From positions 1 to 53,496 of the forward strand of contig JAJFHU010000054.1 in the NCBI GenBank assembly GCA_021775455.1: a DNA stretch of 53,496 nt. The letters are read 5' to 3'. Below the pieces are notes generated by a model. That model had not been told where the DNA came from. It searched no databases and saw only the letters and a list, made by a program, of their open reading frames with translations. A program made the position numbers and the translations under genes. The stretch is from Hyphomicrobiales bacterium (GTDB lineage: Bacteria > Pseudomonadota > Alphaproteobacteria > Rhizobiales > Rhizobiaceae). This document shows positions 1 to 53,496 of the stretch, in pieces. Numbering within the stretch: the first letter of the stretch is position 1; each line of letters starts with the position of its first letter.

Positions 1-287
1 TAATGAGTTTCACCGTTAATTTTCACATAGACCTCATCCAGATGCCACCTCCAGTTTGAGTAGGCTCTAAGTTGCTGGATCCGTTTTTGCTTTATGTCGG
101 CTGCAAACATTGGACCGAACCTATTCCACCAATAACGTATGGTTTCGTGAGAAATGTCGATGCCTCGTTCATGTAGTAAATCTTCTACATTTCGAAGCGA
201 GAGTGGGAATCGAACATACAACATCACGGCAACGCGGATGATTTCTGGTGATGAATTAAAGTAGCGGAATGGGTTAGATTTGGTCAT
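1..287 (-). CDS. IS6-family transposase, N-terminal part (truncated by window edge)
   Basis: The frame starts at an ATG at 287 and stays open to base 1, giving about 95 residues. It begins MTKSNPFRYFNSSPEI, typical of IS6/IS26-type transposases of alphaproteobacteria, followed by the helix-turn-helix region (LSLRNVEDLLHERGI, ISHETIRYWWNRFG) and the start of the DDE catalytic core (WRWHLDEVYVKINGE, where the D of HLDE is the first catalytic aspartate). The enzyme would move the element by replicative transposition. The remaining catalytic residues are outside the window, so whether the gene is intact is unknown. Confidence 0.85.
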   Translation of the reverse strand, partial: MTKSNPFRYFNSSPEIIRVAVMLYVRFPLSLRNVEDLLHERGIDISHETIRYWWNRFGPMFAADIKQKRIQQLRAYSNWRWHLDEVYVKINGETH

Positions 288-343
288 ATGCCCAGATTAA
301 ATTCTTGTCTTGTTTGAAACAAGCGGTTTAGTCTGACAATGCC
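1..343 (-). mobile_element. Partial IS6-family insertion sequence (left part outside window)
   Basis: The 5' part of an IS6-family transposase lies on the minus strand and is cut by the window edge. The inner end of the element falls at about 331-345, because an unrelated recombinase reading frame is open from about 344 onward and is closed by a TAG at 329-331 just before it. The minus-strand sequence at the junction begins GGGGCATTGTCAGAC, a plausible terminal inverted repeat. The other end and the target duplication cannot be seen. Confidence 0.75.
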
Positions 344-1033
344 CCTGCATCAGAGCTTGAGCAACCCATCCTCAGTATCCTGCGGGAGCATCTAACCGAT
401 CAATTAAAGCTCATCGAACTGACTGATCTTGAAGCCGGATCAATTCACCAACATCAAACCCTGTTTGCTTTTGCAGATCGTCTGGCACGAAAGCTTGCAA
501 AGTCATCAACATCAGAACAGAAGCACATTCTGGCATCGTTCATTCACCGGATTGAATTACATCCAAATAAGTTATGCCTGGATATTAATGGCACTCATTT
601 GAGGGCAGTTCTTGAGGGCACAGATCAGGAGAACGTCAGCGCTCAAGAACCCAACCCTTCCATCAAACGGATTGAGATCAATCACCATCTTCGCAGACGT
701 GGTGTAGAAGCAAAACTGGTTCTGGCAGACAACAATATCCGGGAACCCAATCCCGATCATCATCTCATTATGCTGATTGCCAAAGCACATCTCTGGCTCA
801 ACAAACTTACCGATAGTACTGCTATCTCAATTAGTGATCTGGCAACTCAACAAAAAGAAGATGCAACTGACATCAGCCGGTTCTTGCCTCTTGCTTTTCT
901 TGCACCGACCATCGTAGAAAGCATCCTGGCTTGCACCCAACCCGTCGATCTTACAATCGAAAAGCTTCGCCGTATTCCTGCCCTCCCCAACTCATGGAAT
1001 GAGCAGCGTGAACTACTAGGCTTCGCTGCCTGA
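344..1033 (+). pseudogene. Serine site-specific recombinase, C-terminal remnant
   Basis: From about 344 to the TGA at 1031-1033 there is one open frame with no plausible start at its left edge, where the insertion sequence begins. The last part (RRGVEAKLVLADNN, then SRFLPLAFLAPTIVESIL and NEQRELLGF) matches the C-terminal region of large serine recombinases common in alphaproteobacterial prophages and islands, after the zinc-ribbon and coiled-coil parts. The catalytic resolvase domain with its serine is missing, so it cannot recombine DNA. An internal TTG at 599 could start a shorter product, but this is unlikely to be a real gene. The tRNA 200 bases away suggests the edge of an old integrated element. 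Confidence 0.75.
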
Positions 1034-1234
1034 TTCCCCAATATCCCAAATAATTCACCCCGCAAACGTCTGGTGGCCCAAAAGGGCCCTGGGAGACACT
1101 TGGCGAAAAAGCCCTGAATCATCTCCGAAATTTCAGTCTCTGCACCAGACGATCCACGAACTGGCCCACTAAGTCCCCGGAAAGTCGGACACTTTCCGGA
1201 CGGGCACAAAAACACCTGAAATGGCATGACTGTT
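1034..1234. other. Intergenic stretch between recombinase remnant and tRNA
   Basis: This region holds no gene I can support. Open frames here on either strand are short and show no family resemblance. It contains local palindromes such as CCAAAAGGGCCCTGGG near 1078 and GTCCGGAAAGTGTCCGAC (minus strand, near 1180-1197). It may be remnant DNA of the integrated element, possibly including an attachment site. Confidence 0.4.
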
Positions 1235-1311
1235 TGGTGGGTCTGGAGGGACTCGAACCCCCAACCAAGCGGTTATGAGCCGCTGGCTCTAACCAATTGA
1301 GCTACAGACCC
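1235..1311 (-). tRNA. tRNA with CAU anticodon, probably tRNA-Ile2 (lysidine type)
   Basis: On the minus strand the cloverleaf is complete: acceptor stem GGGTCTG pairing with CAGACCC, D-arm with TAGCTCAATTGGTTAGAG, anticodon loop CTCATAA on a GCGGC/GCCGC-type stem, and T-arm with GGTTCGAGTCC. The discriminator is A and the CCA end is encoded (1235-1237). The CAU anticodon could be methionine or the isoleucine tRNA that is modified by TilS. The GC-rich anticodon stem and overall pattern look more like Ile2, but this is a judgement. The recombinase remnant lies on the 3' side, the usual side for integration. Confidence 0.9.
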
Positions 1312-1446
1312 GGCGCGACTTCCAATATCCTGTTTAAGATGCATGAACAAGTCCTGCAAACGGGTTCTTTACACATTCCGGCTTTGCCCCATTGTCTCCA
1401 CAGATAAATGGGAGATAACATGCATTGAATCGATTGGAGGTCTTTC

Positions 1447-2214
1447 ATGAATCCTGTGTTTTTTAGATATTCTTCAGCAATAATTTTTTCCCAAATCTGT
1501 TTGGTGACAGCGCTGATGATTCTTGTATCCATACCCGCCGACCCGGCACTGGCAAATGAAGCAGGGCAACCGGAAATAAATGTCTCTGCGACGGGCAAAG
1601 TCAGTGCGGAGCCGGATATGGTACTCATTTCGTTTGGGGTTGTTCGAGAGGCAAAAACAGCCCGTGATGCCCTTACGGCAAACAACAAAGCAATGTCAGA
1701 GGTATTAAGCGCGCTTGAGAACGTTGGTATTGCAAAGACGGACATACAAACTTCCAATTTCAATATCTCACCACGTTATCATTATCCCAAGCGTAGTGGT
1801 GATGGTTCCCAACCTCCACCTAAGATTACGGGCTATATGGTTTCGAACAATGTTTCATTGCGGGTGCGTGACCTTTCAAAAACAGGAGAATTGCTGGATC
1901 AAGTCGTCACGTTGGGCGTCAACAGTGGTGGCAATATTCAATTCCTGAATCAAAACACTGATGAGATTTTGAAAAATGCCAGAACTGCTGCCGTCAAAAA
2001 TGCGATTAAAAAAGCAAACACTCTTGCAAATGCGGCAGGTGTGAAGTTGGGGCAGTTGATCGAGATTCGCGAGAATTCACAGGAGCCACGTCCGGTTCCC
2101 ATGGCCAGAACCACCATGATGGAATCTCAAGCTGATGGGAGCTCGGTGCCAATCGCGGGTGGAGAAAACAGCTATTCAGTAAATGTGAACATGCGCTGGG
2201 TAATTGAGCAATAA
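1447..2214 (+). CDS. Periplasmic SIMPL-domain (DUF541) protein
   Basis: This 255-residue protein has an N-terminal signal sequence (hydrophobic stretch about 12-36 ending near ALA-NEA) followed by one SIMPL/DUF541 domain over most of its length. Typical features are INVSATGKVSAEPDM at the start of the domain, the long helical segment DALTANNKAMSEVLSAL, and the closing YSVNVNMRWVIEQ. Family members such as E. coli YggE are periplasmic or outer-membrane-associated proteins linked to oxidative stress, but their biochemical role is not settled. The ATG at 1447 follows a strong ribosome site (GGAGG, 7 bases away). It appears to be monocistronic and ends at the terminator at 2243-2267. Confidence 0.85.
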   Translation: MNPVFFRYSSAIIFSQICLVTALMILVSIPADPALANEAGQPEINVSATGKVSAEPDMVLISFGVVREAKTARDALTANNKAMSEVLSALENVGIAKTDIQTSNFNISPRYHYPKRSGDGSQPPPKITGYMVSNNVSLRVRDLSKTGELLDQVVTLGVNSGGNIQFLNQNTDEILKNARTAAVKNAIKKANTLANAAGVKLGQLIEIRENSQEPRPVPMARTTMMESQADGSSVPIAGGENSYSVNVNMRWVIEQ

Positions 2215-2242
2215 TGGACTGTAAAGCGACTTTCTAAAGCAA

Positions 2243-2267
2243 GAAAGCGCCGAAGAACGGCGCTTTC
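2243..2267. terminator. Bidirectional stem-loop between convergent genes
   Basis: A 10-pair perfect stem (GAAAGCGCCG with CGGCGCTTTC) encloses an AAGAA loop. It lies between the ends of two convergent genes (2214 on plus, 2289 on minus). The run of T after the stem is weak on both strands, so it is a probable rather than certain rho-independent terminator. Confidence 0.6.
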
Positions 2268-2288
2268 AAGAACAGGGTTTTTCTTGGC

Positions 2289-2657
2289 TTAGTAAAGGCC
2301 ACGGGTCCTGATAACCGGGCAACGTGAACGGTCGCGGTCATACACAACCTTTGCACGATGCCCATGACTAAATCCTTTGACCACGATTCGGTTCCGGCCG
2401 ATGCGATCAACGTAAGGACGTTTTACACCAAGGCGCCATGCTTTTTTCAAGGCGCGCCGCGGAGTGCATACACGGTTGCGTTTGTGTGCCTTGTGGTAGC
2501 CACCACGTCGGTGACCGTCAGAAAAATATACGCCGCCATGGCCATTGCCTATGTATACGCCAACGGAGCCAGCGTTGGCAGAACCGGCTGTAGAGAGGGT
2601 TGCGCCGGCCGCGATCACACCAACTGCTATCAGGGTTTTGATTGTGTTCTTAAACAT
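2289..2657 (-). CDS. Small secreted basic protein of unknown function
   Basis: This 122-residue protein has a clear signal peptide (MFKNTIKTLIAVGVIAAG, cleavage near SANA-GS). The mature part is Gly/His-rich (YIGNGHGGVYFSDGHRRGGY) and then strongly basic, with a conserved-looking C-terminal block (CTPRRALKKAWRLGVKRPYV, VVKGFSHGHRAKVVYDRD) and two cysteines that could form a disulfide. Similar short periplasmic proteins are common in Hyphomicrobiales and are usually annotated as hypothetical; no function is known to me. The ATG at 2657 follows a good ribosome site (AGGAG, 7 bases). Confidence 0.75.
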   Translation of the reverse strand: MFKNTIKTLIAVGVIAAGATLSTAGSANAGSVGVYIGNGHGGVYFSDGHRRGGYHKAHKRNRVCTPRRALKKAWRLGVKRPYVDRIGRNRIVVKGFSHGHRAKVVYDRDRSRCPVIRTRGLY

Positions 2658-2735
2658 AATTTTCTCCTTTTAGTTGCTGACGGTGCCAAGGGTTGCGATT
2701 TCGCCAGACTGTGAGGAAAACTTATGAAATTGGCT

Positions 2736-2774
2736 CTGAACCGAGCCGGAACACTTTGTTCAGGCTCGGTTCAG
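2736..2774. terminator. Long inverted repeat, probable terminator of the catabolic operon
   Basis: A perfect 12-pair stem (CTGAACCGAGCC at 2736-2747, GGCTCGGTTCAG at 2763-2774) encloses a smaller GAAC/GTTC stem. It sits just downstream of the last gene of the minus-strand operon (ends at 2826) and about 80 bases before the start of the small secreted protein gene. No clear T run follows on the minus strand, so it could instead be an operator. Confidence 0.5.
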
Positions 2775-2825
2775 GATGTTATTAATTATTGTTTTTCAAC
2801 GGCTTAATGAAGTAAATTTCATAAT

Positions 2826-3830
2826 TTATTTCGAGTTTATTGTTTCAAACAAGCTTTGCGGAATTTCAATTCCATTTTCAGAAACCTTTGCACACTTCAT
2901 TCGTCGGCCATCACCAGGAAGGCGCGTTCCTTCTTGAACCAAAATCTGCGAAAACAAGCCTTCAGCAGATTTCAGCGATGCATTGCCATTTGGTGCAAGA
3001 GCCAAAATAAACTCACCTCCACGTGGCGGACCACCATCATTGTTGTCGTTTGCCGCAGCTTCATAGCTCATTTGCTCTCCGATCAAAGCTCCGGCCAGTA
3101 GTTCCACCATCAGAGCAATGGATGCTCCTTTGTACCCGCCGTAAGGCAACATTGCCCCTTTGAGAACTTCATTGGGGTCGTTCGTCGGTTTGCCGTCGGG
3201 GCCAATACCAACACCATCCGGCAAAGTATGCCCCTCCCGGGCGGCAATCATCACTTCTCCACGAGCCATCACAGCGCTCGCCTGATCAAACACCATCGGT
3301 TCGGCATTTTCACGCGGCCAGGCAAATGCAACCGGATTTGTACCGTAGAGTGGTTTGGTGCCACCGGCAGGTGGCAGAGCTGGCTTGAATGATGTACATG
3401 CGAAAGCTGCAACGCCTTGTCGTGCCAGAAGCTCTACTTCCTGCCAAAGAGCGGCAAAATGGAAGGTATTGGTTAGCGAACCCAGTGCCACACCCTGACT
3501 TTTTGCCAAATCAGCAAGTGGCTTTGCCATGTATTGGTGAGCAAGTGGCGCATAACCACCATCGCCATCGACGGAAAGTACGGCAGGTTTTGACGTCGTG
3601 ATTTTCGGTGAAGCCTTACCATTCACTTTGCCACTCTTGAGGGAAGCAAGATAACCAGGCATACGGAACAGGCCATGGCTGTGAGCGCCGTGGCGTTCAG
3701 CTTGAAAGATACACTCAGCAACTGCATCCGCGTTGACTTCATCACACCCCGCCCGCTTCAATGCGGCTGATGCAAAGGGTTTGACTTCCTCAAGCGCCAG
3801 TTTAACTGTGTCGGTTGCTGTTTTTTCCAT
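2826..3830 (-). CDS. Ldh-family (malate/lactate dehydrogenase-like) NAD(P)-dependent oxidoreductase
   Basis: This 334-residue protein belongs to the Ldh_2 family, unrelated to classical lactate dehydrogenases. Visible family features are the N-terminal helical part with RHGAHSHGLFRMPGYL, the central YGTNPVAFAWPR and MARGEVMIAAREG, and PYGGYKGASIALMVELLAG toward the C-terminus. Members reduce 2-keto acids or cyclic imines (delta1-pyrroline-2-carboxylate or piperideine-2-carboxylate), or oxidise ureidoglycolate and similar. Being last in an operon with a DAO flavoenzyme, a DapA-like lyase and an aldehyde dehydrogenase favours an imino-acid or keto-acid role, which is inference. I chose the ATG at 3830, which follows a GGA-containing site, over an upstream TTG at 3845. 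Confidence 0.8.
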   Translation of the reverse strand: MEKTATDTVKLALEEVKPFASAALKRAGCDEVNADAVAECIFQAERHGAHSHGLFRMPGYLASLKSGKVNGKASPKITTSKPAVLSVDGDGGYAPLAHQYMAKPLADLAKSQGVALGSLTNTFHFAALWQEVELLARQGVAAFACTSFKPALPPAGGTKPLYGTNPVAFAWPRENAEPMVFDQASAVMARGEVMIAAREGHTLPDGVGIGPDGKPTNDPNEVLKGAMLPYGGYKGASIALMVELLAGALIGEQMSYEAAANDNNDGGPPRGGEFILALAPNGNASLKSAEGLFSQILVQEGTRLPGDGRRMKCAKVSENGIEIPQSLFETINSK

Positions 3831-3879
3831 AATTCCACTTTCCAAGTGTCAAATTTTTTACAGTGAACAGCAACCCTGT

Positions 3880-5217
3880 TTAAACCTCTCGGCCGGCACG
3901 CCATTCCTTCCAGCGCATATACGCATTTGCGCCTAACCATGCAAAGGGTTCTGGAGGAAGTTTTTGGGGGTCAGGCTGACCAAGAAATGCTTCAACCAGT
4001 GGAGTGCGCCCTTCAACTGCAAATTCCGCAGCCGCCATTCCGGAGAGCGTGCCTTGTGCCGTACCCAACCCATTCTGGCAACAGGCAGAAAACAGACCCG
4101 GCTCCTGCTCTCCAAATGCAGGAACGCTATTATAGCTCAAACAAAGGCGTCCACTCCACCGATACTCGGCGGAGACGTTTTCCAGTTCTGGAAACCGCTC
4201 CCGAAACGAATAATCGTGAGTTTTCCCCATCCTTTTCACCAACTTCTCGCTAACCTGCATTGAAGGTTCATACACAACGCGATTGCGGGTGATGATGCGA
4301 TCACCGCATGCCCCGGAAATTCTGCGTACGGTTGTTGCGATCGGATCAGCCGGCGTAATCCCCCAACGACGCTCCCCTCCGACTGCCCTGATTTCTTGAC
4401 CTGTCAGCGCTCGGGTCATCGAGCCGAACAGGATGACGTGCATTAGTCGGCGCTTGAAATATCCGAAGGATTCTGCATGCCCGTTAACCCCGAGAATGAC
4501 TTTGGAGCATGTAACACTTCCTGCAGGCGTTGTTGCCACCCACTTGCGGTTTTCCAGTTTCAGAGAAGTAACGGGACTGTTCTCAAAAATCGAAACGCCT
4601 GATTTACTTAGGCCATCTGCCAGTCCACGAATGTATGCAGCAGGTTGGATCGTCGCAGTGCTTGGCGTGAACAACCCTCCAACATACCAACCCGAACCAG
4701 TCAGTTTCTTCATTGCTTTGGCGTCAAGAATTTTGCTGTCTTCGCCGAGCTGTTTGAGATGTTCTGCATATTCAGTATTGTGCTGCATACCCTTTTCGGT
4801 AGCCGCACCGTTTACCTTTCCGGATCGATTAAACACTTCGTCCGAGAGTTTGTTTTCCCTCGCGATGTCTTCAGCAAAATCGATAGCCAATCGTTTCAAC
4901 CTGATATCTTCCAGGTCTCTTTCTAATTGTCCTGCATAATTTGATGATGCCAGATCATGCGGCAGGTCAAGCATAAAGCCGGAATTTCGCCCGGCAGGAC
5001 CAGCGGCCACGCGGGTCGCATCCAGCACCACAATTCGCGACTTGGGTCGCAACTGGTACAATCGGCGAGCTGCAGAAAGTCCGGCAAATCCTGCTCCAAC
5101 TACAAGGTAATCGGCTTTTTCTTCTGCTTTGAGTTCAATCGCTGGAACCTGTTCCGGCAGAATAGCATTCCAGCCAGAAACACCAGTGTCTACGGGTAGT
5201 CTTGAAACCTTGCTCAA
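3880..5217 (-). CDS. FAD-dependent amine/imino-acid oxidoreductase (DAO family, PuuB/OrdL-like)
   Basis: This 445-residue protein has the N-terminal dinucleotide fold of DAO flavoenzymes (YLVVGAGFAGLSAARRLY near residues 37-54, then VVLDATRVAAGPAGRNSG) and the C-terminal RWSGRLCLSYNSVPAFG and QNGLGTAQGTLSGM segments typical of gamma-glutamylputrescine oxidase-like proteins. It should oxidise a C-N bond of a secondary or primary amine, giving an aldehyde or imine. Its TTG start overlaps the TGA of the aldehyde dehydrogenase gene (TTGA), so the two are translationally coupled. That pairing resembles PuuB-PuuC, where the aldehyde is the next substrate. The actual amine is unknown. Confidence 0.8.
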   Translation of the reverse strand: MSKVSRLPVDTGVSGWNAILPEQVPAIELKAEEKADYLVVGAGFAGLSAARRLYQLRPKSRIVVLDATRVAAGPAGRNSGFMLDLPHDLASSNYAGQLERDLEDIRLKRLAIDFAEDIARENKLSDEVFNRSGKVNGAATEKGMQHNTEYAEHLKQLGEDSKILDAKAMKKLTGSGWYVGGLFTPSTATIQPAAYIRGLADGLSKSGVSIFENSPVTSLKLENRKWVATTPAGSVTCSKVILGVNGHAESFGYFKRRLMHVILFGSMTRALTGQEIRAVGGERRWGITPADPIATTVRRISGACGDRIITRNRVVYEPSMQVSEKLVKRMGKTHDYSFRERFPELENVSAEYRWSGRLCLSYNSVPAFGEQEPGLFSACCQNGLGTAQGTLSGMAAAEFAVEGRTPLVEAFLGQPDPQKLPPEPFAWLGANAYMRWKEWRAGREV

Positions 5218-6713
5218 TCGACACTCTCTTCTGGCGCGCGATCGGACAAGTCGATCCAGATTGTTTTCAATTCAGTGTACTGGTCATGGGCGTGAAGGGA
5301 GTTGTCCCGCCCTCCGAAACCAGATTGCTTGTAGCCGCCGAACGGGGTGGATATGTCCCCTTCCCCGTAGCAATTCACGGTGACAGTTCCAGCTTGAATG
5401 TTACGGGCGCAGGTTATTGCCTGCTTGGCATTGGCAGTAAACAAGCTGGCCGCGAGGCCATACACGGTGTCATTCGCAACTGATATCGCCTCTTCTGTTG
5501 AAGCGACCGTAATTACAGAAAGTACGGGACCAAATATCTCCTCCTTGGCCAAAACATCACCCGGTTTCACATCGTCAAATATTGTAGGCTCCACATAAAT
5601 ATTGTCGCGTGTTTTCCCGCCAAGCGCAGGTTTGCCCTTTTTAAGATAAGAAGCAACTTTCTTGAAGTGTTCGCTATCAATCATCGTTCCAAGGTGATTG
5701 GAAGGATCAAGCGGATCACCGGTACGCCAGTCTCGCACGTGCGCGATCATGCGCTTCATCAATGGCGCTTTTACTTTCTCATGCACAATCAAACGTGAAC
5801 AGGCAGAGCAGTTTTCACCCATGTTCCAGAAGGCTGCATTGACGATGTGTCCGGCAACCAGATCAAGATCCTCGGCATCTTCGAGTACTACTGCAGGATT
5901 TTTACCACCGCATTCGAGGACGACTTTCTTGAGGTTGGATTCAGCTGCATACTTCAAGAAACGCCGCCCGGTTTCGGTGGAGCCTGTAAAGCTCACCATG
6001 TCCACATCCATGTGACGACCAAGTGGCTCGCCAACGGATGGACCATTTCCTGGAAGAACCTGCAGCACCCCATCAGGAAGGCCTGCTTCAGAAGCGAGCT
6101 CTGCCAGTCTTAAGGCAGTAAGTGAGGTCTGTTCGGCTGGCTTGACGATTACCGAGTTACCGGCTGCAAGGGCCGGGCCAATTTTCCAGGCCATCATCAA
6201 CAGCGGAAAGTTCCAGGGCAGCACGCAGGCAACCACGCCGACCGGCTCGCGCACCACCATGGCGATGTGATCATCACTTGCCGGGGCCATCTGGTCGTAA
6301 ATCTTGTCAACCGCCTCGGCATGCCATTTGATGGTGTGGATGGTTTCAGGAATGTCGATCTGCTCACAATCGCGAATAGGCTTTCCGCTGTCGAGGCATT
6401 CCATCACCGCAAGCTCTCGCCGATTGCGGGTGATCAGCTTGCAAAGCCGGATCAGAATATCCTTACGATCTGACGGATGCAATCTTGCCCAGTGGCCCTC
6501 GGCAAATGCTTTTCTTGCCTTTTCAACTGCCAGGTTAACATCTTTTGCATTACACCCGGAAATGGTCGCAATTTTCTTGCCAGTCGCAGGGTTGATGGTC
6601 GCAAACTTGTCGCCCTTACCAGCACGAAATTTTCCATCAATAAAAGCCGCAGCGGGGTATGTCATGTCCGCTGCAATGGCTGCATATTCATCTCTTGTCA
6701 GCAAATCACTCAT
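5214..6713 (-). CDS. NAD(P)-dependent aldehyde dehydrogenase, PuuC-like
   Basis: This 499-residue protein is a full-length ALDH. It shows the cofactor site (PWNFPLLMMAWKIGPALAAG, FTGSTETGRRFL), the catalytic glutamate in LECGGKNPAVV and the catalytic cysteine in MGENCSACSR (about residue 305). The C-terminal end STPFGGYKQSGFGGR and YTELKTIWIDL closely resembles the gamma-glutamyl-aminobutyraldehyde dehydrogenase PuuC. It would oxidise the aldehyde released by the neighbouring DAO flavoenzyme to an acid. The start overlaps the end of the DapA-like gene by 4 bases (ATGA), and its own stop overlaps the next start, so the three genes are tightly coupled. Confidence 0.88.
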   Translation of the reverse strand: MSDLLTRDEYAAIAADMTYPAAAFIDGKFRAGKGDKFATINPATGKKIATISGCNAKDVNLAVEKARKAFAEGHWARLHPSDRKDILIRLCKLITRNRRELAVMECLDSGKPIRDCEQIDIPETIHTIKWHAEAVDKIYDQMAPASDDHIAMVVREPVGVVACVLPWNFPLLMMAWKIGPALAAGNSVIVKPAEQTSLTALRLAELASEAGLPDGVLQVLPGNGPSVGEPLGRHMDVDMVSFTGSTETGRRFLKYAAESNLKKVVLECGGKNPAVVLEDAEDLDLVAGHIVNAAFWNMGENCSACSRLIVHEKVKAPLMKRMIAHVRDWRTGDPLDPSNHLGTMIDSEHFKKVASYLKKGKPALGGKTRDNIYVEPTIFDDVKPGDVLAKEEIFGPVLSVITVASTEEAISVANDTVYGLAASLFTANAKQAITCARNIQAGTVTVNCYGEGDISTPFGGYKQSGFGGRDNSLHAHDQYTELKTIWIDLSDRAPEESVD

Positions 6714-7621
6714 TTAACCGCTTCCTTCTCAATCTGCGCGATTGCCGCATCCATAACCTTGATAACCTGTTCCAGTGCCCGCTTGTCATCCTTGTTCAAG
6801 GGTTGCAAAGGTCTTCGCGGTGGCCCCGCGTTAATGCCCCGCAATGTCAGACCATGCTTGATACACTGGACAAATTTTCCGCCCTGCTCCAACACGCTCA
6901 TCAACGGCAACATGGCCGACATGATCCTGCGACCCTTGTCGAAATTCCCTTCAACCGCACAAGCCTTGTAAAGTGCAATATGAGCTTGTGGTGCAAAGTT
7001 TGAACCGGCACAAACCCAACTACGCGCACCCCACGCAAAAAATTCCAGTGCCTGATCGTCCATGCCGCAAGAAAGTTGAATGTGCGGATAATCGCGCGCC
7101 AGCATATGAACCCGATTGATGTCACCTGAGCTTTCCTTGATCGCACAGAAGTTTGGACTGCGCCCAATGCGGTCCAGTGTTTCTGTACCCATATTGGAAC
7201 TCATTCGACCGGGATAATTATAAAGCATTGCAGGCAAATTCGCTTCGCGATCAATAGCCAGTGCATGAAGTGCAATTTCCCGCTCGGTGGGGCAAGCATA
7301 TGGTGGTGTCGCAACCAATATCCCGTCTGCACCAATTTCCCGGGCAGCTATTGCAAACACAATCGAATCTTCTGTTCGAATTGCACCAGTTCCAACGATT
7401 AGTGGCAATCTACCTTTCACCAACTGCTTGGCGAGCTTCATCATTTCAATGCGCTCTTCGGTAGTCTGGGCATAGTATTCACCCGTCGTCCCGGCAACGA
7501 TTATGCCATGAACACCCGAGCCGATCAGGTATTCAACCACATCGCCAAACCGTTTGCGATCCAGAGCAAAATCATCGTCATAAGGCGTGACAATCGGTGT
7601 GTATATACCCTCAAATTTCAT
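6710..7621 (-). CDS. DapA-family (dihydrodipicolinate synthase/N-acetylneuraminate lyase) aldolase or dehydratase
   Basis: This 303-residue TIM-barrel protein shows the Schiff-base lysine in FCAIKESSGDINR (about residue 160), the tyrosine in MLYNYPGRMSSNMG, and the GTTGEYYAQTTEER carboxylate-binding loop. Family members cleave or condense 2-keto acids such as pyruvate, or dehydrate/deaminate keto acids (for example in hydroxyproline breakdown). Sequence details differ from the known hydroxyproline deaminase LhpC, so the substrate is open. I placed the start at the ATG at 7621 (MKFEGIYTPIVTPY), preceded by GGAAAG; an ATG at 7633 is the alternative. Confidence 0.82.
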   Translation of the reverse strand: MKFEGIYTPIVTPYDDDFALDRKRFGDVVEYLIGSGVHGIIVAGTTGEYYAQTTEERIEMMKLAKQLVKGRLPLIVGTGAIRTEDSIVFAIAAREIGADGILVATPPYACPTEREIALHALAIDREANLPAMLYNYPGRMSSNMGTETLDRIGRSPNFCAIKESSGDINRVHMLARDYPHIQLSCGMDDQALEFFAWGARSWVCAGSNFAPQAHIALYKACAVEGNFDKGRRIMSAMLPLMSVLEQGGKFVQCIKHGLTLRGINAGPPRRPLQPLNKDDKRALEQVIKVMDAAIAQIEKEAVK

Positions 7622-7642
7622 TTTTCTTTCCATCGGTTCGTC

Positions 7643-7744
7643 TCAAATACTACTAACCGGGTAAACCAAGTATTGCGTGCGTCCGTCATCAACAACAAAT
7701 GTCTGCCCGGTTACCAGTGCAACCTTGATCTCAGTGCTCTTCAT
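7643..7744 (-). pseudogene. C-terminal remnant of a short-chain dehydrogenase/reductase
   Basis: In the gap between the MttB-family and DapA-like genes a 33-codon frame reads VALVTGQTFVVDDGRTQYLV and ends at a TGA at 7643-7645. The segment VTGQTFVVDDGRT is the characteristic C-terminal motif of classical SDR oxidoreductases (usually VTGQ.i.VDGG). The rest of the enzyme, including the Rossmann glycine motif and the YxxxK active site, is absent. The frame overlaps the end of the MttB-family gene out of frame. This looks like the scar of a deletion that removed most of an SDR gene once present in the operon. Confidence 0.65.
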
Positions 7745-9281
7745 TCAATCCACCATTATCCGGTATTTGCTCTTCTCGTTTGGCAATATATGCGAGCAAT
7801 TCTTCGTCCCTGGCTTTATCAAGCTTCGGTTCTTCGTATGATTCAAGCAATTTTTTGGCGTATTCCAGCGCTCGTTCTGTGATTTCCTTTGACCCATCTG
7901 CCTGCCATTGTTCGATGGAGTTGTTGTCGAAAAGTTCTGGCATGAAGAATGCAGATTCAAAATTTTCATAAGTATGCGGATGGCCAAGGTAGTGCCCACC
8001 CGGTCCAACATCGCGAATAGCGACCAACGCCTCATCGAAATCACCCCATTTAACTCCTTCGGCCATACGATAGGCCATTGCGCATTGTTCAGCATCGACG
8101 ACAAACTTGGCAGTGGAACAATGCATACCTGCTTCATTCCACCCGGCTGAATGCCAGATGTAATTGGCACCCGCATGAATGACTGAAGATAGGGTCGTCG
8201 CACTTTCATAACCCGCCTGAGCATCAAAAGTCTTTGCACCACCGAGCGTATTGGAAGTCCTCCAGGGAACATTATAGAACCTGGCCATTTGGCCGATCAT
8301 GTAATTCATCAAGCTGATTTCCGGTGTGCCAGCCATCGGAGCACCGGATTTCATCGACACGGTAGAAAGATAGTGACCGTAAATGGCCGGGCAACCCTTT
8401 CGAACCACTTGTGTGTACGCAAGCGCTGAAAGCGCTTCTGCATTAAGCTGGGCAACTGCCGCCGCTGTTGAAGCAGGTGTGTTTGCACCACCAAGAACAA
8501 ATGGTGAGCACAAAACCGGTTGGTTACGCTTGTTGAAAGCCCGGCAGGCACCCAGCATGGTCTCGTCCCAGACCAGTGGTGAGTTGCCGTTAATGTTGCC
8601 GGTCACAACCGGGTGGGTTTCAAGATATTCTTCGCCAAACAGTATCGCACACATATCCATGACATCCTCACCGTTACGGCCAGAAGTCGTCATACCCATA
8701 AAGGTTTTGTCGGAATGCTTCATGGAAGAGTAGGTAATGCGTAAATGACGATGCGGTACCGGGTGGTCCATGGGTTCCACAATATGATGCGCACTTGAAT
8801 GAATGGCCGGTAACATATGTGCCAATTTGTGAAACATTGCCAAATCATCGAGTGTTGGCCAGCGCCTGACATCTTCAAGATCACGGAGAAATGGAGCGCC
8901 GGTCATCGGAACAAAGATTGACTGATTGCCGCCGAGCTTCACATTCTTTTTTGGATCTCGCGCGTGGTAGGTGAAAGTGGAAGGAATTGTTGAAATCAGC
9001 TCGCGTACCATTTCGCGATCAAGATAAACGCGCTGACCATCAACCTTGGCACCTGCGTCCTTCCATTGCTGAAGTGCAATTTCATCCCGGAAATCAACGC
9101 CAACTTCTTCCAAAATTGCCATGGAAGCATCATCAATCCGTCCAACCTGTTCCTCATCCATCGGTTCGGTCAGCGGCAGAGTATTTTCCAACCCGGGCAG
9201 CATTGCGATATCATGAGTATCCCGCAACGTGCGCCTGGCTCCGCGACCGCCCCTGCGGGTTTGCTTTTCCATCACTTCCAT
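7731..9281 (-). CDS. Non-pyrrolysine MttB-family (trimethylamine/betaine methyltransferase-like) protein
   Basis: This 516-residue protein belongs to the MttB superfamily: DEEQVGRIDDASMAILEEVG near the N-terminus, PFVLGGANTPASTAAAVAQL in the middle, and the C-terminal GVKWGDFDEALVAIRDVG, GPGGHYLGHPHT. The gene reads through without an in-frame amber codon, so it is the non-pyrrolysine type, whose characterised members demethylate betaines such as glycine betaine or proline betaine and pass the methyl group to a corrinoid protein. No corrinoid protein is encoded nearby, so the acceptor is unclear. The ATG at 9281 was preferred over a TTG at 9290 because AAGAG lies at a workable distance only for the ATG. 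Confidence 0.8.
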   Translation of the reverse strand: MEVMEKQTRRGGRGARRTLRDTHDIAMLPGLENTLPLTEPMDEEQVGRIDDASMAILEEVGVDFRDEIALQQWKDAGAKVDGQRVYLDREMVRELISTIPSTFTYHARDPKKNVKLGGNQSIFVPMTGAPFLRDLEDVRRWPTLDDLAMFHKLAHMLPAIHSSAHHIVEPMDHPVPHRHLRITYSSMKHSDKTFMGMTTSGRNGEDVMDMCAILFGEEYLETHPVVTGNINGNSPLVWDETMLGACRAFNKRNQPVLCSPFVLGGANTPASTAAAVAQLNAEALSALAYTQVVRKGCPAIYGHYLSTVSMKSGAPMAGTPEISLMNYMIGQMARFYNVPWRTSNTLGGAKTFDAQAGYESATTLSSVIHAGANYIWHSAGWNEAGMHCSTAKFVVDAEQCAMAYRMAEGVKWGDFDEALVAIRDVGPGGHYLGHPHTYENFESAFFMPELFDNNSIEQWQADGSKEITERALEYAKKLLESYEEPKLDKARDEELLAYIAKREEQIPDNGGLNEEH

Positions 9282-9434
9282 AACAGGCAAACTCTTTTGG
9301 TTTTGACCAAAAAAGGATAGAAAGGTCGATGGAAGCGGAACAGGTTGAAAAACGACTTAATCAGCCGCTTTAGAACACGATATTCAATCCAGTTTAATGC
9401 TTGCGACTATTAGGAAAGACTGAATTTTCAAATT

Positions 9435-10619
9435 TTAGTGCTTTATCTGCAACTTTCGCGGTGTCTTGCACAGACATTCAACTCCAGTTTCAGTGATTAA
9501 AATTGGCTCAGTAATTTCCAATCCACCATCATCCAACCAAAGGCCTGGCATAAAATGAAATGTCATTCCCGGTTTGAGAACCGTTTTGTCGCCGCGGCGG
9601 AACGACATGGTCCGCTCGCCCCAATCAGGTGGATAAGAAATCCCAATTGCATAACCGGTTCGGGAATCCTTTTGGAAACCATGTTTGTTCAGGGTATCAA
9701 AAAAGGCGATTGCAATGTCCTCGCACCTGTTACCTGGTTTTGCCTGCTCAAGTCCGGCTTCGACACCCTCAAGTACCGCCTTTTCAGCATCAAGATACTT
9801 TTGCGGCGGCTTGCCCAAAAACAATGTGCGCGATTGTGGACACTGATATCTTTTGTAGACGCCTGCAATTTCAAAAAAAGTGCTTTCACCAACCTTGAAA
9901 GGCTTGTCGTCCCAGGTCAGATGCGGGGCCGTTGCATCCATGCCCGAGGGCACCATTGGAACGATTGCAGGATAATCGCCCCAATGGCCGTCAGCGCCGG
10001 TAATCCCAGTATGGTAGATATCCGCAACCAGTTCATTCTTGGGAAGGCCCGGTTCTGCACGCTCCACAATCATGGCATGCATCTTTTCAACTATCGCCGC
10101 CGCACGCCGCATAAATGTGATTTCTGTCTCGCTCTTGATGGCGCGCTGCCAATTTACCAACCCGGTACGGTCACTGAATTTTGTGTCGGGAAGGTTTTTC
10201 TTAAGCGATTCCCACGCGGCCGCTGAAAAATAATAATTATCCAGTTCTACCCCAATCGAAAGTTTCTGCCATCCGCGGTCCTTAATCAGATCGGAAAGCG
10301 TTTCCATTGGGTGTTTCTCGGGATTTTGCACATATATGTCATCGTAACCAACAATATTGTCATGGTTCATAAACACCGTCCGCTTGGCACCAAGAGCGTC
10401 CATCCCACGACCCCACCAGACAGGTTCCCCGTCATGGGTCAGTAAAACCGCCTGATGCGTATAAAACGACCACCCATCATAACCCGTAAGCCAGGCCATG
10501 TTGGATGGATCGGACACTATCATCAATCCGATATCCTGCTCAGCCATCGCCTTTCGTGTTTTGACGATGCGATTTTCATACTCTTTCATCGAGAAGTTCA
10601 GTGTTGGACCTTGTTCCAT
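9435..10619 (-). CDS. M24-family hydrolase, ectoine hydrolase (DoeA/EutD)-like
   Basis: This 394-residue pita-bread protein strongly resembles DoeA/EutD: MIVSDPSNMAWLTGYDGWSF and DNYYFSAAAWESLKK in the N-terminal domain, HLTWDDKPFKVGES and FFEIAGVYKRYQCPQSRT in the catalytic domain, and LWLDDGGLEITEPILITETG at the end. As in DoeA and creatinase, the aspartates and histidine that bind metal in aminopeptidase P are not kept, so it is probably a metal-independent amidohydrolase. DoeA opens the ectoine ring, but the usual partners doeB, doeC and doeD are absent and this gene heads a different operon, so a related cyclic or N-substituted substrate is likely. It is transcribed away from the polysaccharide locus. 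Confidence 0.75.
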   Translation of the reverse strand: MEQGPTLNFSMKEYENRIVKTRKAMAEQDIGLMIVSDPSNMAWLTGYDGWSFYTHQAVLLTHDGEPVWWGRGMDALGAKRTVFMNHDNIVGYDDIYVQNPEKHPMETLSDLIKDRGWQKLSIGVELDNYYFSAAAWESLKKNLPDTKFSDRTGLVNWQRAIKSETEITFMRRAAAIVEKMHAMIVERAEPGLPKNELVADIYHTGITGADGHWGDYPAIVPMVPSGMDATAPHLTWDDKPFKVGESTFFEIAGVYKRYQCPQSRTLFLGKPPQKYLDAEKAVLEGVEAGLEQAKPGNRCEDIAIAFFDTLNKHGFQKDSRTGYAIGISYPPDWGERTMSFRRGDKTVLKPGMTFHFMPGLWLDDGGLEITEPILITETGVECLCKTPRKLQIKH

Positions 10620-10706
10620 CTGTACTACACCATAAAAATTTTACACCTACCGGAATTATCCGGGACTTCAGCACATTGCAATCAAATTTGGATTTAGCAA
10701 CTCCAT

Positions 10707-10722
10707 TGGCACAGCACTTGCT
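10707..10722 (+). promoter_or_regulatory. Sigma-54 promoter (-24/-12) for the polysaccharide operon
   Basis: The sequence TGGCAC-AGCAC-TTGCT is an exact match to the RpoN consensus TGGCAC-N5-TTGCW, with the GG and GC pairs in the required spacing. Transcription would start near 10734, giving a leader of about 65 bases before the GTG at 10798. An enhancer-binding activator would be needed; none is encoded in the window. Confidence 0.7.
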
Positions 10723-10797
10723 CATTATAACCATGAGCAGAGCCAATTGTGTCAAATCGGGACAAATGGCGAACTAGAGGCTAAACGGGGTATAAGC

Positions 10798-12264
10798 GTG
10801 AACGTTGAAAACATTTCAATTGATGCAGCACTACCGGCTGGTATTTCAGGAGACAGGCGTACACGGCCCCGGCCTGGCGGAAGGCTTGGTGAGGGGGTTC
10901 TGGTTGTCAGTTACATGTTTGTGGAATTGGTGGCGGTTTTTGCACTCGGCCTCGCAATCGCATATTTTTATGTCGGCCAAACACTGAGTGTTCCCGATTA
11001 TTACCAGTCCTACATTACACCCCTACTGCTTGCTCCAGTATTATTGGGTATTCGATTTCATTCGGAAGGCTTATATGAAGTGGGCAACCTGCAGCGTGCG
11101 GTAAAATCCACTGGCTCAGTGTTGAAATGCATTGCCATGGTGTTCATCGGACTTGTTGTGCTCGGATTTCTTGCGGGAATCGCCTCCTCATACTCCCGTA
11201 TCTGGTTTGTGGGTTGGTCAGTCGGATCAGCTGTTCTCGTACTGTTACTTCGTGCAATCCTGGATCGCATACTCACACAGCTGAAAAGCCACCGAATTCC
11301 GTTATCGCGAATTGCAATTTACGGCGATATTTCATCAGTACTAAAAGTGCGCGCTGCATTGAGCGAAAAAGAAGCGGGAATTGAGATTGTGGGATCGTTC
11401 AGTGACGCGAAGGTTTCAGACGAAGCGTTGAACATCCGGGGCGACCTTGGTGATCTGCTGGCGCTTGCAAGAAACATCAATATCGACCGGGTAGTAATTG
11501 CGAAAGAAGTCGCATCGCGCTTGGAAATCAGCCGAATTATGAATGCTCTTTCCAACTTACCGGCGGAAGTTCTGCTTTACCCAAATTTTTTGGGTGACAC
11601 CGTCAACCTTTCCGGCCTCACTTCTGTCAACCACTCCAGATTGATCCGCATTCAGAAGCGACCAATTTCTGACTGGGGCCTGCTAATAAAGGCAGCCATG
11701 GACAAGATCATATCTGCGATTGCCGTTATTGCTCTGGCACCGCTTCTGGTTGTTGTTGCGATTTGCATCAAACTCGACAGCAAGGGACCTGTGTTTTTCA
11801 AGCAGCGCCGTCACGGATACAATCTTGGCGTAATTGATGTCTGGAAGTTCCGAACCATGACCGTCCAGGAAAATGACGGAAAATTCAAACAGGCAGTCAA
11901 AGACGACAAGCGCATTACCCGGATAGGCAATTTCCTGCGCAAGACCAGCATTGATGAACTGCCGCAACTCTTCAATGTACTGAAGGGAGAGATGTCAATT
12001 GTAGGTCCCCGCCCGCATCCGGTGAAGCTGAACTCTGACTACGCAGCCCGACTGATGCGCTACGACAATCGCCACAAGGTGAAACCAGGGATTACCGGAT
12101 GGGCACAAATTAACGGTTATCGTGGCCCAACAATGGAACCGGACCAGATGCACAAGCGAATTGAGTACGATCTGGAATACATCGAAAATTGGTCTCTGTG
12201 GTTTGATTCCAAGATAATTCTGGCAACTCCATTCCTCGGGATCGTTCACAAAAATGCATTCTAG
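10798..12264 (+). CDS. Polyprenyl glycosylphosphotransferase (WbaP/WcaJ/ExoY type), priming enzyme
   Basis: This 488-residue membrane protein starts exopolysaccharide repeat synthesis by moving a sugar-1-phosphate to undecaprenyl phosphate. It has about four N-terminal membrane helices, a CoA-binding-like middle domain ([17 protein letters not shown]), another helix ([16 protein letters not shown]) and the C-terminal bacterial sugar transferase domain with [46 protein letters not shown] and [15 protein letters not shown]. The two-part architecture is that of glucose-type WcaJ/WbaP enzymes, but the sugar cannot be read from sequence. I chose the GTG at 10798 (GGGG 7 bases upstream); a TTG at 10747 would extend it by 17 residues. 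It is first in the operon behind the sigma-54 site. Confidence 0.88.
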
Positions 12265-12367
12265 GGCAAACAGAATACAAACAATTCAAGAAAATTGAAT
12301 CGAGTAAATTTACCTAAAAGAAGATGATTTCTGACAAGATAACGGATGAATAGGTGAGGTGAAATTG

Positions 12368-13399
12368 GTGTCTAAAACTTGTAAAAAACATTGCAATCCG
12401 CATGATCGGCAGGTGCTTCTTGTGGGCGGTGCTGGATATATCGGTTGCCCGGTCGCATCCTTGTTACTGGAGAGTGGATACAAGGTACGTAACCTGGATT
12501 TGTTAACCTACGCTCACCAAAATGCAGTTATGGGGCAAATGCTGTCTCCCGATTACAAATTTCAGTTCGGTGACATGGGATGCCCCAAGGCTTTGAACGA
12601 AGCCCTGAACGGGATAACAGATGTAGTTCTTCTTGCTGGCCTGGTTGGCGATCCCATAACCAAGCAGTTGCCTGATGAATCTCACCAAATCAATGATATT
12701 GCAGTCAAGCATTGCCTTGAAAATCTCAACGGCCGCGGTATCCGCAATGTTATTTTTGTTTCGACTTGCTCGAACTACGGCAAAATTGACGAAAATGAAA
12801 TTGCTGATGAAAGTCACGCGCTTGAGCCGCTCTCTGCTTACGCTCGTTCCAAAGTTGAAGCCGAAAAATTGATACTATCGTCAAAGGGCAAGATAGATTT
12901 CCACCCAACCATACTTCGGTTTGCAACAGCATTCGGCATGGCACCACGCATGCGTTTTGACCTGACAGTTAACGAATTCACACGCGATCTCTATCTGGAC
13001 AAGGAACTCCTGGTGTTTGATGCGGAAACATGGCGTCCATACTGTCACGTAAAGGATTTTGCGCGGCTAATTCGCAAGGTGCTTCAGTCAGATACTGCCA
13101 AAACTTCATTTGAGGTGTTCAATGCAGGCAGCAACGACAACAATTTTACCAAGCAGGGAATCGTTGACCTGATTTGCGATAGACTGCCTGGCCGTACGAT
13201 CAAGTACCAGAAAAATAGTGCTGATCCGCGAAATTATCGCGTCGATTTCTCAAAGCTCAACAACCAGTTGGACTTCCATTGCAAATATTCGGTTGCCGAT
13301 GGTGTGGACGAGTTGATCACCGGCATGGAGGAACATCTCTTTGACGATGTAGAAGCGCGCAAACTCTATTACGGCAATTACGGAATTGTTGCTCACTAA
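12368..13399 (+). CDS. NAD-dependent sugar-nucleotide epimerase/dehydratase (extended SDR)
   Basis: This 343-residue protein has the Rossmann motif LLVGGAGYIGCPVASLLLE near the start, the NAD-ribose acidic segment (RNLDLLTY), and the SDR catalytic triad with S-T-C-S-N and YARSK (Y-x3-K). The C-terminal half carries the substrate-site arginines of extended SDRs (ETWRPYCHVKDFARLI). It should convert a nucleotide sugar, for example by epimerisation or 4,6-dehydration. With the nucleotidyltransferase and DegT aminotransferase that follow, it likely makes an activated amino- or deoxy-sugar. The GTG at 12368 is the best start, 8 bases after GGTGAGG. Confidence 0.8.
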   Translation: MSKTCKKHCNPHDRQVLLVGGAGYIGCPVASLLLESGYKVRNLDLLTYAHQNAVMGQMLSPDYKFQFGDMGCPKALNEALNGITDVVLLAGLVGDPITKQLPDESHQINDIAVKHCLENLNGRGIRNVIFVSTCSNYGKIDENEIADESHALEPLSAYARSKVEAEKLILSSKGKIDFHPTILRFATAFGMAPRMRFDLTVNEFTRDLYLDKELLVFDAETWRPYCHVKDFARLIRKVLQSDTAKTSFEVFNAGSNDNNFTKQGIVDLICDRLPGRTIKYQKNSADPRNYRVDFSKLNNQLDFHCKYSVADGVDELITGMEEHLFDDVEARKLYYGNYGIVAH

Positions 13400-13451
13400 A
13401 TGAAGTGAAACTGGAACTCTCGACTGTTCTTTGTTCAAGGGGAAAGCAAAC

Positions 13452-14180
13452 ATGAAAAACCGGATAGTCATATTGGCAGGAGGCAAGGGAACCCGATTGC
13501 GGCCCTTCACCGCCAGCTTTCCAAAACCGCTTGTACCGGTGGGTGATCAGCCTATTCTGGAAATTTTAATGACCCAGCTTGCCAATCAAGGCTTCAGGCG
13601 TTTCACTATTGCCCTCGGCCATCTTTCCGGATTGATCCGCGCTTATATCGACCAGCGCAAATCGCTAACTGATGGCCTGCAGATTGATTTTGTGGATGAA
13701 GACGAACCAACCGGAACGGCAGGTTCTCTGGCCAACATTGACGGTTTGGATGACACGTTTTTGGTGATGAATGGCGATGTTCTCACTGACATGGATTACA
13801 GTGCGCTTGTTAATGTTCACGATTCATCTGATGCCGCGCTAACGATTGCTGCTCACAAGCAAGAAGTCAAAATTGACTTGGGTGTTCTTGAGGCAAATGG
13901 AAACGCCATCCTGAAAAATTATGTAGAAAAGCCGACGCTGGATTACGAAGTCAGCATGGGTGTTTACGCCTATAGTCCCTCAGTTCTCAAATATATTCCA
14001 AAGAACCAGTATCTGGATTTTCCGAATCTGGTTCAAAAACTCATGTCCAACGGTGAAATCGTACGCCTGTACCGGAACAACGCTTTCTGGCTCGATATCG
14101 GTCGCCCGGATGATTATGCGGCTGCACAAGAAATGCTGCAGCAACACCCTGAACAATTTGGAATGATTGCAAATGGCTGA
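13452..14180 (+). CDS. Sugar-phosphate nucleotidyltransferase
   Basis: This 242-residue protein has the nucleotidyl transferase signature LAGGKGTRLRPFTASFPKPL at the N-terminus, the metal-binding aspartate in FLVMNGDVLTDMDY, and VEKPTLDYEVSMGVYAYS in the sugar-binding region. It would join a sugar-1-phosphate to a nucleotide triphosphate to give the activated sugar for the locus. It lacks the left-handed beta-helix extension of GlmU-type enzymes. The ATG at 13452 follows GGGGA; the end overlaps the aminotransferase start by 8 bases, so the two are coupled. Confidence 0.87.
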   Translation: MKNRIVILAGGKGTRLRPFTASFPKPLVPVGDQPILEILMTQLANQGFRRFTIALGHLSGLIRAYIDQRKSLTDGLQIDFVDEDEPTGTAGSLANIDGLDDTFLVMNGDVLTDMDYSALVNVHDSSDAALTIAAHKQEVKIDLGVLEANGNAILKNYVEKPTLDYEVSMGVYAYSPSVLKYIPKNQYLDFPNLVQKLMSNGEIVRLYRNNAFWLDIGRPDDYAAAQEMLQQHPEQFGMIANG

Positions 14181-15330
14181 CCTCTGGAAATATACCCTTT
14201 CGGAACTGGACCTGACAGCAGAAGATGGCATAGCAGTTGAAGCGTGCATTCGGTCCCAGTGGCTTTCGATGGGCCCAAAGACCCAGGAATTCGAAGCAAC
14301 ATTTGCTGATATGGTCGACGCAAAGCACGCCATCGCCGTATCAAACGGTACAGCTGCACTCCACCTGGCGTTGGCCTCTGTTGGTGTTGGAAGTTCACCC
14401 GATGATGAGATAATTCAACCCGCCATCAATTTCGTTGCTGCCGCCAACATGACCTGCGCACTTGGAGCAACGCCAGTATTTGCAGATTCAATTTCCTTTA
14501 TCGACCCTACAATTGACCCTAAAGAAATCAAGGCGAAAATAACCGACAGGACCAAAGCCGTCGTAGTGATGCATTTTGGCGGCTACGCCTGCCAAATGGA
14601 TGAGATCAAAAGTATTTGTAGCGAGCATGAAATTGCATTGATTGAAGATGCCTGCCATGCACCATGCCAACCATACTCGGGAAAGCTGGGCGGACATTTG
14701 GGTACAATCGGTGAAATCGGATGTTTCTCGTTCTTCTCCAACAAAAACATGACAACCGCTGAAGGTGGCATGGTTGTAACCAACGACGATGAACATGCAG
14801 AGAAAATTCGCCGCATGCGGTCCCATGGCATGACTACGCTTTCCTGGGATCGTCACCATGGTCGACCATCGACCTATGATGTAGTAATGCACGGGTTCAA
14901 CTATCGAATTGACGATCTTCGCGCTTCTTTGGGCGTTTCACAACTCTCACGATTACTTGAGAATAACGAAAAGCGCCGCGAGCGAATGCAGGAATATGCA
15001 GGTGCAGCCGCAGCTTTGGCCAGCAACGAAGTTCAGTTCATTTTCGGGGATCGTCCCAAGGACGGGACTGGTCATGTGGCAGGTGTGATTGTTCCGATAC
15101 AGAAGCGTGATGCAGCACGCTTGAAACTTTCAGAGCTCCGTATCCAGACCAGCTTGCATTACCCACCAATTCACAAGTTTAGTGCGTTTGAACGGTTTTC
15201 ATCAGCGCAACTTCCAATCGCCGAGGAATTTGCGCGATCCATGATCACGCTACCGATGCATGCCAATCTGAACAAAGGCGCACCAACGGAAATTATTAAT
15301 TCCCTGAACGAGTGCCTGAAGGCTGCCTGA
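14173..15330 (+). CDS. DegT/DnrJ/EryC1 family PLP-dependent sugar aminotransferase
   Basis: This 385-residue protein is a typical nucleotide-sugar aminotransferase: HAIAVSNGTAALHLALAS (cofactor phosphate site), AVVVMHFGGYACQMDEI, IEDACHAP (aspartate facing the pyridine ring), and the PLP lysine in FFSNKNMTTAEGGMVVTND. It would add an amino group from glutamate to a keto-sugar nucleotide made by the upstream SDR. The ATG at 14173 lies inside the end of the nucleotidyltransferase gene. The TGA overlaps the next start by one base. Confidence 0.88.
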   Translation: MADLWKYTLSELDLTAEDGIAVEACIRSQWLSMGPKTQEFEATFADMVDAKHAIAVSNGTAALHLALASVGVGSSPDDEIIQPAINFVAAANMTCALGATPVFADSISFIDPTIDPKEIKAKITDRTKAVVVMHFGGYACQMDEIKSICSEHEIALIEDACHAPCQPYSGKLGGHLGTIGEIGCFSFFSNKNMTTAEGGMVVTNDDEHAEKIRRMRSHGMTTLSWDRHHGRPSTYDVVMHGFNYRIDDLRASLGVSQLSRLLENNEKRRERMQEYAGAAAALASNEVQFIFGDRPKDGTGHVAGVIVPIQKRDAARLKLSELRIQTSLHYPPIHKFSAFERFSSAQLPIAEEFARSMITLPMHANLNKGAPTEIINSLNECLKAA

Positions 15331-16505
15331 TGAAACCAAAAAATGGTCAAAAACAGATATTGTTTCTGGCGCAATTGCCGCCACCATTTCACGGGCAATC
15401 GCAAATTGCCGGGGCAGTTCATGACGTCTTTTCAAATGATGCAGGAGCGAATGTTTGGCATCTGTGGAGAGGTGGAGCAAGAGCGGCAACGGAAGTAGGC
15501 AAACGGTCCCTGGTGAAGTATTTTGGATTCGGTTTGTTGGTCATTACCCTTATTACATATCTAATTCGCGGTAAAAGATTTGATGTGGTTTACCTTGGCT
15601 TTGCACCTTGGGCGCATACTGTTACCCGCGATGCTGCCTTGATGATCTTGTCCAAACTGTTGTCCAAACGGGTTTGGATTCATGTTCACGGGGATGGCCT
15701 GCAAAATTTTATCAAACCCAAAGATACCAAATCCCGGTTTGTTGCCTGGGCACTACGACAAACCGAATTACTGGCGATTACAGAAAACACGTTTGAAAGT
15801 GGGCAAATTTTCGGCCAGTTTTCAGAGGTAACCCATCTGCCGAATTTTGCTCCCGATCCGGGCAATCCCAAACCCCGGGGCAAAAAGCCGATCCATTTGG
15901 GTATCGTTAGCAATCTCGATCCCCGCAAGGGAACTTTCGAATTTCTTTCTTCAATTTCGAGAATGAAATCACAGGGCATGAAAGTTCGTGGAACAATTGT
16001 CGGTGGGCCCACAGCATCGCTCTCAGTGGAAAAATTGCGAGAAAAGGTAGAAGAACTCGGATTATCCAAGGTTGTGAATGTCACCGGTCGGGTGAGCGAA
16101 GAAGAAAAACACCGTCTTCTAAGCGAGATGGACATATTCTTGTATCCCTCTCGCCATGACCTCGCTCCACTGGCGCTAATTGAAGCCATCGCACACGGTT
16201 GCATTCCGATTGTCTTTGAAGTTGGCGGCATACCTGAAATTACGGGCAAGAATCTCTCGCACAATGTCCTGCAACCAGAATTAACTGAAGAAGAATTCGC
16301 CAGGGAAGTCTGTAACATTATTAAAAGTTACGTGAAAAACCCAAAGCTGCGAACAAAAGATGCCGCAAACGCCCGCAAGCAGTTTGAAGCAAACTATAGT
16401 GAAGCAGGTTTCAGGAACAACATTCTTTCGGCGTTGCAGCAAAAGCAAAGTTCAATCAATTCTGAATCAGTTTATTCAACAAAGATTGCTGGCCAGGAAA
16501 CGTAA
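15330..16505 (+). CDS. Glycosyltransferase, GT4 family
   Basis: This 391-residue protein has the two-domain GT-B fold. The N-terminal part begins LFLAQLPPPFHGQSQIAG and the nucleotide-sugar-binding C-terminal domain shows GIVSNLDPRKGTFEFL, IFLYPSRHDLAPLALIEAIA and the EX7E-like region around PLALIEAIAHGCIPIVFE. It should add one sugar to the lipid-linked repeat on the inner face of the membrane. The ATG at 15330 shares a base with the preceding stop (TGATG); a GTG at 15312 is less likely. Donor and acceptor are unknown. Confidence 0.85.
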   Translation: MKPKNGQKQILFLAQLPPPFHGQSQIAGAVHDVFSNDAGANVWHLWRGGARAATEVGKRSLVKYFGFGLLVITLITYLIRGKRFDVVYLGFAPWAHTVTRDAALMILSKLLSKRVWIHVHGDGLQNFIKPKDTKSRFVAWALRQTELLAITENTFESGQIFGQFSEVTHLPNFAPDPGNPKPRGKKPIHLGIVSNLDPRKGTFEFLSSISRMKSQGMKVRGTIVGGPTASLSVEKLREKVEELGLSKVVNVTGRVSEEEKHRLLSEMDIFLYPSRHDLAPLALIEAIAHGCIPIVFEVGGIPEITGKNLSHNVLQPELTEEEFAREVCNIIKSYVKNPKLRTKDAANARKQFEANYSEAGFRNNILSALQQKQSSINSESVYSTKIAGQET

Positions 16506-17296
16506 TGAAACAGCAAATCCTGAAAACATTTCGCGGCGTCCATGCTGTCTTCAGACGCAGGCAATTACCAAATCGCATTGCGATCTATGGGCATGAGCTA
16601 CCGCCAGAGCAGCGGCAACACTTTGCTGCCTGCATCTCACATCTGGTCTCCATGGGTTATGTAAGCGTCAATCCACGTGAGTATGCGGCGGTTGAAGGCC
16701 CGTCAAAACGGCTCTTTGTCTCATTCGATGACAACTTTGCAGACTGGTATGATTCCCTTGCCCTGTTCGATCGTTTGGGAATCTCATGCACTTTCTACGT
16801 GACCAGTGGTGTATTTTTTGATCGTTCAACCAGGGCTGAACAAAAGGCATTCATGAACCAAATTTGCCAACCAGACGAAAAACCCACTTTAAGCGTGACT
16901 CAACTGAAAAAAATTGTCGCGCGCGGACATACCATTGGTTGTCATACCCATACCCATCCAGTGCTGAGTCAACTGTCATCGGAACGTTGGGATCGCGAGA
17001 TTGCCCATTCAAAACGGGTTCTGGAACGTTTGATTGATCAAAAGATTGTTGACTTTTCCTTTCCGTTTGGAATGCGCCGCGATTTCTCTTCAACGCTTAG
17101 CGCCTATTGCCAGGGATTGGGATTTCAGACCATCGCAACCGGCATTTCCGGGCAACTATACCAACATAGCATAGATCCTATGTTTGTTCATCGAACAGGA
17201 TGGAAATCACACTTGCCTATCGCGGAAAACATCAAAAATCTTCAACTGGACGCCCGCATCTATGGAAAACTGTTTGGGCGGAGTGTAATTGGCTGA
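16505..17296 (+). CDS. Polysaccharide deacetylase (NodB homology domain)
   Basis: This 263-residue protein has the NodB-type fold of carbohydrate esterase family 4: LFVSFDDNFADWY carries the catalytic/metal aspartates and GHTIGCHTHTHPVLSQL holds the two metal-binding histidines, followed by FSFPFGMRRDFS. There is no signal peptide, so it may act in the cytoplasm on a sugar intermediate or a lipid-linked repeat, as NodB does. The ATG shares a base with the stop of the previous glycosyltransferase, and its own TGA shares a base with the next start. Confidence 0.85.
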   Translation: MKQQILKTFRGVHAVFRRRQLPNRIAIYGHELPPEQRQHFAACISHLVSMGYVSVNPREYAAVEGPSKRLFVSFDDNFADWYDSLALFDRLGISCTFYVTSGVFFDRSTRAEQKAFMNQICQPDEKPTLSVTQLKKIVARGHTIGCHTHTHPVLSQLSSERWDREIAHSKRVLERLIDQKIVDFSFPFGMRRDFSSTLSAYCQGLGFQTIATGISGQLYQHSIDPMFVHRTGWKSHLPIAENIKNLQLDARIYGKLFGRSVIG

Positions 17297-18513
17297 TGGC
17301 TTCCAATTCAGCAAAACATGGCAAACCAAAAGTTTCCTTTCTAACGCTTATCCTGAGTCATTACAGGGTGAGCGTACATGAACAAATTCGCCTGCAGTTG
17401 AACAGCCAGGGTATTGATTACGAGATTGTTTACAGTGACCCAGTCGGAGAAGATGCCGAGAAAAGGGATACCGGCAATCTTTCCTGGGGCAAGAAAATTG
17501 CACTGAGCAACTTTTCAATTGCCGGGAAGAGATTACCCCTTCAGTGGGCATTTAAATCAGTCCAAAGCAGCGATCTTGTGATCGTCAGCCAGGAAAATCG
17601 ATTGCTGATGAACTATTACTTGATTGCACGTTCAATGCTTACCAGGAAAAAAATGGCCTTCTTTGGACATGGTCGAGGCTACCAGTCCAAGAATACAAAT
17701 GGCCTGTTGGAAAAGTGGAAGCGTTTCCTGGCAAGGCGTGCCAACTGGTGGTTTGCCTACACCCAAGGTGTTGCAGATTATCTCGTCTCTATCGGATACC
17801 CGGAAGAGCGCATAACTGTTGTTTGCAACTCCATCGATACAACCGAATTGCGCAATCAGATCAGCAAAGCTGGCCCATCCGACATTGCCGAATTCAAGCA
17901 GCGTATGGGGATCAAGGGTAAGCGCGTGGGATTGTATATCGGAGGCATGTACTCTGAAAAGCGGATACCTTTCCTGTGTGAGTCTGCAATCGAGATTCGA
18001 AAAGCAATCCCGGATTTCGAGCTACTGCTGGGGGGCGGGGGCAGCGCTTACGCGGTTGCAAAGAAATATGCAGACAAGCACGAATTCATTCATGCCCCCG
18101 GGCCTCTTTTCGATGAAGACCGGGCAATAGCCCTCAAGATGTCAGATGTGTTTTTGATGCCAGGACTGGTAGGTCTGGCAGTAATCGACAGTTTTATTGG
18201 TGAATGTCCAATCGTCACGACAGACTATCCGTTTCACAGTCCGGAGTTTGAGTATCTGCAATCTGGGAAAAATGGAATTGTTGTTCGCGATGATGGTTTC
18301 GCTATCACATATTCCAAAGCCGTGGCGGATCTCTTGAAAAGCCCTGAAAAGCTGAAAAGGCTACGCAAAGGATGTATATCAAGCAGCAAACTATACACCG
18401 CCCAGAACATGGCAAAAAACCTTGCTGACGGCATGCAAAAAGCAATTAATCACGAGAAACTGGTAAGCAAGACTGTCGAACGAGAGTTGAATCAACTAGC
18501 CAGCAATTCCTGA
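17296..18513 (+). CDS. Glycosyltransferase, GT4-like
   Basis: This 405-residue GT-B protein begins VSFLTLILSHYRVSVHEQI, has FFGHGRGYQSKN in the N-terminal domain and, in the donor-binding half, GLYIGGMYSEKRIPFLCESA, ELLLGGGGSAYA and FLMPGLVGLAVIDSFIGECP. It should extend the repeat unit by one sugar. The ATG at 17296 overlaps the deacetylase stop (TGATG); a longer upstream reading frame overlaps the deacetylase gene and is rejected. The start has only a weak ribosome site, consistent with coupling. Confidence 0.82.
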   Translation: MASNSAKHGKPKVSFLTLILSHYRVSVHEQIRLQLNSQGIDYEIVYSDPVGEDAEKRDTGNLSWGKKIALSNFSIAGKRLPLQWAFKSVQSSDLVIVSQENRLLMNYYLIARSMLTRKKMAFFGHGRGYQSKNTNGLLEKWKRFLARRANWWFAYTQGVADYLVSIGYPEERITVVCNSIDTTELRNQISKAGPSDIAEFKQRMGIKGKRVGLYIGGMYSEKRIPFLCESAIEIRKAIPDFELLLGGGGSAYAVAKKYADKHEFIHAPGPLFDEDRAIALKMSDVFLMPGLVGLAVIDSFIGECPIVTTDYPFHSPEFEYLQSGKNGIVVRDDGFAITYSKAVADLLKSPEKLKRLRKGCISSSKLYTAQNMAKNLADGMQKAINHEKLVSKTVERELNQLASNS

Positions 18514-18604
18514 ATTTCACGTCTCAAACTGATCTGCCCCAACCTTCCAAGTGCGAGTGAAAAGCCTTATTGTCTGATTCGCGATTCATGCAATCAGGGC
18601 CAAC

Positions 18605-19900
18605 ATGAGCGATATTGTCTGGAACAGCGCAAATGGTTCGGTGGAACGGGATGAATCATCCGTTCCCTGGACACAGCGGTTGGCGGCGGTAGCGCTGATC
18701 CTATTGATTTTGTATTCTACCCATTCGTTTCAGTTTTTGTTTGCAGAAACCGTGGAAGCCGGATTGACTGAAGAATCAACTGCGCGCTCCAGCCCGGTCT
18801 ACATGGGACTCTTTTTTATACAGTTTTCAATGTTCGGGTTGTTGTTGTTCTTTCACATCCTGCGTAACGGCATTACCGTTCCACTTATAATCGCGGGTAC
18901 TCTGATTGTTTATCTGTGCGGATCTGTTCTGTGGTCCCTAAATCCAAGGCACTCGCTGTTTCCTACATTTCTGCTTTCCTATCTGGTGATGGCTGCTTAT
19001 ACAGCATCAATTTTTTATCCACCACGCCAACTTTTACGTTTGTATTTCCATGTTTGCATTTTCATTCTGATCAGTTCGTTCATTGTTTTTTTCGTTAACC
19101 CGGAAATTGCCGGGAAAGCACGCTTCGATGGAGGCTGGTTTACCGAAATAGAATTCAGCGGTGTAATGTCGAGCAAGAACTATGCCGGAGCAGTTTTTGC
19201 TTCCGCCGCCATTCTGGCGCTTAACGGGAGGCGAATTGGTATTTCATCATTAACGTTGCGGTTTCTGGTCTTTGCCTCATCAACTGTAGCCATCGCTTTA
19301 TCCAACTCCGCAACAGCCGTTGTAATGTTATTCGCAATTGGCGGAATCAGCATAATGCTCCGCGGCAGGAGACCAGGTTATGGCGTATTTCTTCGCGGTT
19401 TTTTGCTGTGTCTAATTGGATTAATTGGCTTGGTACCATTCCTGTCAGCCGGGAGCGTACTGCAATTCCTTGGCCGCGATGCTTCATTCACAGGACGGGT
19501 TGGTCTTTGGCAGCATGGTATTTCGGCAATTTCTGATCACCCTATATTAGGCCATGGATACAAGGCCTTCTTTGAAACAGGCCGATACTCACCGGTTTGG
19601 GAGCTATGGGAAAAATCAGAATATTTCTTTCCAAGAAACTTTCACAACTCCGCAGTCGAAATCATAGTAGCTTTGGGATTGGTTGGGACAGTGGTTTTCT
19701 TCGCCGTGGCGATAAAAGCTGCTTCAGTAGTTCGAAATCAAAGCATGTCCATGGATACTCGTGTGGCAATGGGGTTGGTAATATCCATATTTTTTATTAG
19801 TTCGATGATGGAGTTTTCAATGTTCCACCACAACTACATTGCGACATTTGTGCTGTTTTACTGCCTGTTTGCGAGTATGTGGAAGTACAACGAACAGTGA
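18605..19900 (+). CDS. Wzy/O-antigen ligase-like membrane protein
   Basis: This 431-residue protein has about ten to twelve hydrophobic segments and the Wzy_C/O-antigen ligase region near residues 280-360 (FTGRVGLWQHGISAISDHP, ILGHGYKAFFE, NFHNSAVEIIVALGLVG), with the conserved histidine of that family in the periplasmic loop. It is either the polymerase joining repeat units (Wzy) or a ligase. Being the only such protein in the locus, and opposite a Wzz-type chain length regulator, polymerase is more likely. It ends 4 bases before the convergent Wzz gene. Confidence 0.8.
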   Translation: MSDIVWNSANGSVERDESSVPWTQRLAAVALILLILYSTHSFQFLFAETVEAGLTEESTARSSPVYMGLFFIQFSMFGLLLFFHILRNGITVPLIIAGTLIVYLCGSVLWSLNPRHSLFPTFLLSYLVMAAYTASIFYPPRQLLRLYFHVCIFILISSFIVFFVNPEIAGKARFDGGWFTEIEFSGVMSSKNYAGAVFASAAILALNGRRIGISSLTLRFLVFASSTVAIALSNSATAVVMLFAIGGISIMLRGRRPGYGVFLRGFLLCLIGLIGLVPFLSAGSVLQFLGRDASFTGRVGLWQHGISAISDHPILGHGYKAFFETGRYSPVWELWEKSEYFFPRNFHNSAVEIIVALGLVGTVVFFAVAIKAASVVRNQSMSMDTRVAMGLVISIFFISSMMEFSMFHHNYIATFVLFYCLFASMWKYNEQ

Positions 19901-19904
19901 GTTT

Positions 19905-22163
19905 CTAGCTCGTATAGGAAACTTTCACGACGCCACGGATGCGATTTATTTTTGAACCGAGGGAACTCAGGAGCTCATAATTTTTTTCTCCGGCGAGAGC
20001 ATTTTCTGGTATCACCAAAATTACTTCATCTGCAAGCTCAACCAAGTCATTGAAATGAGCACCCTCTCCAATCAAAGGACCATCAATCACAGCCAAATCG
20101 GTATCGAAAATTGGTGCGGTTATGCGGTCTTTTAGTTTTTCAATATTTGCCCTTTGATAAAACCGCGATGTGCTTTCCGTGTTAAAGAAAGGCCAATTTT
20201 GAAAACCTTCCAAAGTAACTGTGCCAGCATTTTCACCTACTACCATTTTCTTCTCACCGATTGCCGCAAGTTCGTTTTCAATTGAGTGAGAAAACTGCTC
20301 CAATGTTGATGCCAATTCTTCATCGGCGTTTACGAGTAACACCCGGCTTCCCGCAGCTACGCCGCAATGTGCCAAATTTGCAGAAAAGGCAGATCTGGCA
20401 AATCCATCGACAAACCCGGTGACCAGCACTGTTCGAGATTTTTTATTCATTCTTGCGCCAAAAATAGCATCAAGAATATTTTTCAGCCGCCCAGATACGG
20501 GATTATTGGGGCGGCCCCGCGCCAGCATGGGAATTTGGTCTGCAATCAAGAAACCACGGGGAAAAGACAAATGTATTAAAATCGGCAGGCCCTGTTCGTG
20601 GGCGCCCGAACCAAAATCATTTGCTGGCTGTGATTTTTTGCGGCTGACACCGAGTAAGCCACCCAATCCACGGCTGGCGGTTGAGGTGTCCGCGTCAGCC
20701 AACGTTGGTTCAAAATTCGATGTACTGCGGTTTGCTGCTGTAGTTTGCCTGGAAAGTGATACGGCATTTGTTGTCAGAATCAATACACACGCGAGGCCAA
20801 ATCCAGCGATTGTTCCAGCCAATGCATACACTTTTGGAGAAATTCCGGCAGGCTCGATCGGGATAATTGCCGGCGAAATGATCCGGGTAGTTGTCGTATC
20901 AAGGCTGACCTGCTCTCCCAGTTCCCTGGCGCGAAGCAGAAATGCTTCATAGACAACCCGCTTGGATTCCACATCACGCTCCAACTCACGAAGGCGAACT
21001 TTGGCATCATTTGCGGAGTAAGCGCGATTTGAAAGATTGACCACTTTGGCTTGCAGATCTTTTTCACGTTCCAACATGGAATTGTAATCCACCTTGGCAG
21101 CCTCAGCTATACGATCAAGCTCCTCAAAAATTGATCTCTTGATGTCTGCAATTCTCAATTCTGCCGATTTCATTACCGGATGAGTACTCAGATACTGGGC
21201 TGAAAGAGTAATTTTTTCTTGCGTAGCCCGCGAAAGCTGCAATCTCAGGTTTGCGATGGTTTGGGACTGCAATTGCGCAGGCAATGCCGTCGGAAGAGCA
21301 CCGGTTTTCTTGAGTTTTCGAATTTCTTCCAGAATAGCGCGACTGGCAGCAGTTCTGTCCCCGGCATCAACAAGTGCCCGGTTAACCTGAGCAAGTTCCT
21401 GTTCATTAATGGGTTGGCCAGTTGCATCAAGAATATTGTTTTCAAGCTTGTACTGTTCAACCCGATTTTCTGCTTCATTGAGTTGTACACGCAAGTCTGC
21501 AATTCGTCCTTCAAGTCCATCCGCTGCCTTCTGAGTAGAATTGGAACGAGCTTCAACTTCCAATTCTATGGCAATGTTGGCGATGGTATTTGCCAAATGT
21601 GCAGCCTTCTGCGGATACTCACTCAAGACCGACAATTCGATTACGTAACTCAATTTCGGTCGAGATGCGCCAACAGCCTTACGCAATTTGTGAGTTGCGA
21701 GAATTTCCCGACTGGTTTGTTCGGATTTTGAAGCACCCAGAAGTTGCCGTTTGAAGTTGGAAAAAAAGTTCAGCGGACTGGTACCGTTGAATTCAGGATC
21801 AGAATCAAGGTTTTCGCGTTTTACAACTTCGTTCAAAACACGCTCGGAACGCATGATCCGCATCATACTTTCTATGAGCGCTACTTCAGTGGTGCTTGTC
21901 TTACTCCGGTTTGCATTATCCCCGTCCAGAAACTGAATGCCTTGCGGATCGACGAGTACGGAAGTTTCAGCCTCGTATTTACGCTTCATGGTTCCCGAAA
22001 CGGAAAATGCAATAAATGCTACAGCAAGCGTGAAAATTGCGATAAATTTCCAACGGCTTAAAAGTGTAGCAATTATCTCACCAACACCGATCATGGGCCG
22101 GGAATCCAAGTCGTACAGATTATCTCTACGATTGTTTGAATTTGACCCTTGTAATCCCGCCAT
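19905..22163 (-). CDS. Wzz/GNVR chain-length protein with degenerate BY-kinase domain (ExoP-like)
   Basis: This 752-residue inner-membrane protein has a first membrane helix (WKFIAIFTLAVAFIAF), a long periplasmic coiled-coil region (about residues 190-400), the GNVR-type segment before the second helix (ALAGTIAGFGLACVLIL) and a cytoplasmic domain. In active BY-kinases that domain carries a Walker A loop; here the matching position reads VLVTGFVDGFARSAFSANL without the GKS/T lysine, and no tyrosine cluster is seen at the C-terminus. It probably controls chain length without phosphotransfer. The ATG at 22163 follows AGGA at 7 bases; a GTG at 22190 is the alternative. Confidence 0.8.
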   Translation of the reverse strand: MAGLQGSNSNNRRDNLYDLDSRPMIGVGEIIATLLSRWKFIAIFTLAVAFIAFSVSGTMKRKYEAETSVLVDPQGIQFLDGDNANRSKTSTTEVALIESMMRIMRSERVLNEVVKRENLDSDPEFNGTSPLNFFSNFKRQLLGASKSEQTSREILATHKLRKAVGASRPKLSYVIELSVLSEYPQKAAHLANTIANIAIELEVEARSNSTQKAADGLEGRIADLRVQLNEAENRVEQYKLENNILDATGQPINEQELAQVNRALVDAGDRTAASRAILEEIRKLKKTGALPTALPAQLQSQTIANLRLQLSRATQEKITLSAQYLSTHPVMKSAELRIADIKRSIFEELDRIAEAAKVDYNSMLEREKDLQAKVVNLSNRAYSANDAKVRLRELERDVESKRVVYEAFLLRARELGEQVSLDTTTTRIISPAIIPIEPAGISPKVYALAGTIAGFGLACVLILTTNAVSLSRQTTAANRSTSNFEPTLADADTSTASRGLGGLLGVSRKKSQPANDFGSGAHEQGLPILIHLSFPRGFLIADQIPMLARGRPNNPVSGRLKNILDAIFGARMNKKSRTVLVTGFVDGFARSAFSANLAHCGVAAGSRVLLVNADEELASTLEQFSHSIENELAAIGEKKMVVGENAGTVTLEGFQNWPFFNTESTSRFYQRANIEKLKDRITAPIFDTDLAVIDGPLIGEGAHFNDLVELADEVILVIPENALAGEKNYELLSSLGSKINRIRGVVKVSYTS

Positions 22164-22314
22164 CAATAATTCCTGACAAGTATTTGACACCGAAGTTCAA
22201 TTGCTACCGACTTGGCGCAATCAACGGCGTTTGAATTTCCTAATAATTCTTAAAGATTTATGCTTACTGAATTCTAAACAAACCGGATTTTCTGCAAATT
22301 TTATCGGCGTTTGC

Positions 22315-23118
22315 TCAAGCATGATTTTCCGACTTTTTCGGCGGCAATCCTGGATCACTAAAATCCCTGACGTGGAACAATTGAGCACCCAACAATGCCA
22401 GATATGCAGGGTTAAGCAAAATATACCGCCTCCAAAGGCGGCGCGGTTCCTGGCAAAGGCGATAAAGCCACTCCAAACCATTGCGCTGCATGACTGCAGG
22501 TGCCTGGCTTAGATTTCCTGCATGAAAGTCAAACGCCGCACCAACTGCAATTGACGGAAGTCCAACCAGCTCGGCGCACTCATGGACCCAAATCTCCTGC
22601 CTTGGACAACCCAGACCCACAAATACGATGTCGGCACCACTGTCCCGGATTTCCTTGGCTATCGACTCTTTTTCATCATCATTGCTGCGACGAAAGAGGG
22701 ATGGTTTGGCACCTGCAATCTTGATTTTGGGATATGCGATTTTCAGATTTTTCTGAAGGTTCTTGAGTACTTCATTGCTACTTCCATAAAAATAAATGTT
22801 CAGATTTTCCCGGGCCGCCATTTCGCATACCTTTAGCGTAAAAGTCGGGCCGTACACGCGATCTTTCAAACCGGCACCATAAAGCCAATTGAGCGCCCAT
22901 CGTACTGGTTGCCCGTCCGGCATCACAAGATCCAGCTTGTTAAGTCGATAGCGATGATATGGATCAAGCGCACCAGTCATTACACCGTGAACAGCAAGGG
23001 CCGTAACCTTTAACGCAGTTCGGCTCTTTGCTGCTTCAAGGACCCGGGCCACAGCACCCTCGTAGTCCACGCAGCTTATGCCAATTCCAAGTATGTTCCG
23101 CTTGCCGCTATCTATCAT
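22315..23118 (-). CDS. WecG/TagA/CpsF-family glycosyltransferase (GT26)
   Basis: This 267-residue protein shows the GT26 hallmarks: LDLVMPDGQPVRWALNW (catalytic aspartate region), DRVYGPTFTLKVCEMA, IYFYGSSNEVLKNL, ADIVFVGLGCPRQEIWVHE and GVGAAFDFHAGN-like VGAAFDFHAG, followed by QRNGLEWLYRLCQEPRRLWRR-type C-terminus that binds the membrane. Such enzymes add the second sugar, often N-acetylmannosamine or a uronic acid, to the polyprenyl-linked primer. The ATG at 23118 follows AGGA closely; a TTG at 23130 overlaps the previous gene. Confidence 0.85.
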   Translation of the reverse strand: MIDSGKRNILGIGISCVDYEGAVARVLEAAKSRTALKVTALAVHGVMTGALDPYHRYRLNKLDLVMPDGQPVRWALNWLYGAGLKDRVYGPTFTLKVCEMAARENLNIYFYGSSNEVLKNLQKNLKIAYPKIKIAGAKPSLFRRSNDDEKESIAKEIRDSGADIVFVGLGCPRQEIWVHECAELVGLPSIAVGAAFDFHAGNLSQAPAVMQRNGLEWLYRLCQEPRRLWRRYILLNPAYLALLGAQLFHVRDFSDPGLPPKKSENHA

Positions 23119-23122
23119 AATC

Positions 23123-24199
23123 CTAGCCAATTACGTGCCAACGTTCGGTATTTGCAGCGTAAATCTCTTCAAGAATTTCGGAAATACCAAACTGGGGATT
23201 CCAATCCGGGTAATGTTCTTCAAACCGTCTGGTATCAGAAATCCACCAGATATGATCACCTGTGCGATTGGTTTCTTCGTAAGTCTGATTTAGTTTGCGG
23301 TCGGAAATTTCCTCACATCCCTGAATGGCTTCAAGCATGGAACAATTGCTTCGCCGTCCACCACCAATATTGTAGACTTCGGCAGAACGTGGCTTTTTTG
23401 CGAATTCCCAAAATGCGCTGACCAAATCGTGGCTGTGGATGTTGTCACGAACCTGCTTGCCCTTGTATCCAAGCACTGTGTAAGGCATGCCTGTAGCAGT
23501 GCATTTCATTAAATACGCGAGGAAACCATGTAGAGGCGCACCGCTATGTGCCGGGCCAGTCAGGCAACCACCCCGAAAACAAGCGGTTTTCATATCAAAA
23601 TACCGCCCGTATTCTTGAACCATCACATCAGCGGCTACCTTTGAAGCGCCAAATACACTGTGCGTACTCTGGTCAATCGACATAGTTTCATCAATACCGT
23701 GGTCGAAGAACGCATGATCCTCGCTGATTTCCCAACGCGTCTCTGTTTCAACCAGAGGAAGAGAATTTGGAAGATCTCCATAAACCTTGTTCGTAGACGT
23801 GAAAATAAACGAAGCATCAATGGCGTATTTGCGCGCCGCTTCCAGCATCACCAGTGTACCATTTGCATTTACGGTAAAATCAGTAATCGGATCATTGGCA
23901 GCCCAGTCATGCGATGGTTGAGCTGCAGTGTGGATGATCAGGCCAATTTTTCCCGCGTAACGCTTGAAGATTGCATTGATCGAAGCCTCATCACGAATAT
24001 CCGCATTTTCATGAGTGTAGGTTTTTAGCGTTTGACAAAGTAGTTCACGGTTCCAGGCTGTGGAAGCCTCCTTGCCAAAGAAAGAAGCGCGCATGTCGTT
24101 GTCCACCCCGACAACTTTGTGGCCCAATTCCGAAAAGAACCGGGCCGCTTCAGAACCAATCAATCCAGCCGATCCTGTTATTATGACAACTTCTTTCAT
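23123..24199 (-). CDS. NAD-dependent sugar epimerase (extended SDR)
   Basis: This 358-residue protein begins [19 protein letters not shown] (GxxGxxG) and contains [34 protein letters not shown] (catalytic threonine/serine region) and [18 protein letters not shown], where the usual YxxxK has F in place of Y if SVFGASK is the aligned motif. The layout resembles CDP-paratose/tyvelose epimerase-like SDRs. It likely modifies a sugar nucleotide used by this half of the locus. The phenylalanine could be an active-site change or my misplacement of the motif. The ATG at 24199 has GAGGAAA upstream. Confidence 0.75.
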
Positions 24200-24230
24200 G
24201 TCATTTCCTCATTTGCCCCGACATGAATGT

Positions 24231-25226
24231 TCATTCAGCAGCTTCAAGCACAAGAGGCTTGGCCTGCAATAGCTTGTCAAAGTAGTTGATTGTTTTACTA
24301 AGACCTGTTTTCAACTCGACTGCTGGCTCCCAGTTGAACAGGTCTTTTGCTTTTGAGATATCTGGACGACGTTGCAAAGGATCATCGCCTGGCAGCTCCA
24401 GGAAATCTATTTTGGACCGGGATCCTGTCAATTCCAAAACTATGTCGGCTAATTGACGGACAGTGATCTCGTTTGGATTGCCAATATTGACCGGTTCAGA
24501 ACCTGCATGCGCGCAATTCATCAATCCAATCATTCCGGAAATCAAGTCGTCTACATAACAGAAGCTTCGGGTCTGGGAACCATCACCATATATTGTGATC
24601 GGGTCATCTTTCAGCGCTTGAATGATGAAGTTTGAGACAACACGCCCATCATTTGGATGCATGTGCGGACCATAGGTGTTGAATATACGCATGACACGCG
24701 TATCAAGCGCATGTTGCCTGCGATAATCGAAAAACAGGGTTTCAGCTGCCCGTTTTCCTTCATCGTAGCAAGAACGAATTCCAATCGGATTTACATTACC
24801 CCAATAGTCCTCACGCTGGGGTGAGACTTTCGGATCGCCATACACTTCACTGGTTGATGCCTGGAGGATCTTTGATCCGGTCCGCTTCGCAAGACCCAGC
24901 ATGTTGATGGCACCGTGCACGGATGTTTTGAGCGTCTGGACAGGATCATGCTGATAGTGAACCGGGCTGGCTGGGCAAGCCAGATTGTATATCTCATCCA
25001 CTTCTACAAACAGCGGACTTGTTACATCGTGACGCATAAATTCGAACCGGGGATGGCTGTGAAGTCCGGCAATGTTGAATCTTGTTCCGGAGTAAAGGTT
25101 GTCAATCCCCAAAATTTCGATGTTTTCATTACTCGCCAATAAACGCTTACACAGATGCGAGCCGAGAAATCCCGCTGCTCCGGTGACCAGAATGGTTCTG
25201 TCTGATGGATATGAAAAATCTTTCAT
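24231..25226 (-). CDS. UDP-glucuronate decarboxylase (UDP-xylose synthase)
   Basis: This 331-residue extended SDR closely matches bacterial and eukaryotic [73 protein letters not shown] (YxxxK) and [35 protein letters not shown]. It converts UDP-glucuronic acid to UDP-xylose with NAD as a bound cofactor. This suggests xylose, or a sugar derived from it, in the polymer. It sits 31 bases upstream of the next minus-strand epimerase, so they share a transcript. Confidence 0.9.
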
Positions 25227-25412
25227 TTGGCTGATTCCTGTTCTACATTGCAGTTTGTATCAGTGGCTGCCCCTAAACGAACCGCCCTTCCACAAGAAGA
25301 ATGCAAGTTTCATGCCAACTTTATTGTCCCCTATCTTTGTTAATTTTCGGCATCGTCAAGCCGTGTTGTACCGAAAAGGCGCAATCATTTAAAAACCAGG
25401 GTTTTCAAAGCG

Positions 25413-26675
25413 TTAACAGTGTCCTGAAGTAGCAAGAATGTTAGCCCATCCAAGCATGGGGCGTGCCCATAATACACCACCATCAGAGTTTGCCCGGTAG
25501 TGTTTCTCATATGTTTTGCGAACCATTTCCAACACTTCGGGATCATACCGGGACAGTTCAAACCATCCGTAACCCCCGCAGTAATGTTGATCAAATCCGG
25601 CCGTGGTTGAGCCATCTATATTGCGGTTGAGTGTGCCATCTGTCCGCCAGATATTTTTCTTGAATGTTTTGGCAAGCGCCAACAGGTGTTCTTTTTTTAG
25701 CCCGTTGATTTCACGCCCGTGACTTAGTGTCAGGAAATCAAGATCAACTGTTGCATGATCGGTATCCTCAATCTGGCGAAGATGTTCTACCAAAATGTAG
25801 GGCCAGGTTACTGTTCCATTGTCATGGAACTCCGCGAAATCATTGAGCCATGACCGAACCAGGCGGGTAGCCTTGTCGCGGCGAGATGCATTGTTTTCCC
25901 ACTTGTCCAGCAGCAAGTGGGCGGAGCACATTGTTGCGGACTGGTTGAAAGCAGTTTGGGTAGGGCCCAGAACATTGGAACCCTCGCTATCGCGGTAAAA
26001 ATAGGATCCCGCATTTCCAAAATTCCGCCAATCCGGATCGAACGCATCTACTGCTCGTTTTGTCTGTTCAAAGTAACCTTCAGCAATCAAGGCGTATGCA
26101 GGCCACCGATCGCGATTTTCAAACACTGTGTCGACGAACCGGAGAATTCCATGAGCTATCTGACCGGTGTTGAGGACATTTGCTTCTTCCCACCGTTTCC
26201 AGAATGGCCCTCCCCGACCTTTTCCCTGCAGTGATGCTGGATCACGCAAATAGTTTTCAACAATCTCGCCACGCCTGATGCGGGCTTCATCTGTATGTTT
26301 GAACATGTAATCAATGAACGACATGCCGGCATGGAGATATTTTTCCTCTCCGGTCAGATCTGCCATTTTGGCCCAGGCACGAAGCCAATAATGCACAATC
26401 CAAGCAAAAACCCCGTCACTATCATCATAAACACCATTTTTTGCGTGAATGGTGTAATTGATCTGATCTCGGGACTGACGCCCCAACATGCCCCACCGAT
26501 TGATGAAGACTTCATCCCAGTCGACTGGCGAACAAATACCAGATTGTGGATCAATTGCAGTCTTCGCGTTTGCAGCGCTGATAATTCCTGTAATGCGGGA
26601 ATGCGGAAGCGAAAACCCGAAACAACACCCGAGAGCCAACAGACCGTTCAGCATTTGTCGTCTATCCGAATGCAT
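25413..26675 (-). CDS. Secreted protein, possible alpha/alpha-barrel sugar-active enzyme
   Basis: This 420-residue protein starts MHSDRRQMLNGLLALG, with twin arginines that suggest Tat export. The body is helical and rich in aromatic residues, with repeated pairs such as VFAWIVHYWLRAWAKMADLT, NTGQIAHGILRFVDTVFE and GFDQHYCGGYGWFELSRY. Spacing of these helices resembles (alpha/alpha) barrels of polysaccharide lyases and unsaturated glycosidases, but I cannot place it in a named family. Its position at the head of the minus-strand half of the polysaccharide locus, 186 bases before the decarboxylase, suggests trimming or remodelling of the polymer in the periplasm. Confidence 0.6.
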   Translation of the reverse strand: MHSDRRQMLNGLLALGCCFGFSLPHSRITGIISAANAKTAIDPQSGICSPVDWDEVFINRWGMLGRQSRDQINYTIHAKNGVYDDSDGVFAWIVHYWLRAWAKMADLTGEEKYLHAGMSFIDYMFKHTDEARIRRGEIVENYLRDPASLQGKGRGGPFWKRWEEANVLNTGQIAHGILRFVDTVFENRDRWPAYALIAEGYFEQTKRAVDAFDPDWRNFGNAGSYFYRDSEGSNVLGPTQTAFNQSATMCSAHLLLDKWENNASRRDKATRLVRSWLNDFAEFHDNGTVTWPYILVEHLRQIEDTDHATVDLDFLTLSHGREINGLKKEHLLALAKTFKKNIWRTDGTLNRNIDGSTTAGFDQHYCGGYGWFELSRYDPEVLEMVRKTYEKHYRANSDGGVLWARPMLGWANILATSGHC

Positions 26676-26794
26676 GCGTTGTCCTGTCGCAACATGAACC
26701 GTAAATATAGGCAGACTACCTTAGTCAACATATGCAAGAAACATGCCTGTTTGGCCTTACCTGCCCTGATTTCAGACGGATTCAAAAAAAGCAT

Positions 26795-26822
26795 ACCAAT
26801 TTAAACCAATTTGAGACCAATT
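26795..26822. promoter_or_regulatory. Phased ACCAATT repeats upstream of tdm
   Basis: Three copies of ACCAATT occur in a row, with CCA at 26796, 26806 and 26817 (steps of 10 and 11 bases), ending about 65 bases before the tdm start. The same kind of array stands before tmoX, amt and the gene at 52161. The spacing puts all copies on one face of the helix, as for an operator bound by several copies of a regulator. Confidence 0.6.
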
Positions 26823-26884
26823 GTTGATTTTTGATCATTCAAATGTATGATGGACCAGCAGTATTCAGGCAGCTGGAAATCCTA

Positions 26885-29260
26885 ATGTCAGACAGTTCTT
26901 TATTCCAATCTGCATCCATGGGGGCACCCAAGCCTTCGATCATATTGCGGCCCGGGCAGGTGGCCCTTCCCGAGGGAATGGAGCGCTATGTGATTGCCGG
27001 TGGCGGGTCGGTAATTGTTCCCGTTGAAACCGGGGATAAAATTAGCGTTGTCGACATGGAAGGCAAGCAGGCATGTGAGCTGATAGGTGTTGATAGCGCC
27101 GGACGGTTCGATGCAAATGTTCTCTCGGAAAAACCCAATGCCAGTGCTGAAGGAATCCAATCCATCCTTAGTGCTGATGACGAAAGCGCGATGAGAGCCC
27201 ACGCTTCCCTCAAGCGTCGCAACATTGATATTTCAAACGCGCGATCTGTAAGGGTATTTGGCGAAGATTCCCCTGCCGGAAATCGGGTGGAAGTAACAGT
27301 GGGACGCGAAGGTATCCTTGTTGCTTGTGTCCCGGGTACACCGATGGATGTGGAATTGCAAAATACGACAACATCGATTGAACTGTTCATTCAGCGTTCC
27401 CGAATTCGGCCCGCGTCTGAAGCGGTCTTGTTGCCAGAACCGCTGGCCGATCCAGTGTTGGACTTCAGAATTCATTCTGCCACAGCGGAAAGTTTTACCG
27501 TCAAGGTGGGCGAGTATATTCAAATCATTGATGTGTCAGGGCGCCAGTGTTCTGACTTCCAGGCTTTTGCAATCGACAAGCTGGATAAAGGAAAAGAGCT
27601 TGGACTGGATGCGACCATTACCAGAACGCTTACCGGAATGACAAACCCTGTGCCAGGTCTGCCAGCCAAAGCGTTCGATAGTGAAATGGAGCCATTGGTT
27701 GAGATCATTCAGGACACCTGCGGGCGTCATGATGTGTTTCTGACTGCATGCAACTCCCGCTATTATGATGACATGGGATATCCGGGGCACGTCAACTGCA
27801 CGGACAATTTCAATACTGTGCTTGATGCCTACTCAATCGCCAAACGCAAAGGGTGGGAAGCGCTAAACTATTTCTACAACACCAACATTGACGAGGCGAA
27901 CCAGCTATATTTTGATGAACCTTGGTCACGTCCCGGCGATTACGTGATGATGCGTGCGCTGACGGATTTGGTCTGTGTTGCATCAGCATGCCCATGCGAT
28001 ATCGATGCAGCCAACGGCTGGGCCCCGACTGACATACACTTACGCACCTACAAGGCAAACGAAGATTTCAAGCGAGCAACGGCATTCAGAATGACACCAG
28101 AAGCAGAACCGGAACTAACCAAGGAAACCGCCTTTCATGAGCGACTTTCCAAGCTCACACGCGACTATACCGAATACAACGGTTACTGGTTGCCCAATCG
28201 ATTTAACAATGAAGGCCCAATCGAAGAATATTGGGCGGCACGTGAAAGATGCGTGGTGATGGATTTGTCGCCGCTTCGCAAATATGAGGTGACGGGGCCA
28301 GATGCCGAAGCACTAATGCAATATTGTGTCACCCGTAATATTCGCAAGCTTTCGCCAAGCCAGGTTGTCTACACCGCCATGTGTTACGAACATGGTGGCA
28401 TGATTGATGACGGGACAGTGTTCCGGCTGGATCAGGATAATTTCCGCTGGATTGGCGGAAATGACCTCTCCGGCATTCAACTGCGTGAGCAGGCTAAAAA
28501 ACTTGGCCTTAAAGCATGGGTTCGCAATTCAACTGACCAACTTCACAACATAGCGGTGCAGGGACCAAACAGCCGTGAATTGCTGAAAGAAATAATCTGG
28601 ACTGCGCCAAACAGACCGAAGCTTGAAGAGCTTCAATGGTTTAACTTTACCCCTGGACGCATTCGGGAATTTGGCGGCGCTCCAGTTGTGGTTTCCCGGA
28701 CCGGCTATAGTGGCGAACTTGGTTACGAAATTTTCTGTCATCCGAAGGATGCAAACACTGTGTTTGACGCAGTTTGGGAGGTTGGAGAAAAGTACGGGCT
28801 AAAACCGCTCGGGCTGGAAGCATTGGACTGGATCCGGATTGAAGCCGGTCTCGTTTTTGCGGGCTATGAATTTTGCGATCAAACCGACCCGTTTGAAGCG
28901 GGAATTGGTTTCACTGTGCCTCTTAAATCCAAGGATGATAATTTCATCGGTAAAGAAGCGCTTATACGCCGGAAAGAAAATCCGCAAAGGAAATTGGTCG
29001 GCCTGGAAATACATTCCCAAGAGGTTGTTGGACAAGGCGATTGCATCCATGTGGGAAGACCACAAATTGGTGAAGTTACCAGTGGCATGCGCTCGGCTGT
29101 CTTGAAGAAAAATATCGCGTTGGCCCGGCTGGATATTGCCCACGCCGAGTTTGGAACTGAAGTCGAAATTGGAAAGCTGGATGGACATGCAAAACGCATA
29201 CCTGCAACTGTTGTTCCATTCCCGCACTATGATCCGAAGAAAGAAAAGCCGCGCAGCTGA
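26885..29260 (+). CDS. tdm: Trimethylamine N-oxide demethylase (DUF1989-GcvT fusion)
   Basis: This 791-residue protein combines an N-terminal demethylase part of the DUF1989 type (about residues 1-390) with a C-terminal GcvT/aminomethyltransferase domain (about 410-790). That fusion is the hallmark of Tdm, which splits TMAO into dimethylamine and formaldehyde; the GcvT part can hand the carbon to tetrahydrofolate. The first part shows conserved metal-site cysteines and histidine in DVFLTACNSRYYDD, YPGHVNCTDNF and VCVASACPCDID. The second has RKYEVTGPDAEALMQYC, VQGPNSRELLKE, RTGYSGELGYEIF and GLEALDWIRIEAG. The ATG at 26885 follows GGAAA. The dioxygenase gene follows after 12 bases. Confidence 0.9.
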   Translation: MSDSSLFQSASMGAPKPSIILRPGQVALPEGMERYVIAGGGSVIVPVETGDKISVVDMEGKQACELIGVDSAGRFDANVLSEKPNASAEGIQSILSADDESAMRAHASLKRRNIDISNARSVRVFGEDSPAGNRVEVTVGREGILVACVPGTPMDVELQNTTTSIELFIQRSRIRPASEAVLLPEPLADPVLDFRIHSATAESFTVKVGEYIQIIDVSGRQCSDFQAFAIDKLDKGKELGLDATITRTLTGMTNPVPGLPAKAFDSEMEPLVEIIQDTCGRHDVFLTACNSRYYDDMGYPGHVNCTDNFNTVLDAYSIAKRKGWEALNYFYNTNIDEANQLYFDEPWSRPGDYVMMRALTDLVCVASACPCDIDAANGWAPTDIHLRTYKANEDFKRATAFRMTPEAEPELTKETAFHERLSKLTRDYTEYNGYWLPNRFNNEGPIEEYWAARERCVVMDLSPLRKYEVTGPDAEALMQYCVTRNIRKLSPSQVVYTAMCYEHGGMIDDGTVFRLDQDNFRWIGGNDLSGIQLREQAKKLGLKAWVRNSTDQLHNIAVQGPNSRELLKEIIWTAPNRPKLEELQWFNFTPGRIREFGGAPVVVSRTGYSGELGYEIFCHPKDANTVFDAVWEVGEKYGLKPLGLEALDWIRIEAGLVFAGYEFCDQTDPFEAGIGFTVPLKSKDDNFIGKEALIRRKENPQRKLVGLEIHSQEVVGQGDCIHVGRPQIGEVTSGMRSAVLKKNIALARLDIAHAEFGTEVEIGKLDGHAKRIPATVVPFPHYDPKKEKPRS

Positions 29261-29272
29261 TGGCCGAGGACA

Positions 29273-30172
29273 ATGATTGAGATTAAGGACAAACATCAAC
29301 AACTGTTTGACCGTGATGGTTTTGTTGTAGTCAAAGACGCCATTTCACATGACAAGATTGAGGCTGTTCGGGCGCGCTTTCCACTTTTGTTTCGCGGGGA
29401 ATTTGAAACCCGAAACGAACCCGATGAATGGAACTGGCGTGAGGGCCGGGACAGTGAAGAACTTACCCGACAAATTTGCAATTGCTGGCGCGCTGACAGG
29501 GTAATTGCATCAATCGTTCTGGCTGAAGATGTCGGTCAAGCATGCGCAACATTACGCGGCTGGAGTGGCGCCAGAATAAATCAGGACAATGTGATCTGGA
29601 AACCGCCGGGTGCAAAGCCACTCGGCTTTCACCAAGACGAAAGTTACCAGCAGTGGAATCGTCCGGGCGAGATGACGACCTGCTGGATTACCCTGGATGA
29701 CACGAGAGCCAGTCAAGGAACAATAGAGTATGTTCGCGGGTCACATCTTTGGCCACTGTCACCCCAGATCGAGCAGTTTCACGCACCGGATGATCCGCTT
29801 GAAGACATGAACCGGGCAGCGGATCACGCGGGAGTAGTTGCAGAAATCATACCAATTGAAGTACCCGCTGGTTCGGCTGTCATTCACCATGGTAAAACAT
29901 GGCATGGTTCACGCGATAATCATGGAACAAATCCCCGCCGCTCGGTGGTTGCCCACTGCATGGCCGCAAACAGTGAGTTTGATCCAGTGGAATCCAGCTC
30001 CATCTATGGCAAATACAAAAAACCAGACTCGCTGGAAATGGATGAGAAGGATTTTCCGGTTTTGTGGTCACAGGGTGGAGAACGGTCTGGGTGGATCGAT
30101 CAGTGGCTATCGAACAAGGATAAGCAAATCCCGGATCAGTTACCCCTCGCAGCTTTCATGAAATTTTCGTAA
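29273..30172 (+). CDS. Phytanoyl-CoA dioxygenase (PhyH)-family Fe(II)/2-oxoglutarate oxygenase
   Basis: This 299-residue protein is a PhyH-type hydroxylase. The iron site is visible as H-x-D in LGFHQDESYQQW and the distal histidine in AVIHHGKTWHGSRDN, followed by NPRRSVV, whose arginine would bind 2-oxoglutarate. It begins 12 bases after tdm on the same strand and is almost certainly co-transcribed with it and under the same phased-repeat site. Oxidative demethylation or hydroxylation of a methylated amine or related solute would fit, but no substrate can be read from the sequence. Its 3' end overlaps the convergent amidotransferase gene by 37 bases. Confidence 0.8.
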   Translation: MIEIKDKHQQLFDRDGFVVVKDAISHDKIEAVRARFPLLFRGEFETRNEPDEWNWREGRDSEELTRQICNCWRADRVIASIVLAEDVGQACATLRGWSGARINQDNVIWKPPGAKPLGFHQDESYQQWNRPGEMTTCWITLDDTRASQGTIEYVRGSHLWPLSPQIEQFHAPDDPLEDMNRAADHAGVVAEIIPIEVPAGSAVIHHGKTWHGSRDNHGTNPRRSVVAHCMAANSEFDPVESSSIYGKYKKPDSLEMDEKDFPVLWSQGGERSGWIDQWLSNKDKQIPDQLPLAAFMKFS

Positions 30173-30855
30173 AGCTGGCGGGAACTTTGCCCGAATTCGG
30201 CCATTGCGGCATCGCCCTCCGCCTTTATTTTTGGATACGCATCTTTGCCGAGGCTTTGTTCCAGGGCAGCGGCGTATTCGGGGATGGCACCCCAATTCGT
30301 TATCGTGTCCGGCTCAACCTCCACATGATACTGCGTGGACCAGGCACGATCTCCAACCCGCATCGCCTGAACCCGGCACTCAGGTGATGAAGCCAATACC
30401 ACTGCACCTTCCGGTTCCTGTGCAACTTCGACACCATGCCACTGGAGGCATTTCTGTGTCTTTGCAAGAGAACCAAAAACCGGATCGGACGCAGCAGCAG
30501 CAGTCAGCTCCACTTCCTTGATGCCAATTTCCGGAGGTCTGGCGGGGCCGCAGGTTCCACCGAGTGCGTCTGCCAATAGTTGATGGCCGAGGCACAGCCC
30601 TAAATAAGGTTTATTGAGTTCAGTCACCCATTTTTGAATGGCGGCCTTTTCTGCAATTAGCCAGGGGTACTCGACGACATCCCAGACATCCATCGGACCA
30701 CCCATTACCCAAAGCATGTCATAAGCCTCAAGTTCAGGTATAGGTTCGCCCTCGTCCAACTCCACAGCATCCCACTCAATTCCATCTTCCTTGAGATAGT
30801 TGCGCAAGGATGCAGGATGCTCACATTCAATGTGCTGAAAGACCAAAAGCTTCAC
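30136..30855 (-). CDS. Class I glutamine amidotransferase (GATase1) domain protein
   Basis: This 239-residue protein has the complete GATase1 triad: nucleophile cysteine in YLGLCLGHQLLADALGG, and histidine with glutamate in AWSTQYHVEVEPDT. It resembles stand-alone GMP synthase-like amidotransferases, which release ammonia from glutamine or hydrolyse gamma-glutamyl compounds. In a methylated-amine island a gamma-glutamyl amide hydrolase is conceivable, but unproven. I took the GTG at 30855 as start (GGGGGCG 8 bases upstream, family-like MKLLVFQHIECEHPASL); a longer frame up to 30918 would run into the terminator of the gene upstream. Confidence 0.82.
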   Translation of the reverse strand: MKLLVFQHIECEHPASLRNYLKEDGIEWDAVELDEGEPIPELEAYDMLWVMGGPMDVWDVVEYPWLIAEKAAIQKWVTELNKPYLGLCLGHQLLADALGGTCGPARPPEIGIKEVELTAAAASDPVFGSLAKTQKCLQWHGVEVAQEPEGAVVLASSPECRVQAMRVGDRAWSTQYHVEVEPDTITNWGAIPEYAAALEQSLGKDAYPKIKAEGDAAMAEFGQSSRQLYENFMKAARGN

Positions 30856-30904
30856 GGAACAACGCCCCCATAATTCTCGCAATAATTTTGGATAAGCATA
30901 GAAC

Positions 30905-30928
30905 AAAAAGGGCTCCATGCGGAGCCCT
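30905..30928 (-). terminator. Rho-independent terminator of the PhyH-monooxygenase-EamA operon
   Basis: On the minus strand an 8-pair stem (AGGGCTCC with GGAGCCCT, loop of 4) is followed directly by a run of five T. It lies 25 bases after the stop of the EamA gene. Confidence 0.8.
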
Positions 30929-30952
30929 AGTCCTCATATTTTTTGCTTTGTT

Positions 30953-31960
30953 TCAGGCCCGTGCCTGCACTGTTTGCCCGTCGATTTCCACAGTGGTTTC
31001 TTCTTGAGTGGATTGAGCAGACCGCTTGCGCAGTTCCTGATCCGGAGTTTTTTCCCTGCCTGATGCAACAATCCAGGCACCTGTCGCCAGAAAAGCTGCT
31101 GCTATGTAAAACATCATTGTCGGCACTTCTGCAAACAGGAAAAATCCTAGCACACCGGCAAACAAAGGATGCAACATGTTGATGAGCGCTACCGCCTGCC
31201 CTCGTAACTGCTGCATCGACTTGTTCAAAATTGAATGCCCAAGAACGGTTGGGAAAATTGCCAGACCAGCTGCCATCATCCATTGATAGTTGTCTTGAGG
31301 CAAATACTGATCCGGCCTCATGCCGCCCGTGGAAACCGCCCACAGACCAGCGGCGGCAGCGGCCAATACTCCTGCTACTGCGTAGAGCGGAACCACATAC
31401 AGGAAAATAGACGGGAAATGTCCAAAACGTCGGCCCAAGCACAAATAAACAGTCAGCAAGATCATGGCTATCAGGCACATTGCATCGCCAAAAGCATAGG
31501 CAAAGGAAAGGTTGATGTCTGACCACACCAGGATAACGAGACCCGTGAGAGCTACAATCGTGGCAATGATTTCGCGCGTAGTTGTTACAACCCGATACAT
31601 GAACCAGAGTACAGCCGGCATTGCTAGCGGCATCAGATTTACGAGCATGGAGGCGTTTGCCATTGGCGCATTTCTCGCACCAATGTTCCAAAATGTATTC
31701 TCAATCGCAAAAATCAGAGCCGGCAACGCGACTGCTATCAATATCCCCTTCCCTTGAAATACATCGCCTAGCTTAAACTCAGGATGTTTTTTCCATTGAT
31801 AAAAAAATATTGGTGAGAGTATCAATGCGGCAATGATCATCCGGTATGAAACCAGAACAATTGGGTGAAGTGAGGATTCCCGAATAAAATATGCCGCTCC
31901 AGAGGTGCAAGCCACCCCAATCAGCAACAAGAGGTAACGCATATAGATATTGTTGAACAT
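30953..31960 (-). CDS. EamA/DMT-family membrane transporter
   Basis: This 335-residue protein has ten predicted membrane helices in two EamA repeats, for example LLLLIGVACTSGAAYFIRES, FWNIGARNAPMANASMLVNL, IVALTGLVILVWSDINLSFA, GHSILNKSMQQLRGQAVAL and GVLGFFLFAEVPTMMFYIAA. It has an extra charged tail of about 35 residues. The DMT family mostly exports amino acids, amines or metabolites. It lies 11 bases after the monooxygenase gene and is the last gene before a terminator, so it may export a product or by-product of that operon. The ATG has GGAGTA upstream. Confidence 0.85.
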   Translation of the reverse strand: MFNNIYMRYLLLLIGVACTSGAAYFIRESSLHPIVLVSYRMIIAALILSPIFFYQWKKHPEFKLGDVFQGKGILIAVALPALIFAIENTFWNIGARNAPMANASMLVNLMPLAMPAVLWFMYRVVTTTREIIATIVALTGLVILVWSDINLSFAYAFGDAMCLIAMILLTVYLCLGRRFGHFPSIFLYVVPLYAVAGVLAAAAAGLWAVSTGGMRPDQYLPQDNYQWMMAAGLAIFPTVLGHSILNKSMQQLRGQAVALINMLHPLFAGVLGFFLFAEVPTMMFYIAAAFLATGAWIVASGREKTPDQELRKRSAQSTQEETTVEIDGQTVQARA

Positions 31961-31971
31961 TGTTGTACTCC

Positions 31972-33684
31972 TTAAGCTCGCTGAAGCTTTTGTTGTTGAC
32001 CGGGTTTGCCGTCAGTTCGTTCAGATCGCGAACGCAACTCAACTGCTGAACGGCAACTCATATTGAATCCGGAATACCCGTTTGCAGCGACTTCATTGCA
32101 GCGGTTTACATAATCGGGGTACCCGAGATAGGGCATGAAGTAGCGTGATCCGTTGTTGGTCGAATCGCCTACATATCGCGAGTTACACGCATGGTAGAGT
32201 GTTCCGGCAGCGAGCCGGTCGACTTGGTCTGCCCATTGTTTTTCGGCTTCGGGTTTTGCTTCAACCTGATGCAAATTCTTTGACCGAACATAATCAATAC
32301 ATTCGGCAATCCAGTCTACGTTTTGCTCAATCGACTGCACCATGTTTGATGTAATTGAAGGACTTCCTGGACCACTCACCACAAACAGGTTCGGGAAATC
32401 AGGAATTACCATCCCAAGATACATGGTTGGATTGCGGTTGCCCTCCCAACGATCAGAGAGGCGCTTACCCGATCTTCCACGAATATCAATTCGACGCAGA
32501 GCATCGACCATGTCAAAAAACCCAGTGGCGAACACCACGCAATCCAGCTGATGATTACCTCCACCTGCGCGTAAGCTATTGGTCGTAAATTCAGTTATCG
32601 GGTTGTCGGAAATGTCTACCAGCGAAACATTTGGACGATTGAATGTCTCGTAGTAATCCGTACCCATCGACAATCGCTTGCACCCGAATGCAATCTTGGG
32701 ACATAGCATTTCTGACGTTTCTGGATCATCGACGATTGATCTTATTTTGCGGCACAGAAAGTCAGCCGCTGTCGCATTGCTTTTTGGATTGCGTAGCAAG
32801 TCTTCGAATGCTGCAAGAAAGTAAAATCCACCCTGCTGCCAACGCCACTCATATTCAGCGTCTTGTTCCTCAGGGGTTCGATCAAGTGCCGAACCCTTGT
32901 TCATCGGGTCGCCGGCAGAGTATCCGTAAGGCATTTGCTGGTTACGCTGTCTGAAGGCTCGATAATCTATCTTTATTTTGGCTTGGGATTCTGCATCCAA
33001 TGGATAATTGCGAATTGGAACGTAATAATTGGCGGTTCGCTGAAACACTGTCAGGTGTTCAGCATCTTTGGCAATTATCGGAATGCACTGAATGCCGGAT
33101 GTTCCTGTTCCAATTATCCCTACATTTTTCCCTGTAAAACTCACCTCCTTCTTTGGCCACTTTGCGGTATGAAACACTTCTCCATCGAAGCGATCCAAGC
33201 CGGTAATGTCAGGAATGCGGGGAGATGATACTGCACCGGTCGCCATTATGCAGAACTGCGCCTCAATTCTGTTCCCGCGATTGGTCTTGATCACCCAAAG
33301 ACCGCTTGCATTGTCCATTTTCGCTGAAAGTACTTTGGTATAAAAAACAATATCGCTTCTGAGATCGAACCGGTCGGCTACATGGTTTAAATAACTCAGG
33401 ACTTCAGGTTGGGCTGCATAGCGTTCTGACCATACCCACTCTTGTTGGAGTTCCTCACTAAACTGATAGGAATATTCCATGCTTTCAATGTCGCAGCGAG
33501 CGCCGGGATACCGGTTCCAAAACCAGGTTCCTCCTACACCACTGCCAGCTTCATAAACACGTACAGAGAGTCCAAGTTTTCTCAGGCGATAAGTTGCATA
33601 GAGGCCGGCAATTCCGGCCCCAACAATTACAACATCGACCTGTTCCATTCCCTTAGCACTCTCCAATTTCGCAGAATCGTGCAT
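31972..33684 (-). CDS. Flavin-dependent monooxygenase, Baeyer-Villiger (cyclohexanone monooxygenase) type
   Basis: This 570-residue protein has both Rossmann motifs (VVIVGAGIAGLYATYRLR for FAD, NVGIIGTGTSGIQCIP for NADPH) and the Baeyer-Villiger fingerprint F-x-G-x3-H-x3-W-P in FDGEVFHTAKWPKK. VGGTWFWNRYPGARCDIES and the C-terminal SPSITSNMVQSIEQNVDW are also typical. It would insert oxygen into a ketone or oxidise a heteroatom such as N or S using NADPH. It lies between a PhyH-type oxygenase and an EamA exporter with gaps of 35 and 11 bases. The substrate is unknown. The ATG at 33684 has a strong GGAGG site. Confidence 0.87.
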   Translation of the reverse strand: MHDSAKLESAKGMEQVDVVIVGAGIAGLYATYRLRKLGLSVRVYEAGSGVGGTWFWNRYPGARCDIESMEYSYQFSEELQQEWVWSERYAAQPEVLSYLNHVADRFDLRSDIVFYTKVLSAKMDNASGLWVIKTNRGNRIEAQFCIMATGAVSSPRIPDITGLDRFDGEVFHTAKWPKKEVSFTGKNVGIIGTGTSGIQCIPIIAKDAEHLTVFQRTANYYVPIRNYPLDAESQAKIKIDYRAFRQRNQQMPYGYSAGDPMNKGSALDRTPEEQDAEYEWRWQQGGFYFLAAFEDLLRNPKSNATAADFLCRKIRSIVDDPETSEMLCPKIAFGCKRLSMGTDYYETFNRPNVSLVDISDNPITEFTTNSLRAGGGNHQLDCVVFATGFFDMVDALRRIDIRGRSGKRLSDRWEGNRNPTMYLGMVIPDFPNLFVVSGPGSPSITSNMVQSIEQNVDWIAECIDYVRSKNLHQVEAKPEAEKQWADQVDRLAAGTLYHACNSRYVGDSTNNGSRYFMPYLGYPDYVNRCNEVAANGYSGFNMSCRSAVELRSRSERTDGKPGQQQKLQRA

Positions 33685-33719
33685 AACGACCCTCCTTTCT
33701 GGATGAGTTGTGGATGGAA

Positions 33720-34676
33720 TTAGACGACCGTTTTCACGTCCTTTGAGAAACGGATCGCACCGCCATGTTCAACATCGGTAAACCTTGAAAACCGATCTTC
33801 CTGTGCGGCATAAACGTATTTTTTGATGCCGGTTGAAATGCCTCCGCCAAATTCAAATTCTGCCTTCCAGCGCTCCTTGTCGAGATGCGAATTCAGATCG
33901 ATAAATCGAAAGGCAACTCCAATACGGCGAGTGGCATTCTTTTGTTGAAAACGTGAACTGCGATGCCAGACATTTTTGTTGAAGAGGAATGCATCTCCAA
34001 CATTAAAATCATCTTCCACGGCATTTTCTTCAAAGATGGGTTCCATCGCTTCGTGGGCTTGTTTGAACCCACCCAGCAATTCCTCAATATCGTCACCCTT
34101 GTTCATGTGATCAGCGAGCATGGACCCCAGGTCATAATCGCGACGGGCAGAATAAATACTTTCGGGAACGTAAGCCATGCCACCGCCAGTTTTCTTGGCA
34201 TTGACAGGGCTTAACGGCACCCAAAGCGTACATGCCATATCTTCCGGGCGTATGTATCCAAAACTGATGTAACCGAAATGCCACGGCAAACCCGTACCTC
34301 CCTTGGACAATTCAAATGCCTGAGCTTCGGTGAATATCATCCGCCTCTCCATTAAATCGCGAAAGACATCAGCAAACTCCTGACTACGGATAATTTCCTG
34401 CATGGTTGGGTCTTCATGCAGGCGAAAGGCGACACGGGAAAGGGTGCCATCGGTGTTCATCTTGTCTTGCTGAATCAGCCTTTCCGCAACGTTGCGAATA
34501 CCCTCGACAGCCTCCGGGGTGAAAATGTTTCGAACTGGAAGAAAGCCATTTCTGTCATATTGGGCTTTTTCATCCGCTGTAAACTTAACCTGATTTACCA
34601 GGTTGGAACCACTGACATTGACGTCGCCCTTTTTGGCTTTCTTGCGTGCAACTGGTGTTTTTGATTGAATATTCAT
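33720..34676 (-). CDS. Second PhyH-family Fe(II)/2-oxoglutarate oxygenase
   Basis: This 318-residue protein has the PhyH fold: YDRNGFLPVRNIFTPEAVE near the start, GTGLPWHFGYISFGYI, VPLSPVNAKKTGGGMAYVPE, DAFLFNKNVWHRSS (distal histidine) and RRIGVAFRFIDLNS (2-oxoglutarate arginine). In the first metal motif PWHFGY the usual H-x-D/E reads H-x-G, so metal binding may be altered as in halogenase-type or non-canonical members. I chose the ATG at 34676 because GGGAG stands at the right distance; ATG at 34682 is too close to it. It heads the operon with the Baeyer-Villiger enzyme and EamA exporter. Confidence 0.75.
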   Translation of the reverse strand: MNIQSKTPVARKKAKKGDVNVSGSNLVNQVKFTADEKAQYDRNGFLPVRNIFTPEAVEGIRNVAERLIQQDKMNTDGTLSRVAFRLHEDPTMQEIIRSQEFADVFRDLMERRMIFTEAQAFELSKGGTGLPWHFGYISFGYIRPEDMACTLWVPLSPVNAKKTGGGMAYVPESIYSARRDYDLGSMLADHMNKGDDIEELLGGFKQAHEAMEPIFEENAVEDDFNVGDAFLFNKNVWHRSSRFQQKNATRRIGVAFRFIDLNSHLDKERWKAEFEFGGGISTGIKKYVYAAQEDRFSRFTDVEHGGAIRFSKDVKTVV

Positions 34677-34899
34677 CGCCATTCTCCCTAAAGGTTTAAC
34701 CAATTAACCCCAGCCTGCATTGATATTTCGCGCTTCTGGATTTTTCCAAAATCGAAGATATTTCCGCGTGGAAATTATGCGGATGCCGGTAGGTTGCAAT
34801 GGAACCGGATTGCCCAATACGGCGGATTATCCAATTCGGTTACTTTGTGGTCGTAAATTTGGTGATAAACAGCCTATGTGATGAGTGAACGTAAAATCG

Positions 34900-35697
34900 T
34901 CACTGATTTGCCAACTCGCCGCCATAATTCAAGGACGCGTGATGGCTGTTCTCCAGCATTACTGGCATTGGGCTCTCACTGATTTGAACCGATACTTCCC
35001 GAAACAGTTTTTCGTGAATCGCTTCACCAAAAATCTCAAAGTTTTCAGCTTCAACAACAAAGCTTCCCGGACCCTGAATGACATTGTTTCGATACCATTC
35101 ATCGAGGCGAAAAAAGTCCGTCAAAATTGCCAATCCGTTTATGTTTATTCCATGCAATTGTGCTGCCTCTCGCGCATCAGGTAACAATACCGCGTCTCCA
35201 AACATCGGATCAGTTTCTATTCCATCACCTGACACGTCGATCACCCGGCGCAGGCCACTGTGGCCATTTTCATCAATCATCTTGATAGCAAATGCGATGC
35301 CGTCTCCAATGCTGGTTCCACCCCCACCAATCCCGTAGTTTCGACCAGAATGTTGATAGAAATTCTCGACAACGTAGGCAAAACGATTTGCATCTTCAGG
35401 AGACGCAATGATATGCCACTCGGTTGGAAACTTGGGAAACACCGCGTCGGACCAGATCATCATTGAAACGGCAATTTTACCAACCGGTCCTGAACGAATT
35501 GCTCCCTGGAGTTCAGGGTTTCGAAACGCTGCAGCGTATCCTTCCAATTGCAATTGAAATTCCGAACTGCTGATACTGCCGGAACCATCCACCGCGAGCA
35601 CCAGTTCAAGGTCCACTTCTTCGGCCCGTATTGATAAGGTATCTGTCAACCATATCGCTACAAGCAAAAGAAAAAGGCGGTGACATTTCTTGAACAT
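34900..35697 (-). CDS. DUF1194 secreted von Willebrand factor A-like protein
   Basis: This 265-residue protein has a signal peptide (MFKKCHRLFLLLVAIWL) and a single vWA-like domain. The MIDAS metal motif D-x-S-x-S is visible in LAVDGSGSISSSEF, with GGGGTSIGDGIAFAI and VIDVSGDGIETD supplying further ligands. DUF1194 proteins are widespread in alphaproteobacteria, are probably periplasmic, and have no known role. The gene starts 35 bases after tmm and may simply be at the end of the tmoX-tmm transcript. ATG 35697 was chosen over 35715 for its AAGGG site and signal peptide. Confidence 0.82.
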   Translation of the reverse strand: MFKKCHRLFLLLVAIWLTDTLSIRAEEVDLELVLAVDGSGSISSSEFQLQLEGYAAAFRNPELQGAIRSGPVGKIAVSMMIWSDAVFPKFPTEWHIIASPEDANRFAYVVENFYQHSGRNYGIGGGGTSIGDGIAFAIKMIDENGHSGLRRVIDVSGDGIETDPMFGDAVLLPDAREAAQLHGININGLAILTDFFRLDEWYRNNVIQGPGSFVVEAENFEIFGEAIHEKLFREVSVQISESPMPVMLENSHHASLNYGGELANQ

Positions 35698-35732
35698 GCC
35701 GCCGCCCTTAATCATGTTGTTTCAACCGCTTG

Positions 35733-37070
35733 TTAAACTTGCAGATAAGTTTCCAGGGAATCGTCCAAGGCATCTTTCCACGGAGTATGGTGAGGTGGTG
35801 CCTGTGTTCCGGTCATTGGCGACACGTACCCATTGTTACGGAAAGTCATGATGCCTTTCTTTTTGTGCTTCTTCCACTCAAAGAAGGCCTGATTGGCGGC
35901 ATCAATATCGAATGAAGGATAATCCGTTTCATCGATCAATTCCTTGGTATATGCACCCTGATAGCGAATGCACGCATAATCATCTTCCAACGCATCTTCA
36001 GCATCTACACGGGCTTTGACATCCGCAAGCATTGCATTTTTGTCAGGTACGCTTATTCGCCCCATTATGATGTCGCGGACATACCAAGCCTGGGCATCGA
36101 ACATATTAAAAGTAAACCATTGATCCTGCATGCCGAGGTAGAAAAGCTTTGGATTGTGGACCCACACAACACCTTTATACAAATCGGCCGCTGCCAAACG
36201 GTTCGCGGTTTTCAAACGCAACGCTTCTTCCATGTACGGAAAATGGTGGATGTATCCGGTGCAAAGAATTACCGCATCAACTTTCTTGCTGCTGCCATCC
36301 TTGAAATATGCGGTATCTTTATCGACTTTCACCAATGCCGGCACTTCTTGCCAGTTGTCCGGCCAGTCGTACCCCATCGGTGCCGTTCTGTGTGCGACGG
36401 TTAAGGATTTGCAGCCATACTTCCAGCATTGGGATCCAATATCTTCAGCAGAATAACTGGTTCCCAGGATCAGTATGTTCTTATCCTTGAACTCTACCGC
36501 ATCACGAAAGTCATGTGCATGAAGTACCCGCCCGTTGAATGTATCAAATCCGGGATAGTGAGGCACATTTGGCGTAGAGAAGTGTCCTCCAGCGTTAATA
36601 ACATAGTCGAATTCTTGATCGTGCTCCTTGTCATTCACCAGGTCTTGATAAACCACACGAAACTTGCCGTTTTCCTTGTATTCAACACGGCGCACCGGGC
36701 AACGAAACCTGATCCAGTCACGCACCCCTGCCTTTTCAACGCGGCCCTTTATATAGTCAAACAGCACAGCTCGCGGAGGATAGGACGCTATCGGCTTTCC
36801 GAAATGCTCCTCAAAAGTATAGTCGGCAAACTCAAGACCTTCCTTGGGGCCGTTTGACCACAGATAACGGTACATAGAGCAGTGGACGGGTTCCCCGTAT
36901 TCATCAAGGCCTGTTCGCCAAGTGTAATTCCACAATCCACCCCAATCATCCTGTTTTTCAAAACAGACGATTTCTGGTATATCCGCACCCTTTTCCCTGG
37001 CCGATTGAAATGCTCTAAGTTGTGCCAGTCCTGAAGGCCCCGCCCCAATTATTGCTACACGTTCTGCCAT
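35733..37070 (-). CDS. tmm: Trimethylamine monooxygenase
   Basis: This 445-residue flavoprotein matches bacterial Tmm nearly end to end: FAD site [23 protein letters not shown]-like [20 protein letters not shown], the FMO motif F-x-G-x3-H in [16 protein letters not shown] site [17 protein letters not shown], and [17 protein letters not shown] and [15 protein letters not shown] at the end. The enzyme uses NADPH and oxygen to oxidise trimethylamine to TMAO in the cytoplasm, supplying Tdm. GGAGG lies 6 bases before the ATG at 37070. It follows the Tmo transporter genes on the same strand (gap 55 bases), as in other marine bacteria. Confidence 0.96.
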
Positions 37071-37125
37071 CAAATCCTCCCATTAACACGCAGATTATTT
37101 TTTCAAAATTCGATTGTTCCAGTTT

Positions 37126-39114
37126 CTATCCTTCGAAACCCAGTTCCTTCTTGCGCTTGCTGGCCCAAGACTGGATCAACCGATCCGCGATGATACCAAG
37201 TGCTGCAATGAAGAAGCCGGCGAGAATGCCGCGTCCGTAATTTTGTGTTGAGATTGACCGCACGACCGCCTGTCCCAAGTCACTAGAACCGATCAGCGCC
37301 GTAATAGCGGTCATTGCCAATGCCATCATGATTGTCTGGTTCAAACCCAACATAATCTCCGGGATTGCGATCGGAAGCTCTACCTTCCACAGGCGTTGCC
37401 AGGAGTTCGCACCATTCATTTTGGCGGCCTCAATGGTAACCGGCGCAATATTCTTCAATCCCAAATAAGTGAACCGGATCGCCGGTACCGTTGCATAGGG
37501 AATTATTGCGATCACATTCGAAAAGATACTCACATTGAACAGCATGATCGCCGGGATCAGGTAAATAAATGACGGGAATGTTTGCAGCGTATCGCAAATG
37601 GACATTGTGATGCTTGCCACCCGCTCTGAGCGCGAACACCAAACCCCCACCGGCACACCTATCAACACACAGAATATTCCCGATATCAGAACCAGGTATG
37701 TGGTCTGCATCGTTTCAACCCAGAAGCCGGTTACGATAAACGAAGCACAAAGGGCAATGCACAACCACATGACTGGCCAGCGACCCAACCGCCACGCACC
37801 CAGAGCAATTACACCAACAAACACGGGCCACGGCAACCACAGGAAGAAATCCCTTATGTTCAGGAAAACATAAGTGGTCATCCATTCTTTCATTGGGTTC
37901 AATATGGGATAGGCGATGATGTTGAAATCGCGGATCAACTGACTCATTTCTTTCTGGAAGGAGAAAGTTGCCTTGCGCGGCAGAATTCGCACCTCTTTGA
38001 AAAACTCCGCAGCAATGTAACTGCCAACCAGTACCACTGCAAAAGCCACCCAGTACCAATTGCGCTCAAACCAACTCTTTGTCGCTGCCAAATGGTCAAC
38101 ATCGCGATATGCATATGCCTGAGTCAGCCGATCCAGCATGATTGCAAGCAAAGTGATGGCAATGCCCTGCTCGATCGCCAGTCCAATCTTGAGTTGTTGC
38201 AATGAGTAAAGAAGCTTGTGACCAAGCCCCGGTTGCCCCGCTATGGAGGCGATCACAACCATCGCAAGGGTTTGCATTACAACCTGGTTCAAACCGAGCA
38301 TCAAGGTTCGCTTTGACGAAGGTAATGCAACCTTCCATAAAAGTTGCCTCGGAGTACAACCCGACATCTGACCCGACTCAAGAATATCACTCGGCACTGT
38401 CTGCAACCCAAGAATTGTACAACGCGCCATTGGCGGCATCGCAAAGATTACCGTTGCGATCAGCGCTGTAACCGACCCGGCCGCGTAAAGAGCGGCAACC
38501 GGAGCCAGATATGCCATGTGTGGTGTGGCCTGCATCAAGTCAAAAATCGGGGTAATGATTTTTGCAGCCAGTCTGGATCGCGTCACCCATATTCCGAGAA
38601 CCAAACCAATGATTGTGGACAGTGGAACTGCAACCAACACAACGGCCATTGTTTTCATTGAGTCTTTCCACAAATGGAAAAACGATAGGTACAAACAACT
38701 TATCAGGCAAAGAAGCGCCAAGCGAATGCCACCCAATCGGTGAGCCAACAAAGTAACACCGGCTGTTACTGCAACCCAAGGCAACGGCCCAAGACCTAAT
38801 GGCTTCATTCCCCTGAAGAGCAGATACTCGGCCCATTTGATGGGTAGTTTCAGCATCGATCCAAAGAACCGTGTTATGTCGGTGAAGGCTACGCCAAAGA
38901 TATAGAGATCACGTTTTAGCCAGTTAATATAATTGGTCACCCACTGCTCGGCCGGGATAACCCATTCGGCAGGCCAGCGTGTTGCACCCGGCCAGATTTG
39001 GGCTAGCAGCACACCGGCAATAATTATGGCTGCAAAACCAAGCGGCAACTCATAGCGCTTCAACCCATTAGGAAGAAATCCGCTGATTGCTGAATTTCTG
39101 GCCACATCCGTCAT
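37126..39114 (-). CDS. tmoW: TMAO ABC transporter, fused permease
   Basis: This 662-residue membrane protein is a tandem fusion of two binding-protein-dependent permease domains. Each half has its own EAA loop for docking the ATPase: one near residues 250-290 (GCTPRQLLWKVALPSSKR, LGLNQVVMQTLAM) and one near 575-615 (NGANSWQRLWKVELPIAIPE, LGLNQTIMMALAMTA). The fused form is characteristic of TmoW, distinguishing it from the single-domain ProW. It forms the channel for TMAO in the inner membrane. Its ATG overlaps the tmoV stop by 4 bases (ATGA). Confidence 0.9.
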   Translation of the reverse strand: MTDVARNSAISGFLPNGLKRYELPLGFAAIIIAGVLLAQIWPGATRWPAEWVIPAEQWVTNYINWLKRDLYIFGVAFTDITRFFGSMLKLPIKWAEYLLFRGMKPLGLGPLPWVAVTAGVTLLAHRLGGIRLALLCLISCLYLSFFHLWKDSMKTMAVVLVAVPLSTIIGLVLGIWVTRSRLAAKIITPIFDLMQATPHMAYLAPVAALYAAGSVTALIATVIFAMPPMARCTILGLQTVPSDILESGQMSGCTPRQLLWKVALPSSKRTLMLGLNQVVMQTLAMVVIASIAGQPGLGHKLLYSLQQLKIGLAIEQGIAITLLAIMLDRLTQAYAYRDVDHLAATKSWFERNWYWVAFAVVLVGSYIAAEFFKEVRILPRKATFSFQKEMSQLIRDFNIIAYPILNPMKEWMTTYVFLNIRDFFLWLPWPVFVGVIALGAWRLGRWPVMWLCIALCASFIVTGFWVETMQTTYLVLISGIFCVLIGVPVGVWCSRSERVASITMSICDTLQTFPSFIYLIPAIMLFNVSIFSNVIAIIPYATVPAIRFTYLGLKNIAPVTIEAAKMNGANSWQRLWKVELPIAIPEIMLGLNQTIMMALAMTAITALIGSSDLGQAVVRSISTQNYGRGILAGFFIAALGIIADRLIQSWASKRKKELGFEG

Positions 39115-40139
39115 GCACTAGTACCAAACAGCGTATTCGACACCATCTCACGGGAGATCATGCCCACCTGTTTGCCCTTGTCATTCACCACTCCACAAGG
39201 AAGGTTGGAAGCTAGAACTTCCCTGGCAACTTCGCCAATCTTGGCGGATGCCGGTACTTTGACGCCGGACAGTTTCCCGCTGATTTTCTTCATGATCGCA
39301 CCTACCGATACAATGCGTTCATGCGGTGCATTTTCAGCAAACTTTGCTACATAATCATCTGCCGGATGGAGAACCAGCCGTTCCGCCGTATCCAACTGGA
39401 CCATTCGGCCATCTTTCATGATGCCAATTCGATCCGCCAGCTTTGTGGCCTCTTCAAAATCGTGAGTAATGAAAACAATTGTTTTGTGGAGTAATTGTTG
39501 CAGTCGAACGAATTCATCCTGCATTTCTGCCCGGATCAGCGGATCAAGCGCGGAAAATGGTTCATCAAGGAACCAGATATCTGGTTCAACCGCCAGCGAA
39601 CGGGCAATACCCACACGCTGTTGCTGTCCGCCTGACAATTCGCGTGGAAAATAGGTTTCACGCCCACCAAGACCAACCAGGTCCACCATTTCCTGGGCCC
39701 GTGTCATTCGTTCATTCCTTGACATGCCCTGCATCTCAAGGGGAAATGCAACATTCTCAATGACGTTTCGATGTGGCAACAATCCGAAATTCTGAAAAAC
39801 CATACCCATCTTGTGACGACGAAGTTCAATCAGTTGATTTTCATTAGCTGCCAGAAGGTTCTTACCTTCATACTCCATTGTACCAGAAGTAGGATCGTTC
39901 AAACGTGTAAGACAACGGATAACAGTGGATTTTCCTGAACCCGACAGGCCCATGATCATCAGGATCTCACCGGCGTGAACATCAAATGAGACGTCCCTTA
40001 CGGCACCAATATAGCCTTCGTTCTTGAAATCTTCATCACCCGGATTGCCGTTGTGGCGATCCATGAAGGCTTTCGGTTCTGTCCCAAAAACCTTCCACAT
40101 GTTTCGGCAACTAATCTTGACGTCAGACTTTTTTGCCAT
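39111..40139 (-). CDS. tmoV: TMAO ABC transporter, ATP-binding protein
   Basis: This 342-residue ProV-like ATPase has Walker A (IMGLSGSGKSTVIRCL), Q-loop (MVFQNFGLLPHRNV), signature (ELSGGQQQRVGIARSLA), Walker B (IWFLDEPFSALDP) and the switch histidine (IVFITHDFEEATKLADR). A short C-terminal CBS-like segment (about 285-342, ISGKLSGVKVPASAKIGEVA) may sense ionic strength, as in related osmolyte transporters. It energises uptake through TmoW. The tmoX-tmoV gap holds a strong stem-loop. Confidence 0.93.
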   Translation of the reverse strand: MAKKSDVKISCRNMWKVFGTEPKAFMDRHNGNPGDEDFKNEGYIGAVRDVSFDVHAGEILMIMGLSGSGKSTVIRCLTRLNDPTSGTMEYEGKNLLAANENQLIELRRHKMGMVFQNFGLLPHRNVIENVAFPLEMQGMSRNERMTRAQEMVDLVGLGGRETYFPRELSGGQQQRVGIARSLAVEPDIWFLDEPFSALDPLIRAEMQDEFVRLQQLLHKTIVFITHDFEEATKLADRIGIMKDGRMVQLDTAERLVLHPADDYVAKFAENAPHERIVSVGAIMKKISGKLSGVKVPASAKIGEVAREVLASNLPCGVVNDKGKQVGMISREMVSNTLFGTSA

Positions 40140-40184
40140 GCCTGCTGTGGACCCCTCATTTATTGTTTTTTTATTAAAGCAAAA

Positions 40185-40215
40185 ATAACCGGGCGATGGA
40201 ACTCCGCCCGGTTAT
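40185..40215 (-). terminator. Stem-loop between tmoX and tmoV, probable attenuator
   Basis: An 11-pair stem (ATAACCGGGCG at 40185-40195 with CGCCCGGTTAT at 40205-40215) is followed on the minus strand by five T. Because the downstream genes belong to the same transporter, partial termination or mRNA protection would raise the binding protein over the membrane parts. Confidence 0.75.
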
Positions 40216-40236
40216 ATTAATCACATAATCTCGTGA

Positions 40237-41187
40237 TTAGTTTTTCCAGCTGGAAATCACGTCAGCGTTGTCTACGATCCATTTGTCCGCAGCTTCCTCA
40301 GCTTCCAAGCCGTCAACATCAACCATCAATGCCGCAGCAGCGATCTGCGCATTGGAGAAGTTGACTTTCTGCATGATGCCCCAAGCATTTGGATACTTGT
40401 CCGCAAGACCAGGCCATGCAGCTTTCTTCAACCAACCACCGTGTGGTGCACCGCAGTCTCCAGTTGCATTCGGGTTTGGACCCCAAGAAGCATCTTCAAA
40501 ACATGCTGGTTCTGGTTCTGGAAAGTTCACAAAACGGCCCTTGAACTTGGACTCGATGAAGTTTGGTGTCCAGTTAAACAGGACAACAGGCTTTTTCTGG
40601 TCATAGGCAGACTGAAGTTCTGCCCAAAGTGTGGCAGCCTGGCCGACATTGATTGCGGCAAAGTTCATTTCAAGTGCTTTCACACGGTCCGCGTAGTTTT
40701 TACCCCAGTCAGCTGGCGGTCCAACAAATCGACCCTTGGGTGCTGTTTCAGCGGTCGCGAACTGCTCCGCACAAGCGTCCAGACCCTTCCATTCTTCTGC
40801 ACCCGGACATGTTTCCAGAACATAATCAGGAATCCACCACTCTTCGCGAGTTAGTGCATCGTGTGTTCCGGCATCAATCATGCCGTCATTTGCGACTGCA
40901 TCTTCGAAAGCCTTTTTCATTGAACCTTCCCAGGCTTCAACCTGGAAATGCATGTCACCGCGTCCAATGGCGGCGAACTGAAGTTGTGAATCTGATGGTG
41001 CATATTCAACAGTATAACCTTCGCCTTCCAATACTTTGCCTACAACGTAGGAAAGCACTAACTGGCTGGTCCAGTTATTCTGCACGATGATGATCGGATC
41101 ATCTGATTCAGCTGCTGCCATTGCAGAAAACGGCAATGCAACTCCCATTGCCAACACAGTTGCAAATTTCATGGTACTTTTGAGCAT
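40237..41187 (-). CDS. tmoX: TMAO ABC transporter, periplasmic binding protein
   Basis: This 316-residue protein has a signal peptide (MLKSTMKFATVLAMGVALPF, cleavage near AMA-AAE) and the OpuAC-like fold of quaternary-amine binding proteins. Tryptophans that form the aromatic cage are seen in IIIVQNNWTSQLVLSYVVG, FQVEAWEGSMKKA, REEWWIPDYVLETCP and VVLFNWTPNFIESK, and a cysteine pair lies in ACFEDASWGPN/GDCGAPHGGW. It binds TMAO in the periplasm. GGGAGGAATTCT precedes the ATG. The promoter region shared with the divergent LysR gene carries the phased CCA repeats. Confidence 0.93.
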   Translation of the reverse strand: MLKSTMKFATVLAMGVALPFSAMAAAESDDPIIIVQNNWTSQLVLSYVVGKVLEGEGYTVEYAPSDSQLQFAAIGRGDMHFQVEAWEGSMKKAFEDAVANDGMIDAGTHDALTREEWWIPDYVLETCPGAEEWKGLDACAEQFATAETAPKGRFVGPPADWGKNYADRVKALEMNFAAINVGQAATLWAELQSAYDQKKPVVLFNWTPNFIESKFKGRFVNFPEPEPACFEDASWGPNPNATGDCGAPHGGWLKKAAWPGLADKYPNAWGIMQKVNFSNAQIAAAALMVDVDGLEAEEAADKWIVDNADVISSWKN

Positions 41188-41560
41188 AGAATTCCTCCCT
41201 AAAGGTTAGGCTTCCTACAAGAAGCCCTTGACGCCAAACAGCATACAGGCCCGCATTACGTGGACCTTTCAATTCTCCGTGCTGCTTACGGAACTATGTA
41301 TTTTGACTCCAACTAAACCCAATAACAGACCAATTTGAACCAAATTACATACCAGTTACACACTACAGCGTTTCTTCAATTTTCAGAGCACAATTTTTTG
41401 ATTTTTTGCCCAAAGAAATTAGTGGCAAACTCTCAAATGTGTGTTTTACTGCGAATTTGCGCGGGCAAATGAAGTAGCAAACCCACGCACCAATGCGAAG
41501 CCTGGAAACAGCGTCAACCAAACGAAACAAGGTTCATGAACCAATTCTGAGGACTTACAA
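41188..41560. other. Divergent intergenic control region between tmoX and LysR gene
   Basis: This 373-base gap has no gene. Its main feature is the phased repeat array at 41309-41356. It is AT-rich near 41390-41410 (CAATTTTTTGATTTTTTG). I see no clear sigma-70 or sigma-54 promoter that I would defend, although promoters for both flanking genes must be here. Confidence 0.6.
41309..41356. promoter_or_regulatory. Phased CCA repeats in the tmoX/LysR control region
   Basis: CCA occurs at 41309, 41319, 41330, 41340 and 41352, with steps of 10, 11, 10 and 12 bases; three copies are within ACCA (at 41329, 41339 and 41351). The array is 120-170 bases upstream of the tmoX start and 205 bases upstream of the LysR gene. 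Its right part shares CAATAACAGACC and ACCAGTT with the array at 52079-52118. Confidence 0.6.
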
Positions 41561-42472
41561 GTGCTTAAACAGCGCAACCTTCTACCCCCACTGGACTATT
41601 TCATAGCCTTTGAATCTGCGGCTACACAGGAGAGCTTTGCAGCAGCTTCAAGGGATTTAAATATCAGTGAGACTGCAGTCAGCAGAAAAATCAAACTACT
41701 TGAACTGCATTTTACCTGCCCGCTTTTCATCAGAAGTCACCGGTCCATCACACTTACACCTGAAGGCCAACAACTGCTCAACTCTATCAAACCTGCATTG
41801 AATCAACTGATAACCGCATCAGAGGAATTATTCTCTCTTGAAAGCCCAAACACGGTTACCCTCTCCGCAACCAATTCGGTTGCTTCTCTTTGGCTGATGC
41901 CCCGCTTGCAGAATTTCAGACGCCGAAACTCCAGGATCAAAATCAACCTTGTAGCTTCTGACAATGATGAGGAGTGTCTCGGCAAGAATGTTGATATTGC
42001 CTTGTTGCGGGGAGAAGGAAAATGGTCGGATCACCACGCTGAAATGCTGTTTGGAGAGTGTGTATTTCCGGTTTGTTCACCGGATTACATGAAAACTAAT
42101 CCAGAATTTGACAACCTGGAAGCACTTGCCAATCATTCGTTGATAGAAGTTTCAAGCGAGCACAAGGAATGGCTGAACTGGCAGACATGGCTGCAAAAGA
42201 AACTAGGACGCAACATGACCCTGAAGCAAACCGTGACGGTCAACACCTATCCCCTTGCCATTCAGGCCGCTGTTGATGGCATTGGCGTCTGCCTTGGTTG
42301 GAAGCACTTGATCGATCCACTTCTACAATCAGGAGAACTGATTCAGCCTTACCTGGAAGAGACAGTTGAGACAAAGTCAGGTTACTTCATTCTTACATCA
42401 AAGAACCGAAAGTCTTTTCCCGCACAAAACATTGTTGAGAAGTGGCTGTGGAGCTTCAAGGCCGCTCGGTAG
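41561..42472 (+). CDS. LysR-family transcriptional regulator
   Basis: This 303-residue protein has the N-terminal winged helix (FIAFESAATQESFAAASRDL, SETAVSRKIKLLELHFTCPL, about residues 10-70) and the LysR substrate-binding domain (SLWLMPRLQNFRRRN, DIALLRGEGKW, LAIQAAVDGIGVCLGWKHL). It resembles the GcvA-type branch of LysR regulators. It is divergent from tmoX and shares its control region, so it most likely regulates methylated-amine uptake, perhaps with TMAO or trimethylamine as effector; that is inference. The GTG at 41561 follows AGGA at 8 bases. It converges on soxG. Confidence 0.88.
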   Translation: MLKQRNLLPPLDYFIAFESAATQESFAAASRDLNISETAVSRKIKLLELHFTCPLFIRSHRSITLTPEGQQLLNSIKPALNQLITASEELFSLESPNTVTLSATNSVASLWLMPRLQNFRRRNSRIKINLVASDNDEECLGKNVDIALLRGEGKWSDHHAEMLFGECVFPVCSPDYMKTNPEFDNLEALANHSLIEVSSEHKEWLNWQTWLQKKLGRNMTLKQTVTVNTYPLAIQAAVDGIGVCLGWKHLIDPLLQSGELIQPYLEETVETKSGYFILTSKNRKSFPAQNIVEKWLWSFKAAR

Positions 42473-42521
42473 ACGGGAAAAAGGCAAAGCCGCACTTACT
42501 TGCCGCCGAGAACGAGCCAAG

Positions 42522-43115
42522 TCATCTGGATTTGGAGAAACGAACTCCAAACTCCGCCGCCGAGTGAAGTAGCCAGTCTGCGAAATCTTGCGCAAATCCG
42601 GAAAATACCATGAGATCGTAAGTTGGCTTGTTGTCAGTCTGGTGGATAACTACGCCAACCTGAGCCATTTGGGTTTGCCCGCAGAAACCGGCACCCGCCA
42701 CTAACGGATGAAGGTCGAGTCTGCATCCCTTTTGCATTACATCACGGGCATTCTTTCCTGATACTCTCAAGATTACGCGGCTGTCAGATTGCTCTGAAAC
42801 ATACCCAGAGTTTCCCAGTTTCTTGCCAATTTTTTTGGCAAAGTCATTGTCCTGCTTGGCAGAAATCAGGATCCATTGGCCTGGAGACAATGGCAAAGCG
42901 GTATAGTCCTTGTTAACGGTCGATCTGCCAGGGGTTTCCTTGATCTTCAGCGCACGCTCTACAGTTTTCACTTTTCCATTCTTCGCAAAGACCTGGATGA
43001 TTGCGTGATTACGACGATCTTCAATAGTCACGCCAGGCGACCCTTTTGGGTTTTCAACATGGTCATGAAAACTATCAAGCGGAAGCGCCTCCATGAGTTT
43101 TGCTGCTTTAGCCAT
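42522..43115 (-). CDS. soxG: Sarcosine oxidase gamma subunit
   Basis: This 197-residue protein is the smallest catalytic-complex partner of heterotetrameric sarcosine oxidase. Family features are VILRVSGKNARDVMQKGCRL, DLHPLVAGAGFCGQTQMAQV and the C-terminal LMVFSGFAQDFADWLLHSA. The fold is GcvT-like but has no catalytic role known. I chose the ATG at 43115, 7 bases after GGAGAG and overlapping the soxA end by 8 bases; a longer frame to 43178 lacks support. It is last in the sox operon. Confidence 0.87.
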   Translation of the reverse strand: MAKAAKLMEALPLDSFHDHVENPKGSPGVTIEDRRNHAIIQVFAKNGKVKTVERALKIKETPGRSTVNKDYTALPLSPGQWILISAKQDNDFAKKIGKKLGNSGYVSEQSDSRVILRVSGKNARDVMQKGCRLDLHPLVAGAGFCGQTQMAQVGVVIHQTDNKPTYDLMVFSGFAQDFADWLLHSAAEFGVRFSKSR

Positions 43116-46086
43116 AGTGCCGCTCTCCTTTCGGATCGAAGAAGTGCGGAGAGCATATTTCGACCTCAACCGCCTCATTCCTCAAAGGATAATGGGCATA
43201 CATCTTCTTGCCCTTGTTGCTCATGCCACCCTTCATGTAGCCAAGTGCGATCCAGGTACCTGTTGCAGGACTGTCGGCAACTGAAGTAACCCAGCCGAGG
43301 CTGGCTGCAGATGATGTGTCATTCAAACTCTCCACAATGTGAGCTCCGCCACGAAGACGGCCGCTTCCCTGAGTCAGCTTTATGCCAACCAGCTTGGCAC
43401 GGCCCTCAGCGACCATACCTTCTCTGCCAGCCATGGGTTGGCCTATAAAGTGCTTCTTGGTCGACATCATTTTGCCAAGACCCATGTCATCTGCAGTGGT
43501 ACGGCCATCGAGTTCGTTGCCGGCAACATGGCCTTTTTCAATGCGCAGCACACCAAGTGCTTCAGTGCCGTACGGGATCAACCCATGGTTCTGCCCCGCA
43601 TCGTAGATCGCGTTCCACATTGCCTCGCCATAACGCCAGGGGACATTTACTTCAAAAGCGCGTTCACCTGAGAAGCTGATCCGGAATATCCGTGCGGTCG
43701 CGCCATTCCAGTTGAATTCCTTAATGCCCATAAAAGGCAGGCTTTCATCGGAAACATCAACATGATCGCCAAAAGCATCTTCGAGCACTTTACGCGAGTT
43801 TGGACCGGCAACCGCAACGCCACACCATTGTTCCGTTGCAGAACAAAAATGTACATCGAGCTCAGGCCATAAGACTTGAGAACCATGTTCCATGTGTGCC
43901 AGCACCCGAGCAGCATTTGCGGTCGTTGTTGTCATTAAGAAATGATCATTTGCCAGGCGAGACGTTGTGCCGTCATCAAAGACATAACCATCTTCGCGCA
44001 ACATCAAGCCGTAGCGTGCCTTGCCGGGAGCAAGCATCTTCCATCCGTTGATGTATAGACGGTTCAGGAATTCTCCAGCATCATCGCCGAAAATCTCAAT
44101 CTTGCCAAGTGTCGAGACATCGCACATGCCAACGGTTTTGCGCACTTGATCGCTCTCGCGCCAAATTGCTTCCATAATGTCTTCGCCAGGCTTTGGATAA
44201 TATTGCGGACGCAGCCACTGGCCAGCCTCCACAAATACTGCCCCCAGTTTCTCGTGGCATCGGTGCATAGCGGTTCGGCGAACGGGCTGGAATGTCTTGC
44301 CACGTTCGTGTCCTGCAAAAGCACCAATTGCCACCGGAGAATAGGGAGGACGGAAGCGGGTCGTGCCCACTTCCGGGATTGAAAGGCCGCGCGCTTCAGC
44401 AAGGATAGCCAAGCCGTTGATATTGGATGTCTTGCCCTGATCGGTCGCCATGCCGAGTGTGGTATAGCGTTTGGTATGTTCGACCGAGACATAGCCTTCC
44501 TGTTCAGCGAGCTTGATGTCCTTGGCCGTCACATCGTTCTGGAAATCCACGAATGCCTTGCCATCACCCGGACAACGCCACACGGATTTGATTGACCCGA
44601 ATGGCACTTTCTCTGCCTTTGGTGCTGCGGAAAGTTTTCCGGCTTTTACACCGGCAGCCTTTACCGCTTCGTGACCTGCCGCATGACCCTCAGACAGACA
44701 ATCAGCCAATGCAAAACTGCCATTGGATGCACCCGCGGACCGTTCGGCCCGGGTTGGCTTTCCGGGAACAAAACTCTGCAATTTTTCATTCCAAACCGGC
44801 ATTGCACCCGTTTGGCTTGCCAAATGCACATCTGCTGAATGCCCGCCCGAAACGGCAACGCAATTGCAATCGACACTACCAAAAGCAGAACCATCAAGGC
44901 GTTGCATTGAAAGGGATGAGACACGGTGCCAACCGTGAACTCGCGCTGGCAACACGCCAAGCTCTACACGAAGACCGTTTTTCATTGCCTGCGTTGCTGC
45001 AACCGAAGCCTCTTCTCGAACGTCGCAAATGACGGGAACTTCGATGCCCTTTTCTTTCAACAAAGCTGCTGTTTCGTAGGCATCGTCATTGTTGGTACAA
45101 ATTGCAATTTTCTTTCCAGGTGCAGCTGCAAACCGATCCACAAACCTGCGAACCGCAGTTGAAAGCATTACGCCCGGCATGTCGTTATTGTCGAAAACCA
45201 TTGGACGTTCCTGCGAACCGCAGGCAACAACTACTTCCTTCGTCCTCAAGGTCCACATTTTCTGGCGTGGTTCATGCTCAGGAGGAACGGCCACATGATC
45301 ATTGATGCGCTCCAGGGCAGCCATGACATTGTGGTCATAGTAGCCAAACAGGCAGGTGCGCATCATCACCTTCACATTGTCCATCTTGCGAAGCTGCGCC
45401 ATCGCACCTGCAACCCACTTGCCCGCGGGTTTGCCATCAATCTTGTCACGTTCAAAGCAAAGATTGCCGCCCGCAAAGGATTGTTCCTCGACGAAAATGA
45501 CACGGGCACCTGTTTTCCCGGCAGATAGTGCTGCTGCAAGACCTGCAGGTCCCGCACCAACCACCATTACATCGCAATGATCGTGGGCATGTTCATAGGT
45601 GTCCGGATCTGCTTCAGTTGCAGCTCGGCCAAGCCCTGCCGAACGGCGAATGATTTTTTCGTAGATTGGTTCCCAAAATGATGCAGGCCACATGAATGTC
45701 TTGTAGTAAAAGCCAGCCGTCAGAAATGGTCCAAGCAACTGGTTTACCGACTGAATGTCAAACTTCAACGAGGGTGAGCGGTTTTGGCTTGAAGCTTCCA
45801 AACCATCATAAAGTTCAGCAATGGTTGCACGGGTATTTGGTTCTCGCCGCGCACCGGTACGCATTTCCACTATTGCATTTGGCTCTTCAGAACCTGCAGT
45901 CATGCAACCGCGTGGGCGGTGATACTTGAAACTCCGGCCCATCAGGGCAACATTGTTTGCCAGCAAGGCTGATGCAAGAGTGTCGCCTTCGAAACCAGAA
46001 TAACTCTTGCCGTCGAACGAAAACTTGACCGACTTGGAGCGGTTGATTTGGCCACCCTTGGGAAGACGGTTTTGCTGCGTAGTCAT
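43108..46086 (-). CDS. soxA: Sarcosine oxidase alpha subunit
   Basis: This 992-residue subunit has the N-terminal ferredoxin-like segment (VKFSFDGKSYSGFEGDTLAS, residues 20-100), an NAD-binding Rossmann domain (VMVVGAGPAGLAAALSAG, about 173-190), a SoxA-type middle region (VVVACGSQERPMVFDNNDMP) and a C-terminal GcvT-like folate domain (about 600-990, VAVAGPNSRKVLEDAFG, RISFSGERAFEVNVPWR, GTEALGVLRIEKGHVAG). The complex oxidises sarcosine to glycine and passes the methyl carbon to tetrahydrofolate. It overlaps soxD by 4 bases. The related N-methylglutamate dehydrogenase subunit MgdC is the main alternative. Confidence 0.9.
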   Translation of the reverse strand: MTTQQNRLPKGGQINRSKSVKFSFDGKSYSGFEGDTLASALLANNVALMGRSFKYHRPRGCMTAGSEEPNAIVEMRTGARREPNTRATIAELYDGLEASSQNRSPSLKFDIQSVNQLLGPFLTAGFYYKTFMWPASFWEPIYEKIIRRSAGLGRAATEADPDTYEHAHDHCDVMVVGAGPAGLAAALSAGKTGARVIFVEEQSFAGGNLCFERDKIDGKPAGKWVAGAMAQLRKMDNVKVMMRTCLFGYYDHNVMAALERINDHVAVPPEHEPRQKMWTLRTKEVVVACGSQERPMVFDNNDMPGVMLSTAVRRFVDRFAAAPGKKIAICTNNDDAYETAALLKEKGIEVPVICDVREEASVAATQAMKNGLRVELGVLPARVHGWHRVSSLSMQRLDGSAFGSVDCNCVAVSGGHSADVHLASQTGAMPVWNEKLQSFVPGKPTRAERSAGASNGSFALADCLSEGHAAGHEAVKAAGVKAGKLSAAPKAEKVPFGSIKSVWRCPGDGKAFVDFQNDVTAKDIKLAEQEGYVSVEHTKRYTTLGMATDQGKTSNINGLAILAEARGLSIPEVGTTRFRPPYSPVAIGAFAGHERGKTFQPVRRTAMHRCHEKLGAVFVEAGQWLRPQYYPKPGEDIMEAIWRESDQVRKTVGMCDVSTLGKIEIFGDDAGEFLNRLYINGWKMLAPGKARYGLMLREDGYVFDDGTTSRLANDHFLMTTTTANAARVLAHMEHGSQVLWPELDVHFCSATEQWCGVAVAGPNSRKVLEDAFGDHVDVSDESLPFMGIKEFNWNGATARIFRISFSGERAFEVNVPWRYGEAMWNAIYDAGQNHGLIPYGTEALGVLRIEKGHVAGNELDGRTTADDMGLGKMMSTKKHFIGQPMAGREGMVAEGRAKLVGIKLTQGSGRLRGGAHIVESLNDTSSAASLGWVTSVADSPATGTWIALGYMKGGMSNKGKKMYAHYPLRNEAVEVEICSPHFFDPKGERHYG

Positions 46087-46370
46087 TTGCGTCCTCCTGC
46101 TTTTGGTTTCGACAGTTTATCATGCGGCTTACCGGTCGTGTGGACTTCGTGGGTAGCGGTGTTGCGAACAACCTTTACCCACTGGCGGCAGCCGCTCACA
46201 TGGTGCCACCACTCGGTGTGCCAGCCTTTCGGGTTTTCGCGCATGTAGACATAATTAAAGAATGCCTCTTCAGAAGCATTTGGCTTTGGCCGGGTAACGG
46301 AAGCATCTCCCTGATACTGGAATTCAGCTTCGTCGCGTTTACCACACCACGGGCAATTGATCTGATGCAT
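46083..46370 (-). CDS. soxD: Sarcosine oxidase delta subunit (zinc-binding)
   Basis: This 95-residue protein has the family zinc site: Cys6 and Cys9 in NCPWCGKRDE, and His57 with Cys61 in WWHHVSGCRQW, the spacing seen in solved sarcosine oxidase structures. FFNYVYMRENPKGWHTEWW is the other family block. It lies between the alpha and beta subunits in the complex. The start is 10 bases after the soxB stop and the end overlaps soxA by 4 bases (ATGA). Confidence 0.93.
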   Translation of the reverse strand: MHQINCPWCGKRDEAEFQYQGDASVTRPKPNASEEAFFNYVYMRENPKGWHTEWWHHVSGCRQWVKVVRNTATHEVHTTGKPHDKLSKPKAGGRK

Positions 46371-46379
46371 GATGCGCTC

Positions 46380-47630
46380 CTATTGAATCCAGGGGTTCGG
46401 GCCAACGCCCTTTTCATCGAGCATCCGGCCCTTTTTAAAGCGATCAACCGTGAATGCTTCGTTGAGTGGATGCGGTGCATCGTTGGCGATAGTGTGCGCA
46501 TAACACCAGCCGGATGCCGGTGCTGCCTTGAACCCGCCATAACACCAACCACCATTTAGATAGAGGCCCTTGGTATCGGTTTTGCAGATGAACGGGCTGC
46601 CATCAAAACTCATGTCCATGATGCCGCCCCAATGGCGCAACATGCGAACCCGGCCAATCGCCGGCATGACTGCCATGCCGCCTGCCATCACATGTTCCAT
46701 CATCGGCAGGTTACCGCGCTGGGCATAGGAATTATAACCATCGAGATCCCCACCATACACCAGTCCGCCCTTGTCGGACTGGCTAATGTAGAAGTGCCCT
46801 GCACCAAAGGTCACAACGGTATCGATCAATGGCTTGATACCTTCCGATACAAATGCCTGCAAAACATGACTTTCGATCGGCAGCTTGATTCCGGCCATGG
46901 CAGCAACTTGTGAAGTATGGCCGGCAACGCACATAGCCACCTTTTTGGCCTTGATTGTACCGCGCGAAGTTTCAACACCGGTTACCCGACCACCTGAGCG
47001 CAAAATATTTTTAACTTCACAGTTCTGGATTATATCAACACCGCGGCTATCCGCTCCGCGGGCATAGCCCCAGGCAACCGCATCATGGCGAACAGTGCCA
47101 CCCCGGCGCTGGATAAGGCCACCCTGAATTGGAAAACGGGCATTTTCAAAATCGAGGATCGGCACCATTTTCTTGAGCTGCGCAGGAGTAAGCAATTCTG
47201 CATCGATACCGGCCATGCGCATGGCATTACCACGACGCGCAAATGCATCGCGTTGCGGGTCGGAGTGAAACAGGTTGATCACGCCGCGCTGGGAGACCAT
47301 CGCGTTGAAGTTGAAGTCCTGCTCAAGCCCTTCCCACAATTTCATCGACTTCTCGTAAAAATGTGTGTTTGGGCCAAGCATGTAGTTGGAACGAACAATC
47401 GTTGTGTTACGACCAACGTTACCGCCACCAATCCAGCCTTTTTCGAGCACCGCTACATTGGTGATGCCGTGGAGCTTTGCCAGATAGTAAGCTGTGGACA
47501 AACCATGCCCACCACCACCTATGATGATAACGTCATACTCTTTTTTTGGCTCAGGATCCCGCCACTGGCGTGTCCAACCCTTGTGCCCCGTCAGGCCTTG
47601 CCAAAGTACTGATAGTGCTGAATACCGCAA
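46380..47630 (-). CDS. soxB: Sarcosine oxidase beta subunit
   Basis: This 416-residue flavoprotein carries the substrate-oxidising site. It begins MRYSALSVLWQGLTGHKGW, then VIIIGGGGHGLSTAYYLAKL (FAD, residues 38-43 GGGGHG), GGGNVGRNTTIVRSNYM, RRGGTVRHDAVAWGYARGA and MLRHWGGIMDMSFDGSPFI, NGGWCYGGFKAAPASGW near the C-terminus. These match heterotetrameric sarcosine oxidase. The start is a TTG at 47630, supported by the family N-terminus and an AAGAAGGG site 8 bases upstream. No gmaS or mgsABC genes are near, which favours SoxB over the related MgdA. Confidence 0.9.
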   Translation of the reverse strand: MRYSALSVLWQGLTGHKGWTRQWRDPEPKKEYDVIIIGGGGHGLSTAYYLAKLHGITNVAVLEKGWIGGGNVGRNTTIVRSNYMLGPNTHFYEKSMKLWEGLEQDFNFNAMVSQRGVINLFHSDPQRDAFARRGNAMRMAGIDAELLTPAQLKKMVPILDFENARFPIQGGLIQRRGGTVRHDAVAWGYARGADSRGVDIIQNCEVKNILRSGGRVTGVETSRGTIKAKKVAMCVAGHTSQVAAMAGIKLPIESHVLQAFVSEGIKPLIDTVVTFGAGHFYISQSDKGGLVYGGDLDGYNSYAQRGNLPMMEHVMAGGMAVMPAIGRVRMLRHWGGIMDMSFDGSPFICKTDTKGLYLNGGWCYGGFKAAPASGWCYAHTIANDAPHPLNEAFTVDRFKKGRMLDEKGVGPNPWIQ

Positions 47631-47654
47631 CGCTGTGTCCCTTCTTCGCTGAGA

Positions 47655-48998
47655 TTAGCTCCACGGATATGGGCTGTTGGAAACCGGATGCAATTTGCCT
47701 TCGGCAAAACGAGAGAAGCGGAATGGCTCCAGCAATTCCTGTTTTTCACCGAGTACTTCATCTGCAATCAAATGACCTACGCCGATCATTTTCCAGCCGT
47801 GATTGGAATCCGCGATCACCGCAACATTTTCCTTGAAGTGATCAAAGACCGGGAAAGAGTCAGGTGTAAAGCAACCAATGCCACCGGAAGATTCCTTGTG
47901 ATATTTCGGCATCGTTCCTTCGTAACGCTTCTGACAATGTGCCAATGCGGATACCCACATGTGCGCAAATTCATGGGAGGCTACAAATTCGGGGCTGGAT
48001 GGACCGTATGGATCAATCGCAACTTCGTCTGCGGGCTTGTCTACCTTATAGGGAGATGCGCCGCCCTGAATTCCACCGAAGTGCCAATCAGGTTTGTAGT
48101 AAATTCCCCACATTTCGTCGGTGATTTTTGATCCATCTACCGTTGAATAAAGCGGAGCATCGGTATCTACGTGAATAACCGGTGGCAGATTTCCATCATT
48201 AGCCTTACCGAGTTCTGGATCAACCTGAAGAACACCTTCTTCAAGTTGCCAGAAGCGCCACATGTCAACGTCTTCGTGAACATCACCTTTGAGATCTTTC
48301 AATGTGATCTGCTTTGGCATGTCGAGCATGTTCCAGAAATCACGTACCCAGGGGCCCGCACCAACGATTACATGATCACACTGGATGTTGCCCTTGTCGG
48401 TTTCAACTGCACTTACTACGTCTGACCCATCTTCGGTGATGAAACCTTTTACCGTTACGCCAGTAATGACGCGGACACCGAGTGCTTCCACCTTGTCTGC
48501 AAGTGCGTACATGGTTTTGGTCTGGTTTGAGAAACCACCGCGTTTTTCATGAAGAACGGTCGTGATCCCCTGTGCTTGCCAGTCATCGAAGATACCGCGC
48601 ATATAATGAGTACACTGCTGCTCGCCTTCAATGAATTCGCTTTCGTAGCCGATAGCCTGTTGCTGTTCATAAATTGAGCGAACATCACTGTGCATCGATT
48701 CAGATGAAATCTGCATGTACCCAACCGGATGGAAAGAAAGGCCTTCAGGATCACTTTCCCAGATGTTTACAGAATGCGCCATCAGCTTGCGCATGGCAGG
48801 CTGGAAGTAATTGTTGCGGACCACGCCGCAGGCAACGCCTGAAGCTCCGGCGCCAATTCCAGACTTCTCCAGTATGACGATATCCTCACCTGAGCCTTTG
48901 CCGCTTTCTTTAAGTCGCTCAGCCAGTCTCCAAGCTGTAGAAAAACCATGAATGCCAGCGCCAATAATTACGTATTTTGATTGCTCAGGAAATGCCAT
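47655..48998 (-). CDS. FAD-dependent DAO-family oxidoreductase heading the sox operon
   Basis: This 447-residue protein has a SoxB-like DAO fold (KYVIIGAGIHGFSTAWRLAE, EKSGIGAGASGVACGVVRN, and SSGGIGCFTPDSFPVFDHF, DSNHGWKMIGVGHLIADEV). It differs from SoxB in the active-site region and in having long insertions, so it is not a duplicate of it. It is co-transcribed with soxBDAG (gap 24 bases) and probably feeds it, for example by oxidising dimethylglycine or another N-methyl amino acid to sarcosine; this is inference. The ATG at 48998 follows GGAGG at 8 bases; an ATG at 49046 would extend it into the control region. Confidence 0.82.
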   Translation of the reverse strand: MAFPEQSKYVIIGAGIHGFSTAWRLAERLKESGKGSGEDIVILEKSGIGAGASGVACGVVRNNYFQPAMRKLMAHSVNIWESDPEGLSFHPVGYMQISSESMHSDVRSIYEQQQAIGYESEFIEGEQQCTHYMRGIFDDWQAQGITTVLHEKRGGFSNQTKTMYALADKVEALGVRVITGVTVKGFITEDGSDVVSAVETDKGNIQCDHVIVGAGPWVRDFWNMLDMPKQITLKDLKGDVHEDVDMWRFWQLEEGVLQVDPELGKANDGNLPPVIHVDTDAPLYSTVDGSKITDEMWGIYYKPDWHFGGIQGGASPYKVDKPADEVAIDPYGPSSPEFVASHEFAHMWVSALAHCQKRYEGTMPKYHKESSGGIGCFTPDSFPVFDHFKENVAVIADSNHGWKMIGVGHLIADEVLGEKQELLEPFRFSRFAEGKLHPVSNSPYPWS

Positions 48999-49044
48999 AC
49001 CCGGTTCCTCCAGATTATTTCGTGGGAGTTTGCGCCCAAACATC

Positions 49045-49077
49045 ATGATTAAAAACTATATTCTGGACATTAATCAT
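49045..49077. promoter_or_regulatory. Inverted repeat operator in the sox/AraC divergent gap
   Basis: ATGATTAA at 49045-49052 and TTAATCAT at 49070-49077 form a perfect 8-base inverted repeat with centres 25 bases apart. It lies between the start of the sox operon (48998) and the divergent AraC-type regulator (49126), the expected place for that regulator's site. Confidence 0.5.
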
Positions 49078-49125
49078 CACAAATGAGACATACGTGGCGT
49101 AGAATGACAGTTTTTGAACAAGCGC

Positions 49126-50088
49126 ATGAATTCCGGTTCTTCAGCACCAAACAAGCATTTTTGCTTTGTCCTGATTCCCAGTTTTTCACTGGTGGCGTTT
49201 TCCTGTGCAACCGATGCCTTGCGGGCCGCCAATGAATTCATTGGATCAAAGGCCTATTCGTGGAATGCCGTCTCGGCCGGCGAGAACATCACCAAATCTT
49301 CCAGTGGATTTGCAATTGCTGCACCGGATATCTCCGAAGCAGGAGAACCGGATGTCATAGTGATTTGCGGCGGTGACCGGTCTCATGAATATCGTAATCA
49401 GGCGTTGACGAACTGGCTTCAGGCAAAGTCGCATCAAAATTGTGCCATTGGTTCCATATCAGATGGTGCATTTGTCCTGGCTGATATTGGTCTGTTTTCG
49501 AAAGTTCCTTCGACCATTCACTGGCGATGCTTTGACGCCTATCGAGAGCGATTTCCCGAACTGGATATTCGACCATCGATCATGGAAATCTCTGACAACC
49601 GGTTTTCCTGCGCTGGCGGAACGGCCAGTCTTGATCTGATGCTTCATTTCATAAGCGCTGATCATGGTGCGGAAACTGCAAGCCGGGTCGCTGACAATTA
49701 CTTCCTCGACATCATTCGGGATACCTCCAAGGAACAGCACCTGACAAACGCATACCGGGTAGCGGGCAAAAATGAACATCTTGCCCAAGCCTTGTTGCTG
49801 ATGGAAAACAATCTTGAGGCTCCGCTCTCAATTGCGGGGCTGTCGGTTGCGGTGGGCGTCTCCAAGCGTCAGCTTGACCGGATATTCAAACGATATGTGG
49901 GCAGTTCACCTCAAGCCCATTACCGGGAATTGCGCCTCGCACGAGCGTCTGGATTGCTTATTCAAACCGGAATGGGAATAACCGAAATTGCCCTTGCATG
50001 CGGGTTTCAATCTGCTTCGCACCTGGGAAAATTTTTCAAACAACGTTTTGCTGTCACACCGGGTGAGTTCAGAAGAAACGCAGGGTGA
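49126..50088 (+). CDS. GlxA/GbdR-like AraC-family transcriptional regulator
   Basis: This 320-residue protein has an N-terminal DJ-1/PfpI-like sensing domain (FCFVLIPSFSLVAFSCATDA, DVIVICGGDRSHEY, SISDGAFVLADIGL, FSCAGGTASLDLMLHF) and a C-terminal AraC DNA-binding domain with two helix-turn-helix units (LSIAGLSVAVGVSKRQLDRI and ITEIALACGFQSASHLGKF). This architecture is that of GbdR, the glycine betaine/dimethylglycine sensor. Being divergent from the sox operon, it likely activates it in response to a betaine-derived compound. The ATG at 49126 was preferred to a TTG at 49114. Confidence 0.85.
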   Translation: MNSGSSAPNKHFCFVLIPSFSLVAFSCATDALRAANEFIGSKAYSWNAVSAGENITKSSSGFAIAAPDISEAGEPDVIVICGGDRSHEYRNQALTNWLQAKSHQNCAIGSISDGAFVLADIGLFSKVPSTIHWRCFDAYRERFPELDIRPSIMEISDNRFSCAGGTASLDLMLHFISADHGAETASRVADNYFLDIIRDTSKEQHLTNAYRVAGKNEHLAQALLLMENNLEAPLSIAGLSVAVGVSKRQLDRIFKRYVGSSPQAHYRELRLARASGLLIQTGMGITEIALACGFQSASHLGKFFKQRFAVTPGEFRRNAG

Positions 50089-50107
50089 TGTCTGTCAGTT
50101 ACCAACA

Positions 50108-50135
50108 AAAAGGGCGGCATAAATGCCGCCCTTTT
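50108..50135. terminator. Bidirectional terminator between AraC regulator and amt operon
   Basis: A long stem (AAAAGGGCGGCA with TGCCGCCCTTTT, about 12 pairs) with T runs on both sides separates two convergent genes that end at 50088 and 50155. Confidence 0.85.
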
Positions 50136-50154
50136 CTTAAGATTTAAGGAAGCG

Positions 50155-50370
50155 TCAATATCGATCAATCGACGCTTCTGAGTCCTTTTTGTCGGCAATT
50201 CGAGCTTCATCATTCAGCATGGCATTTTCACCACGGGTTTGAACCACGTGGAACCATAGCCAAAAGATGACACCTGCAATTACCAGGATGGTTTCACTAC
50301 CCTGAAACGGGTAGATGGCACCAACATTGGCCAAATCAACAGCCCAGCTATCATAACCAATTGTGGACAT
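50155..50370 (-). CDS. Small single-helix membrane protein co-transcribed with amt
   Basis: This 71-residue protein has one membrane helix (ETILVIAGVIFWLWFHVV, about residues 26-43) with a short N-terminal part (MSTIGYDSWAVDLANVGAIY) and a charged C-terminal tail (about 45-71, rich in D, E, K and R). It begins 25 bases after the amt stop with a good ribosome site (AAGGAG, 7 bases before ATG) and ends before a strong terminator. I do not recognise a named family. Its position suggests it is a partner or regulator of the Amt channel. Confidence 0.75.
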   Translation of the reverse strand: MSTIGYDSWAVDLANVGAIYPFQGSETILVIAGVIFWLWFHVVQTRGENAMLNDEARIADKKDSEASIDRY

Positions 50371-50394
50371 ATGTATTCTCCTTATCAGTTAGTG

Positions 50395-51756
50395 TTAGAT
50401 GGCTGCTTTTTCGGCAGCTTGTACGTCGGCGACAGCAGCCTGGAAGGCGGCTTCATCATGATGGTCCAGACCCTGGAGCTCATTGGCAGGCGGAATTCGA
50501 AGCAAATCGAATGCGGCCAGGATCTTCGACACGATGTAGGCCGGGATAAATCCAAGCACCACAAACATGATGATTGCACCAATGAACTGACCCCACGGGC
50601 TGATCGTTGCATAGCCTTCAAACGGAGATGACGGAGCACCCCACAACATGAAGCCACAAATTATCAATCCGATAAAGCCCGCATAGCCATGAACGGCCAC
50701 GGCACCTACAGCATCATCGATCTTGAACTTGCGTTCCACCCAGAAGTGCAGCTTGTATGCACAGACAGCACCTATTGCACCGATGAACATTGCCTGGATC
50801 GGATGGTAGAGATCATTGCCTGCAGAAGCGCAGATAAGGCCCGCAAGACCACCTGAGTATGTCCAGAATGGATCACCTTTTGAAATCATGTAAGCGGCAA
50901 TCAAACCACCAGACAGAGACATCAGGAAGTTGAATGTAATCGCACTCAATGAAGTTGGCGCAAGATAGATGTTGGTAGCTGTCCAGGTTTCACCAGTGAT
51001 CTGACCACCAATTACTTCAGGCGATATTGCCGGAACATTACATGCAGCATAAAAGCCCCAAAAGCCGGTATAGATCATAAAGAGACCAAGGGTAACCATC
51101 CACGGATTGTGTGGCGGAATATCTCTTGGTGTTCCGTCCGCAGCGAACTTGCCAAGGCGCGGTCCAAGAACCACCAGAACACCAAGTGCGTATCCGCCAG
51201 CGATCGCATGGATTACGCCGGAAGCATATGCATCGTGATAACCGAGTAACTGCACCATCCAGCCAGCGTAATGCCAGCCCCAGGCTGCATCGATGATCCA
51301 GAAAACCGAACCGATCAACACTGCATGGATCCAGAATGCCGATGAACGTATGCGTTCAATCACAGAGCCGGAGACAATCGATGCCGCCGTCCATGAAAAC
51401 AGCAGGAATGCTGCCCAGAACACGCCGGTTATTCGGTCGCCCAGATTGGTACCCATGGTTTCCGACCAAGGCGCATTGGCAGCAGCAAGTGCTGCGTTGT
51501 CGCCCGAAGCAATCCCGCCAAGAAACGGAAATGCCGGAAACGCCCAGTAAATCCACCACCCGAAGAAGAAGAATGTGATGGTTACCAGCGGTATTAGCAT
51601 GGTGTTTTTCATGAGGGTGTGCATGTGGTTGCGGCGGCGACTTGCCCCCACTTCATACATGCAAAACCCGACATGGATTAAGAACATGAATACCACAGTG
51701 ACGAAGTAATAGAACTCCGTGAACACCGTGGTAATTGCGTCAAGATTGTTGCCCAT
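50395..51756 (-). CDS. amt: Ammonium (possibly methylammonium) transporter, Amt family
   Basis: This 453-residue channel protein has about eleven membrane helices. The key pore residues are kept: aspartate and first histidine in YHDAYASGVIHAIAGG (D-x7-H as in AmtB) and the second histidine in VGAVAVHGYAGFIG. FLIHVGFCMYEVGASRRRN, NAVW-like MKNTMLIPLVTITFFFFGWW and FSWTAASIVSGSVIERIR are further family blocks. The C-terminal tail is longer and more acidic than in E. coli AmtB. It would import ammonium or retain that released from amine breakdown. AAGGAGG precedes the ATG. No glnK is adjacent. Confidence 0.93.
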   Translation of the reverse strand: MGNNLDAITTVFTEFYYFVTVVFMFLIHVGFCMYEVGASRRRNHMHTLMKNTMLIPLVTITFFFFGWWIYWAFPAFPFLGGIASGDNAALAAANAPWSETMGTNLGDRITGVFWAAFLLFSWTAASIVSGSVIERIRSSAFWIHAVLIGSVFWIIDAAWGWHYAGWMVQLLGYHDAYASGVIHAIAGGYALGVLVVLGPRLGKFAADGTPRDIPPHNPWMVTLGLFMIYTGFWGFYAACNVPAISPEVIGGQITGETWTATNIYLAPTSLSAITFNFLMSLSGGLIAAYMISKGDPFWTYSGGLAGLICASAGNDLYHPIQAMFIGAIGAVCAYKLHFWVERKFKIDDAVGAVAVHGYAGFIGLIICGFMLWGAPSSPFEGYATISPWGQFIGAIIMFVVLGFIPAYIVSKILAAFDLLRIPPANELQGLDHHDEAAFQAAVADVQAAEKAAI

Positions 51757-51900
51757 AAGGTCCTCCTTGTTTGCTGGTCCTAAGCAAAGACCAACCAGTC
51801 TATCCGGAGTGGTTAAACTCCAGTCCCTTCAACGAATGCCGATTAACCCCATTGCCCACCTGGTCCCCTATCATGCACTCGCCAATCCTACCTTTGATTC

Positions 51901-51937
51901 CCAACTCTAACCAAAGTTAACCAAACATTAACCCAAA
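51901..51937. promoter_or_regulatory. Phased CCA repeats upstream of amt
   Basis: CCA occurs at 51901, 51911, 51921 and 51933 (steps of 10, 10 and 12), in the form CCAACTCTAA, CCAAAGTTAA, CCAAACATTA and CCCAAATTTT. The pattern matches the arrays before tdm and tmoX. Confidence 0.6.
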
Positions 51938-52078
51938 TTTTCAAGCGGATCGAATCTTTTTGATAGTATCATGAATATTTTTTTCCTGACAGGAAATTTT
52001 CAACTGGTTTTGATTGATTTTCATTGAAATTTTTGCTCCCCAGCAAAAAGACTCGCAATTTCTTAACAACAAATCTAA

Positions 52079-52118
52079 ACCAATAACAGACCGTTGACAA
52101 ACCAATTCGCAACCAGTT
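52079..52118. promoter_or_regulatory. Strict 11-base CCA repeats upstream of the gene at 52161
   Basis: CCA/CCG units start at 52080, 52091, 52102 and 52113, exactly 11 bases apart: CCAATAACAGA, CCGTTGACAAA, CCAATTCGCAA, CCAGTTTT. It shares CTAAACC, AATAACAGACC and ACCAGTT with the tmoX array. Confidence 0.65.
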
Positions 52119-52160
52119 TTAAGATTGAACGTGCGATGGACGGGGAACGGATAGTGATTT

Positions 52161-52772
52161 ATGTATCGAATGCAACAGACTTTGAGGAATGGATTGGATG
52201 CCATGAACACCAGGGAAATGTTGGGCGGCACTGAACTTCGCGAACAGTTTTTCGCATGGCAATGCCGCATCCGCCAGATAGCGATGCGTGAGGATGAAGG
52301 CAGACCTGCACCCGGCATGTGTCCCAGTTTGCTTACGCGAAATGACGAGGTTTTGGCGGACCGCATCATCACCTTGATCATTCGGGGCGCTCCTGAGGAA
52401 AGCACAGATTTTTTCCGTTTCCAGGTACAAAAGACCCATGATCCAAAACTCATGCGGGAACGAACCCTGACGTTTCTTCAGTCCACACACTTTCATGGAC
52501 CAAGGGAATTTTCAGACTGCCTGACAGCATCCTTTGGAGAAAATTCAATCCTGGCTACAGACCTCATCCAGCGCGAAAAATGCATCCTTGAGTTCAAGCA
52601 ATTCAATCAGGGTTACCGACTAAATTGCAATGTAGAGCGACTTGAATTGGGCGACCCTGAACATGAAGCCACGCTCTGGCACAATCGGTGCTTTAACCCC
52701 AATCTGTCTGATAAAATTGATATTCTGAAATTTACGCCTGACTGGTTGGTATCGGGATTGCTTGCAGAGTGA
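52161..52772 (+). CDS. Conserved alphaproteobacterial protein of unknown function
   Basis: This roughly 203-residue soluble protein has no signal peptide or membrane helix. It resembles uncharacterised proteins of roseobacters and relatives: ELREQFFAWQCRIRQIAMRE, ERTLTFLQSTHFHGPREFSD, LTASFGENS and the C-terminal EATLWHNRCFNPNLSDKID, LKFTPDWL. No catalytic motif is evident. Its start is uncertain: ATG at 52161, 52170 or 52203 are possible, and MNTREMLGG at 52203 looks like the family N-terminus. It sits behind the cleanest phased-repeat array and 51 bases before the cupin gene, so both may be induced with the methylated-amine genes. Confidence 0.75.
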   Translation: MYRMQQTLRNGLDAMNTREMLGGTELREQFFAWQCRIRQIAMREDEGRPAPGMCPSLLTRNDEVLADRIITLIIRGAPEESTDFFRFQVQKTHDPKLMRERTLTFLQSTHFHGPREFSDCLTASFGENSILATDLIQREKCILEFKQFNQGYRLNCNVERLELGDPEHEATLWHNRCFNPNLSDKIDILKFTPDWLVSGLLAE

Positions 52773-52823
52773 AATCCAATTGCCTAAGCTTTCTTCCATC
52801 ACAATTCCAGGGAGGGATGTTCA

Positions 52824-53189
52824 ATGGAAAACAAGGTCATTAGATTACTTGCCGATGGAGACCCGGCAAAAGGCATGGTTCCCTCAAACCTGACCGAAGC
52901 GGAAGCCTTTACCAGTGATGATCACACGGAACTGGACCATACATTCTTCAAATCACAAGATGGCAAAGTCTATTCTGGCGTTTGGGAATGTGCTCCGTGC
53001 AGGGAAGAGATCGATGCCTACCCGGTGCATGAAATGATGACCGTCATTTCAGGAAAGGTAACACTTACGAATACCGATGGCAGCTCGGATTCTTTCACGG
53101 CGGGTGACACTTTTTACATCGCAAAGGGCACCAAATGCGTCTGGCACATTGAGGACAAGCTCCGCAAATTTTACATGATCGTGGAATAG
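52824..53189 (+). CDS. Small cupin-fold protein (cupin_3-like)
   Basis: This 121-residue protein is a single cupin barrel: VYSGVWECAPCREEIDAYPV, HEMMTVISGKVTLTNTDG and DSFTAGDTFYIAKGTKCVWH. The usual first metal motif is reduced (E and H remain) as in the DUF861/cupin_3 group, whose members include ureidoglycolate-type and regulatory proteins. It probably binds a small acid or amine. GGGAGG stands before the ATG. It follows the gene at 52161 with a 51-base gap and is probably in the same operon. Confidence 0.8.
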   Translation: MENKVIRLLADGDPAKGMVPSNLTEAEAFTSDDHTELDHTFFKSQDGKVYSGVWECAPCREEIDAYPVHEMMTVISGKVTLTNTDGSSDSFTAGDTFYIAKGTKCVWHIEDKLRKFYMIVE

Positions 53190-53496
53190 GCTTTTTTCCA
53201 GGCCCGTCACTCGCCAAACATTGCCCTGCCGCTTTGTTTGCTTTCCGCCTCGCCTTCGGGCTTTTCTCTGTCCCGCTTGAGGCTTCGCCTCTCGTCGCCT
53301 CTTGGTTGCCCGTTCACGGGCTTGGCACGGGCTTTGCCCGCTTGCGCTGCTACGGAGGGAATCTCTCCACCGTCACCCCTGTGGTTCCGCCGGGCAAACA
53401 ATTCTCAATTGTTTGCTTGTCCGGCTCCAATCACAGGGGTCCATACCCGTGAGTTCACCGGCTAACGTGAGGGTCATCGGGTGGATAGCAAAGAGG
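53190..53496. repeat. Palindrome-rich intergenic repeat (REP-like element)
   Basis: This stretch is richer in GC than its surroundings, has no convincing gene, and is full of short inverted repeats. The clearest is a nested hairpin at 53375-53440: outer stem ACCCCTGTG with CACAGGGGT, middle GCCGG with CCGGC, inner GCAAACAATT with AATTGTTTGC around a CTC loop. Another lies at 53308-53321 (GCCCGT with ACGGGC). Open frames on both strands here are a by-product of base composition. It resembles dispersed palindromic elements of alphaproteobacteria; the right edge is cut by the window. Confidence 0.55.

Follow-up and report, generated by a model that had tools for sequence, protein, structure and literature searches.

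Helically phased ACCAAT repeats as a putative shared operator of methylated-amine genes, with a GntR/FCD protein as candidate reader

Four arrays of ACCAATT-like units, repeated in steps of 10-12 bases, precede tdm, tmoX-tmm, amt and a conserved gene at 52161 in the window, the 53,496-nucleotide stretch of DNA from a Hyphomicrobiales bacterium analysed here (Table 1). The sequence-only reading had proposed that one helically phased direct-repeat operator is shared by methylated-amine and ammonium genes, and the conservation of the arrays in relatives supports this at the level of sequence. We consider it quite likely that the arrays serve as the operator for a single methylated-amine regulon, read most probably by a GntR/FCD protein encoded outside the window. 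The regulon would then include tdm, tmoX-tmm, amt, the 52161 gene, a glutamine synthetase (GS)-like/NMG-synthase-like operon and the gntR-gmaS-like unit divergent from it; formate-tetrahydrofolate ligase (FTHFS) is a probable further member. Methylated amines make up an important share of marine dissolved organic nitrogen. Two regulators of methylated-amine breakdown in Ruegeria have been named in a 2026 paper, the main text of which gives no operator, including for the regulator TmoR (0 matches for motif, binding site or footprint; PMC13390433). The arrays amount to a DNA code from which the regulon can be read off by sequence alone in several alphaproteobacterial families, and they point to one candidate protein.

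Table 1. Arrays, genes and candidate regulators, with window positions unless another contig is given
Feature	Position	Strand	Remarks
tdm array, three ACCAATT units	26793..26826	+	CCA at 26796, 26806, 26817; E 1.8e-5
tdm, TMAO demethylase	26831..29260	+	NF053776, 1218.6 bits
TMAO uptake and TMA oxidation genes	35733..41187	-	profile matches
tmm	35733-37073	-	
Permease gene of TMAO uptake cluster	37126-39114	-	
ATPase gene of TMAO uptake cluster	39111-40139	-	
tmoX, binding protein	40237-41187	-	name from the sequence-only reading and the literature
tmoX array, five units	41308..41362	+	CCA at 41309, 41319, 41330, 41340, 41352; E 5.8e-6
LysR-family regulator	41561..42472	+	profile match; candidate of the sequence-only reading
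TGGACA-N15-GAGACA direct repeat, 21-bp period	49064..49090	+	between FAD oxidoreductase and TmaR-like gene
AraC-family (GATR subfamily) regulator, TmaR-like	49126..50088	+	not favoured as array reader
amt, ammonium-transporter family	50395..51756	-	PF00909, TIGR00836
amt array, four units, upstream of amt	51899..51942	+	CCA at 51901, 51911, 51921, 51933
52161-gene array, four units	52077..52121	+	CCA at 52080, 52102, 52113; CCG at 52091; E 8.4e-6
52161 gene, conserved protein	52161..52772	+	orthologues in relatives
GntR/FCD regulator gene	G000:C21:102924-103613		outside window; divergent from GS-like operon, array between

All four arrays lie where the sequence-only reading had placed them, except that the copy listed at 52091 is not CCA and forms part of a degenerate unit, ACCGTTG. 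The tdm array is directly upstream of the likely -35 region of tdm, the start of which is more likely the ATG at 26886 (judged by eye), and the tmoX array reads TTGGT in the sense of tmoX. The polysaccharide and sox/mgd units are indeed without arrays, as nowhere else in the window reaches a chain-scan score of at least 18. Runs of four CCA spaced 10-12 bases apart occur four times in the window, all on the plus strand, two belonging to arrays (41309 and 51901) and two falling in coding sequence (5996 and 38024), against a mean of 0.47 on both strands and a maximum of 2 in 40 dinucleotide shuffles. Fourfold CCAA chains were observed twice, compared with none in 40 shuffles, and threefold ACCA chains twice, compared with a shuffle mean of 0.03. 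Genome-wide, the crude pattern ACCA-N6-8-ACCA-N6-8-ACCA showed no enrichment (17 matches, 12 of them inside long reading frames, versus 17 for the reversed control) and was rejected as an unspecific array marker. The signal comes from the longer unit together with the intergenic position.

At E<=0.01, the sequence-only model R1, built from six arrays of the 3.5-Mb genome, recovered there only those six, which match it by construction; the amt array is the weakest (E 0.006). The next-best match, C59:8535 (E 0.126, or 0.018 with a second model), lies close to phage genes (terminase and portal, about 2 kb away) and was taken as a chance match. Two of the six arrays are outside the window: one before the GS-like/NMG-synthase-like operon, which adjoins a gmaS-like gene, and one between a quinone-oxidoreductase gene and the FTHFS gene. 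The prediction that further hits would include gmaS came close: an array is present in the gmaS region, where it precedes the GS-like/NMG-synthase-like operon. The 499-residue GS-like protein itself was rejected as GmaS, scoring 184.8 bits to the chain of 7cql (which we take to be Ruegeria GmaS), versus 665.5 bits for the adjoining type III GS, which is GmaS-like. The dmm genes were not located in this genome. The 52161 protein had no Pfam or NCBIfam match, and its gene travels with amt and tmaR-like genes.

Array positions are conserved upstream of orthologous genes across several alphaproteobacterial families. Among 69 loci of relatives never picked by the array search (779,910 bp; the array-blind set), 18 arrays were found, all 18 within the 500 bp that precede one of the target genes (the GS-like gene, gntR, tmoX, tmm, amt or the 52161 orthologue) and none elsewhere, in a set that lost only duplicate stretches and retains the known array loci L050, L058, L105, L106 and L112. 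A smaller set of 48 loci (435,112 bp), omitting these five and a few others, held no array. Some records carry two labels (L062/L075, L063/L085, L064/L087 and L066/L079). Within the array-blind loci, arrays precede amt in 8/11, the 52161 orthologue in 4/10, tmm in 2/6, tdm in 0/5 and FTHFS in 0/8 cases; the tdm and tmm misses come from one class relative and four Rhizobium-type plasmids, and the FTHFS array was seen in the own genome alone.

The tdm array keeps its place and orientation in L093, L094, L097, L155, L158 and L159. The tmoX arrays are oriented as in the window in L074, L077, L078, L081, L093, L095 and L158 and the other way in L163 and L164, and in L080 an array precedes tmm, followed by a tmoX-like gene. 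Counted by rows, some of which are sister genomes, the units read ACCA in sense before tdm in 7/7, TTGGT before tmoX in 8/10 and TTGGT before the GS-like gene in 18/18 (15 loci). Arrays at amt relatives are of mixed orientation (L065, L074, L076, L078, L080, L081, L106, L112 and L153), and those before 52161 orthologues occur in L077, L078, L080 and L081. Around 57 arrays, taken from a scan that allowed spacings of 9-13, 75 of the 82 CCAAT-CCAAT distances of at most 15 are 10 or 11. Of 139 plasmid records matched by tdm, 4 were examined (Rhizobium etli, Sinorhizobium RAC02, Shinella and Rhizobium AB2/73), and their tdm/tmm clusters contain no array scoring at least 18; the same holds for GS-like loci on one Ruegeria and one Paracoccus plasmid (50% identity). 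The R1 scan of 297 genomes of the order (E<=0.01) matched the own genome and four others, and missed arrays that were detected later beside gntR in eight genomes. A class-wide scan of 385 genomes with model R2 and strict filters returned only the own genome (3/6 arrays) and G528 (0.8 Mb); it missed arrays in G370, G573 and G579 and is a weak guide to absence.

The arrays co-occur, and are syntenic, with the gntR gene. Its product combines a GntR winged helix (PF00392, 2.6e-19) with an FCD domain (PF07729, 4e-25); since its best NCBIfam model, NanR, gives 97.1 bits, far below the curated cut-off of 260, we call it NanR-like only. An orthologue is present in 22 of the 297 genomes and in 4/4 non-self genomes of the array scan (hypergeometric 1.9e-5). 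G185 has a TmaR-like orthologue but neither a GntR match at 1e-45 nor an array below E 0.5. When scored with a matrix derived solely from own-genome arrays, 28 of 41 non-self gntR promoters reached p<=0.01 against shuffles, among them 19 of the 30 in genomes without previously known arrays; arrays were found at 2/27 control promoters of other AraC genes, both being tmoX arrays, and at 2/21 of the TmaR clade, one being a tmoX array. The own gntR gene also has an array beside it. Among the 13/41 promoters above p 0.01, L169, L180 and L181 have an array farther upstream. No clear array was seen at the gntR promoters of L186-L188 (family f31), L196/L197/L200 (f89), L207 and L208; distant orthologues lacking clear arrays have identities of about 39-44%, and the distant L208 promoter carries TTGGT-CCT-ACCAA, a classical palindromic arrangement. 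Some significant promoters score low in absolute terms (L202, L203 and L206). Plasmids searched with the GntR protein at E<=1e-30 gave 5 records, none from Rhizobium, the best at 36%. The unit ACCAAT/ATTGGT fits the FadR-subfamily half-site box TKGT/ACMA.

Linkage to the GS-like operon, and not recognition, might explain why GntR and arrays co-occur, and other readers were weighed. The LysR protein adjoining tmoX, the nearest candidate of the sequence-only reading, is divergent from tmoX with the array between them in the window and in L074, but a close LysR protein (79%) stands beside an array only there. L078 offers a mere 26% match, an AraC gene takes the place in L093/L095, and the tmoX arrays of L077 and L081 and the tmm array of L080 have no LysR match beside them, making this protein a very improbable reader. 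Head-to-tail repeats of 10-11 bp are the usual layout of OmpR/PhoB-type sites, and the analogy drawn to that class holds for the geometry; the comparative evidence, with arrays tracking the GntR gene across 297 genomes, instead favours a GntR/FCD (FadR-subfamily) protein. An unlinked response regulator of this type or another oligomeric regulator is a candidate reader of low probability. A lack of function, with the arrays as chance or compositional repeats, would agree with the crude threefold ACCA pattern being no commoner genome-wide than its reversed control, but is scarcely credible given position and orientation conserved before orthologous genes in several families and the 18/18 arrays upstream of target genes in array-blind loci.

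The TmaR-like AraC protein deserves separate mention, as its gene lies in the cluster of the window, another GATR AraC gene adjoins the tmoX array in G036/G113, and in L077 two ATTGGT units lie in the gap separating the FAD oxidoreductase gene from tmaR. According to the excerpt of PMC5806209 consulted, the direct repeats bound by GATR AraC proteins have half-sites spaced 21 bp apart; here, the two HTHs of each monomer would contact successive grooves and a dimer would cover four units. However, 17/21 TmaR-clade promoters have a repeat of another kind, GAC[AG]-N17/18-GAC[AG], and only two have arrays; the interval from mgd/FAD oxidoreductase to tmaR, in the window as in the relatives, contains no array scoring at least 20. 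G036, G113 and G283 have arrays yet only 35-40% AraC relatives and no TmaR-clade orthologue, and the two AraC genes that adjoin arrays do not belong to the TmaR-like clade. We therefore rejected the TmaR-like protein, which has little likelihood of reading the arrays; the TGGACA-N15-GAGACA repeat is probably its operator, predicted from sequence and distinct from the arrays.

For the preferred GntR/FCD reader, we infer binding and its cooperativity, as well as the effector and the sign of regulation. Each ACCAAT (equivalently ATTGGT) would be one half-site box, and head-to-tail repetition every 10-11 bp would align several dimers on one face of the DNA, where their binding may be cooperative, like that of NanR to its repeats. 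At the GS-like, tmm and gntR promoters, the repeats fall within the likely core promoter or directly behind it; therefore, the GntR protein should repress there, and it might be released by a methylated-amine metabolite. The tmoX array, like that of tdm, is just upstream of the likely -35, and at these two promoters either activation or repression could occur. There is about an even chance that the GntR/FCD protein runs the whole regulon through three to five TGGT boxes, repressing or activating according to array position, from uptake, TMA oxidation and TMAO demethylation to the GS-like/NMG-synthase-like operon, ammonium transport and one-carbon disposal, beside a separate TmaR-type AraC circuit with its own 21-bp repeat.

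No description of the array operator was found in the literature searched. In likeness to OmpR/PhoB-type sites, the arrays are head-to-tail repeats of 10-11 bp; they differ in having a GntR/FCD candidate. TmaR (SPO1584), the AraC master activator of TMA catabolism, has targets overlapping with the array genes, and the TmaR-like gene in the window adjoins mgd-like genes; unlike the array genes, the TmaR-like clade is marked by a separate GACA direct repeat of 21 bp. TmoR (SPO1553), a GntR repressor that binds the tmm promoter in Ruegeria pomeroyi, resembles the candidate in its family and its methylated-amine genes, but acted on tmm alone in Ruegeria, in contrast to the many promoters with arrays here (PMC13390433). 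A close parallel is Escherichia coli NanR of the FadR subfamily, which shares the TGGT box, the head-to-tail repeats and the GntR regulator: in the parts of the sources consulted, FadR-subfamily boxes are TKGT/ACMA, NanR uses direct repeats TGGTATAW (PMC4494728), and three NanR dimers bind (GGTATA)3 cooperatively (PMC8012715). Several dimers on one array, a feature of NanR (PMC8012715), may have a counterpart in the GntR/FCD protein. The N-terminal extension that drives the cooperativity of NanR is not evident in the own protein, where the HTH domain begins at residue 9 and residue 12 aligns with NanR residue 36; several orthologues have possible longer starts. NagQ, of the HutC subfamily of the GntR family, likewise has a TGGT box in head-to-tail repeats (TGGTATT, as far as the source consulted goes). 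Unlike the 8-letter NanR repeat, the period here is 10-11 bp, and unlike NanR and NagQ, there are three to five units per array and six arrays in one genome. The few FadR-subfamily direct-repeat operators would thereby be extended to a 10-11 bp form serving many promoters.

The sequence-only reading had placed phased CCA arrays before four transcription units (tdm, tmoX-tmm, amt and the gene at 52161), and these ACCAATT-like arrays were found at the positions it gave, except that position 52091 reads CCG instead of CCA. Chains of four CCA units were in excess in the window (4 versus a mean of 0.47 in dinucleotide shuffles), two of the four lying in coding sequence, and chains of four CCAA units occurred twice, versus none in 40 dinucleotide shuffles. 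The bare pattern of three ACCA units showed no genome-wide enrichment (17 matches versus 17 control matches); 12 of the 17 are contained in long reading frames, and the remaining five comprise two window arrays, two new arrays (see table) and locus L002, which has no ACCAAT unit. A sequence-only model of the six own arrays, run against the 3.51-Mb own genome at E≤10, gave seven matches. Six were the training arrays (E 1.5e-6 to 0.006), by construction, and the seventh (E 0.126) has phage terminase and portal genes at a distance of about 2 kb; what is informative is that nothing else matched at E≤10. Inside the amt array, TTAA-N7-TTAA was seen at 51918-51935, a CtrA-like spacing that is probably a coincidence of overlapping units.

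Features located in the window, the own genome (G000, contigs C) and fetched loci (L)
Feature	Location	Strand	Remark
FAD oxidoreductase (DAO family)	window 47655-49046	-	divergent to TmaR-like gene
GACA-type direct repeat, 21-22 bp period	window 49064-49090		upstream of TmaR-like gene
52161 protein, 203 residues	window 52161-52772		
New own array	C21:102610		flanked by glutamine-synthetase-like gene and GntR gene
GntR/FCD gene	G000:C21:102924-103613		
New own array	C1:37321		flanked by quinone-oxidoreductase gene and formate-tetrahydrofolate ligase (FTHFS)
Glutamine-synthetase-like (GS-like) 499-residue ligase with NMG-synthase-like subunits	L019:2821-7563	-	
GmaS-like type III GS	L019:8813-10186		distinct from GS-like ligase

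In line with their reading as one regulatory code, the arrays are kept in order- and class-level relatives before tmoX, tmm, amt, tdm and the GS-like operon. An order-wide model scan (297 genomes, E≤0.01) matched the own genome, G036, G113, G133 and G283. Arrays precede tdm orthologues (69-74% identity) in G036, G113 and G283, and tmoX as well in G036 and G113, and in G133 an array precedes a periplasmic binding protein gene. Class-level relatives (G370, G573, G579, G480, G650) carry arrays before the GS-like operon, amt, tmm or tmoX. A single contig search with an AraC-protein alignment (window plus five orthologues) yielded 15 loci, 14 with near-full-length relatives. At an array score of at least 20, arrays precede tmoX in L074, L077, L078 and L081, tmm in L080, amt in L074, L076, L078, L080, L081 and L065 (the last from a separate search), the 52161 orthologue in L077 and the GS-like operon in L076 and L077. 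No array at this score was found in the mgd/FAD oxidoreductase-tmaR gap of the AraC-search loci; that of L077 holds two ATTGGT units. Array orientation is conserved by target, with ACCA in sense before tdm (7/7 rows) and TTGGT in sense before GS-like genes (18/18 rows, 15 loci) and tmoX (8/10), amt being the exception with mixed orientation; several loci are sister genomes, and the rows are therefore not independent events. An array-like match was also seen at L123:1507-1542 in G528, which belongs to the same class and has a genome of 0.8 Mb.

As an array-blind control, 69 loci (779,910 bp, duplicates dropped) were taken that had been retrieved through protein searches or for their position near protein matches, and in no case through an array search. 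At threshold (k3≥21 or k4≥24) they contained 18 arrays, 58 loci having none, and each of the 18 has tmoX, tmm, amt, the 52161 orthologue, a GS-like gene or gntR at most 500 bp downstream. Counted by target start at threshold 19, arrays precede gntR in 4/4 cases, amt in 8/11, tmoX in 6/8, GS-like genes in 4/6, the 52161 orthologue in 4/10, tmm in 2/6, tdm in 0/5 and FTHFS in 0/8. Four Rhizobium-type plasmids are among the tdm and tmm misses, both GS-like misses are 50%-identical plasmid homologues, and the FTHFS misses are genomes with no GntR match (E≤1e-45). Given 0/8 in these loci, support for the FTHFS array comes only from the own genome.

In Ruegeria, the AraC protein TmaR is reported to be the master activator and the GntR protein TmoR to repress tmm, DMA and TMAO being inferred from mutants as effectors of TmoR (PMC13390433). 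Because a TmaR-like AraC gene sits beside mgd-like genes in the window, its product was tested first as the array reader, and was not favoured. G036, G113 and G283 are arrayed, yet their AraC relatives reach just 35-40%, and the AraC genes beside the G036 and G113 arrays fall outside the TmaR-like clade; G185, with a clade orthologue (50%) and no GntR match, has no array below E 0.5. Moreover, the clade's own promoters carry not the ACCA array but a GAC[AG]-N17/18-GAC[AG] direct repeat, present in 17 of 21 loci (the window, L065, L074-L079, L081-L084, L087 and L100-L103), versus a mean of about 0.6 pairs spaced 21-22 bp apart in shuffles of the whole promoter set. In the window, L018 and L019 taken together, a stricter form occurs a single time, at window 49064-49090. 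Judged from sequence, this GACA-type repeat is the probable operator of the TmaR-like clade. The TmaR paper does not describe it in its main text, which nowhere uses the terms motif, binding site, direct repeat, half-site or footprint (PMC13390433). The repeat agrees with GATR AraC sites, in which a 15-bp spacer separates the half-sites (PMC5806209), and differs from the ACCA array.

The gene travelling with the arrays is that of a GntR/FCD protein and is transcribed divergently to either the GS-like operon or a FAD oxidoreductase gene. At E≤1e-45 an orthologue is present in 22/297 order genomes, own included. The four other genomes matched in the array scan all have it (hypergeometric 1.9e-5), as do 8/8 array genomes when G000, G148, G006 and G094 are added, the last three picked via the AraC search. 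Fourteen GntR genomes without previously known arrays were scanned, and an array scoring at least 21 lies within 1.5 kb of gntR in eight (G009, G018, G037, G038, G061, G079, G114 and G247), that of G018 standing before tmoX. G140 has a weak array (20.1) and G031, G109, G191, G213 and G233 have none within 1.5 kb; G140 and these five all belong to family f31. A class search found 20 non-self GntR genomes among 308, four of them already known array carriers. When 41 non-self gntR promoters (250 bp) were compared with 300 shuffles each, array scores reached p≤0.01 in 28 and p≤0.05 in 33, and p≤0.01 in 19/30 from genomes without previously known arrays. Among controls, arrays occurred in 2/27 other AraC promoters, both being the G036/G113 tmoX arrays, and in 2/21 TmaR-clade promoters, L076 (its tmoX array) and L077. 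The FAD oxidoreductase is divergent to the TmaR-like gene in the window but to the GntR gene in many of the other genomes, an arrangement that would suit a gene common to both circuits.

The GS-like ligase is 71-92% conserved across array genomes. Its promoters in L019, L076, L077, L154 and L156, read by eye as -35/-10, consist of TTGTCA, 18 bases, then TAGGTT, TAGGCT, TATGCT or TATAGT, with ATTGG units inside the spacer, and in several genomes the arrays at gntR promoters lie near the start codon, suggesting that the candidate regulator represses GS-like and gntR promoters by occlusion. The tdm and tmoX arrays lie right next to the likely -35, on its upstream side, a position in which FadR-type proteins can also activate, and activation may be possible there. 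In many relatives the 52161 protein, with no Pfam or NCBIfam match, is encoded beside amt or a tmaR-like gene, with arrays before it in some.

In the literature searched, which covers few subscription journals, no description of the array operator was found. We rate the arrays as a candidate FadR-subfamily direct-repeat operator of 10-11 bp period serving a regulon, in a form that appears new. In one promoter of 42 (L208), TTGGT-CCT-ACCAA presents the array box in palindromic form. Among known GntR sites, FadR-subfamily boxes are TKGT/ACMA, direct repeats are TGGTATAW for NanR and TGGTATT for the HutC-subfamily protein NagQ (PMC4494728), and (GGTATA)3 is bound cooperatively by three NanR dimers (PMC8012715).
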